A stretch of 64,000 bases of DNA from Globomyces pollinis-pini (Eukaryota; Chytridiomycota; Chytridiomycetes; Rhizophydiales; Globomycetaceae): contig MU621134.1 of assembly GCA_025399215.1 (NCBI GenBank), forward strand, positions 1 through 64,000, written 5' to 3'. The stretch's first letter is position 1, and every line of letters starts with the position of its first letter. The notes below the pieces were generated by a model, which saw only the letters and a program-made list of their open reading frames with translations, did not search any database and was not told where the DNA came from. Position numbers and translations under genes: made by a program. This document shows positions 1 through 64,000 of the stretch, one piece after another.

Positions 1-96
1 CATACTAAACGATCGCTTCAGCAGACTTTATAATCGCGGTTGAATTATCAAGTAGAGCGAAATAAAATTCCCATTTACCAAAAAGCTGCCATAAGT

Positions 97-1791
97 TTAT
101 TGGTCCTCTGCACTGAAATATGGGATTCGCACAGCATATTGATCAATATCTTGGGGTGTTTTTTTGGTAAACGATCGGTAATGCGGGGGAGGAAGTAGCC
201 AGTACAACTTATTTGCTTCTAGTCCAAGCTTTGCTACATCGTCCCTGGTACCGCTCTTGATGTCATGCTGCTTGCCAAACCCTAGTTGAAATGCCCCTAT
301 CCCAGGAATCCAAGCATCAATTGTCGTGGAATTTTTGGTTTTGGGCACATATAGTTGATCGGTTGTGTGGTTGGATTCAGGCTTGTCAGAGACTTTTCGC
401 GTTGATTGAGGAATCACCAATTTGGTATCAGGAGGCAGGTTTCTTGTGTTTCCGTGTACCAGCTGGCGACAGGCAAACGTGCCTCCTCTTTCCAGCAGAT
501 CCACAGCATATGACTCAAAAATGTATCCAAATAGTGCCGTAGGCAAAGGATTTCCCCAGTAATATTCCAAGAGAGCTCTCATCTCGCGCTTAACTTCAGC
601 TCCCTTGTTTGCAACTATTATATCCAGTACTGTTTGAGATGCATATGTAACAGTAGAATCGGTGAACGGTAAAGTCGAAGTGATATGAACCAGAGAATGC
701 ACAGCCTTGGACTTATCATTGTGGGTAGAGTTTACGTCAATTATTCTGATACAGTCTTTGAGGTCGCACTGTTCACATGCTGCTTGAAGCAGCTGCGTTG
801 AATCAGTACTAGTCACTTCCAGGACATACTCAGGGATGCCGCCAAGAATCTCGAATCGGCTATTCCAGTCAGTGACACCAGGGAATTTCGGAGCGATGAT
901 TTCCAGTTCAAGTTTGGTCCAAATCGGCATGTAAAAGATCTGAGATGGCGGAGGTTTCTTGAAGTCGTTGATCATATCTCCTCGTGGGGAGGTTGAGAGG
1001 ATAAATGTGATTAGGGGATAGGGCAACTCCATAAAGTCTTTTTCCTTCTTGTACTTGGCACCAAAGAGACACCACAAATCACCGTTCCAGAAGGAATGAT
1101 CAATTCTACTTGGTAACCAGTCCTTCGGAAACTGGAAGACACCACCTTGACCATCATAGTAGATTGTTTTGGGACCAACGATAAAGAGGACCCGCTTCCC
1201 CCTTTTGACCAGCTGCCATAAGAGATAGAAGAGGAATAGTGACTTGCCAATGCCGGGAGTTCCTGTGATGATTGCTTTGGTGACGGTGCGCTGTTTGCTT
1301 GGTGGATGGTTCAAATAGTCTTGTGCAGGGTACTGGTAGCACTTAGCCGGGTTATGGATGTCTGCTGAGATGGATTGATAGCTCTGTCGGATATAGAGAC
1401 CCTTCAACGTAGTGGAGGGTATGTTGTCTGCAAATACAAGCCATCTATCCTGCTCAGCGGCGTTAGGTACGTTTTTGTAGAAGGAATCACAAGGTGGGAA
1501 CGAGGCAAATTGGACTTGAGTTGGTAGTGTTGAAAATGGTATCACAGAAACGACAAGAAAGAGACCACCATTCACTGGCTTCTGGTAATAGTTGTTAGGA
1601 ATACCACCCAAATCTATAATTTGATGTCCTTGTTGATCGTAGAATTGTAGTTGAGGTGCAGCAACCTGGACAAGAGCGTTGGAGAATTCCAACTTGACAG
1701 CATCCTGTACTTGACCAAGTCTTTCAGCTTCAGAAACATTGACTTCAGTTCTGATTCCATAGCACTCAACATTAAGGAATCGTTTTGACAT
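97..1791 (-). CDS. Crinkler (CRN)-like P-loop NTPase with C-terminal nuclease-like region
   Basis: Single uninterrupted frame of about 564 aa. The ATG at 1791 is preferred because the frame upstream opens only on TTG. The N-terminal ~90 residues look like a ubiquitin-like CRN header (LGQVQDAVKLEFSN...). A Walker A motif GTPGIGKS follows at about residues 177-184, and ILSTSPRGDM later resembles the conserved segment of retrotransposon-hot-spot/CRN ATPases. The C-terminus has DAWIPGIGAFQLGFGKQHDIK-type spacing like the decayed PD-(D/E)XK module of these proteins. CRN proteins are multicopy in chytrids, Rozella, oomycetes and Rhizophagus; roles proposed include secreted effectors or inter-element conflict. 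No signal peptide is seen. The gene is intronless and visibly more GC-rich than its intron-rich AT-rich neighbours, suggesting recent duplication or transfer. Family assignment is fairly sure; function is not. Confidence 0.72.
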   Translation of the reverse strand: MSKRFLNVECYGIRTEVNVSEAERLGQVQDAVKLEFSNALVQVAAPQLQFYDQQGHQIIDLGGIPNNYYQKPVNGGLFLVVSVIPFSTLPTQVQFASFPPCDSFYKNVPNAAEQDRWLVFADNIPSTTLKGLYIRQSYQSISADIHNPAKCYQYPAQDYLNHPPSKQRTVTKAIITGTPGIGKSLFLFYLLWQLVKRGKRVLFIVGPKTIYYDGQGGVFQFPKDWLPSRIDHSFWNGDLWCLFGAKYKKEKDFMELPYPLITFILSTSPRGDMINDFKKPPPSQIFYMPIWTKLELEIIAPKFPGVTDWNSRFEILGGIPEYVLEVTSTDSTQLLQAACEQCDLKDCIRIIDVNSTHNDKSKAVHSLVHITSTLPFTDSTVTYASQTVLDIIVANKGAEVKREMRALLEYYWGNPLPTALFGYIFESYAVDLLERGGTFACRQLVHGNTRNLPPDTKLVIPQSTRKVSDKPESNHTTDQLYVPKTKNSTTIDAWIPGIGAFQLGFGKQHDIKSGTRDDVAKLGLEANKLYWLLPPPHYRSFTKKTPQDIDQYAVRIPYFSAEDQ

Positions 1792-2051
1792 CTTGGTTTG
1801 GAGTTTCAATGTTTCGTTATTTTCAAGAGAAAAGAAAGTGTTCAGAAATATTTCACTATGTTGCTGAAAACGGGTAAGAACTAAATAAGCTATTGATAGG
1901 ATTCACACTTGGTTTAGATGGAACACAAGCATACTTTCATTCAAAAGAGTGAAGAAAGTTCAGAGAGATATGGTTCATACGTAACTAAGCGTCAATTTCA
2001 TTTTTCAGCTATCGCTACTCTTTAAACGACAAATGCATGAATTTAATAAGT

Positions 2052-4667
2052 TTATTGGGTGTCATGGCTATTGGTTCGTCGCGCTTCCCTTGCTTCTTTT
2101 CGTCTCTGACGCTCTTTCTCTCTATCTAGCCTTGACTTGGTTTGGTTAGTGGTGCCTACAGGTTCTGTATTAGTGCCCCAACCATCACTACCACCCTGTG
2201 AGTCCCAATTATCATTATCCCATCCGCTTTTACTTTCAACTGTCGAATTAGTGTTTTCTACTACGGGCTCATCCCAATCATCCCAACCCGACGATGCCAC
2301 TGGTTTAGAAACCTTGGAGCTAATACTTGGGTTTAGTGGCTTTTTGAAGGTAGAGGTAGAGGCGACAGCTTTTAGTGGCAAACCAGCCCTTTTGGGCGAT
2401 GATGCGCTAGTTGGAGGTTTTGACTTGATTGGTGAACTGTTCCAATTACTGCTTTCATTGATTTCTGGATCAGCATCCCATTCATCTCCCCAACCATTTT
2501 CTTCCTCAACTGCAGGTTTTGTTGATGTGACTGTATTACCCGAAGAAAATCCAGAAGTACTTCGCTTATGCGATTCTAATGCACTGCTATTATTCAAAGG
2601 TTCAGGTGTTGCAGGTTTGTTTGCTAAAATTTCCAAATTAGATACTGATGACGAGGTAGAAAGTGGAGGTTTTGACTCTTTCAGTGACCCACTCACGGTG
2701 TTGGACACGGCAGACATAGCCCAGCTAGCCCATCCCGCTTCTGTTGTACTCTTGGGCTGTCCAGGTTCTGACCCGACGGGATCTAAAACATCTGGTTGTT
2801 TATATGAAGCAGATTTCAAGATGGCAATGAGTGTATCGAGAGTAGATAGGGCTTGCTCACGGATTGATCTATTCTTAATTTAACCTAAAACTTACGTTTC
2901 GGGGTCAATAAACAATGGGCAAATATGTGGGAGAATTTTTTTGGCTAAGATGAATAACAAATACTCATACCTATATCTTCTGTGGAAAAACTTGGACTAG
3001 TAGCTGTTATCCCCATCAATCCAGCTTTTCGGGCAAAAGGAAATGGATCATGTAAACTTCTCAAGAATGCTTGTAACAAAACTTTACTTTTCACCGAGTC
3101 ATCAAAATATTTACTCAACTTGACGAGACAAATGGTAGTATTCTAGAATATAAAGTAGATCAAGTGTTACAGTTCTAATCCCAGGCTCTTGGTCAGTCTG
3201 CAATTTGGCCAACATTCGAAGAAGTGAATTGTTGATTGTTTTAGAGTTCAGTTTAGGAGCAATTAAAGCAACAGCTTTTAACGTTTGTTCTCTAATAATT
3301 GGCATAGTATCCAAAAATCCAGCAGACTAATGATAAATAAATGAATAAAATTACCAAATTGGGGAAAATAGTATCATTTACCATTTGATCAGACAAATGA
3401 TTTAAATACAAATCCATCTTTTCACATAATGCTAATCTAATAGATCGATCTGAGGATGCAAAGAGTTTAATAATTGCTGGTGTTACTAATTTACTAAACT
3501 CATCCTGATCTAATCTACCACCAATAGTTAAAATAGGTTTTAAAGCTTTTGCTCCAGCACCACCAAATTCCAATGATTGAATTAATTCTGGTAATATCTT
3601 GAATTTACAAAATTCAATTGGAAATTTTTCAACTGTTGATTCAATAGTGCTAAATATATAAAACCAAATCATAAAATTACCTTAAAAATTGTTCTTTTTC
3701 TTGTTTATCCTTTAAAGCAAAGTTTTCTAAAAATTGTGATGAAGTAATGAATTCATTATTGAAATAATTATTATTTTCCAAAAATTTAGAAAAATCTAAT
3801 CGACTTTTGGGTTGTTGATTGATAAAACTTTTGAAATATCGAAATAATTGAGTAGGTATTTTTCCTCGAACTTCCAAATCTGCTGAATTAGAAAATTCCC
3901 CATTGAAAATAGTATAAATTAAACATCCATATCCCCATGCATCATACGAATGAGCAGGATTATTTTTTAAATATTCCATAGTATTTGATGAAGATTGTGC
4001 CATTTCAGGTGGAACATGTCTAGTTTTCAACAAATATCCATATGTAAGTAAAGTAGATTGATCTTCTTTTGTAGATGATATCAATTCAAAACCACCTAAC
4101 CTAATTTCTTAATTATTTAAACATTAATACTTCCATTCACCAGATCGTGTAACAAAGATAGTTTTTGATGATATAAAACCATGTATAAAACCACTATCCA
4201 TACATAAAAATTTCAAGGTTGTTGCAATTTTAAACAATCCAAGTCGAATTAGATTTTGATCGATTGGATTTTGAAGATTGAGATGCGTCACATATTCGGT
4301 TCCAATAATAATTTGAGATTCAGTCTATAGTAAATCATCAATCATTTGATTACTTCAGTTCCATCAATGAATTTTAAACATCCTGGATATCGAATGGTTT
4401 TTGCTCTTCGAAGTGCATTTCTAGCAAGAGCAATTTTATCTGGATTTCGTTTACAATCAAAAATAAAAACTATGTAATAAATATTCAAGTACCAATAAAA
4501 ATACCTGTAACTGCTTGTGTATCGTCTTTTTTTATCCCAGAGTGCAAGACCCATATTGAATCTGAATCTTGATTTGCTAAAACTGGTCCAATAGTAAATA
4601 ATAGAGTTGGTTGTTGAGGACCTAATGCTTTGGAGAATGTTGATTTCGCTAAATCTAAAAACGACAT
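2052..4667 (-). CDS. SCY1-like pseudokinase (SCYL1/Cex1 type), multi-exon
   Basis: The first exon (MSFLDLAKSTFSKALG...) matches the SCYL1 N-terminus. Later exons encode a degenerate kinase fold: DPDK-like segment, RYPGCLKFIDG (compare LRHPNILAYIDG), then the end of the lobe with HVPPEMAQ and YDAWGYGCLIYTIFNGEF. No HRD/DFG catalytic motifs are evident, as expected of this pseudokinase family. HEAT repeats follow (IREQTLKAVALIAPKLNSK). The C-terminal exon is Ser-rich with repeated acidic Trp motifs (WGDEWDAD, GWDDWDEP, GWDNDNWDSQ) and a basic end (REKERQRRKEAREARR). The family works in COPI-linked Golgi traffic and tRNA export. At least six short introns interrupt it. Identification rests on domain order and the conserved N-terminus. 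Confidence 0.85.
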
Positions 4668-4751
4668 CCTGAAAAGTAATTCAAAAAAAGCAAATCCAAA
4701 TTCTTGACAATAAACACATTGAAGGTCAAATTATTAAAGGATGAAGGGTTT

Positions 4752-7264
<2,513 letters not shown>

Positions 7265-7314
7265 GATTTGTTTTAAAAAAAAAACAATTATAAATAGGAA
7301 AGAGTTTAAATTAT

Positions 7315-7719
7315 TTACTTTCTAGCTGATTGAATTTTTTGATGTAACTTTTTCTTTAATTCTTTACGTTCTTTTTCTAAAATTCCTTTCACATTTCCCC
7401 CTGGAATTTTCAAATTCTTATCCTTCATCGATTGTAATAATAACGAATCTTTCTTGCTTTCAATTCGAGTCTTTTTCTTAATCTTATCACTACAATCTAT
7501 CGAATGAACTTCTGGTAACCGATGTTGAGAACAATATTTTAATAAACAGATCGAACATTCCATAGACATGATCGTTAATTTTTCTTTACATCCTTTATAA
7601 TAACATGTGGTTTTAGCTTTGATTTCAATTGTAGGACTAGGATAAATTATTATGCATTACTCTTCAATGGCTGCTACTAAAGAATCTATATCTTCATCAT
7701 GTTTTATAGTCTTTTTCAT
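7315..7719 (-). CDS. small AN1-type zinc finger protein
   Basis: Two exons, 7719-7661 and 7636-7315, joined across a 24-nt intron (7637-7660) give 126 aa in one frame. Residues ~27-60 carry the AN1 pattern: TTCYYKGCKEKLT, then CSICLLKYCSQHRLPEVHSIDC, with the expected Cys and His spacing. The rest is a basic, Lys-rich tail (KKKLHQKIQSARK). AN1 fingers bind zinc and are found in proteins linked to ubiquitin and proteasome stress responses; this short single-finger form could be a Cuz1/ZFAND-like factor, but I cannot place it in a subfamily. Confidence 0.75.
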
Positions 7720-9884
7720 TTGGATAAAAACATTTCAAGAACAATACAATTATATTCAAAATCCTATTTTTTATAATAGATCCAATAAAATGTCATGATC
7801 ATTGACCAATTAAATTCCAACAATCTAAAATACTATTCAATAAATTGCTAGATCAAGGTATATTCCATTAACCACTGCAAATTGAACCAAACTGATCACG
7901 ACTCTTCAACATTGTGGAATCTTGCAAACTATCCATAATGATTTTGCTTCATTGAAAGGCATTCTTACTTTCAGAAAACAACATTCTCATACTCGGATGT
8001 AAGAATGGTGATTGAATAGTCCTCTGTATGAATTCAGTGGCCGAATTCATTTTCGGTTAATGGTTAATAGGAACCTTACAAAATTAAATCCAATAAACGA
8101 TCTAAATTTTGAAAAGAATCCCATTGTAACAATCCGATTGAGGTCGTCGAAAATATGATGTATGTCCCAACATGATTTTTAAATGAACAAGAAAGGTGTA
8201 AAAAGTTGGTGAATACATTTAGATACCAATTCAAGTCCAAAAAGAAAAGTTGATCAATAGAATTGGTATCCAATTCAATTACATAATATCATCATATCTA
8301 CATAGCCAATTTTGTTGCCAATCGCTTTTCCTTCACACATTTTGATGAAAGTGCTGTCATCAAAATTTTTAGTAAAGGTCCAATACATATCAAATATCTA
8401 TAAAAGGTACATCATAAGCATTTCCAATAGACAGAACCCCATTCACAAACAAACATCCGCATCTGTCGATTTTAAAACCACCATCTTTGTCCTATTAATA
8501 TCATAAACGATACATCTAAATCAAATTAGTAATAACACAAGCTGTACAAATCGTTCCGTATCCATATAGTAGTATATACATCTTGCAGGATTATCTTGCG
8601 GTTACAGATTGTACACAGAAGACAAAAAAAGCTGAAAGTTCAGTTACACGCAAACCCACCATCTTTCCTGTATAACCAAGCAATCCCATCAGCCATAACC
8701 AACCAAACAAAAATAATAATGGAAATATCCAACATCGGTTCAGACTTGTCATCAACAACAGTATACCTACCACATCCGTGAAAGGGTACTACACTGGCGG
8801 CTAAAAATGGAAGCGTCAATAGCGAATGTGCTAGGAAACCAACTACGGTTATCACTGGTGATCATGGGAGAGTTAAAACTGAAACGGTAGTATTTGGAGT
8901 GAAACCTAGCGATAAAAACACAACAGGAAAGTTTCAAGAAACATCTATAATTTAACCGGTGAAACGTAAGGCCTGACCGCGATTACCTATTCCAACTTGT
9001 CCAGTATCACAGTGCAGTACCAGTACACCTAGTATTTTGTGGTGGTCTCTGTTTATTTCGGGATGCATGTGAGTATATTGATAGAGAAGTTTGGTTTGGT
9101 GAAGTAGTGTTGAAATTGTTTGTTGAATGGTCCTTCTTAGATTGAATCAATATCCAGATATAGAATAAATTTCAACCAAAACTAAAGTATGCGATGTACG
9201 TCCATTTTAAAAGACCATTTCATTTGTATTTGAGAGTTAAAAATGCAATTTAACGGCACGAATGTGTAGAATGAAGTATTTTATGATACAATGACAATCT
9301 GTTTCATCAATACCATTCTTGAGAAGATCAATCAAGAACCATTCTCTTCTTGAACAATGGCCCTGGAAACAAAATACCAAATCCATTCCAGATTAGATAC
9401 AATATAAATTCGTTTCTCCAATATGCTTGATACACCATCACCAGAATTTACAACAATATCTTCAATAGTATTTGACTGTAACTATTAGTATTAGATCGTT
9501 TATGTGTGGCTACTAATAGAGAAGGACTCATTTTTGATTACCAAGTCCTGAAAAATGTGCTTGTTGAATACCTTGAAGGTTTGAGAACACAGTTAAGAGC
9601 AATCAACTTCCTGACAGATCCAATCGATTCCCTATGATTCAAAACCCCAGAGATTGAATACGGTTACACTAAAACCAATATGTTTTTAGGGATTTGATGG
9701 AGAACGTAAGTGAATAGCTGATAAATAATCACATTGAAGATTTTCGCGTTCATGTAATCCAATGACTGTTGTGCACAATGGAAATTCGCACCAACGATGT
9801 TTGAGATGTATAAAACAGGTTTGTATGGTTCAGTTCATTGATAATTTCGATCAATCCATTGGTTGACGTTCTCTGGACAAACAG

Positions 9885-10122
9885 ATTAACGAATTCGTTT
9901 TTGTGCACTACCTAAAATTAATCAACGATTTTGTCCTTGTTCACTGAATACCTGAATTCAATCAACGAAATATTTCATGTTCGCTGAGTGACCTAAATTC
10001 TATCAACGAATTTGTTCATGTTCGCTGAATAAACGAAATTCTATCAACGGATTGTTTTCGTTCGTTGTAGAGATTGGTTCTTGTTCATGACATCCATCAA
10101 CGAGACGTTTTCGTTTAATGGT
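9885..10122. repeat. degenerate ~40-bp tandem array (six units)
   Basis: Units begin with ATCAACGA or ATTAACGA at 9885, 9921, 9961, 10002, 10043 and 10096, giving unit lengths of 36, 40, 41, 41 and 53. Each carries a conserved head (ATCAACGAA), a TTTGTTCATGTTCGCTGA-like middle and an AATT(C/A) end. The last two units have diverged. The array lies in the gene-free interval about 1.4 kb upstream of the homeobox start. Confidence 0.85.
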
Positions 10123-10220
10123 AATAAACAAAGAAGCCGTCCTAGTATTCTTTAATGGATGATGTTCATAAGAGTTTGATTGTCAGCAAGACCGATAGTA
10201 TGTTATCAGGAGTTGGTTTC

Positions 10221-10262
10221 ATTGATGGTCACTGACATAGGATTGATGGTCACTGACATAGG
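10221..10262. repeat. perfect 21-bp tandem duplication
   Basis: ATTGATGGTCACTGACATAGG occurs twice head-to-tail at 10221-10241 and 10242-10262. Confidence 0.9.
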
Positions 10263-10448
10263 ATTTGTGCAAGTCGGTTATATCGGTTAAAAGTTATTGT
10301 TGACAATTGATGTCGGTTAATTTGTAAGTAGTATACTAATGATCTATAAGATACACAAGATTGATAACTTTAGACATGAATCTAGTGAAACAAAGAAGAA
10401 ATAAAATTATATTAAAGACAGCATGGAGGATTGAATAGAAAAAAAAAG

Positions 10449-10512
10449 CGAATTAAAAAAAAACAAGTTTGGCCTAGACAGGCAGTGTAACCAGTCCGTT
10501 TTTTTTAATTCG
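10449..10512. repeat. inverted repeat, 14-bp perfect stem with 36-nt loop
   Basis: The left arm CGAATTAAAAAAAA (10449-10462) is exactly complementary to the right arm TTTTTTTTAATTCG (10499-10512). The loop is richer in G and C than the flanks (GGCCTAGACAGGCAGTG...). It could be a hairpin in a transcript, a short foldback element, or chance pairing of A and T tracts; the shared CGAATT ends make pure chance less likely. Confidence 0.65.
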
Positions 10513-10807
10513 TAAAATCTGTTTTAGGAGGATGTGAACATTTGAAAAACAGATGGTGACACAGATGGTTGTTTAGTTATTATGGAGGTTGTTTGGTTTG
10601 ATGGAAATTCAGTCAAATTTATAAACTCAAAGTTTATAGGCTCTAGTGTTTTGGGCAGTGTGTTACTAATGGGCAGTGTGATGGACCGGAGTGGATAAAT
10701 TCTAGATATCATCTTGAAAAATATAATTTAATATATACTAAAGACAAAATTATATATAAATTAATCATGTTGGTAAAGAGGACCGTTAGTGAAAGGTTGG
10801 ACAGAGT

Positions 10808-10867
10808 CCAATACAGTTGAAAAGAGTACAATATAGTTGAAAAGAGTTCAATACAGTTGATAAACAA
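10808..10867. repeat. 20-bp period tandem repeat, three units
   Basis: Three successive copies of a CCAATACAGTTGAAAAGAGT-like unit with a few substitutions; the third copy loses the end. It lies in the gene-free interval upstream of the homeobox gene. Confidence 0.8.
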
Positions 10868-11534
10868 GATAAGACACTTATTAAGTTTAAATGATCATAT
10901 AAATGTAAGCGGATAAAGTAGCAAGTATGGGTTGTCTCTGGCATTCTTTGTTGAAACAGGATGTAACAGTCGACCAAAACAAGATGACATCATGGCTCTA
11001 AAGGAATGGACAAAAGAATGACCTACAAGATGGTGATGATAGAATAATATGACAAGATCGATGGTAATAGTCTGTTGAAACGGAAAGAGGACACGTTAAA
11101 GTGGCACCAAGAAATTGGGAGTTAGAGTCATCAACAACACATTTATATATAATAAGATCGTAAATAGAACTATACAATAGTAAGATGGTATGGATAAGAT
11201 GTAAGTATAACAAAGTGATTGAATACTAAAAAAGATGAAAAGTTTCAAATAAGGCGGTTACAAAGAGTCCAATTGAATTTTGGTCAGTTGGTAATTTACC
11301 CTTTTAACCATACAACCAGAATTCCACTAGTTTATAATAAAATACACTCATTAGTAAATAACTTTTATAAACAAAGATATGAATTACGTTACTTTGAATT
11401 ATGTCCATCTGTTTCAACTTCACTACTCCTTTTCAAGCCTTTTTTCTTGGTCACAAATCACATTCAAGTCAACTCATCACACGGTCCCTGGTGGCTTTAT
11501 AAACACTCAGTTTTCTCTCTTGTTTTATCGTATC

Positions 11535-13000
11535 ATGAATATACCTTCTAAAAAAGGTCGTTATTCCCCTGAAGCTACTGCTACATTACTCAAATTATAT
11601 CTACAAGGTGTCGATAGACCAAATCGTGCTCAAAGAGAACAACTAGGTTTAGAATTAAATAAAACTCCTAGGTAATAATAACATTGTAATTCTAATCATG
11701 GTAGGCAAATTCAGATCTGGTTCCAAAATAAAAGAATTAAACATAAAAGGAATTCTTCCTCTATTCCTCATATCATCACGAATATTCACTCAACTGATTC
11801 AAATCACTCTCCTTCTGTTTCTCCCTCCGATAACTTGTCCTCATTGGATGTATCAAATGTAAACTCTCCTGTTACCAATACCCCTTTAATGGATTCTGCC
11901 CTTCTCCCTTCAAACTCTACTATCAGTCCTGTAAAATCAGAATTCAACTACCCAATTATACTTGATACGAATCTAAAATCTCCTACTGAATCAAATATCC
12001 CTATAAACCATTCATTGTCCCACATGTCTCCTTCCAGTACTGTTTCCGTCTTGAACTCCCCAAAACTCAATTCCAATTTATCATCTCCAAAGGTTAAATC
12101 AAACTTGAGTTCACCTTCTAAACTATCTCAAAATACTTTGAACTCTCCATCAATGTCTCAAGAGATACAATCTCAAACTACTTTAAACAACTCTCAACCT
12201 AACCTCTCCACTCATTATATAAGTAATTCTCAGCAACCTCAAGTGGCATCCCTCTCGATTCCCCTTCGGCCAAACACTGCTTCGCATTTTCCTGTTTCTC
12301 TATCTCCTGTCGAAAACATCCCATCACCTTTAAGTATGCTACTTTACCCTCTAATATTTCTCTTAGATACTACTCGCCCCCAAAACTTTCAATTTGTCCC
12401 TTCATCCATTCAAGTTCATACTTTGCCTCCAAACACACAACTTTTTCATGGTCATTCTCAAACTCAACAAAATCCAAACATCGTCCAACAATCCATTACA
12501 CTCAATCAAAATACCACGTTCAACAATATTACACAATCTTTCAACATGAATCTCAATCAGAACACCAACAACTTTAGAAACCCAATGACACCTCCTCTTA
12601 ATTACAATGTCACCCCTATTCAAAGTTTCTTTGTTCCATCAGGTACATATTCCAATCATTCTAACTTGTAGTCAACAATTCTTTTAATTTCGGCGCACCT
12701 TCCCCTGAACCAAGTCCTGACATTACCAGAATTTTTAATTCCACCTCACAAACTCAATCCAACTCAAGATATTCGATACCCAATCGACCGGACCTTCAAC
12801 CTCAAAAATATTTGTATAGGCCAACACATAATCTACAACTTTCCAATATACAAGGTAGTTCCAAAACCACCCCATTTCCGTCCCCAATGTCCAACACTAT
12901 ATCGCCCAATAATTCAGCTAATAATTCGCCGTCTTTGCCAACTCAGCAAACCAATCCACTTCTCAATCAGTGGGATATGAATTGGGGACACTCTCAATAG
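11535..13000 (+). CDS. homeodomain transcription factor
   Basis: Four exons (11535-11671, 11705-12333, 12367-12642, 12672-13000) join to 456 aa. The homeodomain is at the very N-terminus (about residues 5-61): a KKGRYSPEATATLLKLY start, then helix 3 QIQIWFQNKRIKHKR. That helix is created only by removing the 33-nt intron 11672-11704. The remaining ~390 residues are disordered and rich in Ser, Asn, Pro, Thr and Gln, with repeated NSP/LSSP stretches and many potential SP phosphosites. It is probably a nuclear DNA-binding regulator; the target is unknown. The long upstream intergenic region fits a regulated gene. The second intron is 33 nt without a stop, so it could be retained in frame. Confidence 0.88.
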
Positions 13001-13303
13001 ACATTTTTTTTCAACCCAACTTTAGACTGGGATATTTCTTGTTCAATAAATTATTAGTGTTAAAACCCCCAAAAATACTAAAAACTCTAAAACATTTACT
13101 TTGGTAATTTACTTGAAACGTAAAAGCAGTAATCCTATGAATAACCATTTCCTAAATCTTCATCCACTTGAAACGTATCACTGCCTCCTATGTCATTCAA
13201 ACGACATGAAACCATCTCTTTTATATTTGGCTGATGGTATCGACCAAAAATAGCAGATCAAAAAAAATAAGAGTTTGAAACAAATTAGCGCGTTTCAAAA
13301 CAA

Positions 13304-15145
13304 ATGGAAAACCATCATAGCAATCTGAACACCATTGTAGATGAAACCTTTGTAATGGAACCTATCGAAACCTTCAAATCCGATACATCAAAATTACCAA
13401 TCAAAATTGAATTAAAAGCTAAAAAGAAAATTGATAATCCTCCAACACGACAACATTCATTTACTCAACAATCTTTTACGAAACCTAAACTTAAAAAACG
13501 AAAACCAAAACTATTTGAATTGAACCAATCTACAGCATCATTTGAAGAAATCACTAGACTTGTTAGTATCAATGATGATCAAAAACTTCAAATCAATAAT
13601 TTATTACAACAAATTAAAACTTTGAAAATTGTAATTGTTTGATGGATGATAATGTTAGATTAATAGTCGACAAGATAAAGGGTTACAGATGATGAATAAG
13701 GAACAAGGTGAATATCCCAAACTTTTTAAATCCATGACTGAAGAATTACGTGTACAACGAGTAATTTGTAACCTATCTGATCACCATTTAGACTGAAAAA
13801 CAAAAGAATATTGATAAAGTTCAAGTATTAGAAAAATTATCCATTCAACAACAAGATGAATATTATAAATTAACAACGAAATATAATAATTTGAAAACTA
13901 AAATGAAAAACAGCTCTCAATTTGATTTAGTACAATTGATGGATATGGATCAACTTCATCGAACAACAATTCAAACCCTTAACGATACCATCACCGTAAA
14001 ATAATCTAAAAAATAGTTAACGTTAGGATTTACAAACACAATTGAAAACTGCGACAAGTACCAAATCACGAGAATTATCAGGTTGGAAATCAAAAGTATT
14101 GAAATTGACTCAAGAATTGGATGCAAAGTCATTAGAATTGGAAACTGTCATGGTATTGTTGAATGTAAGTAATTTATATTGATAACAATAGGATCGTGAT
14201 CGTGAAATACATCGATTAACTACTGAATTGGATTTACTTCGTATGACGACTCGACATTCTACCATTCCCAATTCATTTGCCGTTTCATTGAAACGACATG
14301 TTGGGAACAAGATATTGAATCGACCTATTGAATCTGTGGATATCAATTCAACAATTGATGAATTGAATTCTGCAGTCGATGATTGTAATGTTGGATCGAA
14401 TCGTTTGGAAACTTTAGTTGATCAATCCAATCATTTGAATGTGAAATCAACTATTCATAAACCAAATTTGAAATCTATTGCCATTCCTTCAAACTGTAAA
14501 CCACATATCAATCCGAATGATGTCATTGACACTGGGTATGAAGGTATTGAAACCAGACTGGACTCAAATGGATTAGATTTGGTACGAGATAAGATCCATG
14601 ATTTGAAGTTGGATGATGAAATAATGAAATCTGATCAAATGGAACTTGATAAGAACCTTTCACTTGATGTTCATTCTATATTTGATGATCGTGTTGATGA
14701 TGATTTGAAAACTATTGATCAAGAGCAAATGAATTCAAAATCATCTAATGATTTTGAATTCGATGTTAACTCAAAATCGCTTTATGATAAACTCGATATA
14801 GATTCAATTTCAAAACCACGTCATGATAATCAACCCGATATGGATTCAACTTCAAAATTGTATGATCATCAACTAGATATGGATACTACATCTAAATTAA
14901 TTATGGAAGATAAAGATGTCATGAATGAAACTAAAATATCACAACCAACTCAGATCGAACCTTTCATTACAAAAGAGATTGAAACTAGTAAGGATATTGA
15001 ATTCAATATTTATAAACCGGATTTGAATCTGTCAAGTACCCTTGATTTCTTTGCTAATGCTGATTCGGTTGCCAACGAAGGTTCGGCGAATGGTGGACTA
15101 GAATCGGAGGAGATGGGGTTTGGTTATTGTGATGATTTTGAATAG
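13304..15145 (+). CDS. lebercilin-like ciliary coiled-coil protein
   Basis: The start ATG at 13304 is followed by a short basic N-terminus and a coiled coil across several exons. The order matches the lebercilin domain: ITRLVSINDDQKLQINNLLQQIK, a SRQDKGLQMMNKEQGEYPKL segment (compare RQ-KAL...ELP), then TEELRVQRTEKQKNIDKVQ and further heptads including LTQELDAKSLELETV. The C-terminal exon (from ~14196) is an acidic disordered tail with loosely repeated Asp-rich motifs (KLYDHQLDMD, KPRHDNQPDMD). Lebercilin (LCA5) is a ciliary transport/axoneme protein in animals. Assignment rests on coiled-coil pattern and could be confused with another ciliary coiled-coil family. Confidence 0.55.
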
Positions 15146-15336
15146 ATTAATTGGTAATACATTCCTTAAACTGGAAATAAAAGGATTCGTTATAAACTAA
15201 ATTGCCATACTTTTATAAGCATTCTCTCTTTTCTAGTTGCTTTATGATAAAGTATTCATATTATTTCTATATCTAAATCATATCTGGTACTTTATTTTAC
15301 CAATTAAACATGTTTCATGTTCCAAAAAAGTGTATA

Positions 15337-15952
<616 letters not shown>

Positions 15953-16123
15953 CCTCAATCAGATTGAAAAAGTTTTTTCCCAAAGTCACCAGTGAAGTGT
16001 CAGTTGAATAATCGATAGGAGTATCATCGCGTCGTTTAGACTCACAAACACATTCATCTGTATATGTATGAGTAGCAATCTTTTGACTGGAGAACGTTGA
16101 CGTGTAATTTTTAGTTTTTTTAA

Positions 16124-17592
16124 ATGACAAATTTGACCATCAAACAACAGAAAGAACTGCATGTAACAGGTCACTCAGGATCAAGCATTTGGGAAGTTCA
16201 TCGGATATTACTAGTAGTCTTACTCTCCTATTGGATAAACAATTTACTTCTAACCAAACAATTACAATTATCTTGGATTCTTCGATTCACACTAGAATTC
16301 CTCACTTTAGTATTTCCATTTCTAGTATCAATCACATTTACCCAATTCACGAAATATATCTTGATTCTACAGATTTCAATCATTATCATGTCAACTGTTT
16401 CCAAATCTTCACATCCTCGTTTAAAATCTAGTCATCGTCATTTACCATACATAGTAGCTTTTAGAGGTTATTTACAATTAATCACTATTGCAGCCATTTT
16501 AGCAGTTGATTTTCATGTATTTCCACGTCGATTTGCAAAAACAGAAACTTTTGGAACTTCATTGGTAATGATATTTATATTGATGGTAGATGGATGTTGG
16601 AGTTGGTATGTTTATTTTCTCTTCTGGGTTGGTTTCTGGATTAAGATTATCAAATGATAAGGTGAATTGGGATTATTTGATGAAAACGTTACGAATTATA
16701 TTTCCTTGTATCTTGCTGGGTTTTGGAAGAATGATATCAGTCAAAGTGTTAGATTATCAAGAGCATGTTAGTGAATATGGAGTTCATTGGAATTTTTTTG
16801 TAACATTGGCCATTATACCTATATTGGTATTGATTCAAAAATTCATATTGCCTTTAAATTCATTTTTAATTGCTTTACTCTCATCTGCTAGTAAATTACC
16901 TTTTTTTGTTAACGAATCAGTTTATCAATACTGTTTGAAGTTTAAGGGATTGGAAGATTATATTCTAAATACTCCAAGAATTGACTTTTTGTCACAGAAT
17001 AGAGAAGGTTTATTTAGCTTGATTGGTATCATTTTAGAAAGTCACTAATTGATAGGATTTTATTCAATTTACTTGATTGCATTTGATTTAGGTTCAAAGT
17101 TAATGACCCATCATCAAAAAAAGACAATGTTGGAATTACGTAATAATAGAATCATCACTTTACTCAGATATACCATTTTCTTATCTGCAATGTATTTCTG
17201 TCTAACATTTGCATTACAACTTGAAGTGTCAAGACGAATGGTAATTTATAATTTGATAAACAATTCATTAGGCTAACTTTCCATTTGTCATTTGGGTATC
17301 TGCTTTATGTTCCACCATGCTTCTTTCCCTCTTTTTAATTGATGATTGTTTTAGTGTTCCAAATGTACCCATCATCTTAACCAGTATAAATCAAAATCAA
17401 CTTGCTATATTTCTATTTGCAAATATCTTGACAGGTTTGATTAATTTAACAGTAAATACTTTGAATTTCAATCATTTACAAGCTTTTGCGATTTTGATTG
17501 TCTATTTGTATGTAGTTGGATTGGTTGCAGCTTTATTACATCGGTGGAATATTACCCTCAAATTTAACAATGATATCAATGCAACTGGTTAA
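16124..17592 (+). CDS. GWT1: GPI-anchor biosynthesis inositol acyltransferase Gwt1/PIG-W
   Basis: A multi-pass membrane protein. The N-terminus QKELHVTGHSGSSIWEV matches the Gwt1 start. Conserved cores follow: AILAVDFHVFPRRFAKTETF, the next exon with DVGVGMFIFSSGLVSG, then NREGLFSLIG, and ANFPFVIWVSA reached by splicing out the intron ending before GCTAAC near 17272. The enzyme acylates inositol of GlcN-PI in the ER so that GPI anchors can be made. This is consistent with the GPI-type glyoxal oxidase elsewhere in the window. About four short introns are inferred. It starts 172 bp from the divergent phosphatase start. Confidence 0.92.
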
Positions 17593-17688
17593 TAAAATCC
17601 TTCTTGTACAAATCTTTTGTTGATATCAACTTAATTCAAATAGATCATAAACTTTTATAATTATATTTTATGTAATGATGAATATAAA

Positions 17689-20600
17689 TCATTTCTTTGA
17701 AGACCAAGAAGATAAAAAGCTGGTAGCGTTAGCAAGTATATCCGTTGATGGAGTAGCCAATCCAGAAACTGCATTCATAATCCCCATGACTCTACCACCA
17801 GTTGCATTGCCTTGATTTTCTGTGTTTGTTGGACTCTTTAAATTCTTTTCAATGGGTGTCGCCTTTTGTTTAAAATTCAAATTCACATGTGGTTTGGATT
17901 TTAGTTTACGAGTCACTCGTTTAGTATTTCCATTATTTGTAGTTGATTTACCAGAATATTGATTGGGCACAGGAATCAGATTTAATCGATTCACCGTGGG
18001 TGCCAAAACCAACATTAGATGCTGTTCGTTCAACATTGTAGATTGACGTTTCCTACCATCTTGAGGTTTACTATTTAATAGATATAGTGAATTAAATAAT
18101 GTAGAGGATCGACTGTAGCATCTTATAATATTCTTTTCCAAATGTGGATCAATGGTAGTAAAATCAAAGCTTGTCATCTGATAATCAAAAATAAATTTCA
18201 ATATTACCTTGGTGATGATATCTTCCTCCAACGTTTTGATACGAGATTTCGTAGATTCATCTTGCGATTCCAATAATCCAATAGCACGGGTACAGTATTT
18301 AAAATCAAATAATATTTGTAAATATCCGGTTTCAGATATATCTGAAGTATGGGAAACAAATTCCAAAAATTGATCAAGGACTTTTGGATAGAGGATCTTT
18401 AAAAATCTTGATATACATTGCTTTTGTTAAAAGACTCTAAAATACCTGATCCATTGTGAAACCCTCGATTCGATTAATCTCTTTACATAAATCAAATAAA
18501 CTGTTTGTAATAAATACTGATACATGATTGGGTAGTGAGATTTGCAATTCCTTATTTTCTTACAACATTAATATTCTATACTGAATAGCTTACCTTCCCA
18601 CATTTGTTCAAAATTTGTTTTTGAACGCCAATCAATACCATGCAGTTGATTCTTTAATTGATCACCAAACTTTTCTGAAAGGAGTCCAAACCACGTTTCA
18701 TGAGCTTCAAGGTACAAGTTATCATAAGCTACTTCAATTTCATGCTTTCCAGTTTCTTTGGGTGGTCGATGAAAAATTTCTGAAACATTTGATATTGGTT
18801 GAATTGAACCAGAGACTAAGGATTTTTTCTTAAATATCGAGTCTAGACGATCAAAATAGGTAGATATAGATCGAGAAATTCTACCGACAAGAATACTTTG
18901 ATCTATTTTAATGGCTAGAATTAAAGTTTATGATAATTAGTACCTTCTGTATCCTTGTTTGCATCATTATCGAATTTCAAGGTTTTCAACACAGATTGTA
19001 AAACATTTTTATAATCGTTCAATGATTTGAAAAGTGCTGATTCGATGCATTTGAATATACATTGAAGGTCACTAAAACATAAGTTACTATCGATCGAAGA
19101 AAAAACCTCAAACGATTTTGCTCTTCGTTGGGCATACTGTTGTAAAACTGAATAATATGAACGAGGTCATTATGAAGTTGAACTGCAGAGCCTTCCATTT
19201 TTCTCCCGAATAATACAATTGCTGGAGTATTCATTCTGCTTAAGGTTTCTAAATTATTGTTTCCTTGATTGTACTTTTCTCTCCAAACATATCCAGCTAC
19301 ATCGCTTTCTAGAATAATATTAAATTGTAAAAATATACCTAATGAATTTGATTCTCCCAAGTAATTATTCAAAACTTGATTGGATTCCAGAAATAGTTTG
19401 GTCATGGAATCTGATATGATATTTTTTGTTTGTTGTAGAAAAGACTGATGAAAAATATCATTCCATATGCCGAAACGTTTACCAAACAATGCTTCGGAAG
19501 ACTACTTGTTAGTTAGTCATATTACTTCGATTAATGACATGCGGTCACTAACTTGTAGATTAAGTTTTTCAATAAACCGATATAATTCTTTTGCGATTTG
19601 ACACAATTGATTTGCAGAATCAATGTGAGTTAGCAGTTTCAGAATATGCGAATTCAAAAGAGGTTTACTTTCTGTCATCCAAGTGGAAGTAAATTCAATC
19701 AATTTGGCTTTATCGAGCACTGCCACACCATTCAACTTTGGGGTGAATTGCTTGGCAGCAATTGGTAAATATCTGACCAATAGATTCATATTAGAATTTT
19801 CAGAATACAGTTGCACGAAGGATGATGCTTTAATGTTGTCAATGCCGACAATTGATGGTAAATATTCAACGAAACGTGATGTGTTGTTGGTTGGAAAAAA
19901 TAAATCAATGATTTCTAAAAATGTGGTATGAAGCAAAATGACGATTTGTGAGAGAATACCAACATATTTATCTTTTGAGACTCCAACAGCTAGTCTATCA
20001 ATCATCGCACGCTGTCTTTGAGCTAGAAATACTCTGAATATGTTATCCACTGAAATGTTCTCCAAAATTCCTATCGTACTTAATCCTTCAAGAAGCTCCT
20101 TAAACATTAGTATGAATGAAACAGCTACCCTCTTTGATATAGTCGCTGATTGAATCGCCATCGTTACTTTATCAACAATTTGAGATTTTAATGTTCCCAC
20201 AACTTCCCATTGTCGTTTAATTACAGGGAAGTTTGATTTTAAGTAGGAGGATTGTGGATTTTCTGGTGACTGAAGGTTGGCGAATACCAGCCTTGCTATC
20301 AGAAATATTCTGCCCGCATTAAGATAATTTCCAGATTCTAGTGCATTCCAAATCTACATGTGAATGAATGTGTGTTCTATAACAAACCTGTTCTGGAGTA
20401 ATTACTAGCAGTCTAATTTGTGCTGCGATGGGATATAATGCACCTAATCAAGGTTAAGAAACCTTGTTCATTAACTCTTTCCAGACAAGTTATCGTTGAT
20501 CAATTCGACTTGGGATTCCTTTGGCATTTTACATAATTCATCTGTTTCTTTTAAAGTGGTCAATAACAGTTCAGTAGATGACTTCATGTTTCCAATAGCA

Positions 20601-20815
20601 TCAGCAGCATCTATAACATCCCGATAACTATCACTTTATAATGTCAGTGATTTAAAATTCAATACCCAACCATACTTCTTAAATCATGCTTCTTACGATC
20701 AGCATCCGCTCTAATTATCAATCATCAATGATATCTACTTGATCTTGACTAGCATGTCTTTAAGTTCATGTAAACTGTGTTTTTTAAAGAGATTGTCAGC
20801 ATCCACCTTCTGCAT
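17689..20815 (-). CDS. COG1: conserved oligomeric Golgi complex subunit 1
   Basis: The start at 20815 gives MQKVDADNLFKKHSLHELK and the next exons encode ADRKKHDLRSM and DVIDAADAI, the COG1 signature of the N-terminal coiled coil. PIAAQIRLLVITPEQIWNALE and the following helices continue the pattern, then QSQIVDKV-type helical repeats to a C-terminus with FLSSWSSKK. COG1 is a lobe A subunit of the tethering complex for retrograde intra-Golgi traffic. The gene has roughly nine short introns. It is divergently arranged with FAM161 (136 bp between start codons). Confidence 0.85.
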
Positions 20816-20950
20816 TGAATCTTTGAAAAATAAAATTCATAGCATCACGCAACAGCGTAAAAACATGGCAATGAACGGAATTTAAATGAAAAGAATTTAA
20901 AATAGATACTGTTAGATGATGGTTTAGGTTCGGATTTGAACAGGACGCGA

Positions 20951-22899
20951 ATGGTGACATCATTCACATTTAACTATTTAATATTAATGAAATTAGAGTT
21001 ATTGGGAAGAAGCTATTCTGGTGTAAAGAATCAGAATGAGACAATTCAAACATCCACGAATGAGAATACAAATGAGTTGGAGTCTACGCGAAACCAATTG
21101 AATACCCTTTTAACTCAGGCATTAGAGACTGGTACTTTACAGCCTTATTCGGAAGCTTTATTGTTGGAACAATATAGAGATGCTTTATTAGAACAAAAAA
21201 TGGAATTGACGAAAAATGTTGAACAAGATTTGCAGAGACAGACAAGGCAATTGGCTCCAAGAACTTATGGATGGACAGGTTGCTCAGAAATGTTTGGATT
21301 TGATTCAAAAATGCAAAAACCAATGACAGATTTGAATGATATGCAAAGACTATGGAAACAATTGAGAAATTTAGAAGCACATACGTATCAATTGGAAGAT
21401 AGCAATATATGTAATGAATTCTTTGAAGAATTGAAAGATTTGATGGTTGAAGAGGATCTTAAACCACTTGATCCTGAGGTGATTAAAACTCACTATCCTT
21501 GGCTTGCTCATCAACCTAAAGCAAAGAAAGCAAATCTGTTTAATCATTATGTAACTAAAATCATTAACAAATTGTTCTAGTTACTAAACAAGCAAAAGAA
21601 AAAACCAGTCTTTAGAATTCCGAGAGGTAAAACTTGCTTATTATCACTGCTTTTAATGATATCTTCGTGTTTTTTTAGATCACTAAGTAGTAGATGAAAA
21701 TAAAAAGACCATCTCAAAGCAGAGGTTGGAAAAGGATTTACAAGAGAAAGAAAAAGAAATTAGAGAGTGTTTGAACACAAAATTTCATGCTACTCCAATC
21801 CCAGCATCCTCCATTATACCAAAGTAACTATTCCCAAATAGTCATTAATATATAGGTATGATGCAATAATCGGCAATCAACGCACTAAAGCATCTGACAT
21901 TCGACAAAAAGCAATCGCCAATAAAATTCTAAAGGAATCTAAATCCCAAAAGACAACTACAAACTTGAAAAATAAAGAGAACAATTCAGAAGAAGGAAAT
22001 ATAAACCCTATCTTGTTGGAGGCATTAGAACAAACAAATAAAAAGTCAAAAATAGCACAAGGATTCAAACGAATTGAAAAATTACTAGAAACAGAGGATC
22101 AAAGGAGAAAGAAATTGTTAGGTATCATAAAAATTTGCATAAATGTACATAGAATCTCAGAAGCAATCGGGTTTAACTGAACATCATACGTTTAAACCAA
22201 AGATATCCAAAAGTCCTCCAAATTTTCAAAGACTGCATGAGAAGATGACTAGGAATATTGACGAAAAAAAGAGTAAATGGTCCCCAACAATGTAGTTGAT
22301 GTTGACACTCAATTTAGTTTCCAACCATTCGAAGGATTGACAAAAAATCATACTGCCCAAAGTCAAAAGAGTGTTCAAAAAGAAGCAGTAGAGATAACAA
22401 GGCAGGTGAAGTCTACCAAAGCAAACTATGAGATTCATAAACAAGCCATAGAACCAAAGTCTACATTATCTTTTAAACTGAAAGTGGAACATCGTAAAAT
22501 TAAACAGGAAGCGGATGAATTGATTCATCAAATTTGTGAAGAAGAGCAAAGAATAGCAGAAGAAAGGCGCAAGGTTCACTTTATAATCTCTGATTTTAAC
22601 AGGAACTATCCAAAAAGATCCGATTAAAAATCGATAGTAATTCAAGCATTTTGAATAGAATTAACAGAGAAAAGAAATTAAAAAGAAATTCCGAAGGTAT
22701 TTACATTAAATACGTTCTTATAGTAGAAAATATACGAATGAAAAAGGAGTATGAACAAAAGATACAGGAAATGAACGATAGATTATCAACAAGAATGTGT
22801 CTATTTGAAGAGTGTCGTATTAACTCCATTAAAAATAAGACAAAACATGATGTAGACAATATATTGCTGGAATCAGGCTTAAAGCCTGAGCAGTACTGA
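20951..22899 (+). CDS. FAM161 family centrosomal/ciliary protein
   Basis: Exon 1 (20951-21550, 200 codons) is a helical N-terminal region without a recognised domain (PYSEALLLEQYRDALLEQK). It splices in frame over a 30-nt intron (21551-21580) to LLNKQKKKPVFRIPR. Later exons carry the FAM161 hallmarks: KFHATPIPASSIIPKYDAI (compare KFRANPVPASVFLPLY in human FAM161A) and a C-terminal coiled coil ending RMCLFEECRINSIKNKTKH...SGLKPEQY. One intron (22273-22295) is only 23 nt. FAM161A binds microtubules at the connecting cilium and basal body in animals. The exact start is uncertain: upstream frame opens on TTG, and the first residues after 20951 are not conserved. Confidence 0.8.
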
Positions 22900-23040
22900 T
22901 TAAAATCAGTTGTGTGAATTTGAATTGATATTCTAACTACTCAATTTTCTACTGTTCTAAAATTTACAATAAATGGTCAATGACTGAAGTATAATTTATA
23001 CGTTTTCTATTTGACGCGCGTTTTCAATTTGAAAAGAGCG

Positions 23041-24631
<1,591 letters not shown>

Positions 24632-24786
24632 GAACTGTGTATTTAACTGATGAAATATAAATAGAATTTCTATGACAACTCATTTATTACGTTCGATCAA
24701 TTCATTTGAAGGTGAATTGGTTAGGTTTTGTACCTGCTCAATTTTTTTTTCTGTTTTGAAAAGTCAAGTTCAATTGAAATTTGAAG

Positions 24787-25760
24787 ATGTTAAAAACAAT
24801 AAGAAGATTCACCACTTTGATTGAGACAAAGGCATCAAAACCAATTCCAAAATTACCTGGGTATCTGCAAGAATCAGTCATGCCAACTGGAACAAATGCT
24901 ATCTTTAGTAACCAAACTCCAATCGTTCATATCGAAAAAACAGCTTATAATGAACTATCAAAGTTTGATGATTTGCTTAGTTTGTAGCTTTTGGTTTTTA
25001 ATACTAGATATTCGATGGAAGAATCCCACGGTTCAGAGTTGGATTAATTCTTTTCAATCTGGAAAATCAATTGGATTGGTTGAATTAGATAAGGAAGTTT
25101 TTGGAACTTCAATTAGAGAAGATATAATGGCCAGATGTTTGAAATATGAACAATCTTGGGCTGAAGCTGGAACTGAATCAACAAAGACTCTTGGACAAGT
25201 TCGTGGATCATGTAAAAAATTATAATTGTAACATCATTAGCACAGAAACCATTCCCACAAAAAGGACGAGGTAAAGCTCGTGTTGGTACTCTCCGTGCAC
25301 CACACTTCAAAGGAGGTAGGCAGATTTTAGACTCATTCAAAAAGGATATAATTCACATGGTCCAAGACCACATCGAAAAATGACTGACATACAGCGAAAT
25401 GTGTATGAATCAGGTATAAGATCTGCGTTATCTACAAAATTCCAACAAAATCAGTTGATTTTGGTTGATAGACTGTTAATGACCGAAGTATCAAAACCTA
25501 CTCTGAAAAAATATTTGAAAGGTCTTGGATTAGAAGGAAAGAAGGTTTATCTTATGTATGGTGCACATGAAGCCAGTTTGGCATTAGTTCGTACAGCAGA
25601 TACATTTGTAAAAAGGATTCCTAGTGTTCGGATCCCAGCAGGAGAGAAGCCAGTACTGATTACCCCTGCAAGACATGTGGCAGTCAAAAGTTTACTAGAG
25701 TATGATTATTTGATAGTGGATAAAGAAGCAGTGGAAGTATTGGAAGAAATGTACCGATAA
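24787..25760 (+). CDS. mitochondrial ribosomal protein uL4m
   Basis: The ATG at 24787 gives MLKTIRRFTTLIETK, a basic, serine/threonine-bearing presequence suited to mitochondrial import. Splicing joins exons encoding TVQSWINSFQSGKSIGLVELDKEVF and IREDIMARCLKYEQSW, then the uL4 core QKPFPQKGRGKARVGTLRAPHFKGG, YNSHGPRPHRKM, and SALSTKFQQNQLILVD. The order matches bacterial-type L4 (RNA-binding loop with the GRGKAR patch), which lines the exit tunnel. Intron lengths are about 28-29 nt. Confidence 0.9.
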
Positions 25761-25937
25761 GCAATCCCGAATAAATTATGCATAATTGATATTTCCTTGC
25801 TATTTAATTGTTACAATCAACCAAGCATCGCTTATTTTTTTTTTCTTCGAGCATTACTCCTTTGAGCGTGCAGTATGCGGCTGTTGGTCCACAATCAGTG
25901 AAACAGATTTTTTGTTCCTTGATAAACAATCTTCAAA

Positions 25938-26131
25938 ATGATGAAATTTTTAGTAGGAGTGGTAGTTGGTATCTACATTGCACAAGAATATAAGGATAAG
26001 GTACGTATTTGAACTTGATTTAACTCTAGGTTCCTAACCTCAAAAACAAGGTGACGGAAGTTTTTTCTATTCTTAAAGCAGCAGAGAAAGAAATTAAATC
26101 TGAATCCAAAGCTGATAAAAAAGAAGAATAA
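25938..26131 (+). CDS. 54-aa single-pass membrane protein, unrecognised
   Basis: Two exons (25938-26000, 26030-26131) separated by a 29-nt intron give 54 aa. Residues 3-14 (KFLVGVVVGIYI) form a hydrophobic stretch directly after the start, followed by a charged amphipathic helix (EVFSILKAAEKEIKSESKADKKEE). The layout resembles small mitochondrial or ER membrane proteins. It lies 178 bp downstream of uL4m on the same strand. The clean GT-AG intron restoring frame supports a real gene. Confidence 0.55.
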
Positions 26132-26254
26132 ACATCTCATATTATAAGTCATTGTACAGTTTAATTGTATGTAAGCTTAAATGGTGTACATTTAGTTTAT
26201 TTTTCATAACTCTTGCTACATATTTTTATGTTGGGTATTGTAATCATAAATAGC

Positions 26255-28081
26255 TTATTCCTTTAAGAATTTTTGTACAAGTGGTACCCATTTAATCATA
26301 CCACAATCATCAAAACATTTCTAAACTGAGTGAGATATATACATTACCATGACTTGATTAGGAGTCTTGCACATGAATAAAAGGTCGCTACGATAAGTAA
26401 GTAATGCTGCTGCAGTCACTGACAATAATCCTAAACAATCATACCCTATTATTCTATCCCACATCAATAAAACTTGTTCGCAATCTAAAATGCCAACAAA
26501 TGCATATAGAATCCATTTAAAAGCTATTTCTAATGGTTGAATTTCAATGGTGTGAGATAAATGAAAATATAACTCTGAATTGGTTTCTTTTACAAGATTC
26601 TCAAACTGTATACATAGTTGGAGAATACCACCATTCTTATTACAAGGTGTGTGTAATTTATAGAAATATCTGATGTTAATTTGGGTATTTACCTGACATA
26701 AAGTTCTCGGAATAATATATAAGCTTCTCCTGGATCTTCGTGTAAGTAGCATACTGGCATCGCATATAAAGAAATGCCCCAAAATGGATATATACCATTA
26801 TAACCTTGTTCAGAGTATAAATCTATAATCAATTGTTTACTTTAAAAAAATACCTTTTGCTAATAATTCATGATTCATTTTCATCAAAGCTTTTGTAATC
26901 CAATTATCTCGACTCCAGTACATCATGATCTTCTTTATAAGATCCTCAAAGATAAAATATCCATCATCATTCTGAGCATGTTTTGAATCAATTTGAATCA
27001 TTCGATCAATAATCAAATCCATTTTCTTTATCATTTTTGATAATTTAGATATAGTTTTTTGAACCTATAATCAATTAGTATTGTATTCATGATGAATTAC
27101 ATAGGATCGATAACAACCAATGACTTCAGATTGAAGTAAAAGATTCCAAATTTTGGGTCTTAAATGATCAGATATCCCTCTTTTAGCATATTGACCAAGT
27201 TTTTGTAAATCTTGAGTTCCCAATAAATTCTCACCCAAATCTGAATGAAATTTGGAATACTCTTCCGTGGTATCTTCAATGTTATGTAATCCCAAATGTT
27301 GGACTTGATATGAACATAATTCTTTATATTTCTTGCGTAAATCTAAAAGTGTATCTGTTTTAATGGGTATAGAGATTGCAGACCAAAGACTTGGTCCTAA
27401 ATCATTCTGTTTACAACGAATAGCTCTTAAAGCATCAAATAAATCCATATCATCATATAAACATGTTTTTAAATAATCATTATCCCAAAGTTTGGATGGA
27501 AATATATCACACATTATTGACATTGTTGTATTATCATTTTCATTTGATTCGTCAGTTAATTCAACAAGTTTCGATATTTCATTTGGAGAACGCTTTAAAT
27601 TAGAATCACGAAAATAGTATTACGATTCTAAAAATGGGAATGTTCAGTTCCAAAGCCATTCTTTCGATACGTTTACTAATCAAATTAAACATGTTACGAT
27701 TGATTGTATATAATGATTGTTCAAATTCTCGTTGACTAATGATTAATATGTTTATAGATTACTTGAATTGATCGAAAGTGGACCCAGAGATGAGAACGTT
27801 GGACTTTTTCAACAACTCTGTTTGATTCTTCAAAGGATTCTTGATGATAGTTTTGATAGTTACATCTTGAATAATCATTTCATTCATCTGTTTTTCAAAA
27901 TCTCGCTTATCTGTTGTATTTAAAATAGTTTCCTTTAATATTTTTAAGATTCACATATTTGAATTACTATCATTTTGGATCTGTTTATCCAGTAAGGACT
28001 GGTGTATTTTAATTCTATTCCCCAACTGTTGTTGCTCATTCGTAAGAGCAAGAAATACGCGCGTTTTTCTCTATCATTCAT
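26255..28081 (-). CDS. TBC domain Rab-GAP, TBC1D19 type
   Basis: N-terminal exons give RIERMALELNIPIF and KRSPNEISKLVEL, matching the TBC1D19 region ahead of its TBC domain. Then come LDALRAIRCKQNDLG-type sequence, KLGQYAKRGISDHLRPKIWNLLL (TBC motif start), YFIFEDLIKKIMMYWSRD, LFENLV/ELYFHLSHTIEIQPLEIAFKWILYAFVG, and VLLMWDRIIGYDCLGLLSVTAAALLTYR. The last exon ends KWVPLVQKFLKE at 26255. The IxxDxxR arginine finger is not obvious, so GAP activity is uncertain, as in other TBC1D19 proteins. The 5' end (28081) is inferred and could lie at another ATG. Confidence 0.82.
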
Positions 28082-28232
28082 CGTGACTGGTTTCAATCTA
28101 TTAGGATGAACTATCAGTAAATAAACATTTCTTTCCTTTGTTTATACTTGCAAATCGTAACCATTTCATGAATAAATAATTAAAGATTGAATTTGTCCAA
28201 ATTTCGGTTACTCGTTTTTACCAATTTATTTC

Positions 28233-29047
28233 ATGTCACTCTTTAACTTACTTGATATACAGGTACAACTGATATCCATTTAAACCTTAGATCTTGAATA
28301 ATCCTGCTACATTTTTTGATTCTTTTCAATTTGAAATTACCTTTGAAATTTTAGCTGAACTTCAACAAGGTATTATTCATTTGAACAATATATTAATGAT
28401 TTTTTAAATTAGATTTGGAATTTAAGATAGTTTATGTTGGATGTGCTGAAGGTCCAGAACATGATCAAGTATTGGAATCTGTAATGGTTGGACCTGTCCC
28501 TGTAGGACTCTCAAAATTTGTACTTGAAGTAATGATAGAATATTTTAGATTTATAATTTACAATAGGCCCCTGCTCCTAAAATTGATTTGATACCTCAAT
28601 CTGATCTCGTTGGTTTAACTGTAAGTAAATGTAAAATTCTTAAAATACCTAGGTGATGTTACTTAGTTGCTCATATCGAGAACGTGAGTTTATTCGAGTT
28701 GGGTACTATGTAAATAACGATTATTCTGATGAACAATTACGAGAAAATCCTCCTGAACAACCTGATTTACAAAAGATTCAAAGACATATATTGGCTGAAA
28801 AGCCAAGAGTTACTCGTTTTCCAATACCTTGGTATGTTAAGAGTCCATTCGTTAATACTTTAGGGATAATGACGAGGCTATTCCATTACCAACGGCTGCT
28901 GAACAGGCAATGGCAGAAGAGGAAGCCAACCTTCCTGATGAACCTGAAGTGGAGGATGAAGCTGAAATGGATGATGAAGCTGACATGGAAGACAGTAAAA
29001 TGGAAATGGATACTGACTTGAATGAGGCGATGACAATTGAAGTTTAA
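28233..29047 (+). CDS. ASF1: histone chaperone Asf1
   Basis: Six exons (28233-28262, 28291-28369, 28413-28528, 28567-28620, 28653-28831, 28864-29047) join to 213 aa. The immunoglobulin-like core is conserved: [99 protein letters not shown]. The C-terminal ~45 residues are a strongly acidic tail ([19 protein letters not shown]), as in yeast Asf1. It binds H3-H4 and works in nucleosome assembly. The five introns are 28-43 nt. Confidence 0.95.
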
Positions 29048-29202
29048 TGGGAATATCTATAATATATTGATTTTGACAAAAACCTTATTATACTGTCAGA
29101 TAGCACTGTTTAAGTACACGATACGCTATGAACAAACTCGCTGAAAATTATTAAAGGTCAAAAAATAAATTGATAGAAATTGTATTTGATACTACACTAA
29201 AC

Positions 29203-29688
29203 TTATTCTTCAGCAACTTCTTCATCTTCAGCCTTATGATATTAGAATTACAACTGAGCTTTACCTTAGTAGCACGGGTGTAGATAGTTTGAGACCCATG
29301 GAGAAGGACTGGACGGATGATTCCTTGAGCTACAAGTTCTTTGATGGCAGCACGAGCAAGTGATCCGTTGATTCGAAGACGATCAACCAAGATTGAAGGA
29401 GACACAAGTTTGTAAGTTGGGACTTCCTTGAAAAGTCTTTCGTAGGTGGTTTTGTCAAAGACAACAGCGTTGTTAGCTTTGTCCTTTACTCTTCCTTTAG
29501 ACCATTTCTTTTTTGGTGCGGCTCCCTACAACAGTAAGTCAATGTTCAATTGAGAAGTGGAAAATGTATGATTACATCTATCCATCCATCCATCCAACAT
29601 TAGTTCATGTCTTTGGTATCACTAACTTTGATAGTTGATGATGAGGAAGTATTGATTGTTGATTGTTGATAATTTGTTGACTTACCAT
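29203..29688 (-). CDS. RPS25: cytosolic ribosomal protein eS25
   Basis: Three exons join to 97 aa. The first contains only the ATG (29688-29686), followed by a 160-nt intron (29526-29685). Exon 2 (29525-29265) begins [21 protein letters not shown] and contains [26 protein letters not shown] and [10 protein letters not shown] 32-nt intron precedes the last exon (AEDEEVAEE). All landmarks of eS25 are present; the basic N-terminal extension is shorter than in animals. A long first intron after the start codon is typical of ribosomal protein genes and here is several times longer than other introns in the window. Confidence 0.95.
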
Positions 29689-29778
29689 TTTTAAAAGTGA
29701 AGAATTTACGAATTTTTTTTAATTTTTACGGTCAACTGAAGACAGTTTTACATTATTGAAATGGCACAATGGTACAAA

Positions 29779-29835
29779 GTGATAGAGTATATTAAGCAAT
29801 GAGCTTACAAGGTGATAGAGTATATTAAGCAATGA
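29779..29835. repeat. 24-bp direct repeat, 33-bp spacing
   Basis: GTGATAGAGTATATTAAGCAATGA occurs at 29779-29802 and again at 29812-29835. It lies between the eS25 start and the end of the next minus-strand gene. Confidence 0.9.
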
Positions 29836-29860
29836 AACTAGAAGGAAGGTAATTTGAATG

Positions 29861-30231
29861 TCATTGTGGTCTAATAGACTTTTGAATGTCAACGACGTAC
29901 AATTCCAACTCGTCTACCAATGCTTCCAAATGATTTAACTGTGTATCATAACCTTCTATCTTATTGATTGATTGCTGAATTTGATTATCTACATTAATTA
30001 TGAATATCAATAAATTTACAAAAAGATTGAAGTTCGTGAGCTTGTATTAACGATGATTGAATTTTATCATTAGCAGTAGAGTAGTGATCTATTGCCAGTT
30101 TGTTTTTCTCTTGGATTCTTTGAAGATCAACAACTGGACCTAAAGAATATCAACAAGAAATCCCATCTCTAGTTACTTGCTAATTCAGCTCTAATGGATT
30201 CTGTCAAAGACTTTAACGTATGATTTTCCAT
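29861..30231 (-). CDS. small coiled-coil protein, possibly a BLOC-1/BORC-type subunit
   Basis: Three exons with introns of about 37 and 31 nt encode about 100 aa: MENHTLKSLTESIRAEL, VVDLQRIQEKNKLAIDHYS, then QSSLIQAHELQSF and NQIQQSINKIEGYDTQLNHL, ending YVVDIQKSIRPQ. It is helical throughout with heptad spacing and no catalytic features. Length and pattern resemble BLOC-1/BORC subunits such as BLOC1S2, which act in lysosome-related organelle positioning, but this is pattern likeness only. A kinetochore or tethering coiled-coil subunit would look similar. Confidence 0.5.
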
Positions 30232-30444
30232 GATTTTCTTTTATAGTCAAACTTCAGTTACTCATTCAAAGACATTAACAAAGACATTCATTCGATCAAA
30301 TATCACAGACCAATACCAATACGGATCTATACAGTTACTAAAGATGAGAACAATTAACTATTCAATGACTCAGAATGACTGTCGATTAATTTCCGATGTG
30401 GCTCTTGATTCACGTATTTGGAATCTTTATATTTTAATACGAAG

Positions 30445-32335
30445 ATGAAGAGTATTTATTTGCTTAGTATTAGGCAAGTGCTAGCTATAGGACTTGGATA
30501 TTGGGATGATGCTGGAAGCTCAGGTGTTACTTGCATTCATACTGCATTACTCCCAAATAGTCAATTGCTATGTTTTGAAAGACCACATTTAGGTCCTATT
30601 GTGAATGGAGAATCTATTGTATTTCATATCATCTTATTTGTAGTATCCTATTAACCCTCTTACAAATGGTGTGCTGTCAACGCAGATTGACCTTCTTGCA
30701 AAAGTCAATTCAGATGGTAAATGGACATCAAAGTTCACTCCCATTCCGGTACTCTCTAATCCATTCTGTGCAGGACATGCTCAAATGGCAAATGGGTCAA
30801 TTCTCGTTGCTGGTGGTGACAATCAAACCATGCCGGATGTTGGGTCGGGTTTGATCTATAATGGTAGAAAAGGAGTGCGTATTTTTAATCCATGTCCAAT
30901 CGGTAAGGGTAGTGATTGTATAGGCAGTTGGGTCGATGTGAAATCAATGAGTTCAGAACGTTGGTATCCAACCGTTGTGACATTGGCTGACGGAACGTAA
31001 GTTACTGCAAACTTCTAACCACTTAGTAACATTATTATTGGTGGTCAAACGAAAAACATTGATTTTGATCATCTTGCCCCTACTGATGATAACCCAACGT
31101 ATGAATATTATCCACCAAAATCAGGTACATGGCCAAAGCGGTTGGATTTACTATCTTGGGCATTTCCACACAACTTATATGCACCTAGTTTCCAATTACC
31201 TACTGGAGGCGTTTTTATTCACGCTTCAAATCGTAGTATTATTTTGGACACAAAGACTGAAAAGATTTCGTTTTTACCAGATATGCCTGAACTAGAAGAC
31301 CATTCCCCTTGGATCTATCCACATACTCCGTTTGTCATACCGCTTCCAATGACAAAAAAGAATAAGTTTAAATTCGAACTTTTGTTTTGTGGTGGCAGTA
31401 AGCTAAAGTCTAACGGATCATCAAGCGTTTGTATGACTTTTGAACCTGGCTCGTCCAATCCTACTTGGAAATTCACGGACTCTTTGTTGTATAGCAGAGT
31501 TATGCCTGATGCGGTACTTCTTCCAGGTTTGTGACATATTTTAATTGACTTTATAGATGGTACTATATTTGCAACAAATGGTGCTGGCTTTGGACAAGCA
31601 GGAGGAAACCAAGGACAAGTTCAATACGCTTCCGATCCTGTCTTTGAATCTGAAATTTATAACCCTGAAGCTGCTACTGGTTCGAAATGGAAAGCAGTCG
31701 CATCTGCAAAACAAATGAGACTTTATCACTCTGGTGCTGTTTTGGTCGAAACTGGACATGTAGTTACAATGGGATCCGAAATGGATAATTATAATGACTA
31801 CTGGCCAAAAATTAAACCAAATTGCTTTCCAGAAAAAGACGCAGCATGTACGCAACCATTCAACACAAAACTAGAAAGATTTACTCCACCATATTTGGAA
31901 TCCGTTGAAGCTAAAGATCGACCTGTCATCACTAATGCACCATTGACTACAACCCATGGTTCATTAATTGCTATAGATGTTGATTCAACTGCTAAAGCCG
32001 AGAGAGTCACATTTACCAGAATATGCACTGTAACACACAGTACCAGCACAGACCCTCGTTTTGTTGAACTTATTGTGGAATATCAAACTGATAAGACACT
32101 TTATATTCGAATTCCTGACAATCCAGCATTGGCTATCCCAGGAAACTGGTTCGTCTGGGTTCTGAACAAGGACGGCATCCCTTCAGTAGCTAAAACAATT
32201 GCCCTTCAACTTGGCGATAAGAAAGAGGTTTCTGTACCAGCAGGAGCTACTAAAAAGTCTGATGGATTCGAATCTCTTCCACAAATTGGTTGGGTTACTG
32301 CTCTATTGGCTTTCGCTGTTCAATTTGTTTGGTAG
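30445..32335 (+). CDS. glyoxal oxidase / galactose oxidase-like copper-radical oxidase, GPI-type
   Basis: About 560 aa over four or more exons. The Kelch-type propeller begins at SSGVTCIHTALLPNSQLL. Copper-radical residues are visible: Cys in NPFCAGHAQMANGSILVAGGD (partner of the Tyr-Cys crosslink), Tyr in SSERWYPTVVTLADG, Tyr-His in MRLYHSGAVLVETG, and His in TTTHGSLIAID at the start of the DUF1929 domain. All four expected ligand positions are present, so it should oxidise small aldehydes or alcohols and make H2O2. The C-terminus is hydrophobic (GWVTALLAFAVQFVW), fitting a GPI-anchor signal. The N-terminal signal peptide from 30445 is weak, so the first exon may be mis-set. Confidence 0.88.
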
Positions 32336-32435
32336 TTTGAGTTAAAAATAAAGTGTGGATTGTTCTTTATTGATATTTTTCTGATGTTTATATATTAATT
32401 AATTAACCAAAAATGGTACTGAAATATAAATATCG

Positions 32436-34471
32436 CTATTGTCTGGTGGTAGGAGGACGTACGTTATCTAAAGGCTTTACCGACAAGCGAGATGAGGAGT
32501 TTGGATTGGGAATAAACTCAGATCTTTCACGTATAAGCAATATTTTAGCAGATTTCAATCCTTGAAGGGAAATCTGATTTGTTTTCTTTCTTGATGGCTT
32601 GATTTTATGTAAATTTTCGTCTATTTTTATTTCAACTGACTAGAAATGTTAATTTAACTAGTTTACCACTGGTGCCGTTTGGGCAGTTGCAGTTTTGGGT
32701 GTTATTTTGGATGCCTTTTTAGACTTCTTTGCAACCGGCTTTGCTACGGGTTTTGTAACAGCAATAATTGGACTAGTTTTTGCTTGAGGAGCTGAATGTG
32801 GTCGTTTTGCCTTCTTTTTGGTGGGTTTACTGGTCATAGGTGGGGTTCCTTTAGGTTCAATAACTGGATCTACTATAACGATTGGTGTACTTTGAGATTG
32901 TGCCCAGGAAGGGGACTTCAAAATCTTTGAAAATCTAGATTCTTTGAGTAATTCCTAACTGTAAGCTTAAACGGTTTACTTTGGTATATTCATGTGTCAT
33001 TTTGGCATTACTAAGTAACCTTTCATGTCTAACATAATCAGGGCTGGTGGGATTTAAGGTTTTTAAATGTTTATAGAGGTAATCGCTCGTATTTTGTGAT
33101 GCTACAAAGACTTTTTGTAATATATTCTTCAAATCTGATGTATTGGTGCAATCATGAATTAATCCCTACAAGACTTAATTGGTTCAAATCATACTTTTAT
33201 CCTGGAGTAGAGTATACAATACAGAATAGGTTCTATTGTAAGTTAATCATATCATTTTACCAATTTTACAAAGACTGCGATTTGGGATTTTTTCATGATT
33301 CATAAGTGAATCTTCAAGTTGCTAAAGTTAAGAAAAATGTTCAGTACAATTAATTCGTTTGATAACCAGAGTATGATTGATTTCAATTCGTTTTCAGTAA
33401 ATTTTGCATGGGGTAATAAATCTGCTAATACTCTAAATATGTGAACCTCTTTTGCAACATTTGAATTTAAAACTGAGGATGATTGTTTCAATATGTGTTC
33501 AATGAGAATATTGATAAATGAAGTACTTGAGTAACCCAGCTTGGAAATTGTTAGAATAAGTAATTTTTACATCAAATAATTGAATGTTGCATTTGGCTAT
33601 TTGAATGACTTTCTTTGCGATAAATTCGTCTGGGTTCTGAAAATCAATATTAAATTTAGAAGGAACATACTGAAGCTATTGATTCCAATCTCTTTAGGCA
33701 CAAAATCTCCAGCATTTCACAGTTGTCGGAGTTGTTGGCTAGAGGTAGATCCACAGGTAATAAATCCATTATCGTTTCAAAACAGATTTCGGATGGTTCA
33801 AAGTGATTCATTGAGGTTAAAAATCTCAAAAAGTATTTCAATTTTAATGCTGGTGATAGTTTTGTAAGCAATTCGTTTGATATGAATTTACAGGCTACAT
33901 CTCTAACATTTGCAGGGCCATTTGTGATTTGATAAAACATTGCATCTGATGAATCTATCTTATTAATCCTTTCTATAAAATATCACCTTTAGGATGCTTT
34001 TGAAATGAGTGTAACAGAGACTGTTTAACAACATTATACTCGTCTGTGATATCTAGTACATACGTTACCGACCAATTTCAATTTTACCTGACTGCAATAA
34101 TTGAACAAGTACATCTGCAATCCTTAAGGCAAACAATGGGCTAATATTCGAAAAATATCCCAGATTCTTGATGGATTCTACTCTAACTTGAATATCATCA
34201 TCTTCACAAAAATCCTATGGATAAATACTTGAGAGTATACCAAATGAGTATCTAAGGCATTTTCTTGAAGTGTAGGGAAATACGAAAGATACTGAGGAAT
34301 ACATTTGGCAGCTAATATCTTCAAACCATTTTCCCCAGTCCACCTAGGACTTTCCAACAATAAATTAAACTGATTTGTGTATAAGGAAGGATCTGCTTGA
34401 TTGATTTTCATATCCAGTAAGTCATTTGTCGCATCGTAAAATTGTTTACCGATTTGTTGATCAACCAGCAT
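32436..34471 (-). CDS. apoptosis inhibitor 5 (API5/AAC-11) homologue
   Basis: The N-terminus (QIGKQFYDATNDLLDMKINQ, then GLKILAAKCIPQYLSYFPTLQENAL) matches API5 HEAT repeats, including the AA-FIPKFFKHFPEL counterpart. DFCEDDDIQVRVESIKNLGYF and DVLVQLLQS follow, then RDVACKFISNEL and FEPSEICFETIMDLLP. Near 33200 the EPILYCILYS segment corresponds to VECLLYSF. The tail is basic, Pro/Lys-rich (PTKKKAKRPHSAP; KPVAKKSKKASK), suggesting nuclear location. A 25-nt intron and a 27-nt intron join the last coding pieces, and reading through gives the stop at 32436. API5 proteins are helical scaffolds linked to mRNA export and apoptosis control. The exon joins at 33130-33300 are not fully resolved. Confidence 0.78.
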
Positions 34472-34624
34472 GTTTAAAAAAAATTAACTCATTTTACCTC
34501 GTTTGACTGAACAAACCAATATGGAAAGGAACATAAATGATCCTACTTTGCAATCAATTGCAACGAAAAATTGTATAATCAATCAGTTTAGACGTGATTG
34601 GATAGAATAACAGAGTTTATTAAT

Positions 34625-37066
34625 TTAATGCCCTTTCTTCTTCTGTTTGGTAATGTGGGCACGAAGAACCTTTTGCTTCTCCATCAATGATCTACTCTTT
34701 TTGCTTTTCACCGAACGTTTGTGGACCAACATGGTCATTGGCTTATTTTTCTTTGCTTTCTCCTGTGGATGTTAAAAACTAAAACGATTACTCTGTTTGT
34801 GGTTGAAGATCGTTCATCTTTACCCCTCTTTGATCCATATTCACGTCCGATTCTTCCTTCCTAAATATCAAACATGATTGAATAATATACCTTAATAGAA
34901 TTCATTCGCGCCTCATAATCATCTTTCTTTCTGGTGAATGCCATGATTTTGTTTGCATCAACAACGTTACTATAATTAATACCACATCGAATTCTTACGG
35001 GTCGTCGTCTGAATCATCCGCTTGTAAAGTATTTCTCCTTCTTCTAACTCCAGCAAGATCATTTATCTCTCGTTGCTCTCTTCTTTCACGAATGATTGCA
35101 AAATCTTCATCAGTGAAAATTTTTTGTGATGCAAGTCCAAGTTTGATCTTCTTTGGTGATGGTTCCTGCGGTTCAACAACTTCTTCCGATTGGCTATCTT
35201 CTGAGCCGTCTTCGTTTAATATAGCATCAACTTCGTTGTCATCTACTTCAACTGCATTGTCCCAGTCCAACTCAGATTCCACATCATCATCCTCTTCTTC
35301 ATCTTCCCATTCATCTCCATTTTCGGCACCATCGATAGGAACAAGTTCTGGAGCTGTATCAGAGTCCTCCTCTTCTTCCACCATTTTACGCTTTGATGAT
35401 TTGGACTTTCCAATGAATTTATCATCAGCGTCTTCATCAAATTCACTTTCAAGGTCACTGTTTTCTTCTAATAGCTACACAATCAACTATAAAACACTTA
35501 CCTCCGCATCTGCTACATCTGAATAAACTGCAACATGTCCGTATTCTTTTACGGTGTGATTTTTAAGGTTAATAGATGCGGCTTTGCCCTAAATATCAGA
35601 AGGAAAACATTACTCTATCTTTTTTCTTCAACATTTGAGGATTGAAGTCACGATATAGCCCTAATAAAGCTCTTGCTGCATTCATTGGTCCTTTATCTCT
35701 ATGATTCTTGTAATCTTCCATCAAGCTCTTTAACAATTCTTCTGGCATAGCAAGTGGACATCTAGTGCAAACTTCTCGAAGTGCATTTAGCCCTGCTGCA
35801 ATAACTTCGGATGCACAATTACTCCAAACAAAGTTGTCAGCAACTGCTCTCACAGTATTTTCCAATGCGTCTGGAGGGATCAAGTCATGGGAAGCTTGCG
35901 CTAAATAGGCTAAAATTTGTGTTACGTCCTTCTGATGTGGTTTAATGTAGGAAATTATGAAGTCGTAAAATCCAAGTATCAACAGCTTGTGAACACCAAT
36001 GAGACGAGATATTAAGTTCATCATTTCAAGTCTTAATTCGAAATTAAAAGTGTTTTTTGATGTAACTTGTTTCAATTTTGAGAATAAACTTTCGGTAAAG
36101 CCTTGAGGATCATTTAATAAATGAAGAGCTGAGAAGTTGAAGTGCTCCACTCTATTTTTATTCCTTTCTCTCTAAAACGATTAAAACGATTAATTTTACT
36201 CTTCTAACTGCTGCTTGAGCTTTGTCCATTTGAGCAGCTCTAGATTTTCTTTTCTTGTTATGGGAATTCGCTTGTCTCATTCTTAACAAGTCTGGTAAAT
36301 CATCCATGTCCTCATCTTCATCACCTTTATTGTCGTTGGTTCCCAAGAAAAAGTGAAGTGCAGGAGCAACTAACTTTGGACTTTGTGAAAGACATGCTTC
36401 TGACACCACATTTACTGTCTTTGCATCATTCCAGATATTCTTTTGATATAATTCAATCATAACTTCTAAAGACTTTTTAGCAGCCATCTACTGTTAGCAA
36501 TGAATTATGTACTTCATTGGAGTCGTTAAGCATTTTGTACATAAAATTCTGGAGAGTTTTGTTCAATTTGTTGTTTTTAGACTTGGCATTGGAATTCTTG
36601 ATATCACTGACAATATGTGAATGTAATAATTGTCTCAATGTTTTATCTTTGCACCTGAACAGGGTAAAGAACAAAGAGAGTAAACTGGCTTGGGACAATA
36701 AATCACGATTCCTCATTAAGATTAATGACTGGACCATAGTTTTTCGTAAATCAGGAGACATAGTTTGATAATGGTTGTTCAACATATCATGTACATGTTG
36801 AGGAAAATCAGCACATTCCTTTGGATAGCAAGTAGCAACCTAGTCATATCAAAAACCATACGAATTACCGCTGCAATAAACATTATCTGCTCACCAAAGT
36901 GAGTAGAATCCATGTTTGGCTTTAAGTTAAATATTGCCATTGCTGACTCAAAATGCCGATACTGCGTCATAAATTCCTCATGATATGATGAATTATCTCG
37001 TTTGATTAGATTTTGTAATTGTGCCAAGTTTGATGCGAGGAGCTCACTTCGATTTCGTTTCCCCAT
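34625..37066 (-). CDS. SDA1: ribosome biogenesis protein SDA1
   Basis: The N-terminus [20 protein letters not shown] with the following [21 protein letters not shown] matches SDA1. Conserved blocks follow: [85 protein letters not shown], then [14 protein letters not shown]. An acidic linker (35,200-35,400) and a basic C-terminus ([35 protein letters not shown]) complete the family layout. Sda1 is needed for 60S subunit maturation and export. About seven short introns. Its start is 29 bp from the assembly gap. Confidence 0.94.
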
Positions 37067-37094
37067 AAAAAGTTAATTCAATTGAATGGTTAAA

Positions 37095-37104
37095 NNNNNN
37101 NNNN
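37095..37104. other. assembly gap (10 Ns)
   Basis: Ten N characters. They lie between the SDA1 start and the stop of the next gene, in an intergenic stretch, so no coding sequence is obviously lost, but true gap length is unknown. Confidence 0.99.
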
Positions 37105-37184
37105 ACTTGTTGACGACATTATTCGCTTTATTATTATTGACTTTTAAATGTATCATATCAATTATCTGGTTAATTATTAATCAC

Positions 37185-40100
37185 TTAATCATTTTTTCCC
37201 GAAAACAAAACTTGCTTGCCTCCTTGTAGTTCTGGTAGTTTGGATGTGCCTGACGACTTGAGTATACCTTGAGTAACTGTGACTCCTGATACAGCAGTTC
37301 GGGGACGCGAACCAGATGACATTGCTGTTATTGCCGTTCGAGGACGTGACCGGTTAGGAGTCGGGCCACTCGATGCATAATTTGAAAGACGGGTAGAGCA
37401 ATGAGACAATGATTTTTTTGATTCAGGGGGCAAACTAATACCATTCAAGAATAACTTTCTCCTCAATGCCCTATTTTCGGATTCAAGTTCTTCTAATCTC
37501 TCATAGTTCGCAGACCGAACATCAATTTGCAGATTTGCAGGTTCTGCTGCACTGGCCACTTCATTGACTTGAATACTGCTTATATGCGACTTGGTTCCAG
37601 CGGAGCCTATATCTTTTTTCACCACGCTCTTTTCTCTGGAACAGTTAGAAAGCAAATATGATACCGGTCTCTTTTCTCTTGTAACAACTCCTCTACCAAT
37701 ATCGTTTTATTGGATAATTCGTTTAATAATTTTTCAACATTAACACCATCATGTCTCTTAAATCGAGTCTCTGTTTCTGGTCGTTTTTGTCGCGCACTGA
37801 AATGTGATGGTTTGCCATTACGTGTTTTAGTTTGAACTTCGCTTGATTTCGACTTTCCTTGCTCTTCTAGTAGTTGGCGCTGAAGTAGATCATTCTGAAC
37901 ATCCAGCGACGATTTAGCTTTCTGCAGTCTTGTTAGCTGCTTTCTCAATGCTCTCTCCCTAGCTTCACCATCTCTAAATGAGTCCCAAAGTCTAGATTCG
38001 GTCTCTTTCGTTACTTCGGTTAATCTTCGAATCTAAAACTATTTAGAGATCTATAATAAAAACCTTTGATGTAAAGAATGATTTCAGTCCCTGTTCTTTC
38101 ATGGTGAACATGGATCGGATTTTTGAGACTGTCATTCTCAATTCAGAGTTTTGAACTTGTAGCAACTGCATTTCCGCATCATGTTTAAGAATAGTTGAAA
38201 TTGCATCTCTCATAGATGTCGTCAATCCTTCATCTTTTTCCATTGTTAATAGCCGTTCTTTCTTTGATTCCGACATAATCACCATAACTTCGTTAAAATT
38301 ACTTATTTGGTACTCGCGGAACCGGTTTCGTAGTACCCCAATCTCTCGAACCAAGTCATCAACCAAAGAGTCATACTCTTCCAAAATTCTGTTCCTAATT
38401 CGTTTTTCGTCCACCTTTCTGTTTTTTCGAAGTTCAATTAACTCCACCTCCATACTTGCCATTGCTGTGAAAGCGTCCAACGCAATCTCGTGAGCTTGAA
38501 GTCGACAATCGCGTTGAAAATTCTGTCTCGTAAATGATAAATATGTTACCATAGTTTGTTCTCTTTTTTCTTGAGATTGGTGAATGATGATTTTTTCACA
38601 GTTTTTGATCATCTCAATTAAATGCGCATTCAAGGCGGCGAAGAATTTTTCATGCTCAATAGACCGATCTGACTTCCATTTATTCAGCCTTACTGCAAGG
38701 TTTATGACCTGGAATCAATATCCTTCTCGGCTTACCACAGTTGCTAGATCTGTCTTTTTACATGCAAAAATTCTTCTATCATCAAAAACAGCAGACATAG
38801 CGCTATCATCTGGCTTTGAGTTAGGAGCGCCTGGAGCATATTGGGAAGCTTTTCTGGTTTTTTGAGACTTAACACTTAAAGCCTAAAAGTCAATGAATGG
38901 TAAACTACAAAGTCTTGATTGGCTTGGAATAATTCCGCCAAAAAGTCATTGAATATATTTGATCTTGTCGTATAGTCATCATCGGATATTTTGAATGCGA
39001 ATTCATTCAATCCAGTAACTGATTGTATATCAGTGTTATCGGATGCTCGGAATAATCGCCCCATTCTCTCGTCTGTAAGACGATCAAAGTATTCTTTTGC
39101 TTCATCATATCTTTTCTGAGTAAAATCGCGCATAATTTCAGTTTGTAACGCAAGTTGTTGACATTTATCAAAAGCTGCGCGACCAATCCGATTAAAATCA
39201 GGAGTCAAAAATGTTGGTTGAAATTCCATGCCAACTGGTCCCAAGAGGGTTGCATCTCGTAGCAAATACTCTGCCATTTAGTCTTTATTCTAATCACCTT
39301 GAGATAGCCCACCCTTTTTTCCACCTTTTTGATACAGTTTTATAGATGGAACTGCAATTTTGATTTTGTATCTCGAGTAATATTCATTGCGTACTTCCTC
39401 ATTCTAAAATGCTTAGTGAATTAAAGACTTACTGGAATCTCGTTCAGGTTTAAGCATATACGAGCATAAGATTTTCTTAAACGTAGCAATCGTAGCATTC
39501 CAGTAACAAACTCGATTTTCAATTTCTGCTTAACTTCGTCTTTACTCTCTGATTGATGAATGTTTGAAAATTCATCCAGTTCTTCCTCAATTTCAGCAAT
39601 ACGTATATCACAGAGCAATTTAGCTTTATGACTCAAGCCTGTCAGTAAGTGATTGGCGGGGCTGAGATGACTCTTTGAGATTAATTGACGCTAACATTAG
39701 CGACCAGTGTGACTGATTACTGTTTTTATCTTTAATGGCTTTTCAAATCCTGTTTTCTTCACCGATAACATTTTTTTCATTTTGTTTGAAATAGTTTTAT
39801 CATATTGATTTTCAATCTCATTAACATCCGAAGTCAACTAGAACATGAGAAGCAAATAGAATACCAGGTTGTGTGACAGACAATGAGAACAGACACCCAA
39901 AATTGCTTTCCATTTCAATATCCAAAATTGCCAACGAAATGTTAACCCTTTGAGCACTCGATTATAGTCGGCATTTTCGCCTTGCGCTTGAAAATCTCTT
40001 TTGATCATTGTTAGTGTATTGACAATATAATCAGCCTCTCGTATATCGGCAGCTAAAATAAGAATCGGTTAATTCCAAACCTGCTGCAGTGTATCTAGAG

Positions 40101-43100
40101 TTGCCTTGGAGTAAACTTGCCAAGCTAGCAATTAAATTGAATATATCAAAGATTAAGGAGTAGATCTTCCCAGATCGCATATATACCAATGAATTTTTGA
40201 ATATAATAGTGCTTTGATCAATATTTCCTTTAAATGGCCTATCTTGTGGAGCCATATCCTGTCAATTAAGCAAATCATTAGTTACCAATATAATTTCGGT
40301 TATATGTGGGATGTACCATAGCCTGGCTAAGCGTTCTGGAACTCCAATAGTGTCATTGAAGTTCAAGCTAAAAAGTATTAATAAATAGTACGTACCCTTG
40401 AGTCGATGCTGGCTGTTTCAATCCCGACTTATTTTGATCATTAGTTCTCTCTGAAAGAGAAATATAATCGGCATATGATTGTATTCTGGACATGGAAAAA
40501 ATTAATGGTGCATAGGTGGTTTTATCCAGTATCATTCGGAAATCAGACATGTAAAGGGAAAATTCGGCTCTTTCGACTTCTTGCGATGTCACTTGAAGCA
40601 TGTTGTTGAAATAAAAATCTATCAGCCCAGACTAATGTTATTAAGAGGATATTACTCTAATTTTTTTCATTTTGATATCTTTATCATATTCAGAGTAATC
40701 TGTAAGCAAAAGAGCTTTATATCTAACAGTAAATTATATCGTGATTGCATACTCTTTGGAGTATTCTGATAACATAGTCTTTCTCAGCAGCTTCTTTTGA
40801 TTCATTGCTGTGGGTAATAATGGTCCAAAATCAATCCGAGGATTGGCATTTTCTTCGGTTTTTATAGCTGTTCCTTGATCAGCACTTGTTAAATCCACTG
40901 GACTGATCAAATTAGTGTAATGATCAATCAAAATCAAGTTTGTTAATTGAACAGCGGAATGGAGCCAATGCTTTTCAAGAAGTTGAACCTGTAAATTGAG
41001 TTGATAAGAATGGTTACTTTTAAAATATATTTCAATCTCTTGATGCCGTCAACTTTTAGTAGCAGCAATACACCTTCCAGCGAGTGGCTTACATCTGTGT
41101 ACGCAATTGAATCATCTACTTCCATAATTGCCAACCTAAACGTTAGTCAAATATGTTACGGGCCATATTTGAACATTTTTGCGTCCCTCTGATCATTGCT
41201 GTCCAGATACATTTCGTTTGTATCCGGCTCATTTTCGTCTTCTCTATCTTCCTAATACTGTTAGAAGAACAAAAATACGTCGACAGTTTCTTTGGTACTA
41301 GCTCCTTGAAAATCAAATTTTAAAGGTGCCATTCTTGTACAATAGTTTGCCTTTTTAACTTCAATTTGGGAGAGCTGGCTTTCATAGACTTTTCGATTGT
41401 TTTCTTACAGTTAATTAGTATTATAAAAATATTACCAGTGTCCATCCAAGCAGCATCAATTTGAATATCCAAAGTTAAAGCTTTCAACAGGCGATATAGG
41501 ATTTCAACTCCATCTTGCGTAAAACTAGGATCATTAAATGCATTAGTAGCTTCAAGATGGATTTCCAAAGATTTAAAATTTCCTTCATCTGTTTGATCGA
41601 ACGGTAAATAGAGCTCCTTTAAAATTGCATCTGGCAAATATGGATTTGTAAAGAAACTATCCGACTCCAAAATCAGACCTTTTTTGGAAACCGGTGATTT
41701 GAATTGATGATCAGCATAAATATCCCAATGTTTCTACTATTCAATATACAGCCACTTACATTTAACAGTTTCAGAATCACACACTCGGCAGTTGTATGCG
41801 AATAGCGAAGTTGAGGTGCAGTTTTGCCAATAAAGTTGACAGCCTCTTCACAAGACTTTGTTATACAACTGCTGAGCTCGATGATATTTTCAATTGCTGG
41901 TATAATTTCAACCATCCCAAATGTAACCCCAGAGTGATGCATTGTGACTGTCGGGATCTCATCACAATCTAATATTTTTGTTAATAAGGGTGCTTAACTG
42001 TTAACTTCTGGCAAGCCATATTTTAAAGTTGAAAAGAAGATTGGTATTTTGGTGCCATCTTTTTTGGAAGAATCAGCAGAAGAAACTTTGGAAGAGTTTG
42101 GTGGATTATTGGTAGACGTGGTAGGATTGCCGGTCGAAGATTTAGATACTAATGGTTGTGGCTGATATCTTTTCACCCATTCTCTATGCTTGGCTGAAAT
42201 TTGATGTATCATCTCCTCCACTAAGCGAGTGTGTAGTAACACCGAATGCTTGGCATATGTAAAGCTTTTGCTAAAAGTTCTTGCCTATAAATCAGCGATG
42301 TAAGGAAATAACCTGGAAGTCAATCTCTGGCTTTTTAAGCAGTAGCTGGCAGATAATTTGTGACAGTTGAATGACTTTGTCGGTGTTAATAGTGTTCTCA
42401 AAGACTTCCATGTAGCAATTGATTAGCTGTATTTTTGCATAAAAATAGTCATGATAGGATTCATAATACTCTAACATAAGTTGTATCCTGTCGGCATCTG
42501 GATTTCGGAATGTAATATTTGGGAGGTCCGCTATAATATTAGTGTTGACAAGAAGAGTTACTGTTTCGATTTGAAGTTTTAAAACGCAATTCATCCAAAT
42601 ACTCCATATTGACAGATCCATCACTGTTGTTCTTGGAATTGATAAATGCAGTTAACACTTTTATCATTTCTTCATCAAACTGTTGTAAGTCAGTCACTGC
42701 AATATCATATATAAATGCAGTCCCTTTTTTATCGGTGATGTATATACGATCGTCAATAATTCCGCGAATGTCTTCTGAAATATATTCTGTCTTAGTGTTA
42801 TGTTCTGCTTTTGACGATAACTCAAAAAACTCTTGTTTCAACCACCTGGAATTAAAATAGGGTATCGATTCCTTACATTTCAGCTAGAAATGCAGCATTT
42901 GGATCACTTCCATTTTTTCCATTTGTAGTAAGCTGTATTTGATGACAATCCATGACAATTCTTTTCTCAATTGAACGAAAGAAATTCAACTGTCTCAGAA
43001 TCTTGTTTCGATAATCTCTGATTTTTATATAGCGTAGTTGACAGAAGCCCAATACTTCATGCTCTGCAAAAACAGAGGCGATAGTGGGGCTAATATAATT

Positions 43101-45295
43101 TGATTGTGGGAAAACTTTCGTAGGATCAGCATTGGCGATTTCTATCTCAAGCTTCTTTGTATCTTCATTCGCTTTCAATATCATTCCGTACGACACTTTT
43201 CGGTCTTTCAATATGAAATCATTATAATCATCATAGTTTCCCTTTGGAATTTCAAAACTGAAATCATATTGTTTGGTATGTCTCAATTCTGGAGGGTCGC
43301 CAGAATTTTTATGATCTATGCTTTGGGGTATAATTGATACCTTTGTGTTGAGTGGTCGACAATTTGGAACTGATGCAGCCTTTTTCCAGATCCTCTTTCC
43401 AGTGTCTTTTAAATGTGCTGTTATTTGATCGATGTCTGCTAATAGCAATATGTCATATTCTAATTTCAATTCCATATCCATGTCTTTTAACTACATATTT
43501 AGATAGTTATTATTACATCTGAAAGTATTTGACGATGCTTAGCTTGAAACAAATCAAAATTTGGAGAAATTGGAGTCAAATTTAGCCAATCCGCATTTCT
43601 AACTTTGGACATTTTTCCTATCAGTTAGTTACAAACTTTATGGAACCCTTTGCAAATGCCTTATTTGCAGCACCAGATATTGAGGCTAATGAGTTTACTG
43701 TGGAATCTAGACCCAAAGATCCAGCAAACCCACCAATTCCATTTCCATCAACTACATTGCTTCCGGTTTCAGGGTCAACCAATGTTGTGATTATATCATA
43801 CGGAACCAGAGTCATCGCAATGGCTTGGTCATAGACAGCATCCATCATCTTCCTGTCCACTTATTTTTTAGAGAAAACTGTAATACCCTCATAAGCAAAT
43901 GGTCTGCCATCTTCTTGTGCGATTGGGGTTTCGATTCTCCATTCATTCACCAATACTTCAAACTCAACAAAAAAGTCGTCAAGTGTTGCTGGAATAACTG
44001 GAGGGGTGGAGATAAAACTGTAACGTTTAGAAATAGTGGCTACCTTGTAATTCCATCAAAGTATTGATTTGGCTCTTGAAAATCATCAGTTGGACTTAAT
44101 TCGGAGAGCATCAAATAGTCTTTAATGAACTCTAGTCTATCTACTTGAAGTATATTCTATGGATTAATTATTGGAATGGTTTACTTTTGCTTTCACATTA
44201 AAAGTATCAATCAACGATTTTCCATGATAGCATGTTATCAAGTGACGCAAATATATTGTCACATCAGAGAGACTGATATTATTTTCTTTTAATTCTCTCC
44301 CTCCAAAATCAGTTAATACATTTGACTCAGTATGAACTATATTTCTTTTAGTACACCCTCTTTACCTGGCTCAACAGCTCTTTCTGTCGTCTGGACCTTC
44401 TTTTTTAGGACTGCCAGTCCATCTCTTTCATCTTTGATTCTCTGTTGTTCTATCATATTCTAAAGCTGATGAAAAGAAATGTGAGTTTACCTATAAGTCT
44501 AAGATTATGGAGCTGTTACCTCCTTTTCCTTTTTTTTAAGATTCTCAATAAAGCAAATTTCGTAGAGCCGCTCATAACGGTGTAGATGATCCGAAAATTC
44601 ATTTTTTAGACTGATTTGCTGTTTCTTGAAGATATTGGTAAATTTAGCCACATCAAAGGATGATCGACAGAATCTGCCCCAACGAGACATTAACAGACTA
44701 TTTTTTTGAAGTATACTACGGCATTTTTCCTTAAAAAATTCCATCAACGTGCTTTGTAATTGATTATCAAACATTGTCTCAACATCCCATAAAGTTTGAA
44801 TCTAATTTGAGTAAATGGTGATCGTTTTACTTCTTTGATGGCTGATTCTGCATAAGATTTACGTCTTGTGGGATTGTCAATTGCAATCAAGTCATCAATA
44901 AGTTTCTTTCGATTAGTTTTGTAGAATTCCAAATGACTGAATCATTAATTTAAAAACTTACTATTGATTTGGAATAACAGGCATACGCTTTTTATCTCCC
45001 AACACCTGAAATTCTTTTTGACGTGAATCTAGCATAACTTTAATGTCTTCCAGCATCTACAAAACTAAATTACACAATAAATTACAGCAGTCATTCTTAA
45101 ATCTAATGAAGGGAGTGATTCTGGAGGGATGAATTCTTTGAGTAGATCAAACTCTTCTTGTTGAACAGCATTCGTTGGAGGAGTAGGATCCTTTCCATCT
45201 TCTTTGACTTCCTTTACTTCCTTTACTTCCTTTTCAGCATCTTTTTGCATTTGATTTTGAGTTTGTATATCTTTTGGAGTCGCATTAGATGCCAT
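37185..45295 (-). CDS. giant CCDC162-like coiled-coil protein, >25 exons
   Basis: A chain of minus-strand exons from the ATG at 45295 to the stop at 37185. The apparent ATG at 39277 is inside a 27-nt intron: splicing gives LSQEYLLRDATLLGPVGMEF, so both sides are one gene. Mid-protein blocks VLGFCQLRYIKIRDYRNKIL and LNFFRSIEKRI recall the CCDC162 family, as do YLLRDATLLGPVGMEFQP and the C-terminal coiled coil (NRALRRKLFLNG). The tail has a repeated SRPRTA motif (RSRPRTAITAMSSGSRPRTA). CCDC162 relatives are large proteins of ciliated eukaryotes; function is poorly known. The single-gene model is an inference from exon phases checked at several joins, not all. Confidence 0.6.
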
Positions 45296-45351
45296 TGATT
45301 GTTGTGATAAACAAAGTTCAATCCGCGTTTTTTCCAACTTTTTTGTCTCAA

Positions 45352-45885
45352 ATGATACGATGTCTATTTTTCACCAAACACCTTCAAATCATTGCATGCT
45401 GCATTCATCAATTCAACCTACTGGAAGCTGATGGGGTGGATTTGAAGCTATTGGCCTCTTGTCTTTCTAGTATAATATCCTTGGATTTAGTGCATGGTCA
45501 TCTAACTTTTTCCGACTCTTATTGTCTCTCATTTAGTATCTTATACATCTAATTGATAGATCGTAAAAATATTAACTTGGCGAATCAATACTCAATCAAA
45601 AGACGTTCGGATCAAGCTGTATTTCTACCAACTTATAAATATAATATATACGTTGTACAGAACTGTAGCAAGTCAACTATATCATGCACAGACAGTTTAA
45701 ATGAACAAGGGCGTAATGTGGTTGATTGGAGTCAATTAGATCCTGAATTGCTCGCCCCATTGCTACCAGATGAAATAGATGCTTTAAAGGACCAATGGAA
45801 AAACCTAACGAAAATGTAAATGATCATCTATTACTGATTTACTCTCTTTAGGCCCAAATCAATCACCATTTATCGCAAGCAATAA
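45352..45885 (+). CDS. unrecognised 157-aa protein
   Basis: Three exons (45352-45535, 45560-45815, 45852-45885) join to 157 aa with introns of 24 and 36 nt; the first intron contains the only in-frame stop. The N-terminus is hydrophobic with several Cys (RCLFFTKHLQIIACCIHQF). The C-terminus is acidic and Leu-rich (DWSQLDPELLAPLLPDEIDAL), ending TIYRKQ. I recognise no domain. The start is 57 bp from the divergent CCDC162-like start. It might join the following gene if an additional splice exists, but a stop intervenes in the read I favour. Confidence 0.45.
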
Positions 45886-45944
45886 TAAACTTGTCATCCA
45901 TTTGCTTTTTAACTTTTTTTCACCTTGGACGTGTTTGTTTTTTA

Positions 45945-47106
45945 ATGAAGCGAAGAGCTGTGAATTATACCGTGGAATCATCTATTGAAAGTAACTCTAA
46001 AGAATCACTATCGAATTCTGATATTCAAATTAACAAAAATAATAGTCAAGATTTAAAGCCAGCATTACCAGCCAGAAAAACTACCATTTCATCACCAAAT
46101 TCAACTCGAAAAGAGACTTTAATCCAAAGAAAAACTCCTAATAACTTTCTATCAATTTCAACCCCCAAAAAGCTGTTTACCAATGACCAAAGTAATATAA
46201 AAGTTCAGAACTTTGACCAAACCTCCAATGACGATGCTGGAAATCAATTCTTACGCCGTTCAAATACATTGAAAGTAGCGTTTATTTCTTTCTCATCTGA
46301 AATTTAGGATTTAAGAAAGAATTTAATTAGAAACAACGATGATAATGCATCAATTGAATCTAGTAAATCGATACGTGACGAGGCTGCTTCCAAGATTAGG
46401 AATGCCTTCACACAACTGGATGTCGAAAGAAAGCGAAATGAAGTTTTAGAACAGAAATTGCGCGAATTAGGTAATTCATAGTCGACTAATCGGAAGGTAT
46501 CAACCCAAACAGTCTGGAGTCTGTCGATAAACCAGCTAATATTAAAGCACCAGAGCTTTTAGTTGAAATAGAGGTATGGAGATGTCTTTTTCATAGTTCT
46601 AGGATTTGGTATCTAGAACAATTAGTTTGTTGGATTCAACCACATCCAAAGTATCGACCAATTGCTCAAGCTCTATTGAATTAGAGAAACAATTAAATAT
46701 GTCAGATAATAATAATGCAGAGATTCGCAACGAAATTCAACAATCCATTCATAAGTTAGAAACCAACTTGGCCAAAATCAATAGTCCCCCTCCATTGCAA
46801 AAGACATCCAATCCTCAGAAAAAAGTGCATAATTTACCAACTTCACCAAAAACTCTTTGTGCTCCAAAAAGTGTCTCCATACCATCAATGTCACCAGATA
46901 CAAAAAAGGTAGAAAAAACGGTATTGTCGTCACCTTCTGAAAAACTGTCACTAGATACAAAGAAAGTAGAGAAAACGGCAGTGTCCTCAACTTCTGAAAA
47001 TGCACTTCGATTGGAGCCACAATCTAGCCTCTTACAGGAACCTACACCAGTCTCCCTTGATCTGGAAAAAGATTTATTAGCGCTGATGAGTGGTTTTGGA
47101 TTTTAA
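45945..47106 (+). CDS. unrecognised disordered/coiled-coil protein
   Basis: The ATG at 45945 opens MKRRAVNYTVESSIESNSKE. The middle contains a short coiled coil (IRNAFTQLDVERKRNEVLEQKLRELG), then a second helical part (IELEKQLNMSDNNNAEIRNEIQQSI). The tail is Ser/Pro/Lys-rich and has a 57-bp in-frame duplication (starting 46897 and 46954; DTKKVEKTVLSSPSEK / DTKKVEKTAVSSTSEN). The C-terminus ends in a hydrophobic DLLALMSGFGF. Exon joins at about 46305, 46470 and 46590 are inferred. It ends 63 bp from the convergent CstF64 gene. No function can be named. Confidence 0.5.
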
Positions 47107-47169
47107 AATATATTATAATACCGGTAGGTTTATTAAAACATCACGTTTTAAATTTCATAAATCACGTCT

Positions 47170-48262
47170 TTACAATCCTCCACCAACCTGGGCACGCAAA
47201 AGTAATACTTGCTGTTGTTGATCTGCTGGCAATTGTGATATTTGTTCTGGTGTTAAGCTCATAATTTGCATAACAAGTTGCTACCGTTAATAAAAGAAAG
47301 ACCTACTCTTTGTTGTTCTTGAAGATGCGCTGCATCTGGACCAACGCTTTGAGCAGGTGGGTAAGCATTCGCTCCTACTGCAGGAGCAGCGACAGGGACA
47401 GGCACTGCTGGTGCTGGATAGGCTGTAGGGGGATAGCCAGCATGTTGTGGATATGCTGCTGGTGGATATACAGCTGCTTGCGGTTGTTGCATTGGCTGTT
47501 GCAATTGAAGTATTCTCTAGCTATCAACTATGAAATGATCAAATACCTGAGCCGTGTATGGATCAATGAGGTTCATTGATAGCAAAGCCTGAAAAATTGC
47601 AAAACTAAGTTGAGGTTGTTGCATTAATAAGGCTCTAGTTTGTTCCGCATTTGATTGAGTCATCATCTACAGTTAGAAATATCATCCAAACCTTTAAATG
47701 AGACAGTACATCTGCTAATTCTCTGGGAGGAATTGACTGTACAATCTTTGGAATTGTTTCTGTCGATGGTGGATATATACTTGCTGCGGGTGGTGGTGGG
47801 GGTTGAACTACAGGTGTTTGTCTTGGTTGTGGTTTGTAATCTTGTCCATGTCGTTGTGGTAGCGAATCGACTTCTTTATCCAATTCTGCATAATCTACTC
47901 GAAGCTGCCTGCCGCCAACATCATAATTGTTCAAGTTTCTTACAGCACTATGATTAGTTGTGAGATTCTATTGAAATTGTACCTAAAATCATAAATATCA
48001 AAACCTGTTACCTAACAATTAGTTAAAGACAGGGAAATACCTAAATTAAAAAAAAATTAACTAATATCAGTATAAATTACCTTGCAGCAGTTTCAGGGTC
48101 TGTAAAGGAACAAAATCCGTAGCCTTTTGCTTTCCCAGTATCTCGATCAAACACCAATCTAAATCCCGTTACTGTTCCTACTTCTGAAAATATATCGACC
48201 AATTGAGTTTCGCTCATATCGTAGGGAATATTCCCAACAAAGATCGTCCTAGATTTGTTCAT
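47170..48262 (-). CDS. CSTF2: cleavage stimulation factor 64 kDa subunit
   Basis: An N-terminal RRM with RNP2 TIFVGNI and RNP1 KGYGFCSF, followed by [18 protein letters not shown]. The hinge matches CstF64 ([14 protein letters not shown], then [23 protein letters not shown]). A Pro/Gln/Ala/Tyr-rich low-complexity region follows ([18 protein letters not shown]), and the C-terminal three-helix domain ends [19 protein letters not shown]...[12 protein letters not shown]. CstF64 binds the downstream U/GU element for 3'-end processing. Shorter than in animals because the low-complexity part is small. Introns about 25-50 nt. Confidence 0.93.
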
Positions 48263-48324
48263 TACAAGAAAAAATATTCTAGGTATTTTTACATTGATAA
48301 AAATCAGTTGAAGGAATCATATCT

Positions 48325-50423
48325 ATGGATAGAAAAAAAGGTTCAGATACTTCATGTAATCGTTAGAAATTGATCAGAAACGAGAGAGATTAAATCAGAT
48401 TCGCCAAGCGAAACTTGCTAGAGGAGAGTCTTCTTCCTCATTTGCTTCAATTCCATCAGTTTGATTTTTAATATCTAAATATTAAGATATCTGCTTCATC
48501 GAAAGAAGTTGAAGATCTAGTGAATTCTTTAATTGGACCTCATGGACAAGAGACTTGGCGTTCATCATTGTCATATCAAACATCTCAAGTCTCTCTAGCA
48601 GATGAAGACGTATTACCCCCTCAGAAACAAATAGTAAAAGAACCACCAAAGGAACTCGTGTTGAATAGTGTGGTCATGGTAGATTACGTTCCAGAGGTAC
48701 AACGTATGATTCTTAAAGACTAGGAAAAATTGATGTATAGCAAAGAGATTCAAACAGAAACGATTGCTTTAGCTGTCGAATCCGAGCAGAATTATTCACC
48801 AAAATCATTAACACCAATATCTGAAATTAAGCCTGATCATTTTGCTTTAGAAGTTGTCGAATCAAATACTGCACCTGAAATAAGCGAGGAGCAGAAAATT
48901 GAATTGATTTTATCTGATGAGTTTGTACAGTTCTTTGATAGGTCTGCAAAAATCATGGAAAGAGCATTGAATGAAGATTACGACTATCTGATAGATTATA
49001 CGGCAGCAGTGGGAAAAACGTAAATTTCAAATACTAATTGAATAGTGATACTTTTGAAACTAAAGATATGAGGTTGTTCAGAACCTTTGCACATGAAAGA
49101 TGGACAAAAAATCGTTCGGTTACTGATATTGATTGGTCAACCAGATATCCAGAACTTATTTTAGGTAAGTTAAATCATCATTCTGTTTTCCTATATGAAC
49201 AAAATTATTTGTCTTGTTCTTATCATTTATTTAGGCTCTTACAACAAAAATTCTGCAAATATTAGCGAATCGGATGGATTAATTCTAGTTTGGAATTATC
49301 ATTTAGCAGAAAGGCCGGAATTCATATTACATGCACAAGTAACTTTTCTGAGCATTAACAAAAAGTCGGAGATTATGACAGCAAAATTTTCACCATTTCA
49401 CCCTTCTTTAATTGTTGGTGGTACTTATTCTGGCCATATATCTATTTGGGACACAAGGGCAAAAAATACACCAATTCTGAGTACATCACTGTCTTCCCCA
49501 GGTCATTCACACCCTGTTTATTCTATCTGTATCGTTGGAACACAAAATGCACATAACCTTATCACTTCTTCAACTGATGGTGTGGTTTGCTCTTGGCAGC
49601 TAGATCTATTAGCAAACCCACAGGTTCGATTTTGTGATTTAACCAGTAGGAACTTACGGAGTTAGTAGTTCCACCATCATTCAGTAGAACAGATGAAGGT
49701 ATTTCAATAGTGATGATGTTGACCTTATAGTGTCTGTTACAACCTTAAACTTTCAAAAGTCAGATACCACAACATACTGGATAGGTAGTGAGAGTGGCAA
49801 AGTTTATCAAGCAAACCGCTTTGATAGAGCCGGGAGGTATTTATTTTTCACGGTAATTGTTTTAGTAAAGCTGGTATTGATTCCTCTATCATTTATGAGG
49901 GACATCAGTCAAGTATAACAGGGATGGATTTCCACCCCTCTGCCTCAGCAGAGTTTAGCAATCTGTTTCTAACATCATCCGTAGATTGGTCAGTTAAACT
50001 TTGGAAATCTCAGGTTTTTCTTGTCTCTAATCATAGGCTTCTAAATCAGGACAATTAACATCTATTCAACCATTGAAATCCTTTGAAGAAGCTGACGATT
50101 ATATTACAGATGTATCTTGGTCACCAACTCATCCAGCCATGTTTGCCAGTGTGGATGGATCAGGCCATCTGGATTTATACAATTTGAATCATTCTGACGT
50201 ACCCATCAGTAGGCAAACCGCACCGAATATGAGAGGATTCAACAAGGTGAAATGGGACAGGTCAGGCAAGTATATTAGTACAGCTTCATTGGATGGGACA
50301 ATATATATATATGATGTTCAACAGGTACTTGAAATTGACTAACACCAGCTCTCTGAACCAAAACCCGAAGATACTTTAAGATTTTCGCAAGTTCTTCGAG
50401 ACTATGAGAGGGAAATCTTTTGA
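48325..50423 (+). CDS. cytoplasmic dynein 1 intermediate chain
   Basis: The N-terminus (MDRKK spliced to IDQKRERLNQIRQAKLARG) is the dynactin/coiled-coil end of dynein intermediate chains. A Ser/Glu-rich linker follows, then WD40 repeats: TDIDWSTRYPELILGSYNKN, SDGLILVWNYH, FSPFHPSLIVGGTYSGHISIWD, then STDGVVCSW, FLTSSVDWSVKLWKSQ, DVSWSPTHPAMFASVDGSGHL and TASLDGTIYIYDV. The last splice gives a C-terminus ending FSQVLRDYEREIF. It is the cytoplasmic rather than axonemal type, given the N-terminus. One intron in the WD region is ~70 nt, longer than most here. Confidence 0.9.
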
Positions 50424-50507
50424 GATATAGTGATCACCACTCAATAAAATTGCGATATATGTACTATCTCAATGATGTTTTTTGTAAAACAAATTAGAAA
50501 ATATTCT

Positions 50508-50555
50508 TGAGTGTAAAACATATTCAATCGTGTGAGTGTAAAACATATTCAGTCA
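50508..50555. repeat. 25-bp tandem duplication
   Basis: TGAGTGTAAAACATATTCA plus a few divergent bases occurs twice in tandem between the dynein intermediate chain and the FAM72 gene. The same AT-rich gap (50424-50795) holds no gene I can support. Confidence 0.7.
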
Positions 50556-50795
50556 CCAAACGTGTTTGATTGCTCAAAAAACAAACGTACAACACTATGT
50601 TAAAAGGGAATGTTTTGAAACGAATGAGAAATTTAATTCTTGGTTTGTTGTAAAAAGGGTTTAATTTCGCGACTGAACGTGATTTGTTTGAGAGGAAATT
50701 ATCTCAAATTCTCAACTTTAGCTTTTTATAGAACTAAAAAGTAACTTTTTATACATTTTATCAAACTTCCTTTTATATACTGAAATAGAAAAACT

Positions 50796-51573
50796 ATGGA
50801 TTCCCTTTCAACTCCTGAACGTCGGATACAAACTCTTCCCATGCCTAGTACGCAACCAAATATATCAACTTCAAGAGACCATCAAGAAGTAGCTCATATC
50901 AGAGCCATACAGGGAAATTTCCAGCCGACAACTGCAAGACTTCGTCAAGCAGCTGCTCAAGCTTTAGCTCGAACTCACCAAAGTAGAATGGGACGCGTTA
51001 TATCACCAATGGGACCACGAACTCATAATGGGACAATCAATCCTTCAGTACATCCTCAATTTAGAAGTAAAGCTGTTTGTGGTTTATCATGCAATCACTG
51101 TGAATCAAATCTATGTGATAGAGGGATGCGTGCGATACTATTGGGAAATACAACCATTGAGTTATTTTCAACTGATATACCACCATTTGGTGTCGCTTTA
51201 GTTGATAAAGACTATTTTACCAAAAACTGTTCGTAAGTTTGATGTCAAGTTTAATGTTAGTTGTCGTATTCGTGATGCGGCATGTTTAGGTTGTGGGAAT
51301 GTAGTGGGATACCATGTAACTCATCCATGCGAAAAATGCTTAGAGGCTTGTAATAATGGTAAGTATTCAAATTCATTAATGCTATCTATAGGTCATTTTT
51401 GGATGTTCTTATCTGAAGCTGTCAGACCGGTGGAAAGATATGAAAAGAATGGTAAAACTACCTAATACTAAATTTTCTCAGGCACAAAGGTTTTGAGATG
51501 GTCGGCCATTTCGGATTCTCCCAATGGCGGTGAAGCTGTTGTTGAACAAGAGGCAGGTCAACTTTGTCGATAA
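50796..51573 (+). CDS. FAM72 family protein
   Basis: Four exons (50796-51232, 51261-51358, 51392-51451, 51482-51573) join to 228 aa. After a ~95-residue disordered N-terminal extension comes the FAM72 domain: CGLSCNHCESNLCDRGMRAIL, then [54 protein letters not shown]. Paired CxxC motifs suggest zinc binding. The short C-terminal piece is acidic and Gly-rich. Human FAM72A antagonises the uracil-DNA glycosylase UNG2; the fungal role is unknown. The extension has no counterpart in human FAM72A. Confidence 0.92.
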
Positions 51574-51702
51574 AAGTATCTATGGAAACTGGATTTGAAA
51601 TAGAATAAACTATAAAATTTCAATGTAAGAACCTTGACCAAATTGCCATTTATGTAATCATTGAGTCAAATATTATGATATTTTGTCTAATATTATGAGA
51701 AT

Positions 51703-54409
51703 CTAGTCTTTATTATCATTGTTAACTTCAAGTTTGTCTGATTTGTCCCCTTTTGAATAATTCTGTAGCATTTGTGATATTTTCTTTAAATTCTTCATTG
51801 CTACAGATCCTGATATATTTGAGTTACCATCTGGAACGGTAGCAGTTGAAAATTTGATATTGGTTCCGAGTGCTGCCTCATCTTGACAAGCAGTTTGCAT
51901 CACATGCTGAACCAGATATCCCGTCTTTTCTTTATCTGACACAGTCTTTACATCGTCAGGGTAAGATGATAGTCGAAAAGTTTCTAATTCGGCTGCAATA
52001 GAAAACATATTGTAGAATTTTTGTACATTAATTTGCCTCAGTGATGGATCCGAGATTTCTTCTGTTTCATCAATATATAATGGTGTATTCTGATATATGT
52101 ACAATAGGTCTTGCATGTATGGCACTGTGAAGTTAATTTAAATAGAAATCATACCAAAGAAAGGAACAGCAGGAGGGTTAACATGACCGATAGCAATCCA
52201 ATAGTTTCTATATCCACCAGCAGGATCAGTCAATTGATTCAATTCCTTGTAAAGATCAAAATATTTAGCTGGTAGTCCCTAGTATACGAATCAGTTGAAC
52301 AAAATTACTTCCCAAGCCTGTGTCCAAATCAAAACAGTTGGCCTTTTTAGCCCATACAATATAGCAAACGCACCATTAAAATCTCCAGAATCTAAACACA
52401 ACTTTGCCACTTTTATGAAGTGCTTTATTGCATATGTTCGTTTCTTTGGTGTATCTTCTTTTTGAATTATTGTAGCAGTGTATGAAACAATCTAACTATT
52501 AGTTAATAAGGAGTGTACCGCTCGAAACCATCCACAATAGTCAAGCAGTAGCTTTAAAGGAAGATCGAATGCAGCTCCTGATGTATTAGCTGTTCTGGAT
52601 AAGATCTGAAGGTAATAATCGGGTTTCAAGTTTCGAAAGAGATAGTGATCTACCATAGTAAGTGTATGTGCAAATAATTCTCCGTCCCATTCAAAAATTA
52701 ATGGCTTCACCACCTCTCCGTCAACTTTGGAGATAGGAAACATCGGAACATATTGGTATGTAAAATACTGTAGTCGCTAAAAATGAGTGTAAGTAAATCA
52801 TACCTGCTCTCGAATTGCATGTATAAAATTTTGATTGTTACCAAATGCAGTTTTTGCTAATGATACTACAAATTTGTCTAATATTGCGTACAATGAAGCA
52901 CTCTCATGAAAATCGCTCCAATGATTTCTTACCCAGCACATTAAAACTCGTAAACTTCTCGTTTGAATTGCTTTTCGGTGTTTTTTTAAGAACGCTTCCG
53001 CACCATTGACTGTAGATCCATCTGAAGTAACATTATACCATCCTATTAATGACGAAAGTAACTCTTTTGCACCAATGCAAAACCGGTATGTGGCTAGAAA
53101 GACTTCTGCGAATGACATGTCTGGTGAATTAGTGCTATCTAGTTTAAACCTTGAGCAATTGGAAATATTAAGCTGTCTAATAAGCTTTTATGTGTACCAC
53201 TGACTATCATATCTATTCCTGGGTTTGTGAAGTCATCGTACATCATTCCCGCTAGCTTTCCTTCGTGTGCCATATCCAAAATCCTGACAGGTAATTCGGA
53301 TTCCTTTGTGGGAGCTATATTTTTAATACCACATATAAGTATATTACAAGATATCTGCTCTCCTTCATGCAACCTCCATGATGGTTCCTTACGGTATAAA
53401 TGGTATATTCTAGCAGCCCACATTATCCGATCGATAGGATCGGTATCTTTGCCTCTTTGACCGAATATTGTATCCAAAGCAATCACTCTTGGGAAATGAT
53501 CAGGCTCCTACAACACATATTAAAACAGAAATATCGTTACCACTGATTGAAGTTTTTGATCATGTGCTATTAATTAATCAAGCATTGTAAATTACCTTTT
53601 AGAACAAACATGTACCAGTCTTTGAAGAGCTTTGGTACAGCTGCTTGCTTTAAGTCTGACTCTGATAAAATAGGATCTGCATTCATTGTGGACATTCTGG
53701 TATTTCGAAATTGAGGTGCTGGACTGAAAGGAGACGTGACAGTAACGTCAGGAAGTGGAAATGATTTTGATTTATCTGCATTAGGGGATGGGATTAAATC
53801 ATATTTGGTTGGAGATGATATAGTGAGATGTCTTTGGGGCCTATATCCAGTTTGCTCTGTAATTCCCTGTGGTTTTGGTTCAGCAACAACCTGAGTCGTC
53901 AGTATTCGGCTTCCAGTATTATTTGCCTGACTATCTGGTATAGGATCGGACTGTTCTGCATCTGTTTCTGATTCCATAGTTTCTTCAAACATTGGTCTGT
54001 TCGTCCTAGTAACCTGCCTAAAATTCAACATCTCCATTGAGCGTTGATGGTTCTTGGACATTTTCAATACATTTTCCCTGAATTTAACTCTAACTCCAAT
54101 GGCTGCTAAATGAGTCTCATTGTCTGTTGCAATGGATGACTGACTATCAAGCTTTTCTTTAGAAACAACTTGTTCTAATGATCTGGTTGGAGATTCACCA
54201 TTCAATGCTTCCAGACTACGGGAATCCAATGAGTTTCCGAATTTGATATCTATAGTAACTTTTCCTGTTAATCCATTATGACTGGTGCTTTTTCTCATTT
54301 TTGGAGAACCATCTATTAGATCTTCGACGATAGTTTTCGAATTAGTTCTTTTAATAGTATTTTGCCTAATTAATAGCTTTGTTTTATCATCAGGAATCTC
54401 CAAAGACAT
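51703..54409 (-). CDS. Ras guanine-nucleotide exchange factor (RasGEF N + Cdc25 domains)
   Basis: An N-terminal region (residues 1-250) is disordered, rich in Ser/Lys, with phospho-like motifs. Exons at ~53480-52800 encode the RasGEF N-terminal (REM) domain (EVFLATYRFCIGAKELLSSLIGWY, AIQTRSLRVLMCWVRNHW). The Cdc25 domain follows (FAHTLTMVDHYLFRNLKPDYYL, then AIKHFIKVAKLCLDSGDFNGAFAILYGL and ending NPPAVPFFG...DLLYIYQ). It would activate a Ras-type small GTPase. The ATG at 54409 is used; the frame further upstream opens only on TTG. It faces the flavin reductase gene head-to-head with an 80-bp gap. Confidence 0.88.
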
Positions 54410-54489
54410 GTGAATGAAATATTTATTGGGAAGGGAAAGAAAGGTCGCGTTTTCATTAAAATTCAATTTTTTTACTTTAGAGGACAACG

Positions 54490-55592
54490 ATGATTTTGAC
54501 TCAATTACGGTTCAATTGGAAGAAAAATTGGACAATCAAAGGTGCTATTCGTGGAATAACAGAAGCAAATGTGGGTGATCAATTAAGGCAGACAATGAAG
54601 CAAGTTCCTTCTCCAGTGGTGGTTGTCACTTGTAACGTCAATGGTTCGATGAGGGGAATGACTTGCTCTTCATTCAACTCTATCGTAAATGATATTGAAA
54701 TTCATCATTAGTCACTTCATCCACCAATTATCAGCTTTGCTATTAAATATCCTTCAAAAATGTCCGAGTTGATCAATCAATCAAACTTATTCGCTGTCCA
54801 TTTATTGTCTAGTAAACAGATTCCTCAATCTATCGCCTTTTCAAGTACCAAAACACAGAGTGATTTTACTCCATTTCCTCATTTTTATGAAAGAAACTTA
54901 CCAATCCTTCAAGGCAGTTTGAGTGTATTACTATGCAAGATAGAAAGAAAAGCTGTTCTGGGATCCCATGAGGTCTTTTATGGATTGGTTGAAAAAGTAT
55001 TACCTGATGGAATTCATAAAAATGTCCAAGGGAATGGGTTGGCAAGCTATTCTCCATTAAAACCGCTACTTTATTTTGATTCATCATATCGAAGTGTAGG
55101 GGATGAAGTGTTCATTGAGGCATTTGAAAATACCTCTTTGGCTTTCTCAGATTGGACTCATCGTGCGCATTTAAGGTAAATGAATTGCTCCTAACTATTT
55201 CAAGAATGGCATGGATTTATTTGAAAGCAAAGGATGAACATTCACATGACGTAATCAGGTAAATGAACTTGACTTTTGACATAAGGAATGGAATCAAAGA
55301 GTACAACCGAGCAAATGCACATTTAATTAATCATGGATATAATGAGACTATTACTACCTTTTTTTGTAATTTGGTAGAACTCGCTCTGGAAGAGGAAATA
55401 AGACTAGGATATAAAGACAATGATGATTTTATGGAATTTCTCGGAAGATATCCTTCCCTAGACCATTTTTCTATTATTCTCAAGTTCTATTCAAAAGATT
55501 TATTGTATAGTGATCTTTCTAAACGTGTATTCCAGTCACCAGATCTAAGAGCTAACCCGCAACACATCCAAGATATACTCCATCATTCATAA
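54490..55592 (+). CDS. flavin reductase-like FMN-binding split-barrel protein with C-terminal extension
   Basis: Four exons inferred from 54490. The N-terminal part contains the split-barrel pattern PSPVVVVTCNVNGSMRGMTCSSF, then PPIISFAIKYPSKMSELINQS and FAVHLLSSKQ, which bind FMN in flavin reductases. Residues after IERKAVLGSHEVFYGLVEKV end the barrel. A ~130-residue C-terminal segment follows after two short introns: MAWIYLKAKDEHSHDVIRNG, HLINHGYNETITTFFCNLVELA, and a helical end (DLLYSDLSKRVFQ). A basic N-terminus (LTQLRFNWKKNWTIK) suggests mitochondrial import. Substrate is unknown. Confidence 0.75.
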
Positions 55593-55724
55593 TAAATTTA
55601 ATCATTTCATACAGTTCCAACTAATTGAAATCACTCAGAGTGACTCTTCAGATGGTGTGGCTTGCAAGTTCTGTTTTCATTTTCCCTTTCAAAACACTTG
55701 GCTTTTTTAAAAAGTTTTAATTCA

Positions 55725-56270
55725 ATGGAAAACAAGCAAGAAAAACACCATATCAACAATATAGACGGCGATTTGATGCACGCATTTAAAAATGCAGCTA
55801 ATTCTGTTGCATTGCTATACAAAGAATCAGTAACACAAGGGAAAAAGAGTTTTGATGCTGGTTATGAGCAAGCCTTACAAGACATGTATGGATTCTTACA
55901 AACACAAATAAATGCGGATTCGGTTTCTATCAATGAACTGATTCAATTTTTACAATTGAAGCAAACTGAAATTCATACGGAATCCCAAAATCAGTTTATT
56001 CATACCAGTAACTCTCCAAAATCCCCTAGTTCTTTATACATTGCTCCTTTTGTTTCTGCACCATCGATACCCGTTTTTAATCCGTCTATATCAGACTCTA
56101 TGCCTCTACCTGAAAATTTACAATTCGCTCACCCAGATTCGTTGAAACGACGATGGGGATTTAATTCTACTTTTAATGATGCTCAAAAGCCTATGAATCT
56201 TGATTTGCATTATCCAGAGCAACCTATTAAAAGGTCTCGTCACCGTAGTGAAAAAATGGTTGATGAATAA
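55725..56270 (+). CDS. HAPSTR1 (C16orf72/UPF0472)-like protein
   Basis: Single exon, 181 aa from the ATG at 55725. Residues ~16-53 (AFKNAANSVALLYKESVTQG then KSFDAGYEQALQDMYGFL) align with the HAPSTR1 core FQNAATAVTNLYKESV...SFDIG-Y. The rest is disordered, Ser/Pro-rich, with a basic PIKRSRHRS near the C-terminus, comparable to the human KRNR end. Human HAPSTR1 stabilises the ubiquitin ligase HUWE1 and tunes stress responses; a fungal role is not established here. Confidence 0.72.
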   Translation: MENKQEKHHINNIDGDLMHAFKNAANSVALLYKESVTQGKKSFDAGYEQALQDMYGFLQTQINADSVSINELIQFLQLKQTEIHTESQNQFIHTSNSPKSPSSLYIAPFVSAPSIPVFNPSISDSMPLPENLQFAHPDSLKRRWGFNSTFNDAQKPMNLDLHYPEQPIKRSRHRSEKMVDE

Positions 56271-56382
56271 CTTCCATACCTTATAAATATAGTATTTGCG
56301 TTAATAAAGTAAGAATGTTGTATTAATTTGCATTTAATTATATATTAAGGATTCTATACAGTGAATCGATTTTATTTCTTGT

Positions 56383-59300
56383 TTAACTGTCATTAAACGT
56401 ACAATATTCCTTCAAGACTCTTTGTGAGAGTGCTCCAGATCCACTTGTAAAATAAATTAGAGACAGATTATATGCTGCATCAGGTGCAAACTGTCGAGTA
56501 GGATCTGCCAAGACCTTTTCATAAAATGGAACGGCCATATGAACCAATCCTATACATTAGATATCTAATACTACCAATATGATGATAAGCTCTCGCATAA
56601 TTGTAATGAACTTCTGCACATTCACCTTTTAATCTACGATATGAGGATAAAAATGCAAATCCCTATTTGTTAGTTGATTAAAATTACTCTTATGATATGA
56701 TCATGTCTTGACTCTGATTTTTGGCATCCCCGATGTAAATACGAAATTCCAAGACAAAGATTAATTATAGGATCATCTGGTTTCAATTTTCGAGCTTTTA
56801 GGTAAAAGTTGATACACGTCGCATATGATTTGGATCCCAACATTAAATGTCCAGTTAAAGTATACTGATGTGCAGCAACTTCATTATCCATTGGTGATGA
56901 ATGACTGTCTTCCAATAATTTTTTATTCATTCTTTGAAAATATTTTGTATTTGGGGATGAATAAAATGTTTGGGCAGCACGTAAGGTTCTAACATCAATT
57001 TAAACGAGATAGGTTTACCCTGAAAGTGCTACATAGTACAAACGAAAAGAATCAACCAAGAAAGGACTCTCTTGACAAAACCAACGACAACTTTGTTGGA
57101 CACGTTCAAAATCGTGATTGTAAATGGCACAAGCTAAATGGACATCAAAAGCTTTGTATTACCAATAATCAAGAATCTCATTTGCATCCGTAATTTTTTT
57201 TCTTCATAGAATACTGTAGCTTCAAAGCAATATTTCAAAGCTTTTTGACATTCTTCATTTAGATGATCTTCAGCCATCATTCTTGCATACTACAAATTAA
57301 AAAGAGGTTATTTAGAGCATAATACTTGAAGGAATAATTCATACCAGTTATAGAATGAAATTCCGCTATAGATATTTGACAATGTTCGAGGATTTTGCAA
57401 CTCATCTTGAAACATATGTATGTCTGGTCCTCCCCCAACAGCAATTCGATGACCACGCAATTGATCACCTTCTCTCACCTATTTATTAATAGAATTCTAT
57501 TTACTTTTCGTCTCTAGAAATTAACTTTTAATAAGAACTTACAGGATACAGACTTGAATCACTTGAAAATGAATCTATTAATTTCCTAGCTAACCGGATA
57601 AAGTCCGACTAAAGTTAACTTGGAATATACACATACTCTTTTAGATGGATTATCCAGTTCTAATGACAATTTTTTCACATTTTCGAATGTTCTCATATTT
57701 GCATTCTCCCTCTCTCTCTTTTCTTGTAAAGCAAGTGCTTTATCAGGCATAACCTTTGCCTTTTCAATAATCTTACGATCTTTGACTAATCCTTTCAATA
57801 AAGCCCCACTATCATCATTTGAACCTTGCTCTTCAACCCTTTGTGGTTTTTGAATGAGATAACTAAATCGGTTCCGCATTTCTTCTTGAAGTTGAACTTA
57901 TGTAATTCGTATAATGTAACTTACATTTCTCCAAAAGTTCATTAGCTTCTTCTTCTTCTCCAAGCTCTTCATGCAATTGAATCATTCTAACATTAGATAA
58001 TGTCTGTAAGATACTTGTGTTGACATTCAATGTCATTCGGATCAAGATTTAAAACTAAAAAAATAAAAAGATAATGTCATTAACCTTCATTGTACATTTC
58101 CAGTGCCGAATTATAGTCTGCCATATGTATATAACATTCCGCCATTCTCTTGAAAGCATTAAACTTGAGCGCCTTGACAATTTAGTAAAATAATAAAAAT
58201 ACATCAGGACCAAAGGATGCATGTTTTAATACTTGAATGGCAGCCATGTAACTTTCACAATTCATATATGCTATTCCTACATCATAAAAAAGCGGGCCAG
58301 AGAACTCCAAATTGATTTCACATTCGTACAAGGCAGAAAAATGATTCTTTGGTTAAATAAAATGATTGTACATTTGCTGCATTTGTATCTTTCAAGTATA
58401 GTCGACATATTCCTAATTTTACTCGTATTTCAAGTGGGATATCATATCTTCTACTGCTATACTCTTGATCGGAAGAGAAATTAATGTTTTCTGTTGGGTA
58501 TCCATGTAATCTTGCGATCCCGATTTTAAGTTTCTGAACCGCTGTATCAAAATCATTCTTATCCATATATATCTTGGAGATCAACAACAATTCCTCATAA
58601 TTGATTCGTTGTTTTTTGATAACTGAGCATCCTAAACTGATGTGTCCAATGATCTCTTCATCAAAAACTATCGAATCATCCGCATTTTGTGAGCGAACTT
58701 CATTTTCTAAAGGGCTATCCGCATCAAGGGTGAATAATGATTCCAAAATCTCTAATGCAACTACATTTTGACCATTATCAATATTGATTTTAGCGATTTC
58801 CTTTAATGCTGACTGATCGTTTGGATAGACATTTAAAAATGCACGAAACTTTTTCTCTGCCTTTTAATTAAAAATGTTTTTAAAATTGATTTACCATTGG
58901 ATGGTTTAATTCCCTATAGAGCATTGCCTCGTCCCATAGAATGTCTAACGTAGGACTGTATTTCGCGGCTTTCTAAAAATCAAATGAATCTAATTACATT
59001 AAAACAATATAATGCTTGTTCCAGATGTCCCAACTCTCTTCAACTATTAGATTCAAAATTCAAATTTTTACTTTGACAATAAAGCTAAGGATTTCCATAA
59101 ATCGTTGTGTTCAGAAGATATCGTAACGGCCATTAAATTGTACTCTAATTCTTTCTGTAGGTTATTTTCACTTCTAGCAATCATTCCCATAAGTTGCCAG
59201 ACAGAATGAGCATCAGGTCGTTCACTGAGAATTTCGTGACAAAGTTTCTTTGATTCTTCTTTATCACCAATAACGTAAGCCCAATTGGCATCTCTTAATA

Positions 59301-59731
59301 CATCTGCTAGATGATCCGGTAAATTAATAATTGTTTTTCGTTTCTTGTCAATGTTATCTGATTATGAATTTACTTACCCGTTTATATTTGCGAGTTGATT
59401 TTGAAGGATTAAAGTTGACAAAAGTGCCGAGAGTTTGTTTATCTGCATCCGGTTCTAAACTTTGTTCAATATCCATTATATCAGATTCCATTGTAGGATG
59501 TTGATTCTCCTCGAATATTAACTGATCGTAATTCTGAGCTATTCCAGCGCCTTGCATTGCATTATTTACCAAGTTTCTACGAATGAGATTGAGATTCTAT
59601 TACTGAAATCCATCTGGTAATTCATCATCATCAACTTCATGTAATTGAGGCCCATCATTTGAATCTGTTAAATTTCTTAATACTTGATCCAAGTTTATGT
59701 CAGGGTATGTAGTGTTTGAAGTTTCGTCCAT
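56383..59731 (-). CDS. TFC4: TFIIIC TPR subunit (Tfc4/GTF3C3)
   Basis: The start at 59731 gives MDETSNTTYPDINLDQVLRN, an acidic N-terminus. Exons carry two arrays of tetratricopeptide repeats: IGDKEESKKLCHEILSERPDA, LMGMIARSEN, EKKFRAFLNVYPNDQSALKE, ELLLISKIYMDKNDFDTAVQ, then the second array ending DPIINLCLGISYLHRGCQ, AAYNLSLIYFTSGS. This order matches Tfc4, which recruits TFIIIB upstream of tRNA genes. At least twelve short introns. The last residues (LKEYCTFNDS) are read from the stop at 56383 and could change with an extra splice. Confidence 0.85.
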
Positions 59732-59829
59732 TAGTAAAAATATTTTTAAAGTATAATTTTTTTCATTTGAATAATTGTATAATATGCTATAGTTTTATAA
59801 TAATCCAGAAACCAAAAGGAAAGAATTCG

Positions 59830-60050
59830 GTAAAATTCCAGTAATTTTTTAACGTTATTGAACTATGGTAAAGATTTCTCTAAAGTGTTTGAATTCAATA
59901 ATTTTAAATTCAAAAAAATTTAATTTTTTTTGAATTTTTTTTTATATTTTTTTTTTAATTTTTTTTTACAAATAATTCATTATTTCTTTTTTGTTTATCA
60001 ACAACAGTTTTTAATATTCATATCCTTTGACTCATAAAAAATCACATCTG
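59830..60050. other. poly-T/A-rich intergenic stretch
   Basis: Long T runs on the plus strand (for example 59925-59967) between the start of the TFIIIC gene and the small ORF at 60053. Probably a promoter/nucleosome-excluding poly(dA:dT) tract for one or both genes. No coding potential seen. Confidence 0.6.
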
Positions 60051-60052
60051 GA

Positions 60053-60256
60053 ATGGACGGAACGAGTGAATCACCAATTGATAAACCAAAAACTAAAAAG
60101 AAACCTACTCTCAAAGTTATTACAGATCCTCCTCCTCCTCCTCCACAACCTCCCGCTGAATCACCTAAAAAACAAATTATGACTAGCATCTCTGCAAACA
60201 AGGGTGGTGGAAGAACACTCGGTTTACTAAGACCACAAAGTGCTTCAAAAAAATAG
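60053..60256 (+). CDS. small Pro/Lys-rich ORF, 67 aa, unrecognised
   Basis: A single ORF (MDGTSESPIDKPKTKKKPTL) with a polyproline core (DPPPPPPQPPAESPKK) and a basic C-terminus (GGGRTLGLLRPQSASKK). No intron, no domain. It sits on the plus strand downstream of the poly-T tract and 218 bp before MoaC. It could be a short disordered protein or a chance ORF; composition and codon use look coding-like. Confidence 0.4.
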   Translation: MDGTSESPIDKPKTKKKPTLKVITDPPPPPPQPPAESPKKQIMTSISANKGGGRTLGLLRPQSASKK

Positions 60257-60473
60257 AAATACCATAAATTCCATTAATTGTTAATATACACGTACTTTTA
60301 AAGTACATTTGACCTCACTGACAATTTCTTCACTTACACTTGATGGTTCCATTGGACACTTTTCAAAATTTTAGACCAGAAAATACGAATTCTAAAAAAT
60401 CATTCTATTCATTAGGAATACCATTAAATAAACACCATTCATAAACAGTTTTGATGATGTAAAAATTTATCTA

Positions 60474-61040
60474 ATGAGACATCACTTTTCATCGATGAAT
60501 ACCATATTAAAAGGTTATCGAAGATATACAGTGAAAACTGGAAATACATTAACTCATGTAAATTCGGATGGCAAAGCATCAATGGTCAACATTCATCATA
60601 AACAAGTAACAAAGAGAATTGCAATAGCACAAGGGAAAGTTATTTTAGGAAACGAAGCATTTCAATTACTCAAATCCAATAAAATCAAAAAAGGAGATGT
60701 ATTAACAGTAGCTCAAATTGCTGGAATTCAAGGAGCTAAACAAACTTCAAATTTAATTCCACTATGCCATCCATTACAATTGAATCAAATACAAATAGAT
60801 TTCAAATTAAAAGATTTAGATTATTCTGTAGAGATTAATGCAAAAGTTCAATGTGATGGGAAAACGGGTGTAGAAATGGAAGCAATCATGGCTGTTTCCA
60901 TTTCTGCATGTACCATTTATGATATGTGTAAAGCCGTAAATAAAGGAATCATTATCGAAAATGTCAAACTTATCTCCAAGACTGGTGGAGAAGGTGGTGA
61001 TTTTGTAAACCAAGAGACACTTAACACAGCAAAAGAATAA
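60474..61040 (+). CDS. MoaC family cyclic pyranopterin monophosphate synthase
   Basis: An intronless 188-aa frame. Residues after a basic Ser/Arg start (MRHHFSSMNTILKGYRRYTV) look like a mitochondrial presequence. MoaC blocks follow: GDVLTVAQIAGIQGAKQT, LIPLCHPLQL, DGKTGVEMEAIMAVS, CTIYDMCKAV and KTGGEGGDF, with the catalytic Asp-Lys pair (YDMCK) and the conserved His in LCHP intact. It converts the 8-oxo-GTP derivative to cPMP in molybdenum cofactor synthesis. A stand-alone MoaC is bacterial-like in layout; in animals it is often part of the MOCS1 locus. Confidence 0.92.
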   Translation: MRHHFSSMNTILKGYRRYTVKTGNTLTHVNSDGKASMVNIHHKQVTKRIAIAQGKVILGNEAFQLLKSNKIKKGDVLTVAQIAGIQGAKQTSNLIPLCHPLQLNQIQIDFKLKDLDYSVEINAKVQCDGKTGVEMEAIMAVSISACTIYDMCKAVNKGIIIENVKLISKTGGEGGDFVNQETLNTAKE

Positions 61041-61111
61041 ACTAAAAGCTTGAATCAGTTAATTCTATCAACAACGTAAATAATTCGATTTGATAATTTT
61101 TATTCACGTAT

Positions 61112-62367
61112 TTAATTTGAGTGAAGTATGGTACGGTCACTTGTTTTCTTATAATATTTCATTGGTCCAATCAATTGATGTGAATGTTCTTGCATTTCGA
61201 TTGTATTCCCTTTGATTCCAAATACATCCAATTGCTTTCTTCGTTTAATCAATTCCAATGTTATAATTTCTTTGGCAGTATCTTTGAGATTGGTACCCTT
61301 AGTTGGCATCGTCTTGAATTTTATTGGACGTTCTTCTCGTAATGGAGGTAATACTTTACCAAAAAAATCTGGTATAGGTTCCAAATTTTTGGCAAACTCT
61401 TCTCCCAAATCACAATCTTTTTCATACCTTAAATCCCAATCAATGGCCACCATTTTCTTGATCAATTCCATATTTTTAATTTCCAGATCTTCAACCATTT
61501 TGGAAAGCTTCATCTCATCAATATAAAGATACTTTAATTGTTCTTTCAGTCTTCTATTCAATCTCTCTTCTGCAATGGCCTCTGCAGGCATTCTACTCAA
61601 TTCTTTCTAAATAATAAGATACATCAACGTACTGCACTAGCGACTCCTTCTGCCTGGTCAATAGTTCTTTCAGTTCGAATAGCATTATTCTTGACTGAAA
61701 CATCATGTCTTTGTACCATTTTATCAATGGTTAATTCGTATTGCTGTTTAGCATCTGTTGAAATTTTCATCCAATGATCTAATTCAGATTGAAGTTCTTT
61801 ATCACTCTTCCTACAAAATGAAAAGCATTGTAGATTACTTTCTAAATTCGATCAAACCTGCCATATCCTTTATTCTAAAATCAATTTCATTTTCTAATTT
61901 CTCGATTTTCTGATGTAATTCTTTACATTAAAATAAAAATGTTGTTTTACTATTCATTGCCATTCGTTGTCCATTAATGATTGAATTCTCTTCTAATTTC
62001 TTTTGATTTTGAAATTCCGAATCTATTTGATCCATTTGATTATGCTTATTTTCAAGATTATCAATTTCAGATAGTGCATATTTAACATTAGTGAATTTTT
62101 TGAATTGATCATCTTCAAATGCTTCTCTGGTTTGCTTCATCTCTTCTTTACTATCATGTAAATTCATGATCAATTACTATTTTGTATATTCATATCGATA
62201 TTGATTGATACTTTGCTTGTATGATTCAATCCTATAGTTTTAGTAATCTATTTTTACTTTATTCGCATCATAAATTCAGGTACATGATCTTTTAGAAATC
62301 CAGTATCTTTCCCTTGAGATTTACTTTTCTTTCCTCGTCCTTTCTTTCCTCCCTTTTTCTTTGGCAT
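61112..62367 (-). CDS. ciliary-type coiled-coil protein (CCDC83/BBOF1-like)
   Basis: The start at 62367 gives the Lys-rich N-terminus MPKKKGGKKGRGKKSKSQGK common to axonemal/basal-body coiled-coil proteins. Coiled coils follow (SEIDNLENKHNQMDQID, LQSELDHWMKISTDAKQQY, MVEDLEIKNMELIKKMVAI), then a C-terminal LIGPMKYYKKTSD resembling the CCDC83 GPLGVKL end. About seven short introns. Assignment to CCDC83 is tentative; BBOF1 and CCDC176 relatives share the N-terminal feature. It is convergent with MoaC, the stops being 72 bp apart. Confidence 0.5.
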
Positions 62368-62579
62368 TTGAAATTGAATGAAGCATTAATCGTTCGTTTC
62401 ATATAGTTTTGTTTTTCGTGGATTCATTCAACACCTCCATCCCAATCCTTTGCATTGAAAAAGTTCAAAAAATTATAGCTGATTCACTTAATAATAAACA
62501 CAAAGACTTGGTATGATAAAGTACTCGGTAAAGATAAAATCAGATGTCAAAACGCAAATCATCAATAATAATTTCAAGT

Positions 62580-63893
62580 TTATTTGATTGGAGCACCAAC
62601 AACAGTCTTCACTACACATACTCCTTTTGATGTCTTGAGATGACACATTTTTTTAGATTCATCTGGTACAATAAATCCTGCTTTCTTATTATCATCTGTG
62701 AAAAGACAAGGTTGAATAGTCTCCCACACTTTTTGCTTGGATTTCAATTGAGCATCAGGTTTTCCATCTAATAATTAAACTTTTTAAATTATATATACCT
62801 TGATAACCTTCGAAAAACGCGATATCACCAGGTTTAGAACCCTTTGGAGCTTGTAAGAATTCTACTGTATTTCCATCTTGAGATGTTGCACATAGAACCA
62901 TAGCTTGTGATTCTATTCCTCGCATCTTTGCTGGCTTTAAATTACATAGAAGCATAACTAGGTGACCCTGCAAGTCTTCTGGTGCCATATACTTGACAAG
63001 ACCACTGACCACTGTACGAGGATTTTCTTCTCCCAAATCAACAGTTTCTACGTACAATGATTCAGCATCAGGATGATTTTCAACCGTCAAAATCTTCCCA
63101 ACTCTAATGTCCAATCGAGATGGATTTGGAAGGTTACTATCTAAAATATTATTTATAATCAAAACTTACCAACTGCAGGTTTTGAATCACCTTTAGGAGC
63201 TTTAACTTTTTCACCTTTCTTCTCCTTTCCTTCACCCTTTCCTTTCGCAGTTTTCTTATCTTCATTTTTACCCTTAGAATCTTTATCAGCAGTTGGTTTT
63301 GCAACTTTTGCAACTGGAACAGTTGGTACAAATGGAACGGTTAAATCAAAAGGAGTCATTGTTAATCCTGCAGAAGGTGCCTTTTCATTAACCAAATGTT
63401 GAATCAAATCGAAATATCTGACAACGTTTGGGTAGGTAGTTCGATCGGCTGGCATGAAAGGTACCTATACAGTAAACCTTACAAGTTTTGATTACATTAT
63501 ATAAAGTAGAATAAAATGCAATATCAGCTAAAGTGAAAGAATTTGTAGCCAAGAACACTTTTGATTGAATTGATGTGTTGAATTTCTAATGGATCAGATG
63601 AATAGTATATTACTTCCATTGCTGAATTTCGATCAGATTGAAAGGCATGAATCCATACTTTCTCAGCTTCCAAACTCCAATGATAGACTGAAGCTTTTTC
63701 ATCTTCAGTTGAACCTAATAAAGTTTTGAAAGGAGAATCTTTTAATAAATGTTGAGAGATTGAGATAGGACCGACAAGACCCTAAGATAAATTACAAGGT
63801 TGGAAATACATCTAATGAAGGGAATTTCTTTCCTTTGGTTCCATATCCAACAATAGCTTTAACTATATCTACGACAATATCGGATTTGCTCAT
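62580..63893 (-). CDS. ARC1: aminoacyl-tRNA synthetase cofactor Arc1/AIMP1
   Basis: The ATG at 63893 starts an N-terminal GST-like domain ([38 protein letters not shown]). A Lys-rich linker ([18 protein letters not shown]) follows, then the EMAPII/tRBD domain: [58 protein letters not shown], ending [20 protein letters not shown]. It binds tRNA and brings it to methionyl- and glutamyl-tRNA synthetases. The C-terminal stop is at 62580. Introns are short (for example the 28-nt one joining FPSLD to GLVGP). Confidence 0.9.
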
Positions 63894-64000
63894 TAAAAAA
63901 AAAAATCAATGTAAAAAATCAATGTGAATTCAATGGATGTAATTAAGTGAATATTATAGCATAATTCTCTATACAACTCTGAACTATCTTGCTATAGCCT

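Follow-up and report, generated by a model that had tools for sequence, protein, structure and literature searches.

To our knowledge, the genomes with ultrashort introns described so far are those of ciliates, the reduced nuclei of algae and rhizarian parasites. Passages of the respective reports give intron lengths of 20-33 nt for Paramecium and 21-29 nt for Nyctotherus (PMC5014332, PMC2633312), of 15-16 nt for Stentor coeruleus, which uses the standard code and possesses both U2AF1 and U2AF2 (PMC9505925), of 16-17 nt for mikrocytids (PMC10245619) and of 18-20 nt for nucleomorphs (PMC5014332). Among fungi, excerpts describe Cryptococcus neoformans as intron-rich, with a higher share of introns below 60 nt than the other fungi in that comparison (PMC11913375) and a mean intron length of 56 or 63 nt (PMC11913375; PMC8476143); introns under 40 nt are described as poorly spliced in this species. 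Malassezia, likewise a fungus with compact genes, is credited with "very short" introns in a passage that states no length (PMC7426719). A fungus or chytrid with ultrashort introns did not occur among the literature matches listed, in a search that covered few subscription papers.

Judged from sequence, the introns of the chytrid Globomyces (Rhizophydiales) are very probably U2-type spliceosomal introns which have contracted throughout the genome almost to the physical minimum and would be spliced from the RNA. They begin with GT and end with AG, their exact removal restores conserved proteins (Prp8, ASF1 and others), and the genome encodes a spliceosome. As in Paramecium and Nyctotherus, according to the parts of the reports cited above, they form a narrow genome-wide class in the 20s; unlike in these ciliates, the host is a fungus, the median length is 28 nt, a clear YTNAY motif is present, and a few introns of 80-160 nt occur. 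Near-minimal GT..AG introns and both U2AF subunits are similarly described in the excerpted Stentor report (PMC9505925), and tiny spliceosomal introns are the main class in mikrocytids and nucleomorphs, too, as far as the passages on them go; these are, however, reduced parasite or endosymbiont genomes, whereas that of Globomyces is a chytrid genome of 18.5 Mb. In comparison with C. neoformans, 325 of 360 introns predicted in Globomyces are shorter than 36 nt.

The window, i.e. the whole stretch of 64 kb that was analyzed, contains 20 introns within Pfam domain matches above cut-off. The introns and candidate stretches are given below, the first twelve lines being those listed by the initial annotation.

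28263..28290, plus strand: ASF1 intron 1, 28 nt (PF04729, profile 1-154 of 154, 222.8 bits; gapless against 7unk_D)
28621..28652, plus strand: ASF1 intron 4, 32 nt (hand-spliced ASF1 model; branch motif weak)
15840..15863, minus strand: SIW14-type phosphatase intron, 24 nt (within PF03162, 195.1 bits, spliced frame)
15777..15802, minus strand: SIW14-type phosphatase intron, 26 nt (within PF03162, spliced frame)
15580..15604, minus strand: SIW14-type phosphatase intron, 25 nt (within PF03162, spliced frame)
11672..11704, plus strand: homeodomain intron, 33 nt (PF00046, 49.1 bits, spanning the junction; gene-model call)
12643..12671, plus strand: intron in a low-complexity part of the same homeobox gene, 29 nt (gene model only)
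26001..26029, plus strand: intron of a DUF4535 protein of 54 aa, 29 nt (PF15054, 38.8 bits, spanning the junction)
7637..7660, minus strand: intron 5' of an AN1 zinc finger, 24 nt (gene model only; the domain begins past the junction)
22273..22295, plus strand: FAM161-like gene intron, 23 nt, weak (27.3 against a cut-off of 29.9 bits; no model call)
21551..21580, plus strand: 30-nt stretch, unsupported (no domain; not chosen by the model)
45536..45559, plus strand: 24-nt stretch, unsupported (no gene call, no domain)
28370..28412, plus strand: ASF1 intron 2, 43 nt, above the norm (hand-spliced ASF1 model)
28529..28566, plus strand: ASF1 intron 3, 38 nt (hand-spliced ASF1 model)
28832..28863, plus strand: ASF1 intron 5, 32 nt, at the extreme end of the domain (ASF1 model and gene-model call)
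26670..26692, minus strand: RabGAP-TBC intron, 23 nt (PF00566, 53.1 bits, residues 222-454, junction at 356.7)
26823..26853, minus strand: RabGAP-TBC intron, 31 nt (within the PF00566 match)
27065..27100, minus strand: RabGAP-TBC intron, 36 nt (within the PF00566 match)
16565..16589, plus strand: GWT1 intron, 25 nt (within PF06423, 376.1 bits)
17026..17055, plus strand: GWT1 intron, 30 nt (within PF06423)
17241..17271, plus strand: GWT1 intron, 31 nt (within PF06423)
24163..24189, plus strand: tubulin-tyrosine-ligase-like gene intron, 27 nt (within PF03133, 277.5 bits)
25212..25240, plus strand: ribosomal uL4-family gene intron, 29 nt (within PF00573, 141.6 bits)
25316..25344, plus strand: ribosomal uL4-family gene intron, 29 nt (within PF00573)
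30997..31026, plus strand: glyoxal-oxidase-like gene intron, 30 nt (within PF07250, 80.4 bits)
36172..36199, minus strand: SDA1 intron, 28 nt (junction shared with the Globomyces sp. JEL0801 protein)
35589..35613, minus strand: SDA1 intron, 25 nt (junction shared with the JEL0801 protein)
35475..35501, minus strand: SDA1 intron, 27 nt (junction shared with the JEL0801 protein)
34970..34998, minus strand: SDA1 intron, 29 nt (junction shared with the JEL0801 protein)
29526..29685, minus strand: likely first intron of eS25, 160 nt, a rare long one (GT..AG past the ATG, by eye; eS25 domain of 124.3 bits downstream)

All twelve stretches of the initial annotation have the GT start, the AG end and the length given there; four (7637-7660, 15580-15604, 15777-15802 and 15840-15863) lie on the minus strand. 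In seven, a Pfam match above cut-off spans the junction (ASF1, 2; Y_phosphatase2, 3; Homeodomain, 1; DUF4535, 1); the spliced ASF1 domain, modeled by hand, aligns without a gap to PDB 7unk_D. The backing is weaker for 22273-22295, where the FAM161A_B match stays below cut-off, and for 7637-7660 and 12643-12671, both called by the coding model with a domain across neither. Two stretches are unsupported: at 45536-45559 no gene was called and the adjoining fragment matched no Pfam domain, and at 21551-21580, likewise without a Pfam domain, the coding model chose a different path. Only three of the twelve were called exactly by this model. A branch sequence of the CTAAY or CTGAT kind close to the AG was initially ascribed to nearly all. 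For the branch motif, nine score at least 3 log-odds, and in eight of the nine the A lies no more than 10 bases from the 3' end; scoring yielded no good motif in 22273-22295. While this 23-nt stretch is thus weakly backed, the size of 23 nt is independently supported, at the level of the encoded protein, by a second case within the RabGAP-TBC match (26670-26692, minus strand).

Relatives provide further comparisons. Prp8 contains 15 introns, each of 27-33 nt; in an alignment with Boothiomyces all 14 junctions left by introns of 27-32 nt are without a gap on the Globomyces side, and the 33-nt intron corresponds to an 11-residue insert which is missing in five of five chytrids compared. No Globomyces Prp8 was present among the best 120 of 3017 matches listed, so that the Prp8 contig is linked to the public species through its membership of the same genome. 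At the site of a 30-nt intron, the Prp8 proteins of Boothiomyces and Entophlyctis carry inserts of 7 and 20 residues, which look like retained introns of 21 and 60 nt and may serve as a lead. SDA1 of the window differs from that of Globomyces sp. JEL0801 by one substitution in the shared part; the public protein, modeled without the first two exons, shares four of the six junctions of the present model. An alignment of 36 environmental and named SDA1 fragments gave no usable signal of intron retention in relatives. The host is a chytrid rather than Rozella or an aphelid, groups named initially for comparison, based on the SDA1 match and on Prp8, which clusters with that of Boothiomyces in a phylogeny containing no Rozella or aphelid row.

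Expectation maximization from three starts recovered a branch motif YTNAY, mostly YTRAY, the A of which has a median distance of 8 bases from the 3' end and is about the 20th base of the intron. This A is likely the branch point; in the excerpted Stentor report the branch A is base 10, followed by a 5-nt tail (PMC9505925). In its position close to the 3' end, the motif would be able to pair with the GUAGUA of U2, and the U2 snRNA carries an intact GUGUAGUAUCUGUU. The genes for SF1, U2AF65 and U2AF35, factors to which the initial annotation had pointed, were all found, along with those for Prp8, Cwc25 and Isy1. It might be asked whether a modified spliceosome with altered branching factors is required, as proposed for Stentor. 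The N-terminus of Isy1 is mildly divergent in a model assembled from hand-joined exons. Neither an Rfam search, whose own controls were also blank, nor two patterns recovered U6 snRNA from the genome, a result that does not imply its absence; SPF45 was not found either. The match to the SPF45 query is RBM39 by reading of its domains. However, U2 and Prp8 are of ordinary appearance, and Cwc25 has kept its N-terminal glycine motif MGGGDLNLKKSWHP, its first 14 residues being identical to the human ones, whereas the Stentor-type loss of this motif, described in the passages on that species (PMC9505925), is not seen. A modified spliceosome is therefore unlikely, and a largely standard one probably removes these introns.

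The length distribution was obtained with a self-trained, unsupervised gene model on 273.9 kb sampled from the 18.5 Mb genome. About nine in ten of the 360 introns predicted (325) fall between 23 and 35 nt, with a median of 28 nt for this short class; 8 have 36-45 nt, none 46-69 nt and 27 at least 70 nt. In the first run, the short class was present in all 21 loci. The initial annotation was right to read ultrashort spliceosomal introns but understated the finding by implying a short tail, since they are the normal introns of this genome. In-frame stops occur in 88 of 88 predicted introns of 3n length, the model being blind to open ones, about 23 of which are estimated to be missed, and in 116 of 202 of the other lengths. 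The 3n deficit that is reported, in the parts of the sources cited, for Paramecium and Nyctotherus has no clear counterpart here, as 3n lengths are not clearly rarer within this limit of the model. Some of the 27 long predictions are two short introns flanking a missed exon. A large second set of ordinary introns of 50-150 nt might have been missed by the methods, given likely real introns of 126 nt in U2AF65, 80 nt in U2AF35 and 160 nt in eS25 and a slight excess of GT-AG pairs at 61-80 nt (90 versus 72.2); this is quite improbable, however, as all modeled introns of Prp8 (15/15), SF1 (6/6) and RBM39 (7/7) have 25-33 nt and the range of 46-69 nt is empty.

A self-trained model may, after round 1, reinforce its own length class, and its intron count grew from an initial 84 to 246 in the course of five rounds; the short class could accordingly be an artefact of a self-learnt bias that collects GT..AG pairs of favored length. 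Several controls make this very improbable. When run with a flat prior on length and without modeling motifs, the gene finder still returned 29 GT-AG introns of 27-31 nt, compared to 0-4 for each of 14 decoy dinucleotide pairs. GT-AG pairs with open, coding-like sequence on both sides were in excess at 27-28 nt (22 observed, 2.0 expected) and 29-30 nt (14 versus 2.5). A scan of the entire 18.5 Mb by motifs alone yielded the same lengths, 46 of 77 rows (60%, versus 16% under uniform gap lengths) implying 27-31 nt, and the peak is visible in homology-checked genes. The peak at 27-31 nt thus survives both the decoy controls and the whole-genome motif scan. Below it, neither the pairs between open flanks at 10-26 nt (19 versus 26.4 expected) nor the flat-prior gene finder at 23-26 nt (4 for GT-AG, 0-11 for decoys) gave an excess; the size of 23-26 nt therefore rests on protein domains and the public protein model. 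Elimination at the DNA level, as of the TA-bounded internal eliminated sequences of ciliates, which in Paramecium are of similar size, can be dismissed almost entirely: although most predicted short introns have TA at both ends (GTA start, 305/333; TAG end, 285/333), 48 of the 333 end in CAG or AAG, a TA-to-TA cut would leave four additional bases and shift the frame where Prp8 and ASF1 need exact GT..AG removal, the spacing between the branch motif and the intron end is fixed, and the host is a chytrid.

Returning to U2-type splicing, we infer that a typical intron of 28 nt would be read from a 5' GTA through a branch A at about the 20th base and some 8 further bases to a final TAG, with U1/U6 and U2 recognizing their sites in the usual way. 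Recognition of the 3' end would probably depend mainly on SF1 and the contact of U2AF35 with the AG, because there is no space for a polypyrimidine tract. The spliceosome may need a minimum of about 16-18 nt from the 5' splice site to the branch A and a further 7 nt or more to the 3' end; if these spacings hold, they would account for the abrupt lower limit of the lengths at 24-25 nt. As a tentative extension, an ordinary fungal spliceosome, with the Cwc25 plug and both U2AF subunits, might be locked at its own floor of about 17 + 7 = 24 nt, below which Stentor (15 nt) could have gone only with altered branching factors, and the length might be held by intron-definition splicing and decay of unspliced messages, which would show as an excess of in-frame stops in 3n introns.

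The finding is also a warning for annotation: a survey of more than 3000 eukaryotic genomes left out introns below 30 bp, according to the passage available (PMC10639083), which would lose 227 of the 360 introns predicted here, and in the public SDA1 model of the species the first two exons are missing. A state known from other ultrashort-intron genomes now appears in a chytrid fungus that bears a JEL strain number, with introns among the shortest known. As transformation has been reported for Spizellomyces in the part of the publication considered (PMC7213984), a member of the same phylum as Globomyces, the minimum intron for a normal spliceosome would become testable.

GT-AG pairs of 27-30 nt occur far more often than chance predicts. 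In a 264-kb sample, consisting of the window plus 20 segments of other contigs, each of 10 kb, we counted dinucleotide pairs whose 75-nt flanks on both sides were open and coding-like, an in-frame stop being required where the length was a multiple of three (3n). GT-AG pairs of 27-28 nt were observed 22 times (2.0 expected) and those of 29-30 nt 14 times (2.5 expected), with a smaller excess at 31-33 nt (10 versus 5.4); at 10-26 nt the excess was absent (19 versus 26.4), and in the bins from 34 to 150 nt the observed/expected ratios were 0.74-1.57. Similarly, a semi-Markov gene finder with a uniform length prior and without a motif model, controlled by 14 decoy dinucleotide pairs, predicted 29 GT-AG introns of 27-31 nt versus 0-4 per decoy pair, and no excess at 23-26 nt (4 versus 0-11). 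After training on its own output until convergence, the refined finder yielded 360 predicted introns over 273.9 kb, with 325 at 23-35 nt, eight at 36-45 nt, none at 46-69 nt and 27 at 70 nt or more; each of the 21 loci in the first run held the short class. The 333 introns of 20-45 nt have a median length of 28 and a mean of 28.6 nt. A motif-only scan of the 18.5-Mb genome (strong 5' site, YTAAC and TAG, gaps free) yielded 77 rows (two with a common start), of which 46 imply 27-31 nt (60% versus 16% under uniform gaps); as the reversed pattern produced more matches (226), given without lengths, the scan serves solely as a length profile against uniform gaps.

Homology supports the same class. 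The gene model of Prp8, read at full length on another contig (C137), comprised 14 introns, of which 13 were short; the remaining one, of 115 nt, was rejected, since homology indicates a 28-nt intron starting with GTG and adjoining a missed exon piece. The spliced protein, 88% identical to that of Boothiomyces, has gaps of its own at none of the 14 junctions, and gaps common to both proteins at two of them are caused by inserts in other rows. An 11-residue insert, missing in all five chytrids compared, corresponds to a stop-free 3n intron of 33 nt; together with the 14 checked introns, all 15 Prp8 introns thus measure 27-33 nt. In the window, 20 introns sit within domain matches above cut-off, 17 of 23-33 nt and three of 36, 38 and 43 nt; such a match places both sides of the junction in one domain, while a base-exact junction needs more.

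Introns by gene
SF1: 6 of 25-31 nt, as modelled
U2AF65: 5 of 25-30 nt and 1 of 126 nt, as modelled
U2AF35: 80 and 34 nt modelled, 25 and 29 nt by eye
Cwc25: 33 and 28 nt, as modelled
RBM39: 7 of 27-29 nt, as modelled
Domain-internal, window: ASF1 5, phosphatase 3, homeodomain 1, DUF4535 1, GWT1 3, TTL 1, uL4 2, TBC 3, glyoxal oxidase 1

Two Prp8 proteins of other chytrids carry inserts of their own. That of Entophlyctis has 20 residues, the first V and the last Q, exactly where Globomyces has a 30-nt intron, and it might be conjectured that they represent a retained 60-nt GT..CAG intron; likewise, the seven residues RLSFTNC in Boothiomyces could conceivably stem from a 21-nt intron left in place, its branch sequence being TACTAAC.

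The initial annotation had proposed 12 introns of 23-33 nt in the window, each restoring a protein or frame. Lengths, GT starts and AG ends are correct in all 12, four of which lie on the minus strand. Protein restoration is borne out by a Pfam match above cut-off spanning the junction for seven: two in ASF1, whose spliced domain aligns with PDB chain 7unk_D without gaps, three in a SIW14-type phosphatase, and one each in a homeodomain and a DUF4535 protein. For the others backing is weaker or lacking: 22273-22295 lies in a sub-threshold FAM161 match (27.3 bits, Pfam cut-off 29.9), 7637-7660 and 12643-12671 are backed by the coding model alone, and 45536-45559 and 21551-21580 have no backing as introns. 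The coding model reproduced exactly just three of the 12. Further features of the window are:

97-1791 (-): 564-aa protein predicted from a gene without introns, containing a P-loop-like stretch and lacking any Pfam match at E 0.001, presumably resembling Crinkler-type proteins of chytrids; this end is GC-richer (0.398 over 1-4000)
7720-11534: about 3.8 kb without predicted gene, containing a tcaacgaa-like short unit in near-repeats at about 9900-10110 (by eye)
11535-13000 (+): homeobox gene; a long tail rich in Ser, Asn and Pro comes after it
34628-37066 (-): SDA1 gene, whose model has a wrong end according to the published Globomyces sp. JEL0801 protein
34804-34860 and 34628-34753 (-): further downstream SDA1 coding pieces missed by the model, from the same protein

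In the Prp8 tree the organism pairs with Boothiomyces (support 99/99) in a clade including Gorgonomyces, Batrachochytrium and Polyrhizophydium, all members of the Rhizophydiales. Globomyces sp. JEL0801 is placed by NCBI in the Chytridiomycota, Rhizophydiales, Globomycetaceae. Its SDA1 is 100% identical to that of the window over 74% of the query, with a single difference (E to K) in the common part, and lacks the first two exons. Four of the six window junctions (28, 25, 27 and 29 nt) recur in it; thus, some of these introns are already part of public annotation. Among the best 120 of 3017 Prp8 matches none was from Globomyces, which would fit a broken public gene model.

Whichever of three motifs it started from, expectation-maximisation arrived at a single putative branch motif, approximately [AT][TC]TNA[TC] with N preferentially A, whose probable branch A lies at position 20 counted from the 5' end (5-95%: 18-26) and at position 8 counted from the 3' end (7-12). 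Length tracks the 5' part more than the 3' part (correlation 0.82 versus 0.46); among the 333 predicted introns of 20-45 nt, 305 have GTA donors and 285 TAG acceptors. The lower length limit is abrupt (two introns of 23 nt, eight of 24 nt, 35 of 25 nt), and we infer a minimum span of about 16-18 nt up to the branch A, then 7 nt. Single long introns occur in U2AF65 (126 nt, L027:1378-1503) and U2AF35 (80 nt, L030:1426-1505), and the first intron of the ribosomal protein gene eS25 (29526-29685, -), directly after the ATG, appears to be 160 nt, well above the norm. Possibly, introns of such length are a sign of regulated genes.

In complete genes, an in-frame stop is present in each of the 88 3n introns predicted, open 3n introns being invisible to the model, compared with 116 of 202 non-3n introns. 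Within predicted exons, strong composite motif matches total 22 at the 3n lengths of 24, 27, 30 and 33 nt versus nine at eight non-3n lengths (25, 26, 28, 29, 31, 32, 34 and 35 nt), and the antisense control lacks this excess. With a sensitivity of 75%, about 23 open 3n introns would thus have been missed. The odds ratio for stops in 3n versus non-3n introns is 2.8 (p 0.0001), or 1.6 (p 0.05) if 40 were missed. Judged from sequence, the stop excess is suggestive of a Paramecium-like decay of unspliced messages.

Genomes in which ultrashort introns form the main class have been described for Paramecium, Nyctotherus, Stentor, nucleomorphs and mikrocytids (PMC5014332, PMC2633312, PMC10245619, PMC9505925). 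For fungi, an analysis of 644 genomes regards the Cryptococcus mean, 63 bp, as relatively short (PMC8476143), splicing of Cryptococcus introns below 40 nt is reported to be poor (PMC11913375), and those of Malassezia are called very short in a passage giving no figure (PMC7426719); none of the literature matches listed concerned ultrashort introns in a chytrid. SPF45 was not found in the genome search, nor was U6 snRNA in the whole genome by Rfam or by core patterns of 27 bases (3 mismatches) and 19 bases (2 mismatches), for which an assembly gap, divergence or interruption by an intron are possible reasons. The N-terminus of Isy1 is mildly divergent (query exons joined by hand). SF1, U2AF35 and U2AF65, to which the initial annotation had drawn attention, are all encoded; the six-frame search scored the pieces of U2AF65 below their family cut-off, and the identity of this protein comes from aligning its spliced form to solved U2AF65. 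U2 snRNA is ordinary, with the usual branch-pairing site. Cwc25 retains its glycine plug, in contrast to Stentor, where its loss is proposed to help avoid a clash with a 10-nt loop (PMC9505925). The retained plug and the presence of SF1, U2AF and U2 suggest that a standard spliceosome would be able to accommodate loops of about 17-20 nt.
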